Shown: positions 1-58,731 of the stretch, piece by piece
Layout of the letters: each line of letters starts with the position of its first letter
How positions within the stretch are numbered: the stretch's first letter is position 1
Position numbers and translations under genes: made by a program
The notes under the pieces: model-generated
What the model was told of the DNA's origin: nothing
The model's database searches: none
The model's input: the letters and a program-made list of their open reading frames with translations, nothing else
NCBI GenBank assembly: GCA_023247915.1
Contig: JAHFFN010000005.1
Span: 1-58,731, forward strand
DNA: 58,731 nt
From: Candidatus Omnitrophota bacterium
GTDB taxonomy: Bacteria; Omnitrophota; Gorgyraeia; 2-02-FULL-51-18
Direction of reading: 5' to 3'

Positions 1-471
1 GTGCATTTTGCCAAACAAAAAGGCATTCCCGTGGGTCCAGGTCGTGGATCCGCCGCCGGCAGTGTGGTGAGCTACGCGCTGGGCATCACCGACATTGATC
101 CGCTCCCATACGATCTTCTCTTTGAACGTTTTTTAAACCCCGAACGCGTCTCGATGCCGGATATCGATATCGATTTTTGCTACGAGCGTCGCGACGAAGT
201 GATTCAATACGTCACCGATAAATATTCCAAAGACAATGTCGCGCAAATTATCACCTTTGGAACCATGATGGCCAAGGCCGTGATCCGTGACGTGGGGCGT
301 GTCATGGCCATTCCTTACGCGGAAGTGGATAAAATCGCCAAGCTCATTCCAACCGAGCTTGAAATCACTATCGACGACGCGCTGGAACGTGAACAAGAGC
401 TCAAAATCTTTATAAAACCAATCCACAAATCACGCAACTCATCGACACTTCGCGTATTTTGGAAGGCATGA
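1..471 (+). CDS. dnaE: DNA polymerase III alpha subunit, internal fragment (upstream of frameshift)
   Basis: This is the central part of the replicative polymerase alpha subunit; the PHP domain and the beginning of the palm lie before the window. Residues near 9-20 carry the glycine-rich [13 protein letters not shown] palm motif, and residues 53-59 the PDIDIDF motif that supplies two catalytic aspartates. The frame is correct to about base 402 and then runs into unrelated residues, ending at a stop at 471. The true continuation lies one base away: one extra A in the AAAA run at 403-406 would give [11 protein letters not shown] and join smoothly to the following fragment. The two pieces are therefore one gene broken by a 1-base deletion, real or a sequencing error. 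The family assignment is certain; whether the break is biological is unknown. Confidence 0.9.
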
Positions 472-2405
472 CGCGTCATGCTTCGACGCACGCGGCGGGC
501 GTTGTGATCAGCGAACGGCCTCTCAAAGAACACGTGCCTCTGTTTAAAACCAGCGACGGACAAATCTCGACGCAGTTTTCTATGGAGAGCCTCGAAAAAA
601 TCGGACTTCTTAAGATGGACTTTTTGGGTCTTCGCACACTCACCGTTATTGACGACACGCTTAAAATTATCAAGCGCATCCAAAAAAAAGATCTCGATTG
701 GAGCGCTATTCCTTTGAATGACGCCAAAACATTTGAACAACTTTCAAAAGCGCAGTCGATCGGTGTGTTTCAGTTGGAATCCAGCGGCATGCGTGACATC
801 TTGCAAAAACTCCGGCCGGATAAGTTCGAAGACTTGATCGCTATTCTGGCCTTGTATCGTCCGGGCCCGATCGGTTCCGGCATGGTGGATGAATTTATCA
901 AACGCAAGCACGGGCAGATCCCCATCGCGTATGATCATCCGCTTTTGGAAGCGATCCTGAAAGACACCTACGGGATCATCGTCTTCCAAGAACAAATCAT
1001 GAAAATTGTGAATATTTTGGCCGGTTTTTCTCTGGGCAAATCCGACATGCTTCGCCGAGCCATCTCCAAAAAGAAGGAAGAGATTATTCAGGAAGCGCGC
1101 GAAGACTTTGTGAGTGGTTGCGCCACTAACAAAATTGACAAGAAAATTGCCGACAAGATTTTTAATTTCATCGTGCACTTCGCAGGCTATGGATTTAACA
1201 AGAGCCATTCCGCCGCTTACGCGCTTATTTCTTATCGCACCGCGTATCTCAAGGCGAATTACACCGTAGAATTTATGACCGCGCTTCTATCGAGTGAAAA
1301 AGACAATACCGACAAGGTCGTGCTGTACATCGACGAAGCCAAGCGCATGGGCCTTCAGGTGTTGCCGCCGGATGTGAATGAAAGCTTTCCTCAATTCACC
1401 GTGGTCGGCGCTGACACGATTCGTTTTGGACTGTCCGCCGTCAAAAATGTGGGACAAACCGCGATTGACGCGATTATTCAAGGCCGCATCAAACAAAAAA
1501 GTTTCAAATCCTTTCACGATCTCACCGAACACGTGGATTTGCGTGTGGTGAATCGCAAGGTGCTGGAAAGTCTGATCAAATGCGGCGCGTTCGACACCAT
1601 GGGTGTTTTTCGTTCACGGCTTTTTGCGGTGCTTGAGCAAGCGTTGTCCGCGGCGGGCGAAGTTCAGAAAGACCGCGAGAGCGGGCAACGGTCTTTTTTT
1701 GACACACTGGGCGGCGAAGGCACGTTTAAGAAAAATTTTGAGTTTCCCGACATTCCCGAATGGACGGACAGCGAACGTCTCCTGCATGAAAAAGAAATGC
1801 TCGGGTTTTATGTGACCGGCCATCCGCTGGATCGCTACAAAAAAGAACTGAAAAGTTATTCGACGGTATCAACAGCCACGATGGGCAATCGCCGGGATGG
1901 GGAAGAGATCTTAATCGGCGGCTTGGTGAGTAAACTTAAATTCACGCAAACTAAAAAAAATAATGAGAAAATGGCGATTGTCACGATTGAAGACTTGGAT
2001 GGTTCGGTGGACGCGCTGATTTTTCCAAGATCCTTCAAAGAGTTTGGGCACCATTTGATCAAGGACGCCATTCTATTTTTCAAAGGCAATCTCGATAAAA
2101 AAGAGCAGACGCCCAAAATCTTGGTGAATGAAATCACGCCTATCTCGGAAGTACATAAAAAATTTACCCGCAGTATTCTTGTGAAATTCGCCGCGGCCAG
2201 CGCCCAGGAAAATCTCCTGAAAAATTTGCAGGAGGTGCTCTCCAAATACCCGGGGACGATTCCGGTGTACCTGGAATTTCTCGATAAAAATAATACGCGC
2301 TCGCAAATGCTGGTTGACCGGAGTCTTTTTGTCAAACCCGGCGAAGAATTAGTCCAATCCCTCCAGAAAGTCGTCGGCGAAGAAGCCGTCAGTTTACGCA
2401 TCTAA
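459..2405 (+). CDS. dnaE: DNA polymerase III alpha subunit, C-terminal part (downstream of frameshift)
   Basis: This continues dnaE in the shifted frame; meaningful coding starts near base 407, before the first ATG at 459. It opens with [17 protein letters not shown] and carries [15 protein letters not shown], whose aspartate matches the third catalytic residue of the family. The palm, fingers and helix-hairpin-helix region follow, with [13 protein letters not shown] and a long C-terminal part containing the OB-fold ([16 protein letters not shown]... about residues 485-570). Length and domain order fit the DnaE1 type without a proofreading exonuclease domain. An essential gene is unlikely to be truly split, so a sequencing or assembly error in the A-run at 403-406 is the first explanation to consider. 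Confidence 0.92.
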
Positions 2406-2453
2406 CCCTAATTAATCCCATCACTAACGTCATTTTTTAACGATTTTACGTCA

Positions 2454-2483
2454 TTGACACTGTAAGTCCTTGTTTGGTAATAT
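2454..2483 (+). promoter_or_regulatory. Sigma-70 type promoter for the HU gene
   Basis: A perfect -35 box TTGACA (2454-2459) and a good -10 box TAATAT (2478-2483) are separated by 18 bases. They lie in the gap between dnaE and the HU gene, 33 bases before its start codon, so HU appears to have its own promoter. Confidence 0.6.
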
Positions 2484-2515
2484 CATACGGTAAGTCTCTG
2501 CCTAGGAGGACTGGA

Positions 2516-2794
2516 ATGGCCATTACAAAAAAAGACATTGTGTTGAAAATTTCGACCGAAACGAACATCAAGCAAATTGATGTAAAGCGTGTTGTACAAA
2601 GCATGTTAGATAAAGTTACCGAGTTTTTGGCGGCAGGCCAAACGGTCGAATTGAGAAATTTTGGGATTTTCAAAATCAAATCCAGACGCGGTCGCTTGGG
2701 TCGCAATCCCCGCACCGGACAAGAAGTTCCTGTTCCTCCCAAAAAAGTCGTCATTTTCAAGCCCGGCCTCATCATGAAGAGGGACGTGAAATAG
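2516..2794 (+). CDS. hup: HU/IHF family DNA-binding protein
   Basis: This is a 92-residue histone-like protein that binds and bends DNA as a dimer and compacts the nucleoid. The HU fold is clear: the N-terminal helices begin AITKKDIVLKIS, followed by VELRNFGIFKIKSRRGRLGRNPRTGQEV, the conserved strand and the beta-arm with its RNPRTG signature, and then the FKPG segment at the C-terminus. The ATG at 2516 is chosen because a strong ribosome-binding site (AGGAGGA, 2504-2510) precedes it; the frame is open further upstream, but without a ribosome site and within the promoter. HU and IHF subunits cannot be told apart from sequence alone. Confidence 0.93.
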   Translation: MAITKKDIVLKISTETNIKQIDVKRVVQSMLDKVTEFLAAGQTVELRNFGIFKIKSRRGRLGRNPRTGQEVPVPPKKVVIFKPGLIMKRDVK

Positions 2795-2804
2795 ACGTTA
2801 CCCC

Positions 2805-4076
2805 ATGTCATTCAAACGCCTGCGCGGAACCCATGATACCTGGGGTGAAGAAGCGCTTCTTTTCCACAAAATTGAATCCATAGCCCGCGAAGTCTTTTCC
2901 CGTTTCGGTTTCGAAGAATTAAAAACCCCCATCCTGGAAGAAAAAGAACTGTTTACCCGTGCGCTTGGCACGGAGACCGACGTTGTTCAAAAAGAAATGT
3001 ATGAATTTATCGATCGCTCCAAAACGGCGGTGGCGATGCGGCCGGAAGGCACGGCCGGAGTGGTGCGCGCGTACATCGAAAATAATTTTGATAAGACGAT
3101 GGGGCTGGCCAAGTTTTTTTACATGGGTCCGATGTTTCGTAGCGAGCGGCCGCAAGCGGGGCGTCTCCGGCAATTTCATCAGATCGGCGTGGAACAGCTG
3201 GGAACAGACAATGCGCTCGCGGACGCTGAGACGATTCAAGCGCTCACAGTTTTTTTGGACGAGGCTGGCGCCGGCGGTTATCAGGTAAAACTAAATAATT
3301 TGGGAACCTTTGAAGAAAGAAGCGGTTTCAAAGAAAAATTAAAAGAATATTTCACGCCGCAACTGAAATCTCTTTGCGAAGACTGTCAAAATCGTTTGGC
3401 CAAAAATCCGTTTCGCATTTTGGACTGCAAGGTAGAAACTTGCCGGCAGATTGTGCGCAAAGCGCCGTCGATTCGTGAGTTTTTAACGCCGGAGAGTTTG
3501 GAGCATCACACCAAAGTCTGCAAGGCGCTGGACGCGGCCGGGATTGCTTATAAGGAAGATCCTTATATGGTTCGCGGTCTGGATTATTACACGAAAACAG
3601 TTTTTGAGATTTCGCATTCCAAGCTGGGCGCGCAAGACGCGTTGGCGGCTGGCGGACGTTATGATCGGCTTATCGAATCGTTTGGGGGAACGCCGGCAGG
3701 CGCCGTGGGTTTTGCGGTGGGCGTAGAACGTTTGGCGATGTGTGTGGATGCGGGAACAATGCCAGCACTCACTCAACCGGGATTTTTTATGGTGACATTG
3801 GGCGAAAAGGCTTTTGAAGAAGGCTTTCGCATTGTTTCGGATTTAAGAAAAAACGGTGTCAAGGCGCTCATGGATTTTTCCGCCAAATCCATGAAGAGTC
3901 AGATGCGTGCCGCCGACAAGTCCAAAGCCGGATACGCAATTATTTTAGGGGACGATGAAATCGTTCAAAAAGAATTTACGTTAAAAAATCTGTCCAGCGG
4001 TGAGCAGTCAAAAAAGCCGCTCGGAGACATCATCACGATCTGCAAAAGCATTGGAAAAGGGGAATGGGGATGTTAA
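2805..4076 (+). CDS. hisS: Histidyl-tRNA synthetase
   Basis: This 423-residue class II aminoacyl-tRNA synthetase charges tRNA-His with histidine in the cytosol. Motif 2 is seen as GPMFRSERPQAGRLRQFHQIGVE, the histidine-specific HisA loop as GLDYYTKTVFEI, and motif 3 as GAVGFAVGVERL. A C-terminal anticodon-binding domain follows (about residues 325-415). Length is normal for bacterial HisRS. The gene starts 10 bases after the HU stop with only a weak ribosome site, and its last bases overlap the aspS start. HisS-AspS pairs are a common bacterial arrangement, so co-transcription is expected. Confidence 0.95.
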   Translation: MSFKRLRGTHDTWGEEALLFHKIESIAREVFSRFGFEELKTPILEEKELFTRALGTETDVVQKEMYEFIDRSKTAVAMRPEGTAGVVRAYIENNFDKTMGLAKFFYMGPMFRSERPQAGRLRQFHQIGVEQLGTDNALADAETIQALTVFLDEAGAGGYQVKLNNLGTFEERSGFKEKLKEYFTPQLKSLCEDCQNRLAKNPFRILDCKVETCRQIVRKAPSIREFLTPESLEHHTKVCKALDAAGIAYKEDPYMVRGLDYYTKTVFEISHSKLGAQDALAAGGRYDRLIESFGGTPAGAVGFAVGVERLAMCVDAGTMPALTQPGFFMVTLGEKAFEEGFRIVSDLRKNGVKALMDFSAKSMKSQMRAADKSKAGYAIILGDDEIVQKEFTLKNLSSGEQSKKPLGDIITICKSIGKGEWGC

Positions 4077-5824
4077 GAACTCATACATGCGGGGAATTGA
4101 CAGAAAAGCAGGTGGGGCAGACGGCGACGCTTTCCGGTTGGGTGGATACTTGCCGCGATCACGGCGGGCTGACCTTTGTCGACCTGAGAGATCGCTATGG
4201 CAAAACGCAGATTGTGATCGACGCGGCCTCGACCAAGAAATTTGCCGAACATTTGCATTCCGAATACTGCCTTCAAATCACCGGCAAGGTGCAGTTGAGA
4301 CCCAAAGGCACGGAAAATGCCAAGCTTTTGACGGGGCAAATCGAAATTGCCGCGACAGAGATTAAACAACTTAACTCTTCGGAACCGCTTCCTTTTGAAG
4401 TTACCAAATCTCAGGAAACCAACGAAGAACTTCGTTTGACCTACCGCTATCTCGATCTAAGAAATCCCGCGGTGCAGAAAAATTTGTTTGCGCGCTCCAA
4501 GATGTATCAAACGATACGCCGCACGCTCGATAAAAAAGATTTTATCGAAGTCGAGACACCGATTCTCACCAAATCAACACCGGAAGGCGCGCGCGACTAT
4601 CTAGTGCCGAGCCGTTTGAATGCGGGGGAGTTTTACGCTCTGCCGCAATCGCCCCAGCTTTTTAAACAGATTCTCATGGTGTCGGGTTTCGACCGCTATT
4701 TCCAAATCGCCAAATGTTTTCGCGATGAAGATTTGCGCGCGGATCGTCAGCCCGAGTTCACTCAGCTCGACATGGAAATGTCTTTTTTGGAAGAAAATGA
4801 TCTTTTCTCGATTATCGAAGAAGTGTTGGTGGAAATTTTGAAAGACATTAAAGGAATCAAATTGGCGACGCCGTTTCCACGGCTAACGTATCAGGAAGCG
4901 ATGTCGAATTATGGTTCTGACAAACCAGATTTGCGTTTTGACCTAAAAATTCAGGACGTTTCCAAGCTCGTTGAAAATAGCGGCTTCAATGTGTTTGCCA
5001 GTGTCGCCAAAACAGCTGATGGCTTGGTCGCCGGGCTTTGCATTCCCAAAGCGGAGGCATCGCGCAAAGACATCGACACGCTCACAGAATTTGCCAAAGC
5101 CGAAGGCGCGGGTGGACTGGCTTACTTTAAAGTTAATGACACGGGATTGGAGTCTCCGATCACTAAGTTTTTCAAACCGGAAGAGCTTGCGGCGATACAA
5201 AAGAAATTTTCCGCCGCCCCAGGTGACTTGATTGTTTTTGTCGCCGACAAAAAACAGGTGACTTTGAAAGTCTTGGGTGCGATTCGTCTTTACGCCGCCA
5301 AATGGAAAAACCTGATTCCGGCCGATCAATTTCATTTTAGCTGGGTCATGGACTTCCCTTTATTTAAATTTAATGAAGAAGAAAACAAATTGGATAGCGA
5401 GCATCATCCGTTCACCGCGCCTCACGCGGAAGACTGGCCGTTGTACAAGGCGGGGAAGATGAAGGCTGATCAAGTGCGTTCGCGCGCTTATGATCTTGTG
5501 ATGAATGGCAATGAAATCGCTTCCGGCTCGATTCGTATTCACAATGCCGCGCTTCAAAAAGAAATATTTGATTCGATCGGCATTAGTGACGAAGAAGCCA
5601 ATCTGCGCTTTGCGTTTCTTCTCAAAGCGTTTAAATTTTCGGCGCCTCCTCACGGCGGCATCGCGTTGGGTCTTGATCGCGTCTTGACCATTCTCATGGG
5701 TCTCGACAGTATCCGGGAGGTGATCGCTTTTCCCAAGAATCAAAAAGCGGTTTGCCCGATGACATCCGCGCCGTCCCTGGTGGCGGAACGCCAGCTCAAA
5801 GATTTGCATATTAAAATCCGTTGA
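4070..5824 (+). CDS. aspS: Aspartyl-tRNA synthetase, bacterial type
   Basis: This class II synthetase attaches aspartate to tRNA-Asp. The N-terminal OB-fold anticodon domain (residues about 1-105) contains GWVDTCRDHGGLTFVDLRDRYG. The catalytic core has FRDEDLRADRQPEFTQLDMEMSF (motif 2 region), and the GAD insertion domain typical of bacterial AspRS follows. Motif 3 is GGIALGLDRVLTILMG near the end. The ATG at 4070 has AGGGGA six bases upstream and overlaps the hisS stop; an in-frame ATG at 4064 would add two residues. I cannot tell whether it is strictly Asp-specific or also charges tRNA-Asn. It overlaps ybeY by one base (TGATG). Confidence 0.95.
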   Translation: MLRTHTCGELTEKQVGQTATLSGWVDTCRDHGGLTFVDLRDRYGKTQIVIDAASTKKFAEHLHSEYCLQITGKVQLRPKGTENAKLLTGQIEIAATEIKQLNSSEPLPFEVTKSQETNEELRLTYRYLDLRNPAVQKNLFARSKMYQTIRRTLDKKDFIEVETPILTKSTPEGARDYLVPSRLNAGEFYALPQSPQLFKQILMVSGFDRYFQIAKCFRDEDLRADRQPEFTQLDMEMSFLEENDLFSIIEEVLVEILKDIKGIKLATPFPRLTYQEAMSNYGSDKPDLRFDLKIQDVSKLVENSGFNVFASVAKTADGLVAGLCIPKAEASRKDIDTLTEFAKAEGAGGLAYFKVNDTGLESPITKFFKPEELAAIQKKFSAAPGDLIVFVADKKQVTLKVLGAIRLYAAKWKNLIPADQFHFSWVMDFPLFKFNEEENKLDSEHHPFTAPHAEDWPLYKAGKMKADQVRSRAYDLVMNGNEIASGSIRIHNAALQKEIFDSIGISDEEANLRFAFLLKAFKFSAPPHGGIALGLDRVLTILMGLDSIREVIAFPKNQKAVCPMTSAPSLVAERQLKDLHIKIR

Positions 5825-6234
5825 TGGCCAAATCCAAAACGGCTATTGATGTCCGGTTTAAAAAGAAAATACCAGGCATTTCAACCGCGTGGGTTCAGCA
5901 TGTTATTGCGAAGGCGCACGGCCGTGCGCTCCGGCGGTGCCCCGTGAATGTGTATCTCACGGACAATAAAGAAATTCGTAAGATCAATAAACAATTTTTG
6001 AAACACGATTACGCGACAGATGTGATTTCATTCTCGCTGGGAGATTCGAATGATCTGGTTGTTTCGTTCGAAATGGCCCGGCAAATGGCCAAAGAATTAA
6101 AAATCCCGTTTCGCGAAGAATTGGCGCGTTATTTGGTGCACGGCACCTTGCATTTACTGGGATATGACGACAAAAAGAAATCCGATCACGCCCGCATGCA
6201 CGCGCGGCAGGAAGCGATCCTAAAAAAAATATGA
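5824..6234 (+). CDS. ybeY: Endoribonuclease YbeY (rRNA maturation factor)
   Basis: YbeY is a zinc-dependent single-strand endoribonuclease involved in 16S rRNA 3'-end processing and ribosome quality control. Its 136 residues contain the family core DYATDVISF and the metal site HGTLHLLGYDD (His106, His110). The third ligand position, usually His in HGxLHLxGYDH, is Asp116 here, with His122 nearby; this variant form is known to me from other deep-branching bacteria. The ATG at 5824 overlaps the aspS stop codon (TGATG), which implies translational coupling. The stop overlaps the next start (ATGA). Confidence 0.9.
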   Translation: MAKSKTAIDVRFKKKIPGISTAWVQHVIAKAHGRALRRCPVNVYLTDNKEIRKINKQFLKHDYATDVISFSLGDSNDLVVSFEMARQMAKELKIPFREELARYLVHGTLHLLGYDDKKKSDHARMHARQEAILKKI

Positions 6235-6932
6235 ACAAACGCAGTTTTCTTCAGAGTTTGAATGACGCGGCCGAAGGATTTATTTATGTGGTGCGCTATG
6301 AACGCAACATGCGCATCCATTATTTATTTTCATTCATGATGCTGCTTTTGGCGGTACTTCTTGGCATCAGCCGGATTGAATGGATTATTTTATGCATCAC
6401 GATTTCTTTTGTGTTGGTCGCCGAAATGATTAACACCGCTATCGAAGAAACCGTGGATGCCATTTTTAAAAAAACTCACGCGGAGGAAGCGCGCATCATC
6501 AAGCATGTTTCCGCCGGAGCGGTGCTGGTCAGCGCTGTGGCCGCGTTTGTAGTCGGATTTTTAATTTTCGCCAAGTACTGGCAATGGCCGATCGAGTGGA
6601 CCGCGTTTCGACTGCGCTACGCTAGCTGGCATACAACTTTTATCGCGCTCCTCACGGTTTTTTTCTTTGTGATTGGCGGCAAGGCTTTCTTTTCCCATGG
6701 GACGCCATTTCGCGGAGGAGCCATCAGCGGGCATTCGGCGATCGCTTTTTCTCTGTGGACGACGGTGATTTTTACCAATCAAAATCCGTTTATTATCGGC
6801 GTGACATTTTGCATGGCGGCGCTTGTGGCTCAAAGCCGTTTGCGCGCGAAAATTCATTCGTTCGTCGAAGTGGTGATTGGGGCGGTCGTGGGAATCTTAG
6901 TCACAGCATTTTTCTTTCAAATCTTCCATTGA
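6231..6932 (+). CDS. Diacylglycerol/undecaprenol kinase fused to a PAP2-type phosphatase domain
   Basis: This is a 233-residue membrane protein with two parts. Residues about 1-110 are a DgkA-type lipid kinase with three membrane helices and the hallmark VLVAEMINTAIEETVD; in Gram-positive relatives this domain phosphorylates undecaprenol. Residues about 125-233 resemble the PAP2 phosphatase family, with GGAISGHSAIAFSLWTTVIF (the SGHS motif) and later AQSRLRAKIHSFVEVVIGAVVG, which supplies the last histidine. The fusion puts a lipid kinase and a lipid phosphatase in one chain, suggesting a role in recycling the undecaprenyl-phosphate carrier of cell-envelope synthesis. The first PAP2 motif (KxxxxxxRP) is not obvious, so phosphatase activity is inferred only. 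It overlaps ybeY and recO. Confidence 0.82.
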   Translation: MNKRSFLQSLNDAAEGFIYVVRYERNMRIHYLFSFMMLLLAVLLGISRIEWIILCITISFVLVAEMINTAIEETVDAIFKKTHAEEARIIKHVSAGAVLVSAVAAFVVGFLIFAKYWQWPIEWTAFRLRYASWHTTFIALLTVFFFVIGGKAFFSHGTPFRGGAISGHSAIAFSLWTTVIFTNQNPFIIGVTFCMAALVAQSRLRAKIHSFVEVVIGAVVGILVTAFFFQIFH

Positions 6933-7684
6933 GCGCCACCAAAACCTTAGCCTTCATTTTAAAAACCCAGGACTATCGCGATACGAGTCTTCTTGGGCAT
7001 TTCTACACGCGTGATTTTGGGAAGGTTCATGGCATTATCAAAGGCATTCGCGACACGCGCGCGCGATTTGGAAGTACGCTTGAGCCTTTTTCTTTGAATG
7101 AGATTTTGTTTTATCGCCGGCGTCGCGGCAGTGATTTGCATCAGGTGACGCATGTGGAGCTTTTGGATCTTTTTACGGATGTGCGGGACAATCTCGAACG
7201 CTTATCTTACGCGAGTTATTTCGCGGAGCTCTTGGATCAGATTGTCGAGCTGGAAGAACCTTCGCCCGAGATTTTTGATTTATTCAAAGACACACTTCTT
7301 TTGATGACGGCGGGCGCTTCGCCAAAACGCTGTGCCCGGATTTTTGAGGTGAAACTTTGCGGGATTCTGGGGCTTCTGCCGGAAATCAAAGCATGCGTGA
7401 TTTGCCGCGCACCCTCGCCGGATCCGGCGTATTTCAGCGCCAAGCACGGAGGAATTCAGTGCAAGAGCTGTTCTTCCGGTGCCGGGGCGGTGACACCCGT
7501 TTCGCAGGGAACGCTTAGCTTTATGGATCGGGTGATTCGCTTTGATGTGAAGGATTTGCACAATGTGAAGGTGTCCCAGGAAGTCGGGGGAGATCTCGAA
7601 AAAATGATGCGGCGTTTTGTCGATTTTCAGCTCACACGCCAATTAAAAACGGTGGTTTTTTTGGAAAAAATGGGGTTTAACTAA
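6929..7684 (+). CDS. recO: DNA repair protein RecO
   Basis: RecO works with RecR to load RecA onto SSB-coated single-stranded DNA during recombinational repair. The N-terminal OB-fold begins SATKTLAFILKTQDYRDTSLLGHFYT and continues with GKVHGIIKGIRD. A helical domain follows, and a zinc-binding knuckle CVIC...CKSC (four cysteines) sits near residues 155-185. The 251-residue length is normal. The best start is the TTG at 6929, which overlaps the stop of the preceding gene; the frame is open further upstream but only inside the kinase/PAP2 gene. It is the last gene of the hisS cluster and is followed by an inverted repeat element. Confidence 0.87.
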   Translation: MSATKTLAFILKTQDYRDTSLLGHFYTRDFGKVHGIIKGIRDTRARFGSTLEPFSLNEILFYRRRRGSDLHQVTHVELLDLFTDVRDNLERLSYASYFAELLDQIVELEEPSPEIFDLFKDTLLLMTAGASPKRCARIFEVKLCGILGLLPEIKACVICRAPSPDPAYFSAKHGGIQCKSCSSGAGAVTPVSQGTLSFMDRVIRFDVKDLHNVKVSQEVGGDLEKMMRRFVDFQLTRQLKTVVFLEKMGFN

Positions 7685-7788
7685 TAGCGTATAGCGGGTA
7701 GCGTTTAGCGGATAGGAAAAGCCAGGAATTTTTCTGCTTTAATCTTTTTATCTTTTTCTATACGCTATACGCTAAACGCTATCCGCTG
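7685..7788 (+). repeat. Inverted element of tandem heptamers (TAGCGNN type)
   Basis: The left arm is four head-to-tail heptamers of the form TAGCGNN at 7685-7712 (TAGCGTA, TAGCGGG, TAGCGTT, TAGCGGA). The right arm, 7761-7788, is four heptamers in reverse-complement orientation (TACGCTA, TACGCTA, AACGCTA, TCCGCTG). About 48 AT-rich bases separate the arms. The arms can pair to a long imperfect hairpin, so the RNA could end or protect the recO transcript. The same layout with other heptamers recurs at 22739-22820 inside the giant gene, which points to a dispersed repeat family. Confidence 0.8.
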
Positions 7789-7798
7789 GATAAATATT

Positions 7799-8680
7799 AT
7801 GATCTATTTTCAAGACCTTATTTCAAAGCTATCCGATTACTGGGCTAAAAAAGGCTGTGCGATTCTCCAACCGCTCGACATGGAGGTTGGAGCGGGGACT
7901 TTTCATCCGGCCACTTTTTTTGGATCTTTGGGCTCTCAAGGTTCGAAGGTTGCCTATGTTCAGCCGACACGCCGTCCGACCGATGGCCGCTACGGCGAAA
8001 ATCCTCTGCGCACCCAACATTATTATCAATACCAAGTGATTCTAAAGCCCTCCCCGGAAAACGCTCAGGATCTTTATCTGGATAGTTTGAGGGCGGTGGG
8101 ACTCAAACTCGAAGAGCATGATATCCGTTTTGTGCAGGACGATTGGGAGTCACCGACCTTGGGTGCTTCTGGGCTTGGCTGGGAAGTGTGGTTGGATAGT
8201 TTGGAAGTGACGCAGTTCACGTATTTCCAGCAAATGGCGGGCATTACTTTAAATCCGATTTCTTGCGAAATCACCTACGGGCTTGAACGCATCTGCATGT
8301 TTTTGCAGAACAAGCATGATCTCTTTGAATTGGAATGGGCCAAAGGAATAAGCTACGGCGATCTTCGGAAAAAATATGAAATCGAATACTGCCGTTACAA
8401 TTTTGATACCAGTGACACCAAGATGCTTTTAGGTTTGTTTGAGACCTGCGAAGCCGAGGCCAAGCGGCTTTTAGGCAGCACGCCGGAAGAGATTCAAAGC
8501 GCGCTCGCATTGCCGGCCTATGAAATGACGCTCAAGACCTCCCATTTCTTTAATATGTTAGACGCGCGCGGTGCCGTGAGCGTGAATGAACGCCCCGCCT
8601 ATATCGCGCGTGTCCGCAATCTCGCCAAAAAATGCGCGCAGAGCTATTTGGCCAAGTCGGGAGTGGTGCAAACCACATAA
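7799..8680 (+). CDS. glyQ: Glycyl-tRNA synthetase alpha subunit
   Basis: This is the 293-residue catalytic subunit of the tetrameric (alpha2beta2) bacterial glycyl-tRNA synthetase. Typical stretches are [20 protein letters not shown] at the N-terminus, then [34 protein letters not shown] and [18 protein letters not shown]. These form the class II active site that makes glycyl-adenylate. The gene begins 10 bases after the heptamer element with no good Shine-Dalgarno sequence. The beta subunit follows after four bases. Confidence 0.96.
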
Positions 8681-8684
8681 AACC

Positions 8685-10820
8685 ATGAAAACCTCCGTCC
8701 ATAAAAACACAACAAACGACCTTTTGTTTGAAATCGGCTGCGAAGAGCTTCCCGCGACGAATCTGGCTGATATTTTCGAATCCACCGCCGAAAATGTTTT
8801 GGAAATCCGCCTTAAAAAAATCCTGGAAGAAAAAAGAATCGGTTTTAAAAGTTGCCGTGTGTGGGCGACCCCGCGCCGCTTGGTGTTTTTGACCGAAGCC
8901 GTCGAAGCCGCCCAACAGCCGAAAGAAGAGCGCATCAAGATTATTTCCAAGGAAGAGGGGTATGACGCCGGCGGCGCTCCCACACCGAAGCTTTTGACAA
9001 TCTTAAAACATCGCGGTGTTGCGGTGGGCGATGTGATGATTGAAGAGTTTAACGGCAAGCCGTTTATTTTCTTAAAAAAATCCGAAGGGGTGCGTAAAAC
9101 CCAGGAGCTTTTGCCGGAGATTTTCGAAGCGCTCGTCAAATCCCTGGGATTCCCAAAAAATATGAAATGGGACGAGTCGGGGATTTATTTCCCGAGACCT
9201 ATCCGCAACTTTCTCTGTTTCTACGGCGACAAGCCGGTGCTTTTTAAAATCGGGCAGACGCACGCGAAGCCGCAGACGATTATTTTTTCAAAAGCAAAAC
9301 GCAGCGCGTACAATGTCAAAAATATTCCCGCTTATTTTTCTCTCCTCAAAAAACGCGGCGTGATTTTGGATCCGGTGGAACGAAAAGCCGCGATTCAGAA
9401 AAATCTGGAGAAATTGGCCGCCTCTTACAAAGGCAAGCTCTACGAAGATCCGTTTCTTTTAAATGAAGTTAATTTTTTGGTGGAGAGCCCTCAGGGTCTG
9501 GCCGCGCCGTTTGGCGAAGAATTTTTGAAACTTCCTCTAGAGGTGCTTGCGGTCAGCATGGCGCGTAAACAACGCATCTTTGGCTTGGTGGGCTCCGATG
9601 GAAAAATCATGCCGAAGTTTCTGGCGGTGCTGGACGGCGCCGCGACCTCCAAGCAGGCCAAGGTAATCTCATTCAATATCGAAAATATTTTGCATGCCAA
9701 GCTCCAAGACAGTCTTTTTTTCTACAAAGAAGATACCAAAGCGCCGCTGGAGAAAAAACGCGACGAATTAAAAAATTTGATTTTCTTAAAAAACGCGGGA
9801 TCGATGCTGGAAAAATCCCAGCGCCTGGAACATTTGGCCTCCGTGATTTCGGCCGAGCTTTCTTTGTCGGGTCAGGAAAAAACCAATCTGTCTCGTGCCG
9901 CCAAACTTTCCAAGGCGGATCTTTTGACGCAGATGGTGGGCGAGTTTCCCGAGCTTCAGGGCGTGATCGGGCGTTATTACGCGCTTGAGAGCAGGGAAGA
10001 AGCGGCCGTCGCGGAAGCGATCGGTCAACAGTATCTACCACGCACTGTTCAAGACAGACTCCCCGAATCAAAGCTGGGCGCGTTGTTATCGATTCTCGAC
10101 AAAACCGATTTAGTGGTCGCGTCTTTCGCGCTGGGCAATGAGCCGACAAGTAGTCTCGATCCTTTTGGGCTCCGACGCAGCGCTTCAGCAGTTTTAAAAA
10201 TTTTGATAGAAAAGAAAATCCCTCTGTCGCTCAAGCAACTTCTCGAACAAAACAAAAAAGAACTCGGAGCCTATGTCCAAAAGGATAAAGAGGAAGCGCT
10301 TCTTAAGAAATTAGATTTCTTCTTCAAAGATCGTTTCAAAGCCTTGATGACTGACAAAGGTTTTCGTGAAGACCTGGTGGAGGCGGTGATGGCCACGTCT
10401 TTTGAGAAGCCTTATGAAGTTTTTTGCCGTGTCGAGGCTTTGTCGAAGATCGCTTCTAAGGAAACATGGAATCAGTCCTGGAAAGTGGTGGAGAGAACCG
10501 CCAATATTCTGAAAGGAAACAAAGAAGCGCTCGGTTCCTCACCGGATCCGTCGGTTTTCACGGAGGCTCTGGAACATCGTGTTTTTGAGTCTTATCAGAA
10601 GTCCAGCCAGGCCATTCTCAAGGCTGCCCAAGCCCAGGATTTCGCGCTCGCGACAAGCTTGTATGCGGGGGCTTTTTTTGATATTCTAATCGAATTCTTT
10701 GAGAAGGTTTTTGTGAACGCCGAAGACCTCGCGGTCCGAAAAAATCGCCTCACGCTTTTAAAATCAGTAAACCGTCTTTATGCGGACAATATTGCGGATT
10801 TATCCAAGATTCGTTTGTAA
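8685..10820 (+). CDS. glyS: Glycyl-tRNA synthetase beta subunit
   Basis: The 711-residue beta subunit recognises and positions tRNA-Gly for the alpha subunit. The N-terminus LLFEIGCEELPATNLADIFES is diagnostic. An HD-like region lies in the centre, and the C-terminal DALR-type anticodon-binding domain ends with VFVNAEDLAVRKNRLTLLKSVNRLYADNIADLSKI. The ATG at 8685 is preferred because it lies just after the glyQ stop and keeps the conserved N-terminus; an upstream in-frame start at 8586 would overlap glyQ by about 95 bases. It is co-transcribed with glyQ. Confidence 0.94.
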   Translation: MKTSVHKNTTNDLLFEIGCEELPATNLADIFESTAENVLEIRLKKILEEKRIGFKSCRVWATPRRLVFLTEAVEAAQQPKEERIKIISKEEGYDAGGAPTPKLLTILKHRGVAVGDVMIEEFNGKPFIFLKKSEGVRKTQELLPEIFEALVKSLGFPKNMKWDESGIYFPRPIRNFLCFYGDKPVLFKIGQTHAKPQTIIFSKAKRSAYNVKNIPAYFSLLKKRGVILDPVERKAAIQKNLEKLAASYKGKLYEDPFLLNEVNFLVESPQGLAAPFGEEFLKLPLEVLAVSMARKQRIFGLVGSDGKIMPKFLAVLDGAATSKQAKVISFNIENILHAKLQDSLFFYKEDTKAPLEKKRDELKNLIFLKNAGSMLEKSQRLEHLASVISAELSLSGQEKTNLSRAAKLSKADLLTQMVGEFPELQGVIGRYYALESREEAAVAEAIGQQYLPRTVQDRLPESKLGALLSILDKTDLVVASFALGNEPTSSLDPFGLRRSASAVLKILIEKKIPLSLKQLLEQNKKELGAYVQKDKEEALLKKLDFFFKDRFKALMTDKGFREDLVEAVMATSFEKPYEVFCRVEALSKIASKETWNQSWKVVERTANILKGNKEALGSSPDPSVFTEALEHRVFESYQKSSQAILKAAQAQDFALATSLYAGAFFDILIEFFEKVFVNAEDLAVRKNRLTLLKSVNRLYADNIADLSKIRL

Positions 10821-10851
10821 CTGGTTTCAATCAAAATAAGGAATCAATCGA

Positions 10852-13548
10852 ATGCCATTAGCGACTGAAAGCAAAACAAAAAATGAAGGAAATAAAACTT
10901 CAATGAAAAAATACGTTTACTTTTTCGGCAACGGCAAGGCCGAAGGCACGAAAGACCAACGGATTCTGTTGGGCGGCAAGGGCGCGAACCTCGCCGAAAT
11001 GACCAATCTTGGTATCCCGGTTCCTCCGGGTTTCACGATCACGACAGTGACTTGCAAAGAGTTTTACGCGCTGGGCGAAAAATGGCCGACTGGACTCGAA
11101 GAAGAAATCGCCGCCAATTTAAAGCAACTCGAAGAAGCAACAGGAAAGAAATTTGGCTCCAAAGACAATCCCTTGCTTGTTTCCGTTCGGTCGGGCGCGT
11201 CGGTTTCCCTGCCGGGCATGATGGACACGATTTTGAATCTTGGCATTAACGATGAAGCGGTGGCGGGCATGATCCGCAAATCCGGCAACGAACGCTTCGC
11301 GTGGGACGCGTATCGTCGTTTCATTCAAATGTTTGGCAATGTCGTTTTGGAAATGGAGCATCATGGTTTTGAACACATTCTCCAAGACAAAAAGAAAAAA
11401 CTGAAAGTCACAGAAGACACCAAGCTCACGGCGGCTGATCTTAAAGATCTTGTCGCGCAATACAAAGCTTATGTCAAAAAATTCACCAAGAAAGATTTTC
11501 CGCAGAATGCGCAAGACCAGCTCAAGCTCGCCTGCAACGCGGTGTTCAAATCTTGGAACAATGATCGCGCGATCACTTACCGCAACCTGAGCAAGATTCC
11601 TCATGATCTTGGCACCGGCGTGAACGTGCAGTCGATGGTGTTTGGCAATATGGGCGACACCAGCGGCACCGGCGTGGCGTTTACGCGTGACCCGGGCACC
11701 GGCGAACACAAGTTTTTCGGCGAATATTTGATGAACGCACAGGGCGAAGACGTGGTGGCCGGTATTCGTACTCCTAATCCGATCAGCTCACTCAAGTCGA
11801 CAATGCCGGATGCGTACTCGCAGTTGGAGACCATCTATCAGAAATTGGAAAAGCATTTCCGCGACATGCAGGATCTTGAGTTTACGATCGAAGATCGCAA
11901 ACTTTATCTTTTGCAAACGCGTAACGGCAAGCGCTCGGCCGCAGCCGCGGTGAAAATCGCCTGCGATATGGTGAAAGAAGGACTGATCACCAAAGACGAA
12001 GCGATTCTCCGTGTGGCGCCTGAACAGTTGGATCAATTGCTCCACCCGACCATTGATACCAAAGTCAAACACAAGATTTTGGCCAAAGGTCTCCCGGCTT
12101 CTCCAGGAGCGGCGGTGGGTCAGGTGGTATTCAATGCGGAAGACGCAATTGAATGGAGCGAAGAAAAAGGCCGTAAAGTGATTTTGGTTCGCCGCGAAAC
12201 ATCTCCCGAAGACGTGGGTGGGATGGACGCGGCGGAAGGTATTTTGACAGCCACCGGCGGTATGACCAGTCACGCGGCAGTGGTAGCTCGCGGTATGGGC
12301 AAATGCTGTATCGCAGGTTGTGGCGCGATTCATATCGATGGTAGCGGTAAATTTTTCACAGTCACTTCGCATGGCCAAACGGTCAAGGTTCGCGAAGGGG
12401 ATCTGTTGACGCTGAACGGTTCTACCGGTGAAGTGATTTTGGGCGAGACAAAGCTTGTGGAGCCCGAACTTGGTAGTGATTTCAAACAATTTATGAGCTG
12501 GGCTGACGCGGTGCGCAAACTCAAGATTCGCACCAACGCGGACACTCCGGCCGATGCGAAGATTGCCCGTGACTTCGGAGCCGAAGGGATCGGTCTCTGC
12601 CGCACCGAGCACATGTTTTTCGGCGAAAACCGTTTGAAATCTATGCGCGAAATGATTTTGGCGGAGAATGAAGCCGAGCGCATCAAGGCGCTCAAGAAGC
12701 TTGCGCCGCTCCAAAAGGGCGACTTTAAGGGCATCTTTAAGGCGATGGCCGGCTTGCCCGTGACTATCCGTCTCTTAGACCCTCCCTTGCACGAGTTCTT
12801 GCCCAAAGGCGAAAAAGAACTGAAAAAAGTGGCCAAGGATCTCAAGGTCTCCGTGAAAGAGCTTCACAAAAAAGTGGAATCGCTTCACGAGGTTAACCCG
12901 ATGCTCGGTCATCGTGGCTGTCGCTTGGCGATCACTTATCCTGAAATGTACAAGATGCAGGTCGAGGCGATTTTTGAAGCCGCTTGTGAATTGGCCAAAG
13001 AAGGACTCAAAGTGGTTCCCGAGGTTATGATTCCGTTGGTGGGTATCTTGGGTGAATTGACTTTCACCAAGAAAGACGCGATCGAAGTCGCGGAAGCCGT
13101 GATGGCACGCCGCAAAACCAAGATCGAATACTTGGTTGGCACCATGATCGAGATTCCTCGCGCGGCCTTAATCGCCGATGAAATCGCTCAAGAAGCGGCC
13201 TTTTTCAGCTTCGGAACGAATGACTTGACGCAGATGGCGTTCGGGTTTTCGCGCGACGACATCGGGAAGTTCTTGCCGTTCTACATTGAAAAGGGTCTGC
13301 TCAAAGTGGATCCGTTTGTGTCCTTGGATCAACATGGCGTGGGCAAATTGATCGAAATGGCCGTCTCCAAAGGACGCTCGGTGAAGCCGGATCTCAAAGT
13401 CGGTATTTGCGGCGAACATGGCGGCGATCCTTCATCGATCGAATTTTGCCACAAAGTTGGTTTGAATTATGTTAGCTGCTCTCCTTACCGCGTGCCTATC
13501 GCAAGACTCGCGGCAGCCCAAGCGGTTCTTAAGGAGAAGAAGAAGTAA
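10852..13548 (+). CDS. ppdK: Pyruvate, phosphate dikinase
   Basis: PPDK interconverts pyruvate + ATP + phosphate with phosphoenolpyruvate + AMP + pyrophosphate, linking glycolysis and gluconeogenesis at low energy cost. The 898 residues show the nucleotide-binding N-terminal half (KKYVYFFGNGKAEG, LLGGKGANLAEMTNLGIPVPPGFTI), the phosphohistidine domain with GGMTSHAAVVARGMGKC (catalytic His474) and the C-terminal PEP-utilising barrel (IGLCRTEHMFF, FSFGTNDLTQMAFGFSRDD, GICGEHGGDPSSI). The ATG at 10852 has AAGGAA upstream. An ATG at 10903 starts right at the conserved KKYVYFFG and is a serious alternative, since the first 17 residues are not family-like. Confidence 0.95.
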   Translation: MPLATESKTKNEGNKTSMKKYVYFFGNGKAEGTKDQRILLGGKGANLAEMTNLGIPVPPGFTITTVTCKEFYALGEKWPTGLEEEIAANLKQLEEATGKKFGSKDNPLLVSVRSGASVSLPGMMDTILNLGINDEAVAGMIRKSGNERFAWDAYRRFIQMFGNVVLEMEHHGFEHILQDKKKKLKVTEDTKLTAADLKDLVAQYKAYVKKFTKKDFPQNAQDQLKLACNAVFKSWNNDRAITYRNLSKIPHDLGTGVNVQSMVFGNMGDTSGTGVAFTRDPGTGEHKFFGEYLMNAQGEDVVAGIRTPNPISSLKSTMPDAYSQLETIYQKLEKHFRDMQDLEFTIEDRKLYLLQTRNGKRSAAAAVKIACDMVKEGLITKDEAILRVAPEQLDQLLHPTIDTKVKHKILAKGLPASPGAAVGQVVFNAEDAIEWSEEKGRKVILVRRETSPEDVGGMDAAEGILTATGGMTSHAAVVARGMGKCCIAGCGAIHIDGSGKFFTVTSHGQTVKVREGDLLTLNGSTGEVILGETKLVEPELGSDFKQFMSWADAVRKLKIRTNADTPADAKIARDFGAEGIGLCRTEHMFFGENRLKSMREMILAENEAERIKALKKLAPLQKGDFKGIFKAMAGLPVTIRLLDPPLHEFLPKGEKELKKVAKDLKVSVKELHKKVESLHEVNPMLGHRGCRLAITYPEMYKMQVEAIFEAACELAKEGLKVVPEVMIPLVGILGELTFTKKDAIEVAEAVMARRKTKIEYLVGTMIEIPRAALIADEIAQEAAFFSFGTNDLTQMAFGFSRDDIGKFLPFYIEKGLLKVDPFVSLDQHGVGKLIEMAVSKGRSVKPDLKVGICGEHGGDPSSIEFCHKVGLNYVSCSPYRVPIARLAAAQAVLKEKKK

Positions 13549-13587
13549 GCGGATAAGGTATTTCTTAAAAAAGGCGGATCTTAGAAG

Positions 13588-14400
13588 ATGGAAGCGTTGA
13601 AGCTCTACATCAAGGATATTAAAAATATTCCTCTTCTTAAGCCTGACGAAGAGCTTAAAACGGCTCGCAAAATCAAGCGCGGGGATCCTCAAGCGCGCCG
13701 CTTGATGATTCGTTCCAATCTTCGTCTGGTGATCAATATCGCCAAGCAGTACTCTAATTACGGCGTGCCTCTTTTGGATTTGATTGAAGAAGGCAATTTA
13801 GGTCTTATGAAAGCGGTAACCAAGTTTAATCCTAAACTGGGTTACCGCTTTTCAACTTACGCGGCCTGGTGGATCAAACAGCATGTGACGCGCGCGCTCG
13901 CCGATCAAGGCAAGACAGTGCGTATCCCGGTTTACATGGTTGAGACGCTCTCGCGCTTTCGCAAGGTCAATGAAAAGTTGATGCATCGTTATCGCCGCAA
14001 AGCCAAAGTGTCTGAATTGGCGCGCGCGATGAAGATGACGACCACCAAAATTAGGGAGCTAATGCTGATGGATCAGGGAACCACATCGCTGGATCAGCCG
14101 GTCGGCGATGAAGGCGATGCTTCCGTGATGGATATGATCGAGGATCCCAATACCAATTCTTCGCAAGACCATGTGAATGAAATGTTCCGCAGTGAACGTG
14201 TGGAATTATTGCTATCCAAAATGAATACCCGTGAGCGCGAAATCTTGGAACTTCGTTTTGGCTTGAAAGACGGGGAGACCTGCACGCTTAATGAAGCGGC
14301 CAAGAAATTTAGCATCACCCGCGAACGTGTGCGCCAGATTGAAGCCGCGGCACTCAAAAAACTCCGACTCCTTTCCAAGTCCCAAACCCGGGACGTTTAA
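13588..14400 (+). CDS. RNA polymerase sigma-70 family factor, compact (no region 1.1)
   Basis: This 270-residue sigma factor starts directly with region 1.2 (LYIKDIKNIPLLKPDEE). Region 2 includes RSNLRLVINIAKQYSNYGVPLLDLIEEGNLGLMKAVTKFNPKLGYRFSTYAAWWIKQHVTRAL, the core-binding and -10 recognition helices. Region 3 and region 4 follow, the latter with LNEAAKKFSITRERVRQIEAAALKKLR, the -35-binding helix-turn-helix. It lacks the acidic region 1.1 of housekeeping RpoD, so it may be a group 2 sigma or a short primary sigma. The region 2/4 residues look RpoD-like, consistent with the TTGACA/TATAAT promoters in this window. A weak ribosome site (GGCGGATC) precedes the start. Confidence 0.9.
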   Translation: MEALKLYIKDIKNIPLLKPDEELKTARKIKRGDPQARRLMIRSNLRLVINIAKQYSNYGVPLLDLIEEGNLGLMKAVTKFNPKLGYRFSTYAAWWIKQHVTRALADQGKTVRIPVYMVETLSRFRKVNEKLMHRYRRKAKVSELARAMKMTTTKIRELMLMDQGTTSLDQPVGDEGDASVMDMIEDPNTNSSQDHVNEMFRSERVELLLSKMNTREREILELRFGLKDGETCTLNEAAKKFSITRERVRQIEAAALKKLRLLSKSQTRDV

Positions 14401-14410
14401 ACTCCTTTTT

Positions 14411-14483
14411 GCCCCGGTAGCTCAATTGGATAGAGCACAGGTTTCCTAAACCTGCCATGGCCGTTCGATTCGGCCCTGGGGCA
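14411..14483 (+). tRNA. tRNA-Arg (CCU)
   Basis: A complete cloverleaf can be drawn: the acceptor arm GCCCCGG pairs with CTGGGGC (one G-U), the D-arm contains GCTCAATTGGATAGAGC, the anticodon stem CAGGT/ACCTG encloses the loop TTCCTAA with anticodon CCT, and the T-arm is GGCCG-TTCGATT-CGGCC. Discriminator base is A; CCA is not encoded. It lies 10 bases after the sigma gene and may share its transcript. Confidence 0.93.
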
Positions 14484-14555
14484 CGATTTTTTCAGCCCTA
14501 CTCATAAAAGCTTAATTTTAATCAAACTTTAATAAATCATTATCAAACTGTCTTC

Positions 14556-14584
14556 TTGTATTCTGGCGGGGGATTGTGTACACT
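14556..14584 (+). promoter_or_regulatory. Candidate promoter of the giant gene
   Basis: TTGTAT (14556-14561) and TACACT (14579-14584) are 17 bases apart, a fair sigma-70 match. It would give a 5' leader of about 70 bases before the TTG start at 14663. The surrounding 180 bases between the tRNA and the gene are otherwise AT-rich with no recognised element. Confidence 0.4.
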
Positions 14585-14662
14585 TCGCGAAAGTTCATTT
14601 AATTTCTTTTTTTGGCGGGTTTTTGCAGGGGTTTAGAAAACTGTTAAGGAAGGGGTCGATAC

Positions 14663-16387
14663 TTGAGAAAAACGAACAAGTTTTTGAAGGTTGTTTCGTC
14701 GCTTTTGGTGTATACCTTTATCTGCGAACAGCTGGCGTTCGCCAATCCTGATCTTTCCGCGATTAAGCTCGATTTATTTGCCAAGCCTAAAGTTGATTTG
14801 GGTATCCCCGAATCCGTTGCCACCGTCGAAGATGCCTTTGTGGGAACGGGATCTCCCAAGACCATTTATCTTATTCAAGACGCCCACACCAACACCTCCG
14901 GGCAGTTCAATGTCGCCAAAACTCTCGACCTTCTTTTTCAAAAAAATAAACAATTAAAATACGTTTTTCTCGAAGCCGGTCAAGGCGACGAATCGCTTTC
15001 TTTCTTAAGACAATATGCCAGTCTCGAAAAAAGAAAGCAGGCCTCCGAAGCTTTCTTGAGACAGGGGAAACTTCAGGGCTCTGAATACTTTGACCTGATC
15101 TCCGACAAACATCTTGTCCTGTGGGGCGTCGAAAACCTCAAGCTTTACGCCCAATCCGTCGAAGCTTATAAGGAAGTCGCCAACAATCGCGAGAAGTTTG
15201 AAGACTACCTCAAAAAGATCGATGTCACCGTCGATACGCTAAAGCCTCGTATCCTGAATCCCGCGCTAATGGCTTTTGACGCCAAGTATCAAAAATTTGC
15301 CAAACAAGAAATTTCTCTGACGGATTATTTTGCGATATTAGACGAGCAAGCTACCCACTTGCAGATTTCATTAGAAAAATACCCGCATTTCCAAAAGCTT
15401 TCCAAGCTTAAAAAACTTGAAGAAGAGATCGATTTCCAAAAAGCCAATGAAGAACAGGTCAAGGCTATTCAATCGTTAGATGCCAAGACTCAAGCCGAAC
15501 TTCTCGAAGCCTCCAAGGATAATTCCGCGTTAAGGCTGAAAGGGGAAAACAAAGAAAATAGAGCTTTCCACGCGCTTCTTGAAGAGAGGTTGAAAGGACT
15601 CCAGGCGTCCTGCCCTGAATTAAATAAATATTTTAACTACCTGAAAGAAGCCAACAAGATCGAACCTCGGCAGATTCTCCAAGAACAGAAAGATCTTGAA
15701 AAAGAAATCCTGGGGGCGTTGATCGTTACCGCCGATGAAGAAAGCCTACTCAAAGCCTCACGGAATCTCGAAACCCTGAAAAAACTTTTAAAACTGACTC
15801 TTACTCCCGAAGAGTGGGACGAGTACCAGAAAAACAAAACCTCTTTTGATGTCACCCGGATGACGGGCTTCCTTAATAAGAAGATTATGGACTTTGAAAC
15901 TTATTATGAGCGCGCGCTTTTCCTAGAAGAGGGGTATGAACCGATAGTCCAAAAAGCCGAAGAATTTTACTCGCTCACGTATCAACGCGACCAAGAGTTC
16001 ATCCAAAATCTCCAAACCAAAATGGACACCGAAGGCCAAAAAGAAGCCGTCCTCATTACCGGCGGTTTTCATAGCCCCAACCTTAAGTCCCTTTTGAAAC
16101 AAAAAAATATCTCTTTCGTTAATCTGACACCTCAAGTTCTCCAAGAAACCAATCAGAAACGTTATGAGGAGATTTTGTTGGGTCAAGTTGAGAGCCTTGA
16201 GAAATCCTTTGTCTCTCAAAATAGAATGTCTCCTTCCCGCGGGATCGCGACCCACATGGATCCTATACGCGTGCCAGCAGAAAGGGCTGTATTTGCAGTT
16301 GGGTTAGGGATAAAGAGTGATTCTACCGTCTTAAAAATATTAGGAGATCGGCAACAAAGATTGGCAGCAGGCTTGCTTGGCTTCTCT
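14663..16387 (+). other. Module 1 of giant protein: secreted N-terminal domain, ChaN/TraB-like pattern
   Basis: Residues 1-575, before the first linker. After the signal peptide, the pattern KTIYLIQDAHTN (near 68-79), then VFLEAGQGDES, then after a helical region VLITGGFHSPNL (near 467-478) recalls the layout of the ChaN/TraB/EreA-like superfamily: a strand with a conserved acidic/His turn, a Glu after a second strand and a late GxH. The middle is helical and charged. The resemblance is by eye and the activity is unknown. It is the longest module apart from the hydrolase and isomerase modules and may be the original gene to which the others were added. Confidence 0.4.
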
Positions 16388-19300
16388 GGTGCTCGATTGT
16401 CCTCAAGCTTGAGCGATTCGCTTGTTGAATTTGTAAAATTAAATGGTTTTGAAGCAGTGCTCAATGCGTTTCTCGAAACGATCCCTAGCACGCCGGAAAT
16501 GACATTCCCGACAGTGAGATTCCTGAAAGTGAGTAGCGCAGAAACACCAGGTAAAATAGACTTCAGTTACTCTCTTGGAGATCCTCTTTTTACTGAAGCC
16601 CTGAGAGGCAACAAGCCCTTTTCCTTTAACAAAGAATTTAATTTGAGAACAGCAGAAGGTTTGAAGAGATTTTTTAAAGAAATTAACCGCAAGCCTGACG
16701 ATTTTTATTCTTGGCTAATAGGGCATCGTTACGAAGGTGTGTTCGACACAGGATTTATAGCTGCACTGATTAATCAGGCTAAGTCCGAGGAAAAATTAAA
16801 TGTGCGTGCAGGCAAGGGAGTCGAAAAAAATTCCGTTCTATATTTTGATGGCAAAAAAAACCAAAAAAATCCTCGGTTTGATATCTCCGATCCTGATGAG
16901 TTGCTTCGGCTGATGATGGCAACCGGAGTGACTTTTGAGGATCTTGAGGTTCAGAGAGCCATTCACTACGACAGGAGTTCGGGAGAGCCGAATAATGCAG
17001 CTGAAGAAGGGTGGGATGATTGGAATTTTAGCTCTCCGAATTCTCCAGTCTACAGAGGTTCCCCTGAAGTGGCGGCTCCCCTTATCGGCGCCCGCCTGGG
17101 GGTGATTCAAGATGCCCAGGAAGATATCACAAGAGCGCTTGGTCGTCGTGTGCGCATAGCAGCGGCCAGTAACTTTATGGCATCGGCTGAGTTTGCAGTA
17201 GAGCATACGAGTGATTTTATTTTTAAGAGGAATCTTGTTGAATTAGTCAGGACGGCTAAAGATGCACGTCTAGAATTAGTAGTTTTGCCGCGAGACCTTA
17301 CACACAATGTTGATTATTATGCAAACCACGTTGAGGTGCCCGTTCAATATGTTGCTAATAAACGGGTAGCTGTCAAAAATATCGTATTTTATGCCGAAGA
17401 AGACACTGGCTCGAAAGTTATTAGCGTAGAAACGAAAGTGGGAAGTTTTGTTGTGCCTAACCGCGTTTCCACATGGGAAGACAATGGCACGCTTTTGGTC
17501 AATATCGGATCCTCAAAGTCTCCCAAAAAATTAGAAGAAATAGAAAAGGTTCTCATAAAGGTTTTATTAGTAGACACAAAAAGCTCAAGAAAAGACGGTG
17601 CTCGCCTGTCAAAAACTTCAGACCTAACAGAGCCTCTCGCTGTGTGGGGTCAATTAATGGGAAATCCGGAATTTACGAAAGAATATCAAATAGTTCAGGA
17701 GGGCGGAACTCTTGTCCTTAAAACCAAATCAGGTAAAACACTTTCGCAAAAAGGAATCGCTGATCTGGGAACCCACTCCGCATGGGAGGAGTTCTTAAAG
17801 CCCACGCTTGGCGCCCGACTGGCTGATAAGTTTGGACTCCAATGGCATGACCTTCAAGGAATGGGTGGGTTGACGCTAGTAATTCATTTACGAGTTATTG
17901 TTAGTAATCAGGGGGACTATCCAAAATTCATAGTTGATGAAGCTAGAAAATTGATTGACGATCTTCGTGGTACAGGGGGGACGGCTCCGAATTATCATAT
18001 TTATGTTGAGCGCGCCAGATACTTGATGGAGGCCGTCAGGCTTTTGCGTGTTTTAGAGGCTATTATCCCTACAGCTGATTCGGAAATGGCTGCGGAAATG
18101 GCTGCCGGTTTAAGAAATGAATCGGGCGATAATTTTGCAACTTACAAAATACGAGTGGTGCAGGCTCGAGATTGGATCGGCGCCCGGCTGGCGAGAGCTC
18201 CAAAAGCTCTGAAAGATCCAAAAGCTTCGCGTCGGAAATTTGTTGCGGCTCAGAGGGAGCTTCTTGTATGGGATACGGCGCAAACAGAAAGAGTTTTGAG
18301 TGTTTTAGAAAAAATCCAAAGATCGAGATCTAAAAAACCCTCGAAAGTGGATATAGACGTAGTAATTTTGGCTTTGGCGGGCGACGAATGGATGCCTTTG
18401 ACAATGCTCGATTATCTTCACAAAAATCGTATGGATTTGACGGGCATTACGGCAGACCAAAGAGCTCGCCTAATCACCGCTCTAAAAAACCTTTCCCCAG
18501 GAAAAGCGCGCAGAGAAGTTTTAGCGAAGCTCGTTCGCCCCAAGATAAAAGCCAAAACTCCCAAGAGATATATATTGGATCATGGTGATCGTTTGATTGC
18601 TGCCCGGCTGTCAGGAGCCGCTTCTAAGCTACGCATCGCACTGGCTGGGGAGGATTTTGATGGCTCTGGCGAGGCTAATTTTGATCGTGGATTGTGGCTA
18701 ACCAATACGGGGGCTCAAGATACCTTAAATGGAATCATTTACTCTAATGAAAATTTTGATCCAAAGAGAAATGTTGTCGGGCATCGAGCCAATCTTCAGG
18801 TGGTATTAAATGGCAGTTCGCTTATTTTAAAATGGAACAATCAGACGGAGTACAAAGAGCGATTAATACGCAATTTACCGACTATACGAGAAATCCTGAT
18901 CCGCGTTTCCAAAGAGAACCGCCTTGTATTTGAGGACCAGACTCAAGGCGCCCGCCTCGCGGACAAACAGCCAGCTTCTCAGCGTACAGCACCTCTACCG
19001 GCTCGTATAGAATTTCACGACAAACTCCCGCCTGACCTGACGATAGGGAAACAAGTTGAGATTAAGTTGGATTCAGAATTTGGCGACAAGTTTAATGATC
19101 TTTGGGTAAGAGCGACTGTCGAAGGTGTCGAAGGGGAGAAGGTTCTGTTTCGGATTGCTTCGGGGGATGATGTCGATGCAACCCTTCGAGGTGTCCCAGT
19201 AAAAATTTATAATGAACGGACATTATCCACAGTTCGTCCGCTCGACGTTTTGGTGACGGATGCCCGGTCGTCCGGAGAGCCAGAAAAATTAACATGGATC

Positions 19301-22300
19301 GCGGAGTGGGAAACGCTTGGAAATTGGGGAGGGGTGAAGCGAGAGCTTTCGGCTATTGAGGATAAAGTTCTCCAAACTCATCTTAGAGGTAAAATCAACC
19401 GCCTTGTCAATATTCTAATCAGAAATGATCTTTTCTATTTTGCGCATCTAGACACGGCCATCCCAGTAGTGATTCAAAGGATGCAAGCGGATTCTTTTCA
19501 TTCATGGGAGCCTCTCATACGAGCCATCACGGCCGCTGAGTCTGGCCAAGACCCTTATCATATATTGATTAATGGCGCCCGGCTGGCAAAACCTCGTACT
19601 GCGTCCCGCGCTGTGCGTAAAACCTCAGATCTGACAGAGCCTCTCGCTATGTGGAGCCAGTTAATGGCAAATCCGGAATTTACGAAAGAATATCAAATAG
19701 TCCAGGAGGGTGGAACCCTTGTCCTTAAAACCAAATCAGGCGAAACGCTTTCGCAAAAAGGAATCGCTGATCTTGGAACCAACTCTGCATGGGAGTTGTT
19801 CTTAAAACCCACGCTTGGCGTCCGGTCGGAGACAAGAAAATATAGACTGATTAAGCGAATAGAAAGCGTTTTGCGTCTCAAAAGAAATTCAAAAATCAAG
19901 GAGCCGTATAGCGCTTCTGAAATCGAAGAACTCATCAAAGCTTTAAGACCCCTGGATGGTGTTGATTGGCGCCCCTCGATATCCGCTGCCGATAAGCTTG
20001 GAGATGCCAAATCTTCCAAAGCCATTGAGCCTCTGATGAAGTGGCTTGAGGATGGACGTGTTTATGATTTTCAAAAAGCCGTCGCTGAAGCTCTTGGTAA
20101 AATTGGCTCTGCCAAAGCCGTCCCTGCTCTGATTAAAACCTTTAATTTGCGTGACGATAGACGACCCCAGAAGGCTTACATCGCGGCTCTTGGGGATATT
20201 GGATCTATTAAGGCCGCACCATTTTTAATCAGAGTTTTGAAAAGTGGCGAAACCGAAGTCATTCGTCAAGCAGCCAAAAAAGCTTTGCGTCAGATCCATG
20301 AAAATTTAAAAAGGCGTGGAGCCCGACTAGCACTAACAAGCGACGTGATTAAGGGGGCAGTGGCGGCATTTAAAGAGGTCGCATTGTCTTCTAGATATAA
20401 GGATAGAAAAGATAGGGATATTATTGAGCAGAATTTAAATCGAGTGTTGCGAGCCAATCTTAGCATTACTTCGCGCGTAGAAGTGTTGGGTCAGCTTAAT
20501 TCGGCTGTGAATTGCTATCGAAGCCTCTCCCAGAAGCCAGATGCGGGAGCCCTTAGGAGAATTGACGATATTATTAATCAAATTTCTCGGGCGCAAGAGG
20601 CCTGGCAAGTTGAGCGGAGAGCCAAAAAAGCGCAGATCCGGAAATGGATGAAACAGATTAGAGTGGTTCTGACGGATAGTTTCGTTGAAGATATTGACGA
20701 CGATATATACCTACTGCTAGAAGAAAAAAAGAGCACTCAGGGATGGTCTGACCGTGAAAGTGTCGCTCATCAATTAGCTGACACCAAGTCTCTAAAAGTT
20801 GTTAAAGCTCTGAGCAAGTCATTATTGAATGATAGAGTGGCGAGAGTGCGCATTGCCGCCGCTAATTCTCTGGCGAATATCGGCTTCTCAGAGGCGATCC
20901 CCTCATTAATTAAAGCCTTGAAAGACGAAGATAAAGGGGTGCGCAATCAGGTTGTGCAGGCTCTGGGCGCGATTAAATCCCTTCGAGTGATTCGATCTCT
21001 GATCCCTATTTTGAAAGACAAAGATATCGAAGTTGTCCACTCTGTTGTTAAAGCGCTCGGCGATCTAGGATCTCCCAAAGCTGTCCCTGCTTTAATTGAA
21101 GTTTTGAAGCATGAGAACGAGGAGATCCGGGGGGAGGCTATTAAAGCTTTGGGGAATATTGGTTCTCCAGAAGCAATCCCGGCTTTGATCGAGTTACACG
21201 GAAAGGATGCCCATAGCGCTCCCATTATCGAGAAAGCCTTGGTCAGGATTTATAATAAAATGGATGGTTCTGCGGGGGCAAGACTGGCGAGTAAATTCAC
21301 CGCCGTGCCGTCGATGCTTGCTTTGACGCAGCTTCGTTTGTCCGAAACATCAAAAATGTCTTTCACTCCTCAGGGGATGCCCGAAGTTTTTGTGAATTAT
21401 GCCTATGTTGAAGATGCGGATCGATCTAATTTTACGGATCTCATTCAGGCCATTGCACCCGGCCTTATCAGTAAAGATCAAATTTCTTCGATTCGAGGCG
21501 CCGGAGTACTTTTTGCCGACGATACTCCTGATCGAAATTTGGGCTTAGGAGTTTTCTCTGCTTTAACATTTGTTGTGGATGGAGAACGTTATCTTGTTAC
21601 TTTATTCAAAAAAGACGATTTGTCGAAGAAAGCGCGTCTTGAGAAGATTACGCGCGCCTACTGGCAATTCATGTACGATCGGCCCGAATTAAGCACACAA
21701 GAGACGGAGCCTGTGTCGGTCACGGTCGCAAAAACAGAGGGTGATTGGAAAGCCGGCACTTTTAGAATTTGGCCCCAACAAAAAGGCGCTACTGCTGCCC
21801 GGCTGGCGGGTTCCCAGAAAAGAATGGATGCTATTGAGTATTCTATTAGGAGAGATCTGGAGCAGGTGGGCATTCATCACATTACTGATTTTAATCCCGA
21901 TCACCCTACGTCGCACGTGCTTGGAGTATTAAGGGATCTGTATCCTCTACAAAGTGGGGGCGTGGGTTATGCCTTAACTTCCGGAGAGGCTGATTCATGG
22001 GTGCGTCTAATGAATGTGCTTCGTTACGCAAATCAACACTTTAAGACCAATGAAATTTATATGGATATTCATTTTGACGCTCACGCAGTGAGGGCTTGGC
22101 TCAATGGCAAAGACCATCTTGTTGTTTCTATTAATTCGAATGCTGCCGGCCACTTCACGCTAGATTTTCATCCGAGGACGGATTTAAGAAAGCCTTTCTT
22201 GCAGGGACGCACCAGTCTTAGAGTTGACAGCGCCGGCCAGATCCACGAAGAAATCATCGGTGCCCGCCTGGCGGAATATGTTTCGCCGTTTGTGATTCAG

Positions 22301-25300
22301 CCGAGTTTTGATTTAAGCAATCCCACCCAAGTAATCGCTTCCGAGAACTTGCAGCGTCCTCCAGCAGCTGCTTCAGGCCGGCGAGATTTTATTCTTTATT
22401 TAGTCAAGGGAGACGGCAAATTTTATATTCGTTTAAATAAAAAAGAGGGTGTGGAGACAGGTCAATTTATCATAGGCTTGGAGAATCTAGGTGAAGCTTT
22501 TATTAGACGATATTTGTTCAATGACGATGGTTTAAATCTCAGTATTCTGAGTTTTTCCAGCCCGGAAAATAACTTCATAGAGTTTATTTATGGAGATTCT
22601 TACGATGCTCAACAAGCCGCTGTTATGTTCAAAGGAATTTTGGACAGTTATCACAGAAGCATAGTGACTCCAACAGGCACGCATGGTCAGACGGACGGAC
22701 CGAGAGATGAGGAAGGCGCCCGTCTGTCTTTGAAAAACAGTTCGGAGTTCGTAGTTCGGAGAAACCACCGATCGCAGTCATCAACCAGCCTTTCACTCCC
22801 AACCCCGAACTCAAACTCCGCCGCCCGGCTATCGAGTAGTAATATTCATGTTTATACTCCAGAACAATTTAACAGCCTTGTCCAAAATGGGCTGATAAAG
22901 CGCGGTGATATTATTTCATACGGCTCTGGCGGTAGCATGTTTTTTAGTGACGCTATTTTTGCACGGATGGCATTGGATAAAGATGGTAAACGTGGCACTG
23001 TTGTTTTGATTTTGAATGGAAGCGCAGATCAAAGGGAGAGCGAAATTAAATTTCGCGAGGGGATGATGTTCGCGGCGTCCGTCGACCTTATGCTTAAAAA
23101 TCAAAAATTAAATGCCCGAAAAGATGTTGAAGCGAACAGAAAGAAAGTCAAGGGTTCCGGGATCTTTAAACGGAAAGCATTGTATGTGCGGAAAACATTT
23201 TTTCCTTCCACCGTTCGCAATATCCATTGGGGGGAAAGAAGATTTTTCGTACAATTTGTTGAATCTCGAAATAACCGATTTAAGATTACAAGAGAGTCCG
23301 AATATCACGAGAAATACGATATCTACGAATTTATTTATAAGATTTCTATTCCTCCAGGAAAGATTCGCGGCATAGAAGATATTCATTTTCTTATGAGTTT
23401 GTTGGGTGATGGATTTCACGATAGGCGCTGGGGCTTTTATAGCAATACCGGTCCTTGGTGGAGAGATGATGAGGAATTTATAAGATGGTTCTCCAAAATC
23501 GCAAAGAAAATCGGAACATCCGCCTCTAGCCCCTCACCTCTAACCTCTTCCCTTGGTAGCGAAGCTACCAACTCCGGCGCTCGCCTGGCAAGTTTTTCGA
23601 AAGTGTTGATAACTGATTTCTTAAAAGACAATAGTCCTTTGGGTAAAAATGTATGGATCAAGATTAATAATGCGCCTACGAATGTTTCTTGGGCAAGGCA
23701 TGCAGAAGATGCTTGGATGATTCATGGTCATAACGGGCACATCGGCACTATTCCCAACATCGGTCTCCAGCCGCTTACAAGTAGGGATGTTGTGGCTATT
23801 GAAAGATTTTGGCCTATAGAAATGATCAGTGATCTTCTGAAAAGGAAACCCCAGAAACTTTTGATGGTGCAAAGCGGCGCAGGTAAAAATTATCTCGTGC
23901 GGGAAGATGGTTTGTTCTTGGAGGTGGATGCTAACGACGTGATACAAGCCTCATGGGGTCAACTTCAGGCCAATGCGCTTACGGATGATTTTCTAGGCCA
24001 ACTTCCTCAAGTCAAGGCGTGGATTAATGGAACATTTGGCTCAAAGAAATTTTGGCGGCAAATAGCGCCACATTTAACTCGTTTATTAAAATTTAATTCA
24101 CTGAGCGGCAGCCGGCTGGCGGAAGATAAAGGGGTGGAAGTGGAGCAGTTGATTGCATTTTCTCCTAAAGATCAATCCATCACAATTAATTCTCCTCTAG
24201 TGGCGCCAGCCGATAGGACAATTCATTTGTTTGGTGATGGGGAAACCACCTTTACTTTAATCACTTCCGAAGTTTTAGCGGAACAGCTTAATCGATGGGT
24301 ACCTGGATTTCCCAAAGGTGTTAGGGAGCGAATTTCGTTTCAACCCAACCCAGACTTAGCGGAGGGAGTGCTCATACTGGACTCTAGTCGTGAAAAAGGC
24401 GAGGAACGTATTGGTAGCCTCCTCTTGTGGGATGATCTCGAAGATTTAGCCCAGGATTTTGCGGCGTATCTTAACCCTTTTCTTAAATCGAGGATCCCCC
24501 AATTTCAAGAAAACTTATTCCAACGCTTGTTCACTTCTGGGTATTCACGATTGATTCGGCAGCGATTCGTTATCGGATCTTCGGTAAGCATGGGATCTAT
24601 TTGGATTTCATTTTTAGCTCCTTCCACGTTATGTCGATTTGTTTTGATGCCGATGTTGGAAAACACTAACAACAAAGAAGCCTTCGGATTCATTGCTTAT
24701 TTTGCGGGAGTCGCCATAGCGCTTCATCTATTCAATCGTTTGTCGGACAAACTTGCGGGCTCTAAATCAACAAAAGGCGCCCGCCTGGCCGCCGGCACAC
24801 TAAGTAGAGAAGAGACTAAAGACGCCAAGAGTTTGGCTGGAGAGATCGCTTCTAAAACAAGAGTTCAGTTATTGGGTATCCAGAAAAAACTTAAACTTCT
24901 ACAAGGATTTGACGAAGAGAAGGGTTTGACCAAAAAACAAGAGTCGACCACTATCAGCATTCGAAAATCGGCCCAAAAAATCGAGTCTCTGTCTTTGTTC
25001 GCATTGCTCAAAGAAGCTACGATTAGACCGGGACAGGAAGTTTTAATGGATACATTATCCACAAGAACCGGCAAAGAACTTCAATCAGACCCCCCACAGT
25101 TCGATCTAAAATATACAGCAACCATAATCTCTGTGTTGGCAGAGGATTTGCTTCTGACTGGCGAAAAAAGGTTTTTGCGGGGTATCCGTGCATCAGTTGA
25201 AAAAGCGGTCAGAATCGTTTCTAATTTGGCGGCTTACGCTTCTTCAGCAGAGCTAACGACGAATTTTAAGTCTGTGAGGAGTTTTAAAAAGAAACAATTC

Positions 25301-28300
25301 AGGATTATCGATCTAAGCAAATATTCCGCCGCCCGCCTGGCGACGCTTCCGTTGACGCAGCTTCGTTTGTCCGAAACATCGAAAATGTCCGCCACTCCTC
25401 AGGGGATGTTCGATGTTCTTGTGAAATACGCCTATGTTGAGGATGCGGATCGATCTAATTTTGCGGAGCTCATTCAAGCCATTGCGCCCGACCTCATCGC
25501 TAAAGATAAAACTTCTTCGATTCGAGGCGCCGGAATACTTTTTGCCGATGACACTCCTGATCAAAATTTGGGCTTAGGAGCTTTCTCCGCTTTAACATTC
25601 CTTTTGGATGGAAAGCGTTATCTCATTACTTTATTCAAAAAAGACGATCTGTCGCAGAAAGCGCGTCTCGAGAAGATTACACGTGCCTACTGGCAATTCA
25701 TGTACGATCGACCCGAATTAAGTGAACGAGAGGCGGATCCTGTGTCAGTCACGGTCGCAAAAACAGAGGGTGATTGGAAAGCCGGCACTTTTAGAATTTG
25801 GCCACAACAGAAAAGCGTCACTGCCGCCCGCCTGACGGGAAATAATTCGAAATTTATTCGAACTTTTCTCGCCGCGCTTTTGATTGGGGTGGGAGGCTGG
25901 TTTTTATCGAAGTCCGCTAAACAAGAAACCAAATCCGTTTCTTTGAAATTCAATTCTTGGTCTACTCAAGCTCCCGTTTTCTATCGATACCAAGCTCAGC
26001 AAGCGAGCTCCGGCAAAGTGATGACGCGCATGGCGAGTATTAAAACTTCTGAGAAAATCATTCTCAATGCCTCTCAAAAGCTGCGGATGATGATCCGAGC
26101 CAATCAAGTGAACCCTCAAAACAAAGAAGAAGCCATTACGCTGACTCTTATTGGCACCGATGCTTTTGGAAAACCTCTCAAAATTTATGCTGGTTATATG
26201 ACTTTTACTTCCAAAGGAACTTATGAGGCGGTGTTTTCATTGAATGAGCTGGGGCCACGAGTCATTCATGTGAACGAGCTCCTCCTTATGGGAGTACCCG
26301 TCACTTCCGCGGACGACAGAAGCTTTATCCCCGACTGGATTGTGAAAGACGAGATTGTCATCGAAGAAGCTGCTGTCCCCGGCGGCGCCCGGTTGGCGAA
26401 AAGAAATCAGCATTTTTTTGTTATTTGGGGAAGTTTTATAGCGCTCCTATTATTGCCGCTCATTCCTGAGTCGTCCAAAAAACTTGCTTCGCCGGCTGGT
26501 TTGGTCGAGAACACTAACGTCTCTATCGATAAAATTTATTCGGCTTTTGAGACGATTTCCAAGAAAGAGAAAAGCTTGGAGGAGCGCGAAAAAGCGGTTC
26601 AATTTTTGATAGCCAATATTCAATTTTCTTCTCAGCGAGATGAGATTGTTATTCAATTGATCAGCTCCTTCAAAGATCTCAGCATGAATGAAATCGCCAC
26701 TCTTGAGCATTATGTGGAGATTCTGGTCAAGCTAAGGCTAACCAAATCGGAAACCGAACAGGCGCTTCGTTCTTTAGAAGCCCTTCAGTCTAAACTTGCG
26801 ATCCATTCCACCGAGCTCACCTTTGCTCGTGCGAATGAGGCCACTTTATACGTCGCCACCAGCCTTCTTAAGCGTGTAGAAGAAGCCATAGCCACATTAT
26901 CTAAAAAACCCGCCGGTGCCCGCCTTGGGACGGGGCAAAAAGAAAGCCTGCCTTTTACTAAAGCTCAATTAGTTCGAATACATTCTGAGGGAGTGGCTAA
27001 GCTACCACGGAAAGATTATATCGTTGATTTAGCAATAGATAACCAGCCAACTCAAATTAGGGCGAATAGTCTCGTAACGACTCTTGAGCAGTTACAAGAG
27101 GGCGCTCTTTATGTGATACATGCTTTGCATGTTAACCATATTTCGGGGCAAATAAGCCTAGGTATTCATTCAGTGGTGGCAGCTGCGAGATTAAGTGGTT
27201 CGGCGATGAGAGCTATTTATTTATCGTTAACGATTATGCTTTCCGGCGTACTACAAACAGTTGCGGATACGGTGCAGTTTGCATTTGATAAAGGAAGAAC
27301 ATCCGTAACGGTGCTCGTCAATGGTAAGCCGCAACCGCGGAGCCGTCTCGTGGGCGCGAATTATCAACCGACAGAGCCCGGACAACACATCACTCATTAT
27401 CAGGAAGGCAAAATACGCGAGCTTGTCGCCCAGCTCCTTCCCAAAAATGACCCCACCTTGGTGGCGTTAGGACTTGGAGAGATGGGGAAGAATGATTTAG
27501 AGCGAATGAAAAAGACCGGCATCTACAACATCCATCTTTATCAGGTACCTTTGGAAGATAAAGCGGATATTGACGCGGTTAAGAAAATTTTAAGACGCGC
27601 TCACGAATTGAATAAAGATTTTTATGTGTCGGTCGGACATTGGGCGGGGCTCTGGTCTCAACCCGGTTCCCCTGAGCTTTCCGCTAACACGTACCAGGAG
27701 CGCATGAAAGTCGTCGACAGCGTGATGAATATGGTCAAGCTTTACGCCGAAGAGCCTTGGGCGGGTAAATGGGTGGTTGGCGTTGAAAATAATTATTATG
27801 CCAGAGGCGGCGCTTTTGCCGGCACCAAGTCTTTGCCGCTGCGCATTGGCAGTGAATACTACGACTTTATGGTGCAGCTCGCCGTCGCGATTAAATGGCA
27901 AGAGAGGCAGCTTAACACCGCCGCTAAGCCCGTGTATCATCCGGTGGTTTTGAGCAATGGCAGCCTCACGGAGTCTCAAGCTCAAATCATCAAGGAGATG
28001 AATGAGAAATGGGCTAAGGAATTGAATGGAGAATTGCCTGTTGATGCGATCGGGGGAACTTTTTATCCTGGAATTAATTTTGAGGGTCAAAAAGTAAGCG
28101 ACAATGGCATTGCAGAAGCATTTGAACATTTTGTTAAACTATCTTGGGAGATCGCGGGACTTCCGCTGGTTGTCGTTGAGACCGGACCCTGGGCTCAAAC
28201 CGTCAACTCCGACGAGCAAGTTCGTTGGTATGGCGCTGCGAAACCGGCATTTGTAAACACTGGCAAATTTGCTGGGATCGATATTTTTGAATTCATCAAT

Positions 28301-31300
28301 GAAGGCGGTTGGAAATCTCGCGAGACAGGCCGCGCCAGTGAAGATTGGTTTGGAATTTACACCAATGAAAGAGAGCCCAAGCTTTTTGCGCGTCAGGGAG
28401 CTTTCACCGGATTGAAATGGGAAGATGGCAAAGTCCTACCATTCGAACAGCCGGCCGCTTTAAAGCCTTTTCCGACGCAACCTGTTTTCTTGAGAACGCG
28501 CACAGCTTCTACACAAACTCCTGCGGCTGATAGCTCCATTATTCAACTCGAAGGCTTCCAGACTTGGAGCGGCGCCGGAGCTTTTTCAACGTATAAAGAT
28601 ACCCGAGTTAATTTAACCGGATACAAAACAGTTCGCCTTACTTTTAATACTACCGACGCTGGCGCTGAATTTTATATTCGTCTTTTAGATCCCGCCGGCG
28701 CTTACGACTCCAACTCAGGATCTATGGGTCCATTCCGAGTGCCCAAAGCTTCTGATGTGAATCAGCCGATTACGATGGAAATAGGAATCACCGGAGGAAA
28801 TATCAAACAATTTTCAATCCACACAGGAACGGTTTGGGATAATTCAACACACCTTCCCAAAAGAAATCTAGTCCCCATTAAAGTAGAGTTTTTAAAAACA
28901 CCCCCAGCCAAAAAAACCGGCGGCGCGCGGCTGTCCAATCAAGATTCGAATATGGACGTTGCGTCTATAGCCAAGATATTTTTTGAGCGTGTGTTGACGC
29001 CTGAAAACAGAGTCAAGATCTCTCGGTTTTTAGCGGATCATTTTTCTTCGCCTTTTTCTTCTCAGCCCGAGCGCTTATCCTTCGAGCATTCTGGCTACCG
29101 ACTGGTTTTGACCTCGGAGCCGAGTGGTACTGAGGAATTCCCATTAACCGTTTTGATTGAAAAGAAAATAGGGTCTTTTAATGCGGATGAAGTTGGCGCG
29201 TTTGAAGCGTATAACTTTTTGTTTCATGAGAGAGCCAGCGGTCTTAAAACTTTCGAAAAACAACTTTTAGCGTCTCGCGATTTTTCCAAGCCTTTGAAAG
29301 TGCAGTTTAACATGATGCCATTCGCTGCTTATATTGATTCTAAAAAGCCCGACCGAATTAATTTCGTCATGGAGTACCGTCGTGTCCCCACTGGCGCGCG
29401 TTTGGCGGCACCCGAGGCGTACACAACTCAAGTTTTTAAAGCAAAAGGTTCGGACTTTGCACACAAAATTACGGTGACGAAATCTCCCGATGGAGTCTTA
29501 GCGATTGATCTGCAGACGGACTCTTTTGTTGGTTATACCCTGGTAGGGCATTTTTCTTCAAACTTTGAAAGACCGCTTGAAGTCGATCCTGCTTTTTTGA
29601 GAGAGTTGTCCACTGAGTTTTCTTTTGATCATGATATTCTGCGTAGAATCAGAGAAATGATGCAGGTCATAAAAGCACAAAACGTGGAATGGTTCGCGGA
29701 AACAATCAAAACAGCTCTTGAAACAGGAAGCATAGAATTATACCCCGGCATCTCTCACCACGATGCGGCTATGGCTATTCTAGAGCAACCGTTATTTACG
29801 AAAAATCAATTCATTGGGGAGCATTCTCAAAGTCTGAGCCATGCAGAGCGCACGATCCTGTCGCGTATTTACCAAAGACATGGCCAACTAGGGGGACGTA
29901 GGGCTGACATCGCTACTCATCAAGCCGCGCGTTTGGCGACGGCCGTCAGCATCGACGAGCTAAAGAAAACCGATCCAGAGATAGCAGCGGCACTGGAACG
30001 AAGAGGTGTCAAATTTGTTTACAATCATAGGGACAAGAACCATACCGTGGACGTTCTGCGGGCGATGAGAGAGCATGGAGATTCTCCGTCGTGGTTGCAT
30101 TTTCTTAGCATTCTCGACCAAGCGGCAACGCATAGCGGGCTGGATGCCGTTTATTTTGGTCCTACGGTTGAAAAAGATTATTTTGATGCTAGCCTTGAAA
30201 AATATTTTACGCCATCACCCAAGCTAATCACGCTTTCTTTTACAGGGAACACCCTTAATTTCAAAGCGCAGAATCTAGAACCTAAAAAACATCAAATTCT
30301 TTTAAGTTTAGGGGCAAACTCTGATTCTTTGGCATGGCAGTTGACTCGCAAAGGCTATTTCGTTACTCAAGCAACCGATTATCATTATAACCATCCCCAG
30401 CAGTATGCATCGCACTCTTACACGGATTATGATTATTTGGTAACGGACAAAGCAGCGATTGCTGAGCATGCCCGTTCTGTAGATTCCGCCTTGTCGGTGA
30501 TTCAAACGCCTGAGCCGGGCGTTTCCCTGCGGGATGATTCCGCTATTGTCGAAGAGATTAGTCGAAGGACCGAGCTTCGCTTTTTAGGATTTGATAATTT
30601 TAATCCTCCGCTTGTTCATGACAATGGCGTTCATCAGACGCTAAATAAAAATGAGCAGATAATCTATTTTGATGTGAATTTTGACCGCTCATTGACAGAG
30701 AAAGAGCTCAAAAGATTGAAGGTACAGCTTTATTATGAAGATCCGCAGGGAGATGGAAACCAATGGTTTTCCGAAGAAGCGATAGAGCCTCTTAATGCTG
30801 AAGACCCTCATGGTTCTTATCAGTTCTCTGTTGCCCTGCATCCCCGGGTACGTCAATATAAAGTCAGAGTTTCTTGGGACGGGGGATATGCGTGGCACTA
30901 TTTTAAACCTCAAAATATCCAAGTGCATTATGCTCCCTCCGCCGGCGCGCGTTTGGCGGATTCGATACCGTCAGTAAGTCGTCAGTATTCGCTCACAGCG
31001 GCGCAGGCGGATGCCATCAAAAGATGGTTAACGCCATACACAGGGCAGACCGCTCCAAGCGTCCATCACTTTGTGCATTATTTTTTACGGGATAATTACG
31101 GCTTCATTATTCCGGCACGCGATGCAGGCATCTTAAAGGAGGAGGCCACTGTCGAGGTGCCGAATCGATCGATTCGTATCAATGATCAAGATGGAATTAC
31201 ATTTGTCCAGATGAGCCTCTCCGGAGACGGCCGCACTTTAACGTTAAAGGCTCTCGCGAAGGAAAAAAATTCCTACGGAAAAGATTCCAATGGACTGTTG

Positions 31301-34300
31301 GAAATATTTAAAGGCTATATTTCTACTACAGTAGAAAGTGAATTACATCCTGTCGTTGCCGCGCGTTTGGCGGCGGAAAATCTCGATCAGGGGGATGTAA
31401 TTTATATGGGCGGAACCGGTCCGCGGATTGTGCTGAAAAATGACAATCTTAAACCCGTCAAACCGACTCACAGAATACAAACTTTGCTTGTAGACGAGCA
31501 TCATCTAAACACTCCTGAATGGGCCACGCTTGACTGGTTTGAATCTCATTTCGAAACCGCCGTGCGGTATATGCCGAATAGGTTTTTTAATGGCCAGGGA
31601 GAGCCCTCAATTTATCAAACAGCTTTATTTCAGGTCACCGAGGGTTCTTATGCAGGCATTTATCATGGCATGCTAATAAGCGATCGAGATCCTGAGATGG
31701 CCGAGATCTTGAGTTATGAGCCCACCCAGCACACTTTATTGCCTTTCGAAGGAAGATTGATTCAAGTTGAAAAATCTAAAGTTAGGTTTTTCCCTCACAA
31801 GTCTTTGATGGTCGATAACTCGAGTACCGCCGCGTCTCGTGCGTTGAAAAGATATATTGATGAGAAGACTAAAGAGTGGGGCGACAAGAAGCCTTCCAAG
31901 GTTAAAGCGGGTTGGGATAGAGTTCACATTGAATGGAATGACGGATCTTCGCATACTTGGGATCTGACGAAGGGTGGCGATTTGGAATCGATCGCGTATT
32001 GGTTAAAGGGTAATTTATCCGAGCTTGATTCTATGCGCGCGATGATTGCCGAGGCCATCCGAAATGCAGCCGATTTTACTCCAGAGAACATTACTCGGAG
32101 AGCCAGAGAAGTCATCGCCAATGTATTGCGTGAAAAAGGGGTGAGTATAGATCAAATTGCCTTAGACACAGATCTTGAAACGTTGGGATTAGATTCGATA
32201 GATCATGTGGGAATGGTGTTGGATCTGGACGAAGAATTTGAAATCGATATTCCCGACGCCGCTTCCGCAGAATTCAAAACCCTGTCGGACGTGGTGCGCT
32301 GCATTCAGCAAATCAAAGCGCCCGAAGCTCCCGCCGCGCGTTTGGCGGGAAATGAATCCTTGGTCGAAGAGGTCAGAGCTTTTGACGCGGCGGCTTTGAA
32401 TCCTACAATTTGGGATAAAAACACGGGTCTTGCTATCGTCAAGCCCGCTCAAACGATCAATGAATTTCCGGAACCCATGCGGCCATTTTTGAGTGCAGCG
32501 ACGATTCATGATGAACGAGGAAATTTTACCCCGGGGCAACTTGTCACTTCTTCTCTCCAAATGCCCTCAGCGATGAATACGCCTGGTCTGAAAGAGAAAA
32601 TTTTCGAAGAAGCTACGAGTTATGCCAATAAAATCCGCGCTGGCGTTGCCCAGTCGGGCGGTCAGCTCAAATACTTGCTCTGGGTGGGCATGGGCGGATC
32701 AATCGAAGACAAGTACGCGGCGCTTGCGACCGGCACCTTAAAAGGACAAGTTCACTTCTTCGGTCTCGATGACGTGGATCCCAGCACAATCCAGGAAATT
32801 TTTGACGAAATCGTTCTTCAGGAAGCGGCGGAGATGGGGATAGCCGCTATTGATTTTACCGATAAGCAGTCCACCGCTTATCAAACAGCACTCGCCAGCG
32901 GGTTGCGTAAAACGGCGGTGGTGGGACAGGCATTGGGCAAGACCTCGGTCGAACCTATTTTTAATATTGAAAAAGCACTGCTTCCTCAATTCCAAGCGTT
33001 TGGTCTAGCCACGGAAAATCATTTCTGGAAAATCACGATCCCAGGTTCTTTGTTGGATCTGGGTCTTTTGCAGGACAAACCGCAAAACAATATCCCGCAT
33101 CAATGGGGAGGCCAGTCCACGTCCGCCGGTCGCCACGATTATGTTACTTACGGCTTCCTGATTCCGTACATTCTTTCCGGCGGAAATCCCGAAGACTGGG
33201 CGAAGGGGCTCAATCTTACTCAAGAGGATAAGGTTCGAGCTTTTGAGGCGGCTGATTGGATGTTCGCGAATCAGCAGGCAGGTAGAAACAAAGTTGTGCT
33301 CGCATTTCCCGAAGAATGGCAAGGCCATTTCAACGACGACCCAACTTGGCTCGATCCGAGTCTCTGGTTTAAACAGCATCTCGAAGAGTCTCTTGGCAAA
33401 ACACCCTCTTTTATTTTAAAAATCGTAACGACACTCAACTTTTCTTTGGCAAGTTCTTGGAAAAAACCCGAAGATAAAACGGATCAGGTAGTGCTTGTGG
33501 TGAAAATCAATGGGCTTAAAAATTTATCCGATGCAAAAATCGCTAGCTTGAGAGAACGAGGCTATGAAGTGCATGTGCTCGATTTGAGTTCGGCTCAAGA
33601 GGGTGAAGCTTTGGCTCGTGCGATGCAAGTATTTAATTATGCCAAGTTCCGCTTGGCGATGAAAGCCGGACTCATTGGAGTTAACCAGCCTCCGGTCGAG
33701 TTTTACAAAGGAATCGTCCAGTGGATACGCGGCGAGAAAAATGATTACCCCAATCACGAAAAAGTGAAAGCAATTTTTGAAGCGTCCGGAACGCATGTAA
33801 TTGGTCAAAACGGTTTCAAAGTCAGCTGGGAAACTCTTGTGCGCTCGGGTGTTTTGAAGCCTGAGGAACTTGATCATGAGATCGCCAGCCTTGGGCTTGA
33901 CCGCAACAACCCCGCCGACGTGGCTGGCGCGATTTATCGGATTGCTTTACGAAAAATCGGCTCCGGCGCTTATGGTGAATACATGGTATTTGGCAATTTA
34001 AATCGGGGTCACGACGCTAAAAATTTGAGAGACTTGCTGAGTGACCCGCTCTCCAGCGTCCAACGTTTGTGGCGGGAGGATCTTCATAGTTTTGCGGATA
34101 TCGGCAAAGGCCCTGGAGCCGGACATTCACATCACGCGATGAATATCCAAGGTCAGGCAATTGCCCTCCAGGTAGCGGTGAAGAGACATGCGGGGCTGCA
34201 GAAAGCTCTCGGTTTTGATACGCGTTATTCTACGGCTAATTCTTGGGCTAATAACTTAGCGCTGGCCGGTTTTAGTGTACCGCCGTCATCCAGCCCGAGC

Positions 34301-35362
34301 GATGAACTCAAGCTGAATCCCGAAGCCAACAAGGGTTGGGCGGTGCATCTTGAAATTCCAGAAATCGACGAGATATTAGATCTTGAGCAGTTTTTTGATC
34401 GTATGAAACAAGTGGTGTCCATGTCCGAGCCGACTGCTACTGCTGGTGCGCGTTTGGCGGGAAATGAGATACCACTTCGCGATGCGCTTAAAACAACATT
34501 TTTTACGGCAATCGCTATGCTGGTTTCTGGTAAGAAGGCATTTGCCTTGGAAGAGAATAATAAAATTCGCGTTTACAATTTGAATCGTCAAGAGGATAAA
34601 CTTCTTGTTGAAGTTGATGGCGGGGAAAGCTATACGCTCGACATTTCCTCAGGGGCTGTCAGTCAGGCTCACCAATCCCAAATCAAAGAAGCTGTCTTTA
34701 ATGAAGATTTGACAGACAAGCTCCAAACTATTTTATCGACCAATCGTGGTGCCGGATCGCCTGTGATCGTTGGCAGCGCTCCCGCGGTATTTCTTATCGA
34801 TCTAGGTGCTTTTTCGGACAAAGCAGAACTTGAAAATCTTCTTCGCCAGCAAGATGCCCGCCTAGATTCAAAATCAGCGGTGGCATTTTTGGGGGATGGG
34901 GAACAAGTGAAGGAAGCTCTGACATTTGTTAGCACGCTGAGACTTAAAAAGACTTCCCAATTTGTGGGGTCAGAATCTTTGAGCGAAGATCTGAAAGACG
35001 CTCCCCATATTCTATTGACCAAACAAGGTTATTTGACATTGGCCAATATCAACCATCACCGTCTTTTCCAAATCACTTTGCAGGCCAATCAAAGTCATCA
35101 AGCAGCGGTTTTTGCGTTTGGCGCTGTTCAGTCCATTATGGATCTGGTGGCTGAAGGAAATCTTGAAAAGGCCTTTGATCGTTTCCTCACCTTGGCTCCG
35201 CAATATCGCGGGCGGATGTCCTTCAAAGACTTTGTGGATGGCTATCTCAAGGGCAAAAAAGAGGTGATTGACCAATTTCCTCTGCCGGCCACTGTTTGGG
35301 CAAGCTTCCGGGATGCCATGCGTCTCAACCAGCTGGCTCGTACCGTCGAGTCGAACGCCTAA
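14663..35362 (+). CDS. Giant secreted mosaic protein with GARLA linkers (6,899 residues)
   Basis: This single open frame of 20.7 kb starts with TTG at 14663, preceded by AAGGAAGGGG. The N-terminus (residues 1-28: charged start, hydrophobic VVSSLLVYTFICEQ, then AFA-NP) is a Sec signal peptide. The chain is cut into about 30 modules of 35-700 residues by 29 copies of a [GA]-[AS]-R-L-[ASGT] linker. Recognised modules: HEAT repeats (about 1740-1885 and 2030-2190), a clan-A-like glycoside hydrolase plus beta-sandwich (4174-4753), an acyl-carrier domain (about 5810-5885) and a phosphoglucose-isomerase-like domain (5891-6594). Two modules occur twice. Hydrophobic membrane-type segments lie in modules beginning at 3149, 3721, 3908, 4174 and 6595. 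The remaining modules I do not recognise. The frame stays open throughout and amino-acid composition is protein-like, so it is a real gene. It may be a polyprotein processed at the linkers or a long surface fibre; neither is proven. Confidence 0.9.
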   Translation: MRKTNKFLKVVSSLLVYTFICEQLAFANPDLSAIKLDLFAKPKVDLGIPESVATVEDAFVGTGSPKTIYLIQDAHTNTSGQFNVAKTLDLLFQKNKQLKYVFLEAGQGDESLSFLRQYASLEKRKQASEAFLRQGKLQGSEYFDLISDKHLVLWGVENLKLYAQSVEAYKEVANNREKFEDYLKKIDVTVDTLKPRILNPALMAFDAKYQKFAKQEISLTDYFAILDEQATHLQISLEKYPHFQKLSKLKKLEEEIDFQKANEEQVKAIQSLDAKTQAELLEASKDNSALRLKGENKENRAFHALLEERLKGLQASCPELNKYFNYLKEANKIEPRQILQEQKDLEKEILGALIVTADEESLLKASRNLETLKKLLKLTLTPEEWDEYQKNKTSFDVTRMTGFLNKKIMDFETYYERALFLEEGYEPIVQKAEEFYSLTYQRDQEFIQNLQTKMDTEGQKEAVLITGGFHSPNLKSLLKQKNISFVNLTPQVLQETNQKRYEEILLGQVESLEKSFVSQNRMSPSRGIATHMDPIRVPAERAVFAVGLGIKSDSTVLKILGDRQQRLAAGLLGFSGARLSSSLSDSLVEFVKLNGFEAVLNAFLETIPSTPEMTFPTVRFLKVSSAETPGKIDFSYSLGDPLFTEALRGNKPFSFNKEFNLRTAEGLKRFFKEINRKPDDFYSWLIGHRYEGVFDTGFIAALINQAKSEEKLNVRAGKGVEKNSVLYFDGKKNQKNPRFDISDPDELLRLMMATGVTFEDLEVQRAIHYDRSSGEPNNAAEEGWDDWNFSSPNSPVYRGSPEVAAPLIGARLGVIQDAQEDITRALGRRVRIAAASNFMASAEFAVEHTSDFIFKRNLVELVRTAKDARLELVVLPRDLTHNVDYYANHVEVPVQYVANKRVAVKNIVFYAEEDTGSKVISVETKVGSFVVPNRVSTWEDNGTLLVNIGSSKSPKKLEEIEKVLIKVLLVDTKSSRKDGARLSKTSDLTEPLAVWGQLMGNPEFTKEYQIVQEGGTLVLKTKSGKTLSQKGIADLGTHSAWEEFLKPTLGARLADKFGLQWHDLQGMGGLTLVIHLRVIVSNQGDYPKFIVDEARKLIDDLRGTGGTAPNYHIYVERARYLMEAVRLLRVLEAIIPTADSEMAAEMAAGLRNESGDNFATYKIRVVQARDWIGARLARAPKALKDPKASRRKFVAAQRELLVWDTAQTERVLSVLEKIQRSRSKKPSKVDIDVVILALAGDEWMPLTMLDYLHKNRMDLTGITADQRARLITALKNLSPGKARREVLAKLVRPKIKAKTPKRYILDHGDRLIAARLSGAASKLRIALAGEDFDGSGEANFDRGLWLTNTGAQDTLNGIIYSNENFDPKRNVVGHRANLQVVLNGSSLILKWNNQTEYKERLIRNLPTIREILIRVSKENRLVFEDQTQGARLADKQPASQRTAPLPARIEFHDKLPPDLTIGKQVEIKLDSEFGDKFNDLWVRATVEGVEGEKVLFRIASGDDVDATLRGVPVKIYNERTLSTVRPLDVLVTDARSSGEPEKLTWIAEWETLGNWGGVKRELSAIEDKVLQTHLRGKINRLVNILIRNDLFYFAHLDTAIPVVIQRMQADSFHSWEPLIRAITAAESGQDPYHILINGARLAKPRTASRAVRKTSDLTEPLAMWSQLMANPEFTKEYQIVQEGGTLVLKTKSGETLSQKGIADLGTNSAWELFLKPTLGVRSETRKYRLIKRIESVLRLKRNSKIKEPYSASEIEELIKALRPLDGVDWRPSISAADKLGDAKSSKAIEPLMKWLEDGRVYDFQKAVAEALGKIGSAKAVPALIKTFNLRDDRRPQKAYIAALGDIGSIKAAPFLIRVLKSGETEVIRQAAKKALRQIHENLKRRGARLALTSDVIKGAVAAFKEVALSSRYKDRKDRDIIEQNLNRVLRANLSITSRVEVLGQLNSAVNCYRSLSQKPDAGALRRIDDIINQISRAQEAWQVERRAKKAQIRKWMKQIRVVLTDSFVEDIDDDIYLLLEEKKSTQGWSDRESVAHQLADTKSLKVVKALSKSLLNDRVARVRIAAANSLANIGFSEAIPSLIKALKDEDKGVRNQVVQALGAIKSLRVIRSLIPILKDKDIEVVHSVVKALGDLGSPKAVPALIEVLKHENEEIRGEAIKALGNIGSPEAIPALIELHGKDAHSAPIIEKALVRIYNKMDGSAGARLASKFTAVPSMLALTQLRLSETSKMSFTPQGMPEVFVNYAYVEDADRSNFTDLIQAIAPGLISKDQISSIRGAGVLFADDTPDRNLGLGVFSALTFVVDGERYLVTLFKKDDLSKKARLEKITRAYWQFMYDRPELSTQETEPVSVTVAKTEGDWKAGTFRIWPQQKGATAARLAGSQKRMDAIEYSIRRDLEQVGIHHITDFNPDHPTSHVLGVLRDLYPLQSGGVGYALTSGEADSWVRLMNVLRYANQHFKTNEIYMDIHFDAHAVRAWLNGKDHLVVSINSNAAGHFTLDFHPRTDLRKPFLQGRTSLRVDSAGQIHEEIIGARLAEYVSPFVIQPSFDLSNPTQVIASENLQRPPAAASGRRDFILYLVKGDGKFYIRLNKKEGVETGQFIIGLENLGEAFIRRYLFNDDGLNLSILSFSSPENNFIEFIYGDSYDAQQAAVMFKGILDSYHRSIVTPTGTHGQTDGPRDEEGARLSLKNSSEFVVRRNHRSQSSTSLSLPTPNSNSAARLSSSNIHVYTPEQFNSLVQNGLIKRGDIISYGSGGSMFFSDAIFARMALDKDGKRGTVVLILNGSADQRESEIKFREGMMFAASVDLMLKNQKLNARKDVEANRKKVKGSGIFKRKALYVRKTFFPSTVRNIHWGERRFFVQFVESRNNRFKITRESEYHEKYDIYEFIYKISIPPGKIRGIEDIHFLMSLLGDGFHDRRWGFYSNTGPWWRDDEEFIRWFSKIAKKIGTSASSPSPLTSSLGSEATNSGARLASFSKVLITDFLKDNSPLGKNVWIKINNAPTNVSWARHAEDAWMIHGHNGHIGTIPNIGLQPLTSRDVVAIERFWPIEMISDLLKRKPQKLLMVQSGAGKNYLVREDGLFLEVDANDVIQASWGQLQANALTDDFLGQLPQVKAWINGTFGSKKFWRQIAPHLTRLLKFNSLSGSRLAEDKGVEVEQLIAFSPKDQSITINSPLVAPADRTIHLFGDGETTFTLITSEVLAEQLNRWVPGFPKGVRERISFQPNPDLAEGVLILDSSREKGEERIGSLLLWDDLEDLAQDFAAYLNPFLKSRIPQFQENLFQRLFTSGYSRLIRQRFVIGSSVSMGSIWISFLAPSTLCRFVLMPMLENTNNKEAFGFIAYFAGVAIALHLFNRLSDKLAGSKSTKGARLAAGTLSREETKDAKSLAGEIASKTRVQLLGIQKKLKLLQGFDEEKGLTKKQESTTISIRKSAQKIESLSLFALLKEATIRPGQEVLMDTLSTRTGKELQSDPPQFDLKYTATIISVLAEDLLLTGEKRFLRGIRASVEKAVRIVSNLAAYASSAELTTNFKSVRSFKKKQFRIIDLSKYSAARLATLPLTQLRLSETSKMSATPQGMFDVLVKYAYVEDADRSNFAELIQAIAPDLIAKDKTSSIRGAGILFADDTPDQNLGLGAFSALTFLLDGKRYLITLFKKDDLSQKARLEKITRAYWQFMYDRPELSEREADPVSVTVAKTEGDWKAGTFRIWPQQKSVTAARLTGNNSKFIRTFLAALLIGVGGWFLSKSAKQETKSVSLKFNSWSTQAPVFYRYQAQQASSGKVMTRMASIKTSEKIILNASQKLRMMIRANQVNPQNKEEAITLTLIGTDAFGKPLKIYAGYMTFTSKGTYEAVFSLNELGPRVIHVNELLLMGVPVTSADDRSFIPDWIVKDEIVIEEAAVPGGARLAKRNQHFFVIWGSFIALLLLPLIPESSKKLASPAGLVENTNVSIDKIYSAFETISKKEKSLEEREKAVQFLIANIQFSSQRDEIVIQLISSFKDLSMNEIATLEHYVEILVKLRLTKSETEQALRSLEALQSKLAIHSTELTFARANEATLYVATSLLKRVEEAIATLSKKPAGARLGTGQKESLPFTKAQLVRIHSEGVAKLPRKDYIVDLAIDNQPTQIRANSLVTTLEQLQEGALYVIHALHVNHISGQISLGIHSVVAAARLSGSAMRAIYLSLTIMLSGVLQTVADTVQFAFDKGRTSVTVLVNGKPQPRSRLVGANYQPTEPGQHITHYQEGKIRELVAQLLPKNDPTLVALGLGEMGKNDLERMKKTGIYNIHLYQVPLEDKADIDAVKKILRRAHELNKDFYVSVGHWAGLWSQPGSPELSANTYQERMKVVDSVMNMVKLYAEEPWAGKWVVGVENNYYARGGAFAGTKSLPLRIGSEYYDFMVQLAVAIKWQERQLNTAAKPVYHPVVLSNGSLTESQAQIIKEMNEKWAKELNGELPVDAIGGTFYPGINFEGQKVSDNGIAEAFEHFVKLSWEIAGLPLVVVETGPWAQTVNSDEQVRWYGAAKPAFVNTGKFAGIDIFEFINEGGWKSRETGRASEDWFGIYTNEREPKLFARQGAFTGLKWEDGKVLPFEQPAALKPFPTQPVFLRTRTASTQTPAADSSIIQLEGFQTWSGAGAFSTYKDTRVNLTGYKTVRLTFNTTDAGAEFYIRLLDPAGAYDSNSGSMGPFRVPKASDVNQPITMEIGITGGNIKQFSIHTGTVWDNSTHLPKRNLVPIKVEFLKTPPAKKTGGARLSNQDSNMDVASIAKIFFERVLTPENRVKISRFLADHFSSPFSSQPERLSFEHSGYRLVLTSEPSGTEEFPLTVLIEKKIGSFNADEVGAFEAYNFLFHERASGLKTFEKQLLASRDFSKPLKVQFNMMPFAAYIDSKKPDRINFVMEYRRVPTGARLAAPEAYTTQVFKAKGSDFAHKITVTKSPDGVLAIDLQTDSFVGYTLVGHFSSNFERPLEVDPAFLRELSTEFSFDHDILRRIREMMQVIKAQNVEWFAETIKTALETGSIELYPGISHHDAAMAILEQPLFTKNQFIGEHSQSLSHAERTILSRIYQRHGQLGGRRADIATHQAARLATAVSIDELKKTDPEIAAALERRGVKFVYNHRDKNHTVDVLRAMREHGDSPSWLHFLSILDQAATHSGLDAVYFGPTVEKDYFDASLEKYFTPSPKLITLSFTGNTLNFKAQNLEPKKHQILLSLGANSDSLAWQLTRKGYFVTQATDYHYNHPQQYASHSYTDYDYLVTDKAAIAEHARSVDSALSVIQTPEPGVSLRDDSAIVEEISRRTELRFLGFDNFNPPLVHDNGVHQTLNKNEQIIYFDVNFDRSLTEKELKRLKVQLYYEDPQGDGNQWFSEEAIEPLNAEDPHGSYQFSVALHPRVRQYKVRVSWDGGYAWHYFKPQNIQVHYAPSAGARLADSIPSVSRQYSLTAAQADAIKRWLTPYTGQTAPSVHHFVHYFLRDNYGFIIPARDAGILKEEATVEVPNRSIRINDQDGITFVQMSLSGDGRTLTLKALAKEKNSYGKDSNGLLEIFKGYISTTVESELHPVVAARLAAENLDQGDVIYMGGTGPRIVLKNDNLKPVKPTHRIQTLLVDEHHLNTPEWATLDWFESHFETAVRYMPNRFFNGQGEPSIYQTALFQVTEGSYAGIYHGMLISDRDPEMAEILSYEPTQHTLLPFEGRLIQVEKSKVRFFPHKSLMVDNSSTAASRALKRYIDEKTKEWGDKKPSKVKAGWDRVHIEWNDGSSHTWDLTKGGDLESIAYWLKGNLSELDSMRAMIAEAIRNAADFTPENITRRAREVIANVLREKGVSIDQIALDTDLETLGLDSIDHVGMVLDLDEEFEIDIPDAASAEFKTLSDVVRCIQQIKAPEAPAARLAGNESLVEEVRAFDAAALNPTIWDKNTGLAIVKPAQTINEFPEPMRPFLSAATIHDERGNFTPGQLVTSSLQMPSAMNTPGLKEKIFEEATSYANKIRAGVAQSGGQLKYLLWVGMGGSIEDKYAALATGTLKGQVHFFGLDDVDPSTIQEIFDEIVLQEAAEMGIAAIDFTDKQSTAYQTALASGLRKTAVVGQALGKTSVEPIFNIEKALLPQFQAFGLATENHFWKITIPGSLLDLGLLQDKPQNNIPHQWGGQSTSAGRHDYVTYGFLIPYILSGGNPEDWAKGLNLTQEDKVRAFEAADWMFANQQAGRNKVVLAFPEEWQGHFNDDPTWLDPSLWFKQHLEESLGKTPSFILKIVTTLNFSLASSWKKPEDKTDQVVLVVKINGLKNLSDAKIASLRERGYEVHVLDLSSAQEGEALARAMQVFNYAKFRLAMKAGLIGVNQPPVEFYKGIVQWIRGEKNDYPNHEKVKAIFEASGTHVIGQNGFKVSWETLVRSGVLKPEELDHEIASLGLDRNNPADVAGAIYRIALRKIGSGAYGEYMVFGNLNRGHDAKNLRDLLSDPLSSVQRLWREDLHSFADIGKGPGAGHSHHAMNIQGQAIALQVAVKRHAGLQKALGFDTRYSTANSWANNLALAGFSVPPSSSPSDELKLNPEANKGWAVHLEIPEIDEILDLEQFFDRMKQVVSMSEPTATAGARLAGNEIPLRDALKTTFFTAIAMLVSGKKAFALEENNKIRVYNLNRQEDKLLVEVDGGESYTLDISSGAVSQAHQSQIKEAVFNEDLTDKLQTILSTNRGAGSPVIVGSAPAVFLIDLGAFSDKAELENLLRQQDARLDSKSAVAFLGDGEQVKEALTFVSTLRLKKTSQFVGSESLSEDLKDAPHILLTKQGYLTLANINHHRLFQITLQANQSHQAAVFAFGAVQSIMDLVAEGNLEKAFDRFLTLAPQYRGRMSFKDFVDGYLKGKKEVIDQFPLPATVWASFRDAMRLNQLARTVESNA
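17612..17821 (+). repeat. Duplicated module A, copy 1
   Basis: This segment codes for KTSDLTEPLAVWGQLMGNPE... ending at the next linker. It recurs at 19619-19828 with high DNA identity (differences mostly at third positions). The shared sequence includes the downstream linker but not the upstream one. Confidence 0.9.
19619..19828 (+). repeat. Duplicated module A, copy 2
   Basis: Copy of 17612-17821, 2,007 bases downstream and in the same frame. Its end linker has decayed from GARLA to GVRSE (19817-19831). Its upstream side reads GARLAKPRTASRAVR, not present at copy 1. Confidence 0.9.
19920..21250 (+). other. HEAT-repeat modules of giant protein
   Basis: Two adjacent modules hold PBS-lyase-type HEAT repeats. 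The first (about 19980-20310) has units such as AVAEALGKIGSAKAVPALIKTF and AYIAALGDIGSIKAAPFLIRVL. The second (about 20760-21200) has four to five units such as VVKALGDLGSPKAVPALIEVL and AIKALGNIGSPEAIPALIEL. HEAT repeats form a solenoid that binds proteins. A linker (GARLA, 20318) separates the two blocks, so one array may have been split or two were joined. Confidence 0.8.
21323..21808 (+). repeat. Duplicated module B, copy 1
   Basis: This segment codes for 162 residues from LTQLRLSETSKMSFTPQG to GTFRIWPQQKGATAARLA. The second copy is at 25352-25837, exactly the same length. No known domain was recognised; it looks like a compact alpha/beta fold with LFADDTPD and WQFMYDRPELS. Confidence 0.92.
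22739..22820 (+). repeat. Heptamer inverted element inside the giant gene (AGTTCGG type)
   Basis: Direct heptamers AGTTCGG, AGTTCGT, AGTTCGG occupy 22739-22759. Heptamers in the opposite orientation, CCCAACC, CCGAACT, CAAACTC, occupy 22798-22818. About 38 bases lie between. It fills nearly the whole 35-residue module between the linkers at 22715 and 22820, giving low-complexity protein. It has the same architecture as the intergenic element at 7685-7788. Confidence 0.75.
23525..23571 (+). repeat. Heptamer run plus small palindrome inside the giant gene
   Basis: Tandem heptamers TCTAGCC, CCTCACC, TCTAACC, TCTTCCC run from 23525 to 23552, followed by a hairpin TTGGTAGC-GAA-GCTACCAA (23553-23571). 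The linker GARLA begins five bases later, at 23576. The encoded stretch is Ser/Pro/Thr-rich and domain-less. It looks like an intergenic repeat now read as protein. Confidence 0.65.
25352..25837 (+). repeat. Duplicated module B, copy 2
   Basis: Copy of 21323-21808, 4,029 bases downstream and in frame, with only scattered substitutions and no length change. Similarity starts a few residues after the linker GARLA at 25328 and runs through the downstream linker at 25823. Confidence 0.92.
27182..28921 (+). other. Glycoside-hydrolase-like module with carbohydrate-binding-like domain
   Basis: Residues 4174-4753. Straight after the linker comes SAMRAIYLSLTIMLSGVLQ, like a signal peptide with its own Met. 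A TIM-barrel-like region follows with beta-strand motifs VALGLGEMG, GIYNIHLYQVPLE, FYVSVGHWAG, WVVGVENNYY (Glu4375, candidate acid/base) and LVVVETGPW (Glu4506, candidate nucleophile), then FAGIDIFEFINEGGWKS. Spacing of the two glutamates (131 residues) fits clan GH-A. About residues 4620-4745 form a beta-sandwich (VNLTGYKTVRLTFNTTDAGAEFYIRLLD) like a carbohydrate-binding module. Substrate cannot be named. Confidence 0.6.
32085..32332 (+). other. Acyl-carrier-protein domain inside giant protein
   Basis: Residues about 5808-5890 read as a complete ACP: TRRAREVIANVLREKGVSID, TDLETLGLDSIDHVGMVLDLDEEFEIDIPD, then FKTLSDVVRCIQQI. The phosphopantetheine serine is Ser5845 in LGLDSID. All four helices seem present. 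The domain ends just before the linker at 32333. No ketosynthase, acyltransferase or adenylation domain is seen in the protein, so its acyl group and partner are unknown. AcpS, which could modify it, is encoded at 43084. Confidence 0.8.
32333..34444 (+). other. Phosphoglucose-isomerase-like module of giant protein
   Basis: Residues 5891-6594. The pattern YLLWVGMGGSIEDKYAAL, then TAVVGQALGKTSVEP, FWKITIPGS, STSAGRHDYVTYGFLIPY and later GPGAGHSHHAMNIQGQAIAL follows the order of sugar-phosphate-isomerase (SIS) motifs in glucose-6-phosphate isomerase. The module is 704 residues, a full enzyme length. Whether catalytic residues are intact I cannot say. A cytosolic-type sugar isomerase within an exported chain is unusual. 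Confidence 0.55.
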
Positions 35363-35371
35363 TCTATTTCT

Positions 35372-35401
35372 TGTAGGAGCACAGCAGGCCGTGCCCCTAC
35401 A
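35372..35401 (+). terminator. Hairpin after the giant gene
   Basis: TGTAGGAGCAC (35372-35382) pairs with GTGCCCCTACA (35391-35401), with one mismatch and an 8-base loop. It lies 10 bases after the stop codon. No long T-run follows, so it may be a dispersed palindrome that stabilises or ends the transcript rather than a classic intrinsic terminator. Confidence 0.45.
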
Positions 35402-35458
35402 CCTACCACCCGTAGTAATTCCCTTGTTAAAGATTTGTTAAGAATAGGTAAAAATCGC

Positions 35459-35487
35459 TTGACAGGATATAAGGCGGTTTGATACGC
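35459..35487 (+). promoter_or_regulatory. Promoter of the first porin gene
   Basis: A perfect TTGACA (35459-35464) is followed after 16-17 bases by GATACG/ATACGC, a weak -10. The start point would be near 35494, at the inverted repeat below, giving a leader of about 160 bases. Confidence 0.5.
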
Positions 35488-35491
35488 TAGC

Positions 35492-35518
35492 CCTGTTGTA
35501 TTACATACTTACAACAGG
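35492..35518 (+). promoter_or_regulatory. Nine-base inverted repeat at the predicted transcription start
   Basis: CCTGTTGTA (35492-35500) and TACAACAGG (35510-35518) are perfect inverted repeats with a nine-base spacer. Placed at or just after the start point, it could be a repressor operator or a 5' stabilising hairpin. The regulator is unknown. Confidence 0.5.
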
Positions 35519-35527
35519 TAACCAAAA

Positions 35528-35622
35528 CTACGCCGCGGAAAGGGGTGAAGAACCTAAAGGCATCAGGGTTACCAGAGAGCTCTTGATAAAGCTCTTACCC
35601 AAATAGCAATACCCTAACGTAG
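35528..35622 (+). ncRNA. Structured leader of the porin mRNA, possible riboswitch
   Basis: A closing stem CTACG (35528-35532) with CGTAG (35618-35622) encloses a GC-rich purine stretch, a hairpin GAACC (35550-35554) with GGGTT (35566-35570), and a second hairpin AGAGCT (35576-35581) with AGCTCT (35590-35595). The conserved-looking GGAAAGGGGTGAAGAACC part vaguely recalls the 5' half of the c-di-AMP (ydaO) riboswitch, but the 3' half does not fit. I therefore call it only a structured leader. The porin ribosome site lies 18 bases downstream. Confidence 0.4.
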
Positions 35623-35654
35623 ACAATTAAAGAAATACCAGGAGAATTAAAACT

Positions 35655-37121
35655 ATGAAGTCAATCAAAGCGTTATTCGTTTTGGCGCTCATGGCCACCC
35701 TCGCGGTGCCTGCGTTTGCCGAAACCCAGAACGTCAAAGTGAGCGGTTCTATCGACGCTTACTACTTTAATCGCACGAACTATGATCTGACCGGTGGTAA
35801 CGATGCTAGCGTCGTTCCTGCAGGCACAGCCGTCATCGCTCCGGGCGTGGTTGGAGCTACCGGTGGTAGCCTCAACAACCGTTCTGATTCCGATGGCTTC
35901 TTCCGCAGCAATACGCAGATTGAAGTCGCCGCGAATCTCACCGACAATGTGTCCACAGTGATCAATCTCGTGAATCAACGCGATTGGAACTCGGACGTTC
36001 TCGGTGCTTCGACCGGTGCAGCCCCCAATAACACCGCCAATGAATTTGGCGTGGATCTTGATTTGGCTTATGTTCAGATGAAGGAGATTTTTTATGCTCC
36101 TTTAACACTGACCGTTGGTCGTCAGGATATTTGGTTCGGCCGTGGTTTTGTCATCGGAAACAACAACAGAACATGGGACAACAATGGTACCACTTCTGCC
36201 GATGAATACTCTGCGACGACCGCGTTTGACGCGATTCGTGCGACCTTGGACTTTAATCCTTGGACGCTTGATTTCGTGTATTCCAATCTGAATGAAAACG
36301 CCGTGAACGCCGAAGATGATATCGATCTTTGGATCGCGAACGTGAACTATAAGTTCGCCGAATACAATGCCGTTGCAGAAGGTTACTTTATCAGCGAACA
36401 AGATAAAGCGGCTCTTTCAGCAGCCGGAGCCGGAAGCGTTGGAACTGACAACAATGTCACCAACACCATCGGTGGCCGCGTGCAGTTTGACCCCATCTCG
36501 CAAATCACCCTCGGCGCGGAACTCGCGTACCAGTTTGGTGACTACAGCGCGGTTGTGGCTCAACAACGCGATCGTTCGGCGTTGGGTCTGGATATTTTCG
36601 GAACCTACCGTTTCGACAATACGTGGAAGCCGGAACTGACCCTTGAGTACGTTCATTTCTCGGGTGAAGATGATCTGAGCAACACGACCCAGTCTGACTA
36701 CGAAGGTTGGAATCTTCTTTATCGCGGCCGTTATTACACCGCGTATGAAGACTTCCGCGAACTTCTGTATGCGACCGGAGACGGCTTCGATCAACCTGCC
36801 AGCACCAACAGCAACATGTTCCAAGTGAAGGGTTCTCTTAAGCCGATGGCAGATCTTTTGCTTGAAGCTTCTGCTTCCTTCTTCTGGAATGATGCGGATG
36901 TGCATACGGCAGCGGTCACGGTTCCTTCCAATGTGTTTACCTCTAGCAACACCAAGAGCAAAGACATCGGTTGGGAAGTTGACACTCAAGCCACTTATGA
37001 CTACACCGAAGACGTTTCTTTCGGTCTGTTAGTCAGCTGGTTTGTCCCCGGTGATTTCTACACCACACCGAATGACAGCACAGCGACTGATGTTGTTTCT
37101 TCAGTCAAGGTGTCCTTCTAA
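35655..37121 (+). CDS. Outer-membrane beta-barrel porin, alginate-export-like
   Basis: This 488-residue protein has a clear Sec signal peptide (residues 1-22, ending AFA-E) and then alternating amphipathic strands rich in aromatic, Asn and Asp residues, e.g. GSIDAYYFNRTNYDL, LTLTVGRQDIWFGRGFV, ELTLEYVHFSGEDDL. It ends in VSSVKVSF, with the terminal phenylalanine typical of outer-membrane barrels recognised by BamA. The GRQDIWFGRGF stretch resembles alginate-export family barrels. It probably forms a general or sugar-acid pore. A strong ribosome site (AGGAGA) and a structured leader precede it and a terminator follows, so it is monocistronic and likely highly expressed. Confidence 0.82.
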   Translation: MKSIKALFVLALMATLAVPAFAETQNVKVSGSIDAYYFNRTNYDLTGGNDASVVPAGTAVIAPGVVGATGGSLNNRSDSDGFFRSNTQIEVAANLTDNVSTVINLVNQRDWNSDVLGASTGAAPNNTANEFGVDLDLAYVQMKEIFYAPLTLTVGRQDIWFGRGFVIGNNNRTWDNNGTTSADEYSATTAFDAIRATLDFNPWTLDFVYSNLNENAVNAEDDIDLWIANVNYKFAEYNAVAEGYFISEQDKAALSAAGAGSVGTDNNVTNTIGGRVQFDPISQITLGAELAYQFGDYSAVVAQQRDRSALGLDIFGTYRFDNTWKPELTLEYVHFSGEDDLSNTTQSDYEGWNLLYRGRYYTAYEDFRELLYATGDGFDQPASTNSNMFQVKGSLKPMADLLLEASASFFWNDADVHTAAVTVPSNVFTSSNTKSKDIGWEVDTQATYDYTEDVSFGLLVSWFVPGDFYTTPNDSTATDVVSSVKVSF

Positions 37122-37140
37122 GTAATAAGAAATAGCAATA

Positions 37141-37178
37141 AAAAACCCCTGGAGCCAAAAGCTTCAGGGGTTTTTCTT
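37141..37178 (+). terminator. Bidirectional intrinsic terminator
   Basis: AAAAACCCCTGgAGC and GCTtCAGGGGTTTTT form a strong hairpin flanked by an A-run on the left and a T-run on the right. It can stop the porin transcript on the plus strand and the inositol-phosphate synthase transcript arriving on the minus strand. Confidence 0.88.
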
Positions 37179-37200
37179 TTTGTTGCAGAGTATTAAAAAA

Positions 37201-38307
37201 TTAGTCTTTGCGTTTTCTTTCGATAAATTCCCGAACCATCTTTTTGGCCTGATGGTCATTGTATTGTTTGGGAGGATGTTTCATCAGATACGCGGAAACG
37301 GAGTAGAGGGGGCCTTTGATTTTTCGTTCGCGGGCGATTTTGAGACAGCGAATGGCATCCACAGCGACGCCGGCGCTATTGGGAGAATCTTCCACCGATA
37401 GCCTGGCTTCAATATGCAAAGGCACATTGGCGAAGCCGCGGCCTTCGATGCGGATAAAAGCCACCTTGTTGTCATTTTGCCAAGGCACGTAGTCACTGGG
37501 GCCGATGTGAATATTTTCAGACTCCAATCTTTCCGAAAGTTGGGATTGCACGGATTCTGTTTTGGAAATTTTTTTATATTTGAGCCGGCCGCGATTGAGC
37601 ATATTTAAAAAATCAGTATTCCCGCCGGTATTCAATTGATAAGTACGGTCAATTTTGGCGCCGCGATCTTCAAAAAGTTTGGCGAGCGTGCGATGCACAA
37701 TCGTGGCGCCCACCTGAGATTTGACATCGTCGCCGATCAAGGGAATGCCTCGATCCGCAAAACGCTTCGCCCACACGGGATTGGACGCGATAAAAACGGG
37801 GATGCAATTGATAAAGCTGACTCCGGCCTCCAGGCAACATTCGGCGTAAAACTCCGTCGCCTTGGCAGAGCCGACCGGCAAATAGCTGATCAAAATTTCC
37901 GCGCCTGTTTTTTTAAGGATTTTGACCACGTCCGCCGGCACTTTATTGCTGGGAATAAAAGTTCTGTGATCCGGATGTTCCTTCATATGCTCCGCGACAC
38001 CGTCCAGGATCGGACCCATCTGAACGATCACGTTGGAACCGGAAATATTTCGTGTGATCAGTTGAGTGCAATTCGGGGCTTGAAAAATAGCTTTCTTGAG
38101 AGGCAGGCCGACCTTGCGTTTATCGATATCAAAAGCGCAAACAACCTCAATGTCTTGGGGGCGATAGTCGCCGATTTCATAATTCATCAACCCGAGCGCT
38201 TCTTTGGCGCCGCCGTTTTTACGGTTTTTTCGGTAAAATTCTAGTCCCTGAATCAGGGAGCTGGCGCAATTGCCGACACCAACGATCGCGAGTTTGATTT
38301 TTTTCAT
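37201..38307 (-). CDS. ino1: myo-Inositol-1-phosphate synthase, archaeal/actinobacterial type
   Basis: This 368-residue NAD-dependent enzyme converts glucose-6-phosphate to inositol-1-phosphate, the first step to inositol lipids or solutes. The start KKIKLAIVGVGNCASSLIQGLEFY holds the Rossmann GxGxxxS motif. Further signatures are PADVVKILKKTGAEILISYLPVGSAKAT, GDDVKSQVGATIVHRTLA and QLNTGGNTDFLNM, as in archaeal and mycobacterial synthases. The ATG at 38307 is chosen because it starts at the conserved N-terminus and sits six bases after a perfect promoter -10; an upstream start at 38385 would lie before that promoter. The mRNA is probably leaderless. A CDP-alcohol phosphatidyltransferase at 57737 could use the product. 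Confidence 0.9.
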   Translation of the reverse strand: MKKIKLAIVGVGNCASSLIQGLEFYRKNRKNGGAKEALGLMNYEIGDYRPQDIEVVCAFDIDKRKVGLPLKKAIFQAPNCTQLITRNISGSNVIVQMGPILDGVAEHMKEHPDHRTFIPSNKVPADVVKILKKTGAEILISYLPVGSAKATEFYAECCLEAGVSFINCIPVFIASNPVWAKRFADRGIPLIGDDVKSQVGATIVHRTLAKLFEDRGAKIDRTYQLNTGGNTDFLNMLNRGRLKYKKISKTESVQSQLSERLESENIHIGPSDYVPWQNDNKVAFIRIEGRGFANVPLHIEARLSVEDSPNSAGVAVDAIRCLKIARERKIKGPLYSVSAYLMKHPPKQYNDHQAKKMVREFIERKRKD

Positions 38308-38313
38308 TCTCGC

Positions 38314-38342
38314 AGTATATGAAGCGCATTTATTGTTGTCAA
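38314..38342 (-). promoter_or_regulatory. Consensus promoter of inositol-phosphate synthase
   Basis: On the minus strand TTGACA (38342-38337) and TATACT (38319-38314) are separated by exactly 17 bases. Only six bases separate the -10 box from the ATG, so transcription should start at or within a base of the start codon. Confidence 0.8.
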
Positions 38343-38366
38343 GAAAAAGTCCGAAAAGTTTCGCGC

Positions 38367-38395
38367 TTTTCAAAGGAGAGGGCATCTGCTATAAT
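38367..38395 (+). promoter_or_regulatory. Promoter of the ftsH operon
   Basis: TTTTCA (38367-38372) and a perfect TATAAT (38390-38395) with a 17-base spacer, about 40 bases before the GTG start of ftsH. It diverges from the inositol-phosphate synthase promoter. Confidence 0.6.
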
Positions 38396-38433
38396 GGCTC
38401 AATTTCTTAAAAGACAAACATGGAGAAAGCTTT

Positions 38434-40317
38434 GTGAGTACCCCCGATAATAACAAAAAACAAAACCCCAAAAAAAATTCCCGTGAATGGTTTCCTGGGT
38501 CTATCTTTCTTTGGATTTTCCTTTTTTTAAGCATATTTTACTTCGCGCATTTGGGGTCAATGCCCCTTGAAAAGCCCTCTAAACAGCTTACCTACGGCGA
38601 GTTTTTCGCGCTTTTAGAGACCAACCCTAAAGCCCATACCATTAAAAACGGCTATCGCATCGCCAATGAGATTTCAGGCGAGTTTGTCAGCGGCGAAAAA
38701 TACCATGTGCTTTTGCCGACTCAAGACGCGGATTTGGACAGGCTGTTGAGGCAAAATCTTCCGGTGTATGACATCAAGCCGGAGAAGACGTTTTGGACAC
38801 AGCTCCTTTACGCGGTGATCGGGCCTTTGCTTTTTGTGGGTCTCCTATGGGTTTTGATTTATCGCGGGCAAGGCGGAGGAGCCGGCGGCGGGCGCATCAT
38901 GGCTTTTGGCCGTTCCAAAGCGAAGCTCAACGCGAATATGCGTATCACCTTTAAAGATGTGGCGGGGGTGGAAGAAGCCAAGGAAGAGCTCAAAGAAATT
39001 ATTGAATTTTTGAAGGATCCTAAAAAGTTTCAGCGCTTGGGCGGAAAAATTCCTCGCGGCGTCCTGCTTATGGGGCCTCCGGGTACCGGAAAAACATTGC
39101 TCGCCAAAGCGGTCTCAGGCGAAGCCGAAGTACCTTTCTTTTCCTTGTCCGGCTCGGATTTTGTGGAAATGTTTGTGGGTGTCGGCGCTTCGCGTGTGCG
39201 CGATCTTTTTGAGCAAGCCAAAAAAAGTGTCAAGCAGACTGGCCGCGGTTGCATTATTTTTATCGATGAAATTGATGCGGTGGGTCGTCAACGTTTTGCC
39301 GGGATCGGCGGAGGTCATGACGAAAGAGAACAGACTTTGAACGCGCTCTTGGTGGAAATGGATGGATTTAATACCCAGGAAGCGGTGATTCTTATCGCGG
39401 CAACCAATCGTCCGGATGTGTTGGATCCGGCATTGCTTCGTCCGGGTCGTTTTGATCGTCAGGTGGTCATTGATCGCCCGGATCTCAATGGCCGCGAAGC
39501 GATTTTGAATGTGCACACCAAAAATATTAAGATCGGTGAAAATGTCGACTTAAAATCTATCGCTCGTCAAACCCCCGGATTTTCCGGAGCGGATTTGGCA
39601 AATCTGGCCAATGAAGCTGCGCTGTTGGCGGCTCGTAACGGCAAAGATGCGGTCGGGATCGTGGAGCTTCAAGCCGCGATTGAACGCGTGATGGCTGGCC
39701 CTGAAAGAAAAAGCCGCATCATCTCCGACAAAGAAAAGCGGGTGGTGGCTTATCATGAATCAGGACACACCTTATTGGCTCTCTTGGTGCCGGGAGCGGA
39801 TCCGCTTCACAAAGTGTCTATCATCCCTCGTGGAACGGCGGCGCTCGGCTATACGATGCAGGTGCCGATTGAAGACCGGTATTTGACTTCCAGAAAAGAA
39901 TTGCTCGGGAAATTAGTGGTGCTGATGGGTGGCCGCGCGGCGGAAGAAATTTTCTTCGAAGAAATCACCACCGGCGCTCATAATGACATTGAAGTCGCCA
40001 CGGGGATCGCGCGGCGCATGGTTTGCGAATTTGGCATGAGCGATAAGATGGGAAATCTTGCGTTTGGAAAAAGAGAAACACAGATTTTCTTGGGTCGCGA
40101 TTTTTCCGAAGAGCGCAACTACAGCGAAGAAACTGCGCGTCAAATCGATGGGGAAGTGAAGCGTCTGGTGGATGAGGCTTATGCCCGCGCCAAAAAAGAA
40201 ATCACCACGCATATCGAAAAATTAAAAACGCTGGCCGAAAAATTGTTGGAAAAAGAAGTCCTGGACGCGGAAGAGGTAAGGGCGATTGTCGGGATTCCGA
40301 ATCTCCAGCCGGTTTGA
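38434..40317 (+). CDS. ftsH: ATP-dependent zinc metalloprotease FtsH
   Basis: FtsH is a membrane-anchored AAA+ protease that degrades misfolded membrane proteins and short-lived regulators. Two membrane helices (about residues 22-42 and 115-140) enclose a small periplasmic domain. The ATPase has Walker A GPPGTGKT (from residue 214), Walker [12 protein letters not shown] and the second region of homology [22 protein letters not shown]. The protease site is HESGH (from His441). The 627-residue length is normal. The start is GTG at 38434 with GGAGA upstream. It heads a seven-gene operon with overlapping genes. Confidence 0.96.
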
Positions 40318-41140
40318 TTTCCGTCTGGGCGATCGTGTTTTGCGCCTGGGGGCTCAAACGAAATTGATGGGAGTCTTAAACGTCACGCCGGATTCTTTTA
40401 GCGATGGCGGCCGTTATCTCGATCCGGGGCTTGCCGAAGCGCGCGCGCTCCAGATGCAAAACGAAGGCGCGGATCTTTTGGATATCGGTGGTGAGTCCAC
40501 ACGACCCGGTTCCAAGCCGGTTTCCACCCGTGAAGAGCTTCGCCGAGTGCTCCCGGTTCTTAAACGCCTCTCGAAAAAAATTAAAATTCCCATTTCAGTC
40601 GATACTACCAAGTATGAAGTTGCTTCCGCGGCGTTGGATGAGGGAGCACTCCTCATTAATGATATTTCAGCGTTGAGAGGCAATCGGCGGCTTGCCAAAA
40701 AAATAGCGGCCTCCCGTGCGGCCGTGGTTTTGATGCATATGCAGGGAAAGCCGAAAACCATGCAAAAAAATCCCAGCTATAAAAATTGCGTCAAAGATAT
40801 TTTTGACTTCTTAAAAAAAGCCGTTTATTCTGCTAGAGAAGCCGGGATTTCAAAGGACAGCATTTTGATTGATCCGGGCTTTGGTTTTGGAAAAACAATG
40901 GATCAGAATATGGAAATTTTAAAAAATTTAAATTTTTTTTCAGGGATCGGGTCTCCGCTGTTGGTGGGGCTTTCCCGAAAGTCTTTTATTGGCCACGCGC
41001 TTCACGTGGCGGAGCCGGATCAGCGGCTCTATGGATCCCTGGCAACGGCCGCCGCCGCTATTTTTAAGGGCGCGCATGTGCTCCGTGTGCATGATGTGTT
41101 GCCGCACCGTCAACTAGCGCTTTTAATCGATCAATGCTGA
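40286..41140 (+). CDS. folP: Dihydropteroate synthase
   Basis: This enzyme joins 4-aminobenzoate to the pterin pyrophosphate in folate synthesis and is the sulfonamide target. Motifs [47 protein letters not shown] and [12 protein letters not shown] are all present in one TIM barrel. The TTG at 40286, with AGGTAAGGG upstream, gives 284 residues and overlaps the end of ftsH by 32 bases; no better start exists before the first conserved strand. It overlaps cdaA by seven bases. FtsH-FolP neighbourhood is common in bacteria. Confidence 0.92.
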
Positions 41141-41937
41141 CCACGGCTATCGCGATCATCCAGGTGTGGTGGAAGCCGGCGGTGGAGATCACCAGCCTTT
41201 GGTTTGCCATTTACCTGCTTTTGGTTTACATCAAAGACAGCGGCATGATGCAGGCGATGAAAGGCCTGGTTTTTTTGGTGCTGATGTTTTTTGTTTCCCA
41301 GGTATTGGAGCTTAAAAGCATACGCTGGGTGCTTGGCCATATTTTCCAGATATCCATCATCGGCTTCCTTATTATTTTTCAGGCGGAGCTTCGCCGCGGC
41401 CTTACGCGTATCGGCCAAACACCTCTTTTCCGTAGTTTCTTAAAGGAAGAAAACACCATCCACGAAATCATTAAAGCCGTTTTTTCAATGTCTCGCGCCA
41501 AAACCGGTGCCCTGATTGCGATTGAGCGTGAGGTGAGTCTCAAAGTGTACGGAGAAAACGGGATCGCGCTCGACGGTATTTTAAGCGCGGAGCTGTTGCA
41601 AACTATTTTTGCGCACAACACGCCGTTTCATGACGGCGGCATTGTGGTGCAAGGCAATCGCGTCATGGCGGTGGGTTGTGTATTTCCGCTCTCCCAGAGT
41701 CAAAAACTTTCCAAGGCTTTTGGAATGCGTCACCGCGCGGCGCTGGGCTTGAGTGAAGAGACCGGCGCGCTTGTGATTGTGGTCTCGGAAGAAACCGGCG
41801 CTGTTTCTTTGATGAATCAAGGGAAAATTATCCGCGATATCGATGAAGAACGGTTGAAGCAAAATTTATCCGAGTCGTATCAGCCTCAGCGGCCGGGAGC
41901 CCGCGGTAAAAATATTTCTCAGAAGGACAACGCATGA
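41134..41937 (+). CDS. cdaA: Diadenylate cyclase CdaA
   Basis: CdaA makes the second messenger c-di-AMP from two ATP. Three N-terminal membrane helices (about residues 1-90) are followed by the DAC domain. The ATP-binding motif usually written DGA appears as FHDGGIVV, and the second motif as GMRHRAALGLSE. The Ala-to-Gly change in DGA is conservative. The 267-residue length and the YbbR-type partner gene immediately downstream (ATGA overlap) match the cdaA-cdaR arrangement known from Firmicutes. It implies c-di-AMP control of envelope or potassium homeostasis in this organism. Confidence 0.93.
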   Translation: MLTTAIAIIQVWWKPAVEITSLWFAIYLLLVYIKDSGMMQAMKGLVFLVLMFFVSQVLELKSIRWVLGHIFQISIIGFLIIFQAELRRGLTRIGQTPLFRSFLKEENTIHEIIKAVFSMSRAKTGALIAIEREVSLKVYGENGIALDGILSAELLQTIFAHNTPFHDGGIVVQGNRVMAVGCVFPLSQSQKLSKAFGMRHRAALGLSEETGALVIVVSEETGAVSLMNQGKIIRDIDEERLKQNLSESYQPQRPGARGKNISQKDNA

Positions 41938-42377
41938 AGCTTCTCAAAGGCACGTTTTTACTCAAAGTGATCGCCCTGGTTTTCGCAGTGCTCGGTTATT
42001 TTTATATTCACAATGAAATCAGAAACGCGGAAATGGAAAAAGGCGCGACGGATTCTTCGTATAAACTGCTGAAGTTGACTGCCAAAACTCTGCCTGTGAA
42101 GCTTCGCCTTGAAACCTCTCCGCCGGACGGGTATCGCATTGTTGATTCGAAGGTGTCGACAGATCCTTCCCGGGTGACGGTTATCGGTCCGGAGGCGCTT
42201 TTGGACGAAAGCTCTGTCGCCGAAACCGCTATTTTGGATACCAGTGAAAATACTAAAACGCTGGTGAAAAGAATTCCCCTGGAGAGTGTCGGAGGTATTC
42301 ACATCACCGGCGATCCGTATTTTATCGAAGTAACGGTGCCCATCGAGAAAATCGCTGAGGACAAACCGGCCTCATGA
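41934..42377 (+). CDS. YbbR/CdaR-like membrane protein, single domain
   Basis: This 147-residue protein has one N-terminal membrane helix (LLKVIALVFAVLGYFYIH) and one YbbR-like beta domain (VKLRLETSPPDGYRIVDSKVSTDPSRVTVIGPEALLDE). CdaR proteins of Firmicutes carry several such domains and modulate CdaA; this one has a single copy. Its position directly after cdaA, with ATGA overlaps on both sides, supports the same partnership. The domain faces the periplasm by prediction. Confidence 0.82.
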   Translation: MKLLKGTFLLKVIALVFAVLGYFYIHNEIRNAEMEKGATDSSYKLLKLTAKTLPVKLRLETSPPDGYRIVDSKVSTDPSRVTVIGPEALLDESSVAETAILDTSENTKTLVKRIPLESVGGIHITGDPYFIEVTVPIEKIAEDKPAS

Positions 42378-43087
42378 AGCTAGGCGTGAATATTGATCAT
42401 GTCGCCACGCTACGGCAGGCGCGCGGCGGATTTTATCCCGACCCGGTGCAGGCGGCTAAAATCTGCAAGATGGCCGGCGCGGACTCCATTGTGATGCATT
42501 TGCGCGAGGATCGCCGCCATATCCAAGACCGCGATCTTTTTCGCGTCCAAAAAGCGACTCCAATCAAACTCAACCTTGAAATGTCCGTCGCCGCGTCGGT
42601 GGTGAAGACTGCCTTGGAGCTTTTGCCCGATCAAGTCACCTTGGTGCCCGAAAAGCGCCAGGAACGCACGACAGAGGGCGGCTTAAACCTTTTTAAGAAG
42701 CGCTACGATCTCTGGAAAGCGCTTGAAAATTTTCAAAAGAAAAATGTCGCGGTTAGCCTTTTTCTGGATCCGAATCTCAAGCAAATCCGCGAGGCGCGGC
42801 GTCTCGGCGTCGAGGCTATCGAGCTTCATACCGGCGATTATGCCAATCAAAAAACGGGGTTGGGGCGTCGTAAACAGCTGGCTCGTTTGCGCGAGGCGGC
42901 CAAGCTTTCCGCGGATCTCGGGCTTTTTACTTACGCGGGTCACGGACTGGATTATGAAAACACCAAGGCGGTGGTTCGTATCAAGGAGATCGAGGAGTTG
43001 AATATCGGCTATTCGATCGTGACGCGCGCGCTGTGGGTGGGTCTTGAAAAAGCGGTGCAAGAAATGCGCGAATTGATGCAACGATGA
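42374..43087 (+). CDS. pdxJ: Pyridoxine 5'-phosphate synthase
   Basis: PdxJ closes the pyridine ring of vitamin B6 from 1-deoxyxylulose 5-phosphate and 3-amino-2-oxopropyl phosphate. Motifs LGVNIDHVATLRQARGG at the N-terminus, ADSIVMHLREDRRHIQDRD, VTLVPEKRQERTTEGG and LFTYAGHGLDYEN are diagnostic. The 237-residue length is normal. Translation is probably coupled to the genes before and after through ATGA overlaps. Confidence 0.96.
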   Translation: MKLGVNIDHVATLRQARGGFYPDPVQAAKICKMAGADSIVMHLREDRRHIQDRDLFRVQKATPIKLNLEMSVAASVVKTALELLPDQVTLVPEKRQERTTEGGLNLFKKRYDLWKALENFQKKNVAVSLFLDPNLKQIREARRLGVEAIELHTGDYANQKTGLGRRKQLARLREAAKLSADLGLFTYAGHGLDYENTKAVVRIKEIEELNIGYSIVTRALWVGLEKAVQEMRELMQR

Positions 43088-43494
43088 AAAAGAAAACGCC
43101 CAACCCTCATCAAGCGATCGGAATTGATATTGTTGAGATCAAGCGCCTTGAAAAAACCAGCAAGCGTTGGGGCAAGGCTTTTTTAAATAAAGTTTATACG
43201 GCGCGGGAACTCCGATACGCGTACTCCAAGCGTTATCCTCATCAGCATTTGGCGGCGCGTTTTGCGGCCAAGGAAGCGATTTTTAAAGCGCTGGGGGAAG
43301 TGGAGCGGGAATTTGTCGGCTGGAAAAATATTGAGATTTTGAATGATGCCTACGGCAAGCCGGAAGTGCATTGGCATGGCCAGGCCGAACGAGTCCGTAT
43401 TAAACGTAAACTGAAGGGCGCGGTGGTAAGTCTATCTCACACCGAAAATTACGCGGTCGCCAACGCGATGTTGGTGCCGACCCGGCAAAAATAA
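43084..43494 (+). CDS. acpS: Holo-[acyl-carrier-protein] synthase
   Basis: AcpS transfers 4'-phosphopantetheine from CoA to the serine of acyl carrier proteins. The motif IGIDIVEIKRLEK (Mg-binding Asp) and RFAAKEAIFKALG are clear; VVSLSHTENYAVANAM forms the last strand. The 136-residue length is normal. PdxJ-AcpS adjacency is common in bacteria. Besides the fatty-acid ACP it could modify the ACP domain in the giant protein (Ser5845), which must happen before export. Confidence 0.93.
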   Translation: MKKKTPNPHQAIGIDIVEIKRLEKTSKRWGKAFLNKVYTARELRYAYSKRYPHQHLAARFAAKEAIFKALGEVEREFVGWKNIEILNDAYGKPEVHWHGQAERVRIKRKLKGAVVSLSHTENYAVANAMLVPTRQK

Positions 43495-44354
43495 TGCGGC
43501 TCCCCGCCAGCCGTTTTCCACTGCTTCCCCGAAAGAAAAATACCGATAAAACTCATTATGGTCATACGCTCATTATAGCGGGTTCTCGTGGTATGGCGGG
43601 AGCGGCTGTTTTGTCGGCACGTGCGGCGTTGATGTCTGGGAGTGGACTTGTGACATTGGCGGTTCCTAAGAGCTTGGGGTCTCGAATTACGATAGCTATA
43701 CCCGAGGCAATGACATTAGAACTTCCTGAGACCGCCACAGGGTCTATGGCGGGCAGTGCATTAACGAAGTTGAAGGATTTTATAACCAAAAAAAAGATCC
43801 AATCCATTTTGATTGGTCCGGGTCTGTCTATTCACCCCGAAACCAGCAAACTTGTGTGCCGGCTCGTCGCCTTTAGCGCTACTCCCGTGGTGCTTGATGC
43901 CGATGGGCTTAACGCGTTTAAAGGGCAATCGAAACTGTTGCGCGCACATAAAGCGCCACTCGTTTTAACGCCTCATCGAAAAGAATTCGAACGTCTTTTT
44001 AACGAGTCATGGCCTCAAAATCGTGACACACGTATTGCTCTTGTAAAAAAACTCTCCAAATTTTATCGCATGACGCTTGTGTTAAAAGGCAGTCGTACCC
44101 TGGTGATCGCAAACGATCAAGTTTTCATAAACACAACTGGAAATCCGGCCATGGCCAAAGGCGGAAGCGGAGACGTGTTGTCCGGCATGATCGCAGCATT
44201 TTTAGCACAGGGATTGGATTCTTTTCAGGCTTCTCGTTGGGCTGTTTATTTTCATGGAAAAGCGGGAGATAGGGCGGCGTGCGAGAAGGGGGAGCTCTCC
44301 GTTTTGGCGAGCGATATCATCAAACAGCTTCCCAAGGTATTTCGCCGGGCATAA
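43494..44354 (+). CDS. nnrD: ADP/ATP-dependent NAD(P)H-hydrate dehydratase
   Basis: This metabolite-repair enzyme dehydrates damaged NAD(P)H hydrate. The ribokinase-like fold is seen in GHTLIIAGSRGMAGAAVLSARAALMSGSGLVTLAVP, VVLDADGLNAF, LVLTPHRKEFERLF and the anion-hole motif NPAMAKGGSGDVLSGMIAAFLAQG. The epimerase half found in fused YjeF proteins is absent; AcpS precedes it, as in many genomes. Its start shares a base with the acpS stop (TAATG). It is the last gene of the ftsH operon and is followed by a terminator. Confidence 0.92.
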   Translation: MRLPASRFPLLPRKKNTDKTHYGHTLIIAGSRGMAGAAVLSARAALMSGSGLVTLAVPKSLGSRITIAIPEAMTLELPETATGSMAGSALTKLKDFITKKKIQSILIGPGLSIHPETSKLVCRLVAFSATPVVLDADGLNAFKGQSKLLRAHKAPLVLTPHRKEFERLFNESWPQNRDTRIALVKKLSKFYRMTLVLKGSRTLVIANDQVFINTTGNPAMAKGGSGDVLSGMIAAFLAQGLDSFQASRWAVYFHGKAGDRAACEKGELSVLASDIIKQLPKVFRRA

Positions 44355-44391
44355 AAAAATCGCCTCGGTTTTTACACCAAGGCGATTTTCT
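44353..44391 (+). terminator. Bidirectional terminator between nnrD and the tRNA pair
   Basis: AAAATCGCC and GGCGATTTT form the stem around a 16-base loop, with an A-run on the left and T-rich sequence on the right. It ends the ftsH operon (plus) and the tRNA-Thr/tRNA-Tyr transcript (minus). Confidence 0.75.
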
Positions 44392-44397
44392 AAATTA

Positions 44398-44479
44398 TGG
44401 GCAGGCCAGGATTCGAACCTGGGAAGGCAAAGCCAGCAGATTTACAGTCTGCCCCTGTTGGCCACTTAGGTACCTGCCC
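44398..44479 (-). tRNA. tRNA-Tyr (GUA)
   Basis: On the minus strand the acceptor GGGCAGG pairs with CCTGCCC; the anticodon loop contains GTA (CTGTAAA), and a long variable arm of class II type precedes the T-arm CCAGG-TTCGAAT-CCTGG. All features fit tRNA-Tyr. CCA is not encoded. Confidence 0.93.
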
Positions 44480-44496
44480 TAAACTTCTAAATCTGG

Positions 44497-44569
44497 AGCT
44501 GGAGGTCGGGATCGAACCGACGACCTACGGTTTACAAAACCGTTGCTCTACCAGCTGAGCTACTCCAGC
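44497..44569 (-). tRNA. tRNA-Thr (UGU)
   Basis: On the minus strand the acceptor GCTGGAG pairs with CTCCAGC, the anticodon stem ACGGT/ACCGT encloses TTTGTAA with anticodon TGT, and the T-arm is GTCGG-TTCGATC-CCGAC. Discriminator base is T, usual for tRNA-Thr. It lies 17 bases upstream of tRNA-Tyr in the same transcript. Confidence 0.94.
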
Positions 44570-44594
44570 ATAAATCTTTTGATCCGCATGCAGG

Positions 44595-44698
44595 GCTCAG
44601 CTGACTGAGCTACGTAGCGGCAATCATCAAGATTGCCGCGAAGTGTCGCACACAGAAGTGTGCGACCTCCAGCGGCTTCACAAGTTCGGACTATTATA
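44595..44698 (-). promoter_or_regulatory. Hairpin-rich leader and possible promoter of the tRNA pair
   Basis: Three perfect palindromes lie in a row: GCTCAG/CTGAGC (44595-44610), GCGGCAATC/GATTGCCGC (44617-44639) and GTCGCACAC/GTGTGCGAC (44645-44666). On the minus strand a TATAAT follows at 44698-44693 without a good -35. If used, all three hairpins are in the tRNA precursor leader. They may instead be dispersed repeats. The remainder of 44570-44782 holds nothing else I recognise. Confidence 0.4.
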
Positions 44699-44782
44699 CG
44701 AGAATAACGCATTTGTTTCATCAACGATTTTATCAGCCCCAAACCCAATTGACTTCATCTCTTCCAAGAGCTAATCTCAAGC

Positions 44783-45079
44783 ATGACCATTCCAATGACA
44801 TCCTCTCAACTTAAAACCCATCTCAAAAATTTACCGCATTGGCGCTATCTTGCAAAAACCAAATCCATCGCCACGACGCACAAAGCTAAAAATTTTCTAG
44901 ACGTAGTTCGGCTGATTAGAAAAATCGCGGTGCTGGCGGAGAAAGCTGATCACCATCCGGATTTGCATCTGACGCGTTATCGCCATCTAAGAATTGTTCT
45001 GAGCACGCATTCTTTGGGGCAAGTCTCTTTCAAAGATATTCATCTGGCTTCAAAAATTGAAAAATTACTGAGCCGATGA
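44783..45079 (+). CDS. phhB: 4a-Hydroxytetrahydrobiopterin dehydratase (pterin carbinolamine dehydratase)
   Basis: This small enzyme of 98 residues dehydrates 4a-hydroxy-tetrahydropterins. The motif AEKADHHPDLHLTRYRHLRIVLSTHSLGQVSFKDIHLASKIEKLL contains the paired histidines and the terminal strand-helix of the family. A start at 44795 (second Met) would also fit. No aromatic amino-acid hydroxylase lies nearby, so the role here may be in another pterin pathway. It stands alone between the tRNA pair and the toxin-antitoxin genes. Confidence 0.87.
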   Translation: MTIPMTSSQLKTHLKNLPHWRYLAKTKSIATTHKAKNFLDVVRLIRKIAVLAEKADHHPDLHLTRYRHLRIVLSTHSLGQVSFKDIHLASKIEKLLSR

Positions 45080-45267
45080 ACAAAATAGCATAGGGAGCAG
45101 TTACTGACTGTGACCCTAGCGTCAAATCCTGACCCACTCCTAATTCTCCCAAACCCCTCAGTTAATCGACCAAAACCCTAAAAAATAGTTGAACGCAAAA
45201 TCGACCCTTTGACGTCTTGTATAGCAGGGAGATGGCGACCCTTGATTTCTCCCTAAGATTGAAAATA

Positions 45268-45290
45268 CAGCATATATATTGTATACTGCT
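45268..45290 (+). promoter_or_regulatory. Promoter/operator of the toxin-antitoxin pair
   Basis: An imperfect palindrome, CAGcATATA and TATAcTG arms around TTG, contains the likely -10 (TATACT, 45282-45287) and ends 12 bases before the toxin start. Such palindromes over the -10 box are typical autoregulatory sites of HigA-type antitoxins. The 220 bases before it (45080-45267) contain nothing I recognise. Confidence 0.5.
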
Positions 45291-45302
45291 AAGGAGAGAT
45301 AA

Positions 45303-45644
45303 GTGTTTGAGATTAGGTATTATGAGAGCTCACGCGGAGAGGTATACGTTAGAGAATATATCGACCAGCTTGTGGGGAATCATCAGTGTAAGATTTTGGC
45401 TTTTATTAAAAAGCTGAGAAACCAAGGATATTTATTAAGAAGACCTGTTGCAGCATATTTGGGGAGTAAGTTATGGGAGCTAAGACCCGGTTCCCATAGA
45501 ATTTTGTACTCTTTTTACGAAAGAGATAAAATTATTTTGTTGCACGCATTTCATAAAAAATCGAGTGAGGTTCCAAAGGGTGACATGGAGTTGGCCATGA
45601 ATAGATTAAATGATTGGCTGAATAGGGGAAGATATGAAAAGTAA
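45303..45644 (+). CDS. higB: RelE/HigB-type toxin (phage Gp49-like family)
   Basis: This 113-residue protein starts with GTG after a strong AAGGAGA site. The pattern FEIRYYESSRGEVYVREYIDQL, then FIKKLRNQGYLLRRPVAAYLGSKLWELRPGSHRILYSFYERDKIILLHAFHKKSSEVP matches the Gp49/HigB branch of RelE-fold mRNA interferases, which cleave mRNA at the ribosome. The conserved RxxxxRxxY-type strand and HxFxKK are present. Toxin-before-antitoxin order and overlap with the next gene fit higBA. Activity is inferred. Confidence 0.85.
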   Translation: MFEIRYYESSRGEVYVREYIDQLVGNHQCKILAFIKKLRNQGYLLRRPVAAYLGSKLWELRPGSHRILYSFYERDKIILLHAFHKKSSEVPKGDMELAMNRLNDWLNRGRYEK

Positions 45645-45969
45645 ATACACAGGAAATTCATTCAAGGAGCATTACGACTCCATCGTTAAAAACAACCCCA
45701 AGATGGAGCTTGAGATCCAATTAGAAATGGCAAAGGCGGATCTTGCGGAGTTGATCTTTGCTTATCGTGAAAAAAGACAGATGACTCAAAAGCAGTTAGC
45801 CGAAGAGTTGGGGGTGAGGCAACAAGTTATTAGCCGAATCGAAAGCGGAACGAATAATATTACGCTGGATACCTTGCTCAGGATTTTGGAGGTTCTGCAT
45901 ATTTCTCTTAAAGTACATGTTGCCAAAAGAGTTCGCCATCAGAAAATCCTTCAATTTATTAGCGCATGA
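45634..45969 (+). CDS. higA: HigA-type antitoxin, Xre/Cro helix-turn-helix protein
   Basis: This 111-residue protein has a helix-turn-helix at about residues 43-97: FAYREKRQMTQKQLAEELGVRQQVISRIESGTNNITLDTLLRILEVLHISL. The N-terminal 40 residues are charged and helical and probably hold the toxin. Start overlaps the toxin gene by 11 bases, ensuring coupled synthesis. It likely represses the palindromic promoter at 45268. Confidence 0.88.
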   Translation: MKSKYTGNSFKEHYDSIVKNNPKMELEIQLEMAKADLAELIFAYREKRQMTQKQLAEELGVRQQVISRIESGTNNITLDTLLRILEVLHISLKVHVAKRVRHQKILQFISA

Positions 45970-46550
45970 TCTCCGTTCAAATCAAAGAAATTCTTAACGC
46001 AGTCGCGATTGTTTTGACCATTGTCGCTTTCATTCCTTACGCGCGCTCCATTTTAAGCGGTCAGACCAAGCCTCATGTTTTTTCATGGATTATTTGGGGG
46101 CTAGCCACCAGCATTGTCTTTTTTGCGCAGTTGGCGGATGGGGCGGGGGTTGGCGCGTGGTCGACGGGCGTGTCGGGGATCGGAACATTTTATATCGCTT
46201 TTTTGGCGTATCAACGCCAAGCGGATGGGTCTATTACAAAAATAGACTGGGTGTTTTTCATATTGGCGCTAGCTTCGTTGCCGTTATGGTACGCGACCCA
46301 CAATCCTTTTTGGGCGGTCGTGATTCTCACCACGGTGGATACACTCGGATTCGCTCCGACATTTCGCAAAGCCTATCACTCACCTTACGAGGAACAGGTT
46401 TTGCTTTATGTTCTCATGACAATACGTAATTTAGTCGCGATCGCAGCGCTGGAACATTATTCTTGGACAACGGTTCTTTTTCCCGCGTTCATTTCGTGGA
46501 CCTGTGTTATGTTCATAGCCATGGTGATTGTCCGGCGCTACTCAAGATAG
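45966..46550 (+). CDS. Multi-helix membrane protein, PQ-loop-like
   Basis: This 194-residue protein has about seven hydrophobic segments. The first part, LTIVAFIPYARSILSGQTKPHVFSWIIWGLAT, and the later DTLGFAPTFRKAYHSPYEEQVLLYVLMTIRNL, each have the spacing of PQ-loop (SWEET-like) repeats, with Pro-Tyr or Pro-Thr in place of Pro-Gln. The function is unknown, possibly small-solute transport. It overlaps the antitoxin stop (ATGA) and so may share its transcript by chance of position. Confidence is high for a gene and low for the family. Confidence 0.65.
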   Translation: MISVQIKEILNAVAIVLTIVAFIPYARSILSGQTKPHVFSWIIWGLATSIVFFAQLADGAGVGAWSTGVSGIGTFYIAFLAYQRQADGSITKIDWVFFILALASLPLWYATHNPFWAVVILTTVDTLGFAPTFRKAYHSPYEEQVLLYVLMTIRNLVAIAALEHYSWTTVLFPAFISWTCVMFIAMVIVRRYSR

Positions 46551-46554
46551 AAAC

Positions 46555-47010
46555 ATGATTCATATCTACGTCGATTCCGACGCTTGCCCCGTGAAGCCTG
46601 AGGTGATTCGTGTCGCCAAGCGGTATGGGTTAGCCGTTACCTTTGTTTCCAACTCTTGGATGAAACTTCCTGAGGAGTGGGGCGCTACGCTGAAGGTGGT
46701 GGAAGGAGCGTTTGACGCGGCGGATGATTGGATTGTGGAACGCGTCACAAAAGATGACATTGTAGTAACGACGGACATTCCTCTGGTGCATCGCTGCATG
46801 AAAGCCGGTGCGCGTGTGATCGGGGTGCAGGGGCGTCTTTTCACAGACGAAAATATCGGGAATATTTTAGCAACGCGCGACCTTTTGCATGTACTGCGTG
46901 GGTCGGGGGATAATTTGGGCGGTCCGGCTCCATTTCAAAAAGAAGACCGGTCGCGATTTCTGCAAGGGCTCGATCAAATCATTCAAGACATTAAAAACAC
47001 GAAAAAATAA
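46555..47010 (+). CDS. UPF0178 (YaiI/YqxD) family protein
   Basis: This 151-residue protein has the family pattern IYVDSDACPVKPEVIRVAKRYG, VTFVSNSW, VVEGAFDAADDWIVE, DIVVTTDIPLVHRCMKAGARVIGVQGRLFTDENIGNILA and GGPAPFQKEDRSRFLQGLD. The conserved aspartates (DxDACP, DxADDWI, TTDIPL) recall PIN-like nucleases, but no activity is established for the family. The ATG at 46555 starts at the conserved core; the frame is open from 46528. Confidence 0.92.
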   Translation: MIHIYVDSDACPVKPEVIRVAKRYGLAVTFVSNSWMKLPEEWGATLKVVEGAFDAADDWIVERVTKDDIVVTTDIPLVHRCMKAGARVIGVQGRLFTDENIGNILATRDLLHVLRGSGDNLGGPAPFQKEDRSRFLQGLDQIIQDIKNTKK

Positions 47011-47011
47011 T

Positions 47012-48916
47012 ATGGCGTTAATCAGCATTCAAGAAGTTTCCCTGGCTTTGGGCGGCCCGCTTCTTTTTGACAAAATCAGCCTGCAAATTAATCCCGGAGA
47101 GCGCGTGGCGCTTTTGGGCCGCAATGGCGTGGGAAAAACCACGCTGATGAAAGTCCTAGCAGGCCAGATGACAATCAACGGCGGAGAAATTGGCTATCAA
47201 AAAGGCATCAAGGTCACGCATTTGCCCCAAGAAGTCCCTTCGGATATTACCGGCAATGTGTTTGATATCGTCCTTTCAGGCCTGCCGGAACGCGTGAAGC
47301 TTTTGGGCGATTTTCATCACTTGCATCACAAATTGGAGACGGAGTGCACGCCTCAGCTGATGAAACAGCTGGATAAATTACAGGAAGACATGGATCGCAC
47401 GCAGGGGTGGGAGACGCATCGGCAAATCGAAGATGTGATCTCGCATATGAAACTCGATCCTGAAAGTGATTTTGAAAAATTATCCGGCGGACAAAAAAGA
47501 AAAGTGCTTCTGGCGAAGGCGTTGATCTTAAAGCCGGATGTGTTGCTGTTGGACGAACCGACAAATCATTTGGACATTGAGTCCATTCATTGGCTGGAGG
47601 AATTTTTAAAAGAATATCCCGGCACACTTTTGTTTGTGACGCATGACCGTATGTTCATGACGCGTTTGGCGACAAAGATTGTCGAGTTGGATCGCGGAAA
47701 ACTTTATAGTTGGAGCTGCGACTATCCGACATTTTTGGAACGCAAAAAGCTAGCGCTTCATGCGGAAGCCATGGAGTGGGAGCAGTTTGACAAGAAACTC
47801 AGCCAAGAAGAAGTGTGGATTCGTCAGGGAATCAAGGCGCGCCGCACCCGCAACGAAGGGCGTGTCCGCGCGCTCGAACAGCTCCGGGAAGAGAAAAAAG
47901 CTCAGCGTCAAATCCTGGGAAAAGTCCGGATGAAGGTGCAGGAGGCGGAGCGTTCTGGGCAGGTGGTGACAAAGGCAGATCACATCCAATTTTCTTTTGG
48001 AGAAAAATGCATTGTCCGGGATTTTTCATGTCGGATTATGCGCGGCGATAAGATCGGCGTGATTGGCCCCAATGGCTGTGGCAAGACAACGCTTCTTCGT
48101 CTTCTTCTAGGGAAAATAGCCCCGCAGTCAGGAACTGTCACCCTGGGAACCAATCTCGAAATCTCTTACTACGACCAATTGCGGGAACAGCTGGATGAAA
48201 ATAAGTCCGTCGCGGAAAATATTTGCGGTGAGACCGACACGGTAACGGTTGGCGGCAAGCCCCGGCATATCATGGGCTATTTGCAGGAATTTTTATTTTC
48301 TCCGGATCGCGCTCGCGTCAAAGTCAAAGTGCTTTCGGGGGGCGAGCGCAATCGTCTCTTACTCGCGCGGCTTTTTACCAAAACTTCCAATCTTTTGATT
48401 ATGGACGAACCGACCAACGATTTGGATGTGGAGACATTGGAGCTTTTGGAAGAACTTCTTATCGGCTATGCCGGTACCTTGATTTTGGTCAGCCATGACC
48501 GCGCTTTTTTGAATAATGTGGTGACTTCTACGATCATTCTTGAGGGGAATGGCGCGATTTGCGAGCATCCCGGCGGTTACGATGATTGGTTGAATCGGCG
48601 TAAGGATGGGAAAACAGAAGAAGCGGAGCCTCCAAAAAAGGAGGAAAAAATTGAGCGGGTTGTAGAAGTGGCGGGGAAGCCGGCGAAACCCAAAAAATTG
48701 ACGATGAAAGAACAGCGGGAGTTGGAAAGTCTTCCCGCGATCATTGAAAAATTAGAAGGGGAGCACGCGCAAATTATTGAGAAAATGGCCAGCCCTCATT
48801 TCTATCAGAAAGAATCCAGAAAAATTACTGAAATTAAATCCCGCCTTGCGGCTATTGACGAGGAGCTGGCGAAAGTGTACTCTCGTTGGGAATCTTTAGA
48901 AAAAGGAAAGGTCTAA
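47012..48916 (+). CDS. uup: ABC-F ATPase, Uup type
   Basis: This soluble protein of 634 residues has two ATP-binding cassettes and no membrane domain. The first cassette has GRNGVGKTT, LSGGQKRKVLLAKAL and LLLDEPTNHLDIES; the second has GPNGCGKTT, LSGGERNRLLLARLF and LIMDEPTNDLDVET. The charged inter-cassette linker carries the P-site tRNA interaction motif region. A C-terminal coiled coil (about residues 560-630, with LEGEHAQIIEKM) marks the Uup subgroup, which acts on ribosomes and on branched DNA. The ATG at 47012 begins at the conserved ALISIQEVSLALGG; the earlier in-frame start lies within the UPF0178 gene. Confidence 0.92.
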   Translation: MALISIQEVSLALGGPLLFDKISLQINPGERVALLGRNGVGKTTLMKVLAGQMTINGGEIGYQKGIKVTHLPQEVPSDITGNVFDIVLSGLPERVKLLGDFHHLHHKLETECTPQLMKQLDKLQEDMDRTQGWETHRQIEDVISHMKLDPESDFEKLSGGQKRKVLLAKALILKPDVLLLDEPTNHLDIESIHWLEEFLKEYPGTLLFVTHDRMFMTRLATKIVELDRGKLYSWSCDYPTFLERKKLALHAEAMEWEQFDKKLSQEEVWIRQGIKARRTRNEGRVRALEQLREEKKAQRQILGKVRMKVQEAERSGQVVTKADHIQFSFGEKCIVRDFSCRIMRGDKIGVIGPNGCGKTTLLRLLLGKIAPQSGTVTLGTNLEISYYDQLREQLDENKSVAENICGETDTVTVGGKPRHIMGYLQEFLFSPDRARVKVKVLSGGERNRLLLARLFTKTSNLLIMDEPTNDLDVETLELLEELLIGYAGTLILVSHDRAFLNNVVTSTIILEGNGAICEHPGGYDDWLNRRKDGKTEEAEPPKKEEKIERVVEVAGKPAKPKKLTMKEQRELESLPAIIEKLEGEHAQIIEKMASPHFYQKESRKITEIKSRLAAIDEELAKVYSRWESLEKGKV

Positions 48917-48919
48917 CAC

Positions 48920-49396
48920 ATGAGCGAACCCGTTGTTGTTTTTGAAACGACCCAAGGAAATGTCGAAATCGAATTAATGCCCAAGGTGGCTCCAAAAACG
49001 TGTGAAAATTTTGTAGGACTTGTCGAAAAGGGTTATTACAACGGTTTGATTTTTCATCGTGTCATCAAAGAATTTATGATTCAGGGCGGGGATCCGACCG
49101 GCACGGGCATGGGCGGCGAATCGATCTGGGGGAAGGCTTTCCAGGACGAAATTGACATTGATGTCAAATTCAATAAACCGGGTATTTTGGCCATGGCCAA
49201 TTCCGGCCCCAACACCAATGGCAGTCAGTTCTTTATCACCACCGCTAAGACCCCGTGGCTTCATCAGAAGCACACGATTTTCGGTAAAGTCATCACCGGT
49301 TATGAAGCGGTGCAAAAGATAGAAAACACTGCGGTCGGCGCGAATGATAAGCCCGTAAGCGAGCAAAAGATTGTTAAAGCTTACATAAAAAAGTAG
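48920..49396 (+). CDS. ppi: Cyclophilin-type peptidyl-prolyl cis-trans isomerase
   Basis: This 158-residue PPIase has the cyclophilin core: [52 protein letters not shown] (catalytic Arg in FHRVI), [35 protein letters not shown]. No signal peptide is present, so it acts in the cytosol. It begins three bases after the uup stop, and the two are probably co-transcribed. Confidence 0.95.
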
Positions 49397-49420
49397 GGCT
49401 AGAGACCCCAAAAATTTCCC

Positions 49421-49448
49421 TTGCATTTGGCGGGAAGTAGGGTATACT
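49421..49448 (+). promoter_or_regulatory. Promoter of the cold-shock gene
   Basis: TTGCAT (49421-49426) and TATACT (49443-49448) are separated by 16 bases. Transcription would start near 49455, giving an untranslated leader of about 140 bases, as usual for cold-shock genes. Confidence 0.6.
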
Positions 49449-49501
49449 CTCCCATGTAGTAAGTAAAAGGTTGTTTTTAAAGCTTATACAGATATGAGTT
49501 T

Positions 49502-49545
49502 AGAAACCGTGGATTTTTACTTATATCCGCGGTTTTTGTTTTTGT
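49502..49545 (+). terminator. Terminator-like hairpin in the cold-shock leader
   Basis: AAACCGtGGAT pairs with ATCCgCGGTTT around an AT loop, followed by a T-rich run (TTTTTGTTTTTG). It lies between the promoter and the csp start, so most transcripts may stop here, giving a small RNA of about 90 bases, with read-through controlled by temperature or by a factor. Confidence 0.6.
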
Positions 49546-49597
49546 AGGGGCTTGAGAGACATTGAATCAACATAAGTAAATAACAAAAGGTAGTAAA

Positions 49598-49801
49598 ATG
49601 ACAAAAGGCACTATTAAGTGGTTCTCCGATCAAAAAGGCTATGGATTCATTACCCCCGAGGGCGGGAAGAAGGACGTATTCGTCCATTATTCAGCACTTC
49701 AGGGCGAAGGATTCAAATCTCTCAGCGAAGGTGAAACAGTCGAATTCGACATCACCGCCGGCCCCAAAGGTGAACAAGCCGCGAACGTTCGGAAAGTTTA
49801 A
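49598..49801 (+). CDS. cspA: Cold-shock domain protein
   Basis: This 67-residue single-domain RNA chaperone binds single-stranded RNA and DNA and melts structures at low temperature. RNP1-like [11 protein letters not shown] and RNP2-like DVFVHYSAL are both intact, with GTIKWFSDQ at the start. It is monocistronic, with a long leader and a strong terminator after it. Confidence 0.96.
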
Positions 49802-49822
49802 TTTCCTAATCGTTTGTAAGTA

Positions 49823-49862
49823 AACCGCCCCCAGTCTTGAAAAAGGCTGGGGGTTGTTTATT
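49823..49862 (+). terminator. Intrinsic terminator of the cold-shock gene
   Basis: AACCGCCCCCAG and CTGGGGGTTGTT form a strong stem around a 12-base loop, with a T-rich tail, 20 bases after the csp stop. Confidence 0.85.
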
Positions 49863-49882
49863 TGTGTTAAAATCACTCCTTC

Positions 49883-50764
49883 ATGAAACCCACTCGATTT
49901 AATATCGCTCTCGCATTTTTAGCCGTCTACGTGATTTGGGGATCCACCTATCTGGGGATCAAAATCGCGATTGAGACATTGCCGCCATTTTTGATGGCGA
50001 GCCTCCGCTTTATTATTTCCGGAATTCTTTTGTACGCGCTGGCAAGAAAAAGCGGCGCGCAGAAACCGTCGCTTGAGCATTGGCGTTCTACCGCGATTGT
50101 CGGTACCCTTCTTTTGATGGGCGGCAACGGCGGCGTCGCGTGGGCGGAGCAATACGTTCCTTCCGGCATCGCTTCGATTTTAATCGCGACGGTTCCCATC
50201 TGGATGGTTCTTTTTAACTGGATCATTCGCGGCAAAAAACCTCACGGTCTTATTTTTCTGGGACTTGTTATTGGTTTTTCGGGGATATGGTTTTTGGTGC
50301 GTCCCTCCGGCGCGACGCATTTTCATTGGGTCGGCGTATGCGTGCTTTTAATCGCGGCATTTTCTTGGGCCGCCGGTTCGGTGTATTCCAAAGCGCTTCA
50401 TTCCCCCGATTCGCCCTTTTTAACCGTCGGCATGCAAATGCTCTGCGGAGGGCTTGTCTTGGGTGTGGCCGCGATTCTCTCCGGGGAAGTGTCGCATTTT
50501 GAGTGGGCGGCTGTTTCCACGGCTTCTTGGTGGGCGCTTCTTTACCTGATTCTCATCGGCTCTTTTATTGGATTTACCGCTTATATTTGGCTGCTCAAAG
50601 TCAGCACAGTCGCGCGCGTGTCGACATATGCTTATGTCAATCCAATCGTTGCGGTATTCTTGGGTTCTGTTTTTGCTAAGGAGGTGCTCACGGCCTCCAC
50701 CTTCATCGCCGGCGGTGTTATCTTGGCCGGCGTCATCGTGATTCAAAGCGCCTCCGAAGTCTGA
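49883..50764 (+). CDS. EamA-family drug/metabolite transporter (YedA-like)
   Basis: This inner-membrane protein of 293 residues has about ten membrane helices in two EamA repeats. The first repeat starts AFLAVYVIWGSTYLGIKIAIETLPPFLMASLRF, and GGNGGVAWAEQYVPSGIASILIATVPIWM is the family signature. The second repeat begins VGVCVLLIAAFSWAAGSVYSK. The substrate is unknown; relatives export metabolites or amino acids. It is a single gene between the cold-shock terminator and the Pho-box region. Confidence 0.88.
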   Translation: MKPTRFNIALAFLAVYVIWGSTYLGIKIAIETLPPFLMASLRFIISGILLYALARKSGAQKPSLEHWRSTAIVGTLLLMGGNGGVAWAEQYVPSGIASILIATVPIWMVLFNWIIRGKKPHGLIFLGLVIGFSGIWFLVRPSGATHFHWVGVCVLLIAAFSWAAGSVYSKALHSPDSPFLTVGMQMLCGGLVLGVAAILSGEVSHFEWAAVSTASWWALLYLILIGSFIGFTAYIWLLKVSTVARVSTYAYVNPIVAVFLGSVFAKEVLTASTFIAGGVILAGVIVIQSASEV

Positions 50765-50778
50765 TTTTAAGCCCCACA

Positions 50779-50811
50779 CTTCACTAAATCTTCACAAAGC
50801 CTTCATCACCG
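50779..50811 (+). promoter_or_regulatory. Pho-box-like triple repeat upstream of the phoB-like gene
   Basis: Three direct repeats of 11 bases follow one another: CTTCACTAAAT, CTTCACAAAGC and CTTCATCACCG. An 11-base period with a CTTCA core is how PhoB dimers bind DNA in other bacteria. A T/A-rich -10-like stretch (TTATAT) follows. It suggests autoregulation of the response regulator. Confidence 0.65.
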
Positions 50812-50839
50812 CTTTATATGCTTAGTTTATATTTTGAGC

Positions 50840-51532
50840 ATGCCAAAAGAATCTATTCTCGCCATTGACGACGAAAAAGATATTCTGAAACTCCTCCAGT
50901 ACAATCTCGAAAAAGAGGGCTACCGTGTTTGGACCGCGGAGAGCGGCGAAAAGGGTTTTGAAATCGCCAAGGCCAAAAAACCGGAGCTGATTCTTTTGGA
51001 TTTAATGTTGCCTCAGATCGATGGTTTGGAAGTTTGCCGGCTTTTAAAAAGTCATTCCAGCACCCAACAAATCCCGGTTTTAATGCTGAGCGCCAAAGAC
51101 TCGGAAGTGGATCAGGTGGTGGGATTTGAACTTGGCGCGACGGATTATTTGATCAAACCTTTCAGCGTCAAAGTTCTTTTGGCGCGCATCAAAAATATTT
51201 TTAGAAAAAAGAATGCTTCCCACGAAGAGACCAAAACAGAAGTCTTGGTATCCGGCGGTTTTGTGCTGGATCAAGAAAAAATGCTTTTTACGCTCAAGGG
51301 CAAAGAAATTGTTTTAACGAAAACAGAATTTAATATTTTGAGCGTTCTTTTAAAGCGTGCCGGCGGTGTGGTCAAACGTGAACAGTTGATCGCGTCGGTT
51401 TGGGGAGTGGGAGCCGTGGTGTCGCAGGCGGCGATCAATATGCAGATCAAAAGTCTCCGGAAAAAACTGGGCAAGCAACGAAATTTTGTCGAAACGGTGC
51501 GGGGATTTGGCTACCGGTTTTTAGAGGAGTAA
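50840..51532 (+). CDS. phoB: OmpR/PhoB-family response regulator
   Basis: This 230-residue two-component regulator has a receiver domain (residues 1-120; acidic pocket DDEKD, phospho-acceptor Asp54 in LLDLMLP, Lys in LIKPF) and a C-terminal winged helix (about 135-230; LTKTEFNILSVLL, REQLIASVWG, LRKKLGKQRNFVETVRGFGYRF). Its place before a porin and pstSCAB-phoU, with Pho-box-like repeats before it, supports a PhoB role. No PhoR histidine kinase lies in the window. The ATG at 50840 fits the conserved N-terminus; a TTG at 50834 is an alternative. Confidence 0.88.
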   Translation: MPKESILAIDDEKDILKLLQYNLEKEGYRVWTAESGEKGFEIAKAKKPELILLDLMLPQIDGLEVCRLLKSHSSTQQIPVLMLSAKDSEVDQVVGFELGATDYLIKPFSVKVLLARIKNIFRKKNASHEETKTEVLVSGGFVLDQEKMLFTLKGKEIVLTKTEFNILSVLLKRAGGVVKREQLIASVWGVGAVVSQAAINMQIKSLRKKLGKQRNFVETVRGFGYRFLEE

Positions 51533-51539
51533 AGCCAAT

Positions 51540-51594
51540 CTTCATTAAAAAATTACTTTGAGTTCATTTTTACTTTACGTGTGTTTTTTATATT
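51540..51594 (+). promoter_or_regulatory. Second Pho-box-like region with -10 before the porin
   Basis: Eleven-base units CTTCATTAAAA (51540), GTTCATTTTTA (51562) and CTTTACGTGTG (51573) recur in phase, with a degenerate unit between the first two. A TATATT (51589-51594) follows as the -10. It is weaker than the site at 50779. Confidence 0.5.
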
Positions 51595-51640
51595 GATAAC
51601 CAGTCACAGTACCAATCAATCAACGAAACAGGGGGTTTGT

Positions 51641-53158
51641 ATGAAAAAATTTTTAGGGTTTGTCCTAGCCGCCGCGGTGGTGCTGGGAAACACCCCATTT
51701 GCCTGGGCGGATTCCGGGGATGAAATGCTTTCAATGCTGGAGAGCATGAAGAAACAGATGACGCAAATGCAGCAGACGATTGACCAGCAGAATCTAAGGA
51801 TTCAGCAATTAGAATCCCGGAAAGTTCTGGAATCTCCTCAGGCGAGTGCGTCGATGCAACCTTCTTCAGCTAGCCCTGCCTCTGCGATGACTGAGAACGA
51901 TTGGCAGAAGGGCATCAAAGACAATATAGGAGACGCGATTCCTTGGATGAAAGGCACGAAGTTCGCCGGCGATCTCAGGCTTCGCATGGAAAATTTTAGT
52001 TATTATGACAAAAATAATGATGCCGGCTCTACGGGAACTGCCGCAGATCGCGCTCGTAACCGTTTTCGTGTCCGCTTGAGATGGGGTTTTGAGAAAGATT
52101 TCGCGGATGATTGGAAAGTCGGTTTTAGACTCGCCACGGGAACACCGTCCACCACAAGCGGTGTCGCGACTGACAACACTTCTCCCAACGTGACGTTGGG
52201 CAATCCGGGATATTTTACTTTTAAGAATGTCTATATTGACCGCGCTTTTGCTATCTACGAGCCAAACGGCTTGAAAGATTATGGAGCGCTGAAGGGCGTG
52301 AAAATGGGCGCTGGAAAATTTGAAAATCCATTTTACCGCTACTCCACACCGATTGTTTGGGATGGGGATGTGACGCCGGAAGGCATCTATGAGCAGGCTA
52401 ATTTTTCTCTTTATAATTCCGAAGAGAACAAGCTGAATGCTCAAGCGACTCTCGGACAATTTATTGTGAATGAAAATACCGGGATCAGCGCGGACGCGAG
52501 CCTCTTGGGGTATCAAGGCGCTTTGACCTTTTCCACGCTTAATTTTGGAACAGACAAGCCGGTAGATTTTACAGGCGCTGTCTCATTTTATGATTACACC
52601 AATTGGTCTCAGACGATACTGGCCGCCGGAAATACAACGGCTACATCTTATCTAAGGACTAATTCGATTGTCGCCGATGATTTTCGAGTGCTTGATCTTT
52701 ACCCGGAAATCGTTTTTTACACCCACAAAATGCCGGTCACTCTTTGGTACAACTACATCGAGAATCTTGCCAATGTTGGCACCACGGATGTTGTTCGTTC
52801 GAATGGGGATAATATCCATGATATGGATACGGCTTGGGGGCTTGGATTTAAAATTGGCAAAGCCAAGGCGAAGGGTAGCTGGGAGCTTGCTTATGGCTAC
52901 TACTCCATTGGGGCGAATGCGGCGGTCGCGGCGTTTAGCGACAGTGATTTTGGAGGACCCGGTGGTCAGGGCTATACCAACCGCCAAGGCCACAAGTTTG
53001 GCTTAGGATACCAGTTGACGGAAAACATGACTATTAACTGGACGGCTTATATCGTGAGGCCTCTCAATCCTTTTAATGGCAATGCGACATTAGGCATTCA
53101 AAATTCAACGAATGAGTCCGTATTCCGTTCTCAACTCGACGCAGTTTACAAGTTCTAA
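51641..53158 (+). CDS. Outer-membrane porin, probably phosphate-starvation induced
   Basis: This 505-residue protein has a signal peptide (1-23, ending AWA-D), then a coiled-coil of about 45 residues (MLESMKKQMTQMQQTIDQQNLRIQQLES) that in such porins mediates trimer or cell-wall contact, then a 16-18-strand barrel (DLRLRMENFSYYD, RNRFRVRLRWGFEKDF, GAGKFENPFYRYSTP, KFGLGYQLTENMTINWTAYIVRPLNPF). It ends with Phe (AVYKF). Placed between the PhoB-like regulator and pstS, it probably admits phosphate, like OprP/OprO by role though not shown by sequence. The ATG at 51641 matches the signal peptide; the frame is open from 51581. Confidence 0.82.
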   Translation: MKKFLGFVLAAAVVLGNTPFAWADSGDEMLSMLESMKKQMTQMQQTIDQQNLRIQQLESRKVLESPQASASMQPSSASPASAMTENDWQKGIKDNIGDAIPWMKGTKFAGDLRLRMENFSYYDKNNDAGSTGTAADRARNRFRVRLRWGFEKDFADDWKVGFRLATGTPSTTSGVATDNTSPNVTLGNPGYFTFKNVYIDRAFAIYEPNGLKDYGALKGVKMGAGKFENPFYRYSTPIVWDGDVTPEGIYEQANFSLYNSEENKLNAQATLGQFIVNENTGISADASLLGYQGALTFSTLNFGTDKPVDFTGAVSFYDYTNWSQTILAAGNTTATSYLRTNSIVADDFRVLDLYPEIVFYTHKMPVTLWYNYIENLANVGTTDVVRSNGDNIHDMDTAWGLGFKIGKAKAKGSWELAYGYYSIGANAAVAAFSDSDFGGPGGQGYTNRQGHKFGLGYQLTENMTINWTAYIVRPLNPFNGNATLGIQNSTNESVFRSQLDAVYKF

Positions 53159-53177
53159 CGACTAAGGAGACCTGATC

Positions 53178-54191
53178 ATGGTTAAGAAAATCATCACGAT
53201 TTTAGCGGGGCTCGGGATCGCCGCGACAGCATTTGCGGCGGCGCCGGTTCTGATCAACGGAGCGGGAGCGACATTTCCTTATCCGATTTATTCCAAGTGG
53301 TTTGATGTGTATTCCACGATCAATCCGGACGCACGTTTCAATTATCAGTCGATCGGTTCCGGCGGAGGCATCAAGCAAATCACATCCGGGACAGTTGATT
53401 TCGGTGCTTCGGACGGTCCGATGACGGATCAACAGTTGGCGGACGCGCCGGGTCGGCTCTTCCACATTCCGATGGTGATGGGTGCCGTCGTTGTGGCCTA
53501 CAATGTGCCGGGCGTGGAGAAGGGTTTGCAACTCACTCCGGAGGTGCTCGCGGATATTTATTTGGGGAAAATCACCAAGTGGAATGACGCGCGCATCACT
53601 TCGGCGAATACCGGATTGCAGATTCCGGATATGCCCATCATCGTGGCGCGTCGCTCAGACGGTAGCGGGACGACGTATATCTTTGTCGATTATCTTTGCG
53701 CGGTGAGCGGGGAGTGGAAGCTTAAAGTCGGCAAGGGCACTTCGGTGAACTGGCCGGTTGGCTTGGGCGGCAAGGGCAACGAAGGTGTGGCCGGCATTGT
53801 CAGACAGACCCCGGGAAGCCTTGGTTATATTGAATTGTCCTACGCGGTTAAAAATAATTTAGCGTACGCGTCGATTCAAAATAAATCAGGCAAATTTATT
53901 GAGCCTTCGCTCGAGAGCACTTCGAAAGCCGCCGAAGGCGTCACGATCCCTTCGGATTTTCGGGTGTCGCTGGTCAATAGCGCTAATCCCGAAGCGTATC
54001 CAATCTCCGGCTTTACATGGCTTTTGGTTTATAAAAGCCAAGCGGATCCCGTGAAGGGCAAGGCGCTGGTTGATTTTATGCGCTGGGCGGTTCATGACGG
54101 GCAGTCCTACACTAAGGATCTTTTGTATGCGCCGCTTCCTCAAGAGGTTGTGCAAATGATTGATAAAAAGATCGAAGAAATCAAGTATTGA
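53178..54191 (+). CDS. pstS: Phosphate ABC transporter, substrate-binding protein
   Basis: PstS captures phosphate in the periplasm. The signal peptide (1-20) is followed by LINGAGATFPYPIYSKWFDVY, YQSIGSGGGIKQITSGTVDFGASDGPM and RRSDGSGTTYIFVDYL, the phosphate-binding loops. Length (337) is normal. A ribosome site (AAGGAGA) precedes the ATG. It is 19 bases after the porin and heads pstCAB-phoU. Confidence 0.96.
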   Translation: MVKKIITILAGLGIAATAFAAAPVLINGAGATFPYPIYSKWFDVYSTINPDARFNYQSIGSGGGIKQITSGTVDFGASDGPMTDQQLADAPGRLFHIPMVMGAVVVAYNVPGVEKGLQLTPEVLADIYLGKITKWNDARITSANTGLQIPDMPIIVARRSDGSGTTYIFVDYLCAVSGEWKLKVGKGTSVNWPVGLGGKGNEGVAGIVRQTPGSLGYIELSYAVKNNLAYASIQNKSGKFIEPSLESTSKAAEGVTIPSDFRVSLVNSANPEAYPISGFTWLLVYKSQADPVKGKALVDFMRWAVHDGQSYTKDLLYAPLPQEVVQMIDKKIEEIKY

Positions 54192-54204
54192 GCATGTACC
54201 AAGT

Positions 54205-55152
54205 ATGAAATCCCGCAAGGATGGCGGGGATAGGTTGTTCCAGGCGGCGATGATGGGCTTTGCGCTCATCATCGTCTTGCTCATTGTTGGAATCATCACG
54301 GAGTTGACGCGCTCCTCGATGCTTTCCATCAAACACTTCGGATTTTCTTTTTTTACGGGCATGACCTGGGATCCTGTTTTTGAAAACTTTGGCGCCCTGC
54401 CGTTTATTTACGGCACGCTGGTGACATCTCTGGTAGCGCTTTTGATCGCGGTGCCGATTGGCGTGGGAACCGCGATTTACCTGGCGGAATATGCGCCGCC
54501 GTTTTTAAGAAAAAGCATGTCGCTTTTGGTTGATCTTTTGGCGGCCATTCCAAGCGTGGTTTACGGTTTATGGGCGATTTTTGAACTCGTGCCGCTGATG
54601 CGTACGAACATTCAGCCTTTTTTAGGAAAATATTTAGGATTCCTGCCTTTTTTTCAAGGACCCAATTATGGCGTAGGAATGCTGGCGGCGAGTCTGGTGC
54701 TGGCGATCATGATTGTGCCGTTTATTATCTCCATTTCACGTGAAGTGATTATGACGGTGCCTCACGTGTACAAAGAAGCCGCCTATGCGCTGGGATCCAC
54801 ACGCTGGGAAGCGGTGCGTTCGATTATTTTAAGTTACGGTAAAACCGGGATTTTGGGCGGCGTCATTTTGGCGCTGGGTCGGGCGATCGGCGAGACAATG
54901 GCTGTGACTATGATTATTGGAAACAATGTGACGATCTCGCCGTCGCTTTTTTCTCCCGGTTACACTCTGGCGAGTGTGATCGCCAATGAATTTACGGAAG
55001 CGACGGGCAATCTTTATCTATCCGCGCTCATTGAAATGGGTTTAGTGCTTTTTATTGTCTCTATTATTGTGAACATGATCGCAAGGATGCTCATATGGTC
55101 GGTTACGCAGAAACAATCCACCGGAACGACGCTCAAACCGCGAGCGCTATAA
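54205..55152 (+). CDS. pstC: Phosphate ABC transporter permease PstC
   Basis: This 315-residue inner-membrane permease has six membrane helices and the binding-protein-dependent transport loop EAAYALGSTRWEAVRSIILSYGKTGILGGVILALGRAIGET. Together with PstA it forms the channel. The start at 54205 lies 13 bases after pstS; an upstream in-frame start at 54160 would overlap pstS and is less likely. The end overlaps pstA by 58 bases. Confidence 0.93.
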   Translation: MKSRKDGGDRLFQAAMMGFALIIVLLIVGIITELTRSSMLSIKHFGFSFFTGMTWDPVFENFGALPFIYGTLVTSLVALLIAVPIGVGTAIYLAEYAPPFLRKSMSLLVDLLAAIPSVVYGLWAIFELVPLMRTNIQPFLGKYLGFLPFFQGPNYGVGMLAASLVLAIMIVPFIISISREVIMTVPHVYKEAAYALGSTRWEAVRSIILSYGKTGILGGVILALGRAIGETMAVTMIIGNNVTISPSLFSPGYTLASVIANEFTEATGNLYLSALIEMGLVLFIVSIIVNMIARMLIWSVTQKQSTGTTLKPRAL

Positions 55153-56018
55153 AAGCCGCGTTCGAAAGGACGCGCTCTTATCGTTTTTGGAAGGATCGCA
55201 TTGCGGTATATTTTTTATTTTTATGCGCCGTGTGTGTGTTGGCGCCGCTTTTTTCCATTCTCGGAGATTTGCTCACACAAGGATTCTCCGCGCTGAATCT
55301 TGATTTTTTCACCAAGCTTCCGAAGCCGGTGGGGGAATCCGGCGGCGGGATGGCCAACGCGATTGTGGGCACATTGATTCTTCTGGGGATTGCGTTGACA
55401 GTGGGAGTGCCGATCGGGTTGGGGGCGGGAATTTATTTGAGTGAATACGCGGGTAGCCGCTTTGCGTTTGTGATTCGTTTTTTAACGGATGTGATGAATG
55501 GCGTGCCGTCGATTGTGTACGGTATTTTTGCTTACACGCTGTTTGTGGTGCCAATGAAGAGTTTTTCGGCGTGGTCGGGGGGCGCGGCGCTGGGCATTAT
55601 GATGATTCCCATTGTCACGCGAACCACCGAACAATTTTTAAGAATGGTTCCCAGCACACTTCGGGAGGCGGGGCTCGCGTTGGGTGCGCCGCGTTGGCGA
55701 GTGACGATTGATATTGTGTTGTCGACGGCGAAGGGTGGCATTATCACCGGCGTCATGGTCGCTCTGTCGCGCGTGGCGGGGGAAACCGCGCCGCTTCTTT
55801 TTACGGCCTTCGGCAACCGGTTTTGGCACAGCAATTTGACCGAGCCCATCGCGGCGTTGCCAATCCAAATTTTTTCTTACGCGATTTCACCGTTTGAGGA
55901 TTGGCATCGCCAGGCTTGGGCGGGAGCGCTGGTTTTAATTTTCATCGTGTTTTTAATTAATCTAATCGCCAATTATTTTGTTTCCAGGCAATCCAAAATG
56001 TTTGCGGGAAGAAAATGA
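55095..56018 (+). CDS. pstA: Phosphate ABC transporter permease PstA
   Basis: This second permease of 307 residues has six helices and the EAA loop [51 protein letters not shown]. The [14 protein letters not shown] segment is typical of PstA. The start overlaps pstC; no better start lies before the first helix. The N-terminal 30 residues are soluble. Confidence 0.94.
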
Positions 56019-56028
56019 GGAGTTTGTT

Positions 56029-56871
56029 ATGCCCATCGAGGAAGTCATGGAACGCCAACTAGAAATAAATCCTCAAGCGGTGTCGAAGACAGGAGAGTCT
56101 CAGGGATTAACTCAGGAAGAGATTAAGATCTCCGTCAAAAATCTTCACTTTTATTATGGCAAGCATAAAGCGCTTGAAAATATCTCCATGGATCTTCGCC
56201 CAAAAAAAGTAACCGCTTTGATCGGCCCTTCCGGTTGCGGCAAGTCCACGTTTTTAAGGTTATTCAACCGCATGAATGATTTGATTCCTCACGCGCGTAT
56301 CGAGGGGGCTATCCGGATTGATGGAAAAGATATTTACGGAAAAGACACCGATGTGGTCGAACTGCGGCGAAAGGTGGGAATGGTGTTTCAAAAATCCACC
56401 CCGTTTACCAAATCTATTTTTGACAATGTCGCGTACGGACTCAAGATTTTAGGGCTTCGCGACAAAGAGATCATTCATCAAATCGTCGAAAAGAGTTTGC
56501 GCGGCGCCGCGCTGTGGGATGAGGTGAAGGACAATCTGTCGAAATCGGCGCTCCAGCTTTCGGGAGGTCAACAGCAGAGGCTTTGCATCGCGCGCGCGTT
56601 GGCGGTGGGGCCGGAGGTACTTCTGATGGATGAGCCGTGCTCGGCGTTGGATCCGACCGCGACCGCGCGTATCGAGGAATTAATTTTTGAACTTAAAAAA
56701 CAGTACACGATCGTGATTGTGACGCACAACATGCAACAAGCGGCGCGTGTTTCCGATGAGACTGGGTTTTTGTTTTTAGGAAAATTGATTGAATTTGGAA
56801 ACACCGACAAAATTTTTACCAAACCCGACAATCCGATGACAGAAAGCTATGTCACCGGACGATTTGGTTGA
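56029..56871 (+). CDS. pstB: Phosphate ABC transporter ATP-binding protein PstB
   Basis: This 280-residue ATPase energises phosphate uptake. Walker [10 protein letters not shown], signature [15 protein letters not shown], Walker [14 protein letters not shown] and the switch histidine in [14 protein letters not shown] are intact. The first 35 residues, before [16 protein letters not shown], extend beyond the usual PstB start. GAGGAG lies before the ATG at 56029. A TTN-like [14 protein letters not shown] stretch is PstB-specific. Confidence 0.95.
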
Positions 56872-56883
56872 TAGGGGAGCCCC

Positions 56884-57549
56884 ATGGAAATTCATTTTGA
56901 TGAAGAGCTGAAAGTTTTAAAAGAGAAGTTGCTGAGAATGGCCGATGGCGTTCAAGAGATGATCGGTTTGGCAGTCCAGTCTCTGGTAAAACGGGAAAAA
57001 GCGTTGGCTGAGAAAGTCTTGGAATTGGAGCGGGGCATTAATTTATCCGAAGTGGAAATTGAGGACGAGATTTTAAGGCTTCTGGCTCGCCGCCAACCGG
57101 CGGCGCGGGATTTGAGACTTTTAACCGCGATTCTTAAAATCAATAATGATCTTGAGCGTGTCGCCGACCAGGCCTGCAATATCGCCGAGACGGCATTTTA
57201 TCTTCTCAAAGAACCGCCGCTCAAACCGCTGATCGACATTCCCAACATGGCGCATTTGGCGCAAAAAATGATCAGTGATAGCATTGTCGCGTTTGTGAAT
57301 CATGACGCGGCACTCGCCAAGAATGTGTGTGAACGTGACGATGCGGTGGATCAGCTCAACGCGCAGATTTTCCGTGAGCTTTTGACATATATGATGGAAA
57401 ATCCTTCCAGCATTACACGGGCTGTGGATTTAATTTTGGTCAGCCGCAATCTCGAGCGCATCGCGGATCATGCCACCAATATTGCCGAAGAGGTGATTTT
57501 TATCGAGGAAGGGAAGAATATTAAACATCACTTGCTGGATGAGGGGTGA
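56884..57549 (+). CDS. phoU: Phosphate signalling protein PhoU
   Basis: PhoU is a cytosolic six-helix protein of two similar halves that links the Pst transporter to the PhoR/PhoB signalling pair and represses the regulon when phosphate is plentiful. Each half has the metal-binding pattern: LLTAILKINNDLERVADQACNIAE and LILVSRNLERIADHATNIAEEVIF. The 221-residue length is normal. It is the last gene of the pst operon; tRNA-Gly converges on it from the other strand. Confidence 0.95.
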   Translation: MEIHFDEELKVLKEKLLRMADGVQEMIGLAVQSLVKREKALAEKVLELERGINLSEVEIEDEILRLLARRQPAARDLRLLTAILKINNDLERVADQACNIAETAFYLLKEPPLKPLIDIPNMAHLAQKMISDSIVAFVNHDAALAKNVCERDDAVDQLNAQIFRELLTYMMENPSSITRAVDLILVSRNLERIADHATNIAEEVIFIEEGKNIKHHLLDEG

Positions 57550-57555
57550 GGGTGG

Positions 57556-57626
57556 AGCGGGTGGCGGGAATCGAACCCGCGTAGCAAGTTTGGAAAACTT
57601 GAATTCTACCATTGAACTACACCCGC
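57556..57626 (-). tRNA. tRNA-Gly (UCC)
   Basis: On the minus strand the acceptor GCGGGTG pairs with CACCCGC, the anticodon loop TTTCCAA carries TCC between CAAGT and ACTTG, and the T-arm is GCGGG-TTCGATT-CCCGC. Discriminator base is T. It ends only six bases from the phoU stop. Confidence 0.94.
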
Positions 57627-57651
57627 TTGAAACCCCTTCAAAATCTTTTAT

Positions 57652-57679
57652 ATAGTATCAAACCTCCGAATTTCTTCAA
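57652..57679 (-). promoter_or_regulatory. Candidate promoter of tRNA-Gly
   Basis: On the minus strand TTGAAG (57679-57674) and TACTAT (57657-57652) are 16 bases apart, 25 bases upstream of the tRNA. Confidence 0.4.
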
Positions 57680-57736
57680 AACCTTTCTTTTTTTAAAGTC
57701 GACAAATTTAACGAGGCAGTGCTACTCTAAGTTTGT

Positions 57737-58366
57737 ATGACGATAAACACTCTCGCAAAAATTTTAATTAAGTTTGGAATTAGCGCTAACTTCCTCACCG
57801 CCGCCGGCTTAGTTGCGGCTGGACTCTCCGGCATCTTCGCCTATCAAGGACATTTTTTTCTCGCGGGCGCGGTTTTGCTTTTTTCCGGAGCGCTGGACAT
57901 GCTGGATGGCGCGGTCGCTCGGGAGGCGGGCACCGCAAAAGCGTTCGGCGGGATTTTAGATTCGACGCTGGATCGTTACGGCGACGGATTTGTGTTGGGC
58001 GGGATTTTGTTTTATTGTTTGGGACACTTAAGAATTTTATACGCTATTCTCTCCTTCAGCGCTCTCTTAGGGTCTTTTGCGATTAGTTATATTCGAGCCA
58101 GAGCGGAGTGTGAGATAGAGACTTGCCGCGTTGGATTTTGGGAGAGAGGGGAGCGCCTTGTTTTGATAGCGCTAGCGCTTCTCCTTCACAATCTCGCACC
58201 CGCGCTTTGGATTTTAGGAGTGGGGGCACATTGGACGGCTTTCCAGAGGCTTTATTTTGCGCATTCGCCAAAAAAGGATATTCCGGTCGCGCGCGCTTAT
58301 CCTTTTTATCATATCAAGATCGGAATATTGATCGGCATTCTTTTGTTTCTAAAAATACCGCTGTAA
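57737..58366 (+). CDS. CDP-alcohol phosphatidyltransferase family protein
   Basis: This 209-residue membrane enzyme joins a CDP-activated lipid to an alcohol. The catalytic CDP-AP motif is present as DMLDGAVAREAGTAKAFGGILDSTLDRYGD (DxxDG-xx-AR-x8-G-x3-D-x3-D), preceded and followed by membrane helices. The alcohol cannot be read from sequence; candidates are glycerol-3-phosphate or inositol-1-phosphate. Because inositol-phosphate synthase is encoded at 37201 in this genome, a phosphatidylinositol-phosphate synthase role is plausible but unproven. Confidence 0.85.
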   Translation: MTINTLAKILIKFGISANFLTAAGLVAAGLSGIFAYQGHFFLAGAVLLFSGALDMLDGAVAREAGTAKAFGGILDSTLDRYGDGFVLGGILFYCLGHLRILYAILSFSALLGSFAISYIRARAECEIETCRVGFWERGERLVLIALALLLHNLAPALWILGVGAHWTAFQRLYFAHSPKKDIPVARAYPFYHIKIGILIGILLFLKIPL

Positions 58367-58392
58367 CTGCAAGCGCCAGCGAATATTAACTC

Positions 58393-58420
58393 TTGACAGG
58401 TTTTTTAAAAATATTATAAT
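58393..58420 (+). promoter_or_regulatory. Consensus promoter of the tRNA-Thr/tuf unit
   Basis: Perfect TTGACA (58393-58398) and perfect TATAAT (58415-58420) with a 16-base spacer, 49 bases before tRNA-Thr. A strong promoter is expected for tuf. Confidence 0.8.
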
Positions 58421-58469
58421 CGGGTCTTCGCTGTGGATGAAAGAACGAACCTGTTGTTCTGTGCTTTCT

Positions 58470-58545
58470 GCTGGAGTAGCTCAGCTGGTAGAGCATCTGC
58501 ATGGTAAGCAGAAGGTCACCGGTTCAATCCCGGTCTCCAGCTCCA
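58470..58545 (+). tRNA. tRNA-Thr (GGU)
   Basis: The acceptor GCTGGAG pairs with CTCCAGC; the anticodon stem TCTGC/GCAGA encloses ATGGTAA with anticodon GGT; the T-arm is ACCGG-TTCAATC-CCGGT. Discriminator T and an encoded CCA follow (58543-58545). tRNA-Thr directly before tuf is a classic bacterial arrangement. Confidence 0.95.
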
Positions 58546-58587
58546 TTTTTGTTTTTTCGGTTGTCGCTTTCATTCATCGGTTCATAA

Positions 58588-58731
<144 letters not shown>

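What the first reader, a model, noticed from the sequence alone, without database searches (positions are those of the whole stretch)
14663..35362. A 6,899-residue secreted mosaic punctuated by 29 GARLA linkers: possible gene-capture polyprotein
Seen: one frame, one signal peptide, and 29 in-frame copies of [GA][AS]RL[ASGT] dividing the chain into about 30 modules of very different fold and size (35-700 residues). At ordinary amino-acid frequencies fewer than one such match would be expected in a chain of this length. Every copy lies between modules and none clearly inside a recognised domain. Known: Omnitrophota carry giant genes; I know of no described linker of this kind. Inference: the linker is a standard junction, used either as a protease site that releases modules after export or as the scar of a mechanism that adds genes in frame.
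Basis: partly seen in the sequence, partly recalled or inferred. Interest (0 to 1): 0.93.

Follow-up and report, generated by a model that had tools for sequence, protein, structure and literature searches.

The report
Bacterial giant polyproteins with pentapeptide punctuation
One bacterium carries at least eight giant genes that string together many different protein modules, separated by copies of one five-residue peptide that is likely a cut site where a protease would release the modules after export.

Summary
In detail: one 6,899-aa frame with 29 [GA][AS]RL[ASGT] copies, 0.28 expected. It is one of at least eight such giants in this genome (about 126 kb of 1.65 Mb). Of ten other genomes of its family and order that I read, nine have strict copies and one mainly looser forms. 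Copies mark module borders: homology between giants stops at a linker in both partners at 15 of 67 ends, 0.17 in shifted controls. The module between linkers 28 and 29 is a whole gene: free-standing 654-687-aa proteins align to it end to end. One-residue variants show no excess while codons vary, so the peptide is selected; a neutral scar is rejected. Yet the DNA word keeps a consensus, so linkers are probably copied. The shared N-terminal domain resembles the TIKI/Ere/ChaN superfamily, which includes endopeptidases. Rare cysteine suggests export of the whole chain. Best reading: an exported polyprotein cut at the linker. Cleavage is inferred; no protease is shown.

The parts
14663..35362 (+). 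giant ORF, 6,899 aa, TTG start
14663..14743 (+). Sec signal peptide read by eye (residues 1-27, ...QLAFA|NP)
   Evidence: sequence
14774..16192 (+). N-terminal domain shared by the giants; TIKI/Ere/ChaN-like predicted fold; D73, H75, E104, H470
16388..16402 (+). linker 1 GARLS
17087..17101 (+). linker 2 GARLG
17597..17611 (+). linker 3 GARLS
17612..17809 (+). short module KTSDLTEP...; second copy at about 19619-19822, 78% identical
17810..17824 (+). linker 4 GARLA
18179..18193 (+). linker 5 GARLA
18599..18613 (+). linker 6 AARLS
18947..18961 (+). linker 7 GARLA
19574..19588 (+). linker 8 GARLA
20318..20332 (+). linker 9 GARLA
20333..21274 (+). module with HEAT repeats (a related HEAT stretch lies before linker 9)
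21275..21289 (+). linker 10 GARLA
21290..21793 (+). duplicated module, copy 1 (78% identical to copy 2 at 25343-25822)
21794..21808 (+). linker 11 AARLA
22259..22273 (+). linker 12 GARLA
22715..22729 (+). linker 13 GARLS
22820..22834 (+). linker 14 AARLS
23576..23590 (+). linker 15 GARLA
24107..24121 (+). linker 16 GSRLA
24776..24790 (+). linker 17 GARLA
25328..25342 (+). linker 18 AARLA
25343..25822 (+). duplicated module, copy 2
25823..25837 (+). linker 19 AARLT, followed by a signal-like hydrophobic segment
26384..26398 (+). linker 20 GARLA, followed by a signal-like hydrophobic segment
26915..26929 (+). linker 21 GARLG
27182..27196 (+). linker 22 AARLS
27197..28921 (+). large module, fold not identified; 30% identical to a module of a giant in genome G005, with a linker at the same starting border
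28922..28936 (+). linker 23 GARLS
29393..29407 (+). linker 24 GARLA (first of six in a row with the 12-nt word GCGCGTTTGGCG)
29924..29938 (+). linker 25 AARLA
30944..30958 (+). linker 26 GARLA
31358..31372 (+). linker 27 AARLA
32111..32305 (+). acyl-carrier-protein-like domain (PP-binding, E 1.4e-8)
32333..32347 (+). linker 28 AARLA
32348..34444 (+). glucose-6-phosphate-isomerase-like module = a whole free-standing gene
34445..34459 (+). linker 29 GARLA
34550..35362 (+). C-terminal domain shared with the end of a G005 giant (42% identity), ending in small residues

Best explanation
The 6,899-residue ORF is one of at least eight giant genes in this genome built as chains of different modules separated by a strictly conserved pentapeptide, [GA]AR[LM][AS], which is likely the site where a protease would cut the chain into separate proteins after export. 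Shown here: the motif is selected as a peptide, it sits at module borders, and one module of this chain is a whole gene lying between two linkers; in a relative's chain a second whole gene, less an internal gap, lies between two looser forms of the linker. Predicted: a Sec signal, read by eye, exports the chain; its N-terminal domain resembles the TIKI/Ere superfamily in predicted fold and has three of its four catalytic-type residues, with Asp in the fourth place. Inferred and untested: that the linker is cleaved at all, that the cut comes after export, and that the N-terminal domain, or another envelope protease, does the cutting. New modules would be added at linkers, which are copied in the process; this too is inferred.
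For: 29 copies against 0.28 expected. In this genome 142 full copies, and one-residue variants near composition level at each of the five positions (13, 14, 31, 5, 3 against 11.9, 11.0, 35.4, 15.5, 5.6; the two other sets tested there show the same), while Arg and Leu each use six codons: strong constraint on the peptide. All 96 sense matches of the degenerate DNA word in these giants are in frame. Border test: 15 of 67 homology ends within 8 residues of a linker in both partners (300 shifts: mean 0.17, max 2); 20 of 28 linkers matched (mean 0.34). Whole-gene modules. Flanks of 358 linkers are richer in Pro before and poorer in aromatic residues on both sides. Linker 29 lies in a stretch of model confidence below 50 and linker 28 in a block averaging 57, both outside the well-folded part. 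Cysteine 5 in 6,904 residues against 93 in 11,220 in 32 other window ORFs chosen by me. N-terminal domain: highest structural matches ChaN, HopBA1, EreC; D73, H75, E104, H470 conserved; D-x-H has the same spacing as Glu-x-His of the endopeptidase RRSP, and His to the next Glu is 29 residues against 28; GGxH present in 36 of 36 frames that hold this part of the domain.
Confidence: 0.5

Rival explanations
1. The linker is not cut. It is a recognised hinge or docking peptide of an uncleaved, exported beads-on-a-string protein, bound by a partner or by the cell surface.
For: Conservation and border position fit any recognised peptide. The shared first domain, and the last residue being Ala or Val in 22 of 22 frames of the family and order that are not cut by a contig end, suggest a chain that is handled as a whole.
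Against: A mere hinge would not need an invariant Arg and near-invariant Leu. Whole soluble enzymes as unreleased beads have no evident purpose (inference).
Confidence: 0.22
2. The chain is made and cut in the cytoplasm, and each module is then sorted by its own signal.
For: 24 of 114 hydrophobic segments begin within 30 residues after a linker, control mean 9.7, max 21; with a limit of 40 residues there are 27, with mean charge +2.37 before and +0.30 behind (22 of 27 more positive before), unlike the 87 others (+0.59, +0.44); several look like Tat or Sec signals by eye.
Against: Rare cysteine through the whole chain, and in the isomerase-like module that has no signal of its own (0 against 6-11 in seven close free-standing relatives, but 1-2 in four of five distant ones), points to an extracytoplasmic place for modules without signals. 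The segments may be remnants of captured genes.
Confidence: 0.15
3. The linker is a DNA-level joint: an 18-nt word at which genes are inserted in frame, with the peptide as by-product.
For: Linker GC3 0.70 against 0.43 in flanks in this genome, a similar lean in four of five other genomes; conserved CC before and G after the coding word; the last six linkers here share one 12-nt word, and neighbours share codons beyond shuffles (0 of 2,000; below 0.02 in 4 of 21 giants).
Against: No excess of copies with one amino-acid change and, in this genome, no copies with up to 3 mismatches in other frames or on the other strand, so the peptide must matter too. G010 shows no rise in GC3.
Confidence: 0.08
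4. The motif is a by-product of composition or of one repeated domain.
For: Some modules are duplicates.
Against: 0.28 expected; recurrence at borders of different modules across genera.
Confidence: 0.02

Closest known systems
Giant ORFs of Omnitrophota (Seymour et al. 2023, PMC10066038, passages read)
   Same: Giant ORFs over 20 kb are common in the phylum, with few annotated domains and roles poorly understood; hits of the window's N-terminal domain that bear a source's organism name are mostly called Omnitrophota or Omnitrophica.
   Different: The main text holds no occurrence of linker, polyprotein, protease or signal peptide; punctuation by one peptide is not in the passages that I read.
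MARTX-type autoprocessing multi-effector toxins (passages of PMC6254334; their cleavage details recalled)
   Same: Works like it, if the best reading holds: a giant secreted chain of different functional modules, processed into pieces.
   Different: No RTX-repeat or cysteine-protease-domain match in the Pfam scan of this chain; the modules identified here look like enzymes, carrier and repeat domains.
TIKI/Ere/ChaN superfamily (passages of PMC6254334)
   Same: Predicted fold and D/H/E/H pattern of the N-terminal domain.
   Different: First acidic residue is Asp (D73) where RRSP has Glu-3900; a long helical part lies between E157 and H470.
Viral polyproteins (recalled)
   Same: One ORF, many mature proteins, a short repeated cut site, if the best reading holds.
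   Different: Bacterial genome with housekeeping neighbours and at least eight related chains.

Membership tests
TIKI/Ere/ChaN superfamily (N-terminal domain) | core fold | tested here: inconclusive
TIKI/Ere/ChaN superfamily (N-terminal domain) | 2His/2Glu catalytic residues (Glu-x-His, Glu, His; PMC6254334) | tested here: inconclusive
   D73-A-H75, E104 and GGxH470; H75 and E104 invariant, D73 and H470 in 90% or more, in an alignment of the window and 55 of the 78 hits; first position is Asp, not Glu
TIKI/Ere/ChaN superfamily (N-terminal domain) | endopeptidase activity (only some members) | not testable with these tools
   needs an assay
MARTX toxins | RTX repeats and cysteine protease domain (recalled) | tested here: not met
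   Pfam scan of the whole chain, E up to 1: HEAT and related repeats, PP-binding and weak matches only
Polyprotein | several unrelated functional units in one ORF | tested here: met
   HEAT, ACP-like and isomerase-like modules in one frame
Polyprotein | units correspond to separate proteins elsewhere, with borders at the motif | tested here: met
   window, strict linkers; G011, loose linkers; a third module (27197-28921) found no free-standing relative
Polyprotein | proteolytic release at the motif | not testable with these tools
   needs proteomics

The most novel reading that the evidence does not exclude
A cellular polyprotein system: this bacterial lineage collects whole genes, possibly also from eukaryotes, into giant exported chains at copied 18-nt joints; the same joints, read as GARLA, are cut by the chain's own TIKI-fold N-terminal domain, releasing a cocktail of enzymes and binding proteins outside the cell.
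Probability: 0.2. Interest if true: 0.96.

Novelty: categorically new. Interest (0 to 1): 0.87.

Why it matters
Giant ORFs of this phylum are known, but their functions are described as difficult to assess. A single peptide that marks module borders turns these chains into readable lists of parts, makes gene capture traceable module by module, and gives a directly testable cut site. If cleavage is confirmed, it would be a bacterial polyprotein system with at least eight members in one genome, taking up about 7.6% of it.

Tried and rejected
Tag-like origin from trans-translation: the tmRNA tag of this genome ends LPLAA and does not resemble GARLA. Sole copies of an essential enzyme inside giants: with the Pfam PGI model 14 of 22 genomes have a match; in this genome the only match is a 561-aa frame outside the giants, and among the 17 rows listed only those of G011 C21 (two rows) and G006 C16 are in giant frames; G011 and G006 also have a copy in an ordinary frame. 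Arg-type cysteine proteases C11 and C14: 0 and 1 of 59 genomes; other protease families were not searched. Sequence search of the N-terminal domain and of two window modules against the PDB gave nothing at usable E-values, nor did the phosphomutase-like module of contig C32. A linker-aware version of the border test (204 matches) was set aside because its queries were cut at linkers; one search uses blind tiles. One search leaves out G011 and the genomes outside the family and order, and by filter the N- and C-terminal domains, low-complexity and self matches; two or three C-terminal matches and the C35/C46 contig overlap passed the filter and are among the 38. A first, badly designed DNA pattern found nothing. 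Most of the window's modules remain unidentified: above its cut-offs Pfam named only HEAT/Arm-type repeats and an ACP-like domain. A literature search for the word GARLA gave 576 papers, of which 10 were listed, none on proteins of this kind by title; searches for bacterial polyproteins listed no fitting title.

Full report
What is there. The window is contig 63 of a 1.65-Mb draft genome. The frame 14663-35362 (+) is open for 6,899 codons and carries 29 copies of [GA][AS]RL[ASGT], with 0.28 expected from its own composition. Neighbours are ordinary: DNA polymerase III alpha, three aminoacyl-tRNA synthetases, a PEP-utilising enzyme, a sigma factor and tRNA-Arg before it, and an Alginate_exp protein after it. 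Hits of the first domain that carry a source's organism name are mostly Omnitrophota or Omnitrophica, with one Deltaproteobacteria and one Theseobacter; no tool names the genome itself.

One of a family. The first 576 residues match 13 places in the same genome; eight contigs carry long open chains of 3,117 to 7,023 aa, some cut by contig ends, and two contigs hold only start fragments. Copies of [GA][AS]RL[ASGT] per chain: C63 29, C32 26, C11 23, C81 13, C26 10, C66 10, C8 10, C57 5, and 4 and 8 on C35 and C46, whose ends overlap by 40 identical residues and which hold no first domain. C66 probably continues into C35 (inferred by eye from the halves of a NagB-like sequence, not tested). Together the frames read cover 126,288 bases. 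Of 59 genomes searched, this one included, 41 carry the first domain. I read 28 long frames from 18 of the other genomes, chosen for length and not at random. Strict copies occur in every frame read of G001, G002, G005, G006, G007, G009, G010, G013 and G014 (1 to 29 each; G013 has one and otherwise GARMA); the two of G011 have 1 and 0 and show looser forms such as GFRLA, GTRLA and GSRRA; seven from other families have 0 and G028 has 1. The linker is thus a feature of one family and its order, on a wider background of giants that share the first domain.

A selected peptide. In this genome one-residue variants of the motif are about as frequent as composition predicts, or rarer, at every position, so there is no visible pool of copies decaying by one residue; two other sets of genomes show the same. 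Yet Arg and Leu each use six codons and only 1 of 142 copies equals the 18-nt consensus. That is what selection on the peptide gives. Copies decayed further would not be seen by this test; one is known (GVRSE). Across 358 copies in eight genomes the logo is G 71% / A 29%, A 97%, R 100%, L 94% / M 6%, A 72% / S 18%; these shares are bounded by the regular expression that collected the copies. Pro is enriched about two-fold two to four residues before it; Tyr is depleted on both sides.

DNA memory. Linker codons lean to GGC/GCC-GCG-CGG-CTG/TTG-GCG, with GC3 0.70 against 0.43 in the 12 codons on either side; a like lean is seen in G001, G002, G005 and G009, but GC3 does not rise in GC-rich G010. 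Two bases before and one after the coding word are also conserved (CC and G), which would explain why the residue before is often A, S or T and the one after E, A, G or D. The last six linkers of this chain share GCGCGTTTGGCG, and adjacent linkers share codons more than shuffles (0 of 2,000 shuffles; 4 of 21 giants below 0.02, 17 not). The simplest reading is that linkers are copied from neighbours when modules are added. A consensus with arms CCGCC and GGCGG can be written, but I did not test it as a structure.

Borders. With blind 600-residue tiles, 38 homology matches were kept in giants of ten genomes; 15 of 67 usable ends lie within 8 residues of a linker in both partners (300 circular shifts: mean 0.17, max 2), and 20 of 28 linkers in or next to a match are met by a linker in the partner (mean 0.34, max 2). 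Matches with linkers on both sides go down to 26-30% identity, so linkers outlast the sequence of the modules. Many matches show no linker at their ends; several are repeats inside one module, and a few are C-terminal or contig overlaps.

Whole genes as modules. In a G011 chain, Pfam PGI scores 8.8e-191. Against Vibrio cholerae PGI (3hjb) the Ala of GFRLA aligns next to the chain's Met-Leu-Lys start, and the last aligned residue lies five residues before SGGRSA; about 46 residues in the middle are missing and no cysteine is left. The missing stretch is expected to hold the phosphate-binding loop (recalled), so this copy may be inactive. In the window, the module between linkers 28 and 29 matches 13 proteins, best at 38-39% over 97%. 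The seven long free-standing forms, 654-687 aa with Met starts, begin between the linker itself and five residues after it, and end roughly one to eight residues before linker 29. Two of the thirteen come from a eukaryote transcriptome collection, so transfer between domains of life is possible, its direction unknown. The module keeps 68 of 73 columns that are invariant in 12 of the 13 (one fragment left out), so it is under constraint. Its model (pLDDT 79) is matched by glucose-6-phosphate isomerases (E down to 1.3e-11, TM-score 0.3-0.4 by query length), with linker 29 in a stretch below 50 and linker 28 in a block averaging 57, drawn as a short helix. A third module found no free-standing relative.

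Where the chain goes. Cysteine is 5 of 6,904 residues here and 93 of 11,220 in 32 other window ORFs that I picked; it is 0 to 0.57% in the giant frames. Seven close free-standing relatives of the isomerase-like module have 6-11 cysteines, the module none; but four of five distant ones have 1-2. This fits export of the whole chain without proving it. Against it stand signal-like segments after linkers: 24 of 114 hydrophobic segments, control mean 9.7, max 21 of 1,000, and in the slightly wider set of 27, 22 are more positive before than behind. They may be remnants of captured genes, anchors, or working signals of released modules. I leave this open.

A possible protease. The first domain folds at pLDDT 85.5. 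The aligned structures with highest Z are ChaN, HopBA1, EreC and relatives (8.0-9.5), with an unrelated-looking Tetrahymena chain at 8.1 and RRSP at 7.6; Foldseek alone gave nothing at 0.001, so the placement rests on the coherence of the list and on residues. RRSP, a sequence-specific TIKI-family endopeptidase, needs Glu-3900, His-3902, Glu-3930 and His-4030; this domain has D73, H75, E104 and H470, the last as GGxH in 36 of 36 frames, and the D-x-H pattern is found by a narrow pattern in 28 of 32 frames whose start is in hand. It could therefore cut the linker, but it also occurs where there is no linker, and its superfamily holds non-proteases.

Verdict. Shown: a punctuated family of giant genes, a selected peptide at borders, whole genes as modules. 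Likely: export and cutting. Unknown: the protease, the time of the cut, and the use of the modules. From the literature I saw passages of PMC10066038, PMC11573180 and PMC6254334, and otherwise search listings only; nothing seen there describes such a linker. Preprints and most subscription papers are not in the library.

Noticed in passing
window 35351-35359; L057, L058, L059, L065 and others: All 22 frames of the family and order that are not cut by a contig end finish in Ala (19) or Val (3), mostly after another small residue (QAA, QSA, SNA, SV); a conserved free end suggests that something reads it.
   Followed up: partly
L058 (G005 C5), residues about 1558-3372 of the frame: A run of diverged modules of about 260-400 residues, 25-30% identical to each other, with linkers at matching places.
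   Followed up: partly
L068:2363-3958: PGI embedded in a giant lacks about 46 residues against V. cholerae PGI and has no cysteine; possibly an inactive copy.
   Followed up: partly
window 32348-34444: Closest relatives of this module include two proteins from a eukaryote transcriptome collection (P0079, P0086).
   Followed up: partly
L018, L019 (G000 C11): By eye, several modules begin after a linker with twin-arginine signal-like stretches.
   Followed up: partly
L052, start of the frame: G001 C59 frame begins at the contig start with repeats of GASLGMTS.
   Followed up: no
L016: G000 C66 has a PTPA-rich stretch (10 copies of PTPA).
   Followed up: no
window 1-2405: DNA polymerase III alpha domains are split over two overlapping frames (1-471 and 459-2405); a frameshift or assembly error was not checked.
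   Followed up: no
window 14411-14484: tRNA-Arg (CCT) between the sigma factor gene and the giant ORF.
   Followed up: no
window 35655-37121: Alginate_exp protein directly after the giant ORF; whether such a gene follows other giants was not checked.
   Followed up: no
P0001: Short relative of the first domain followed by AARLA and GARLA, with protein kinase Pfam domains precomputed.
   Followed up: no
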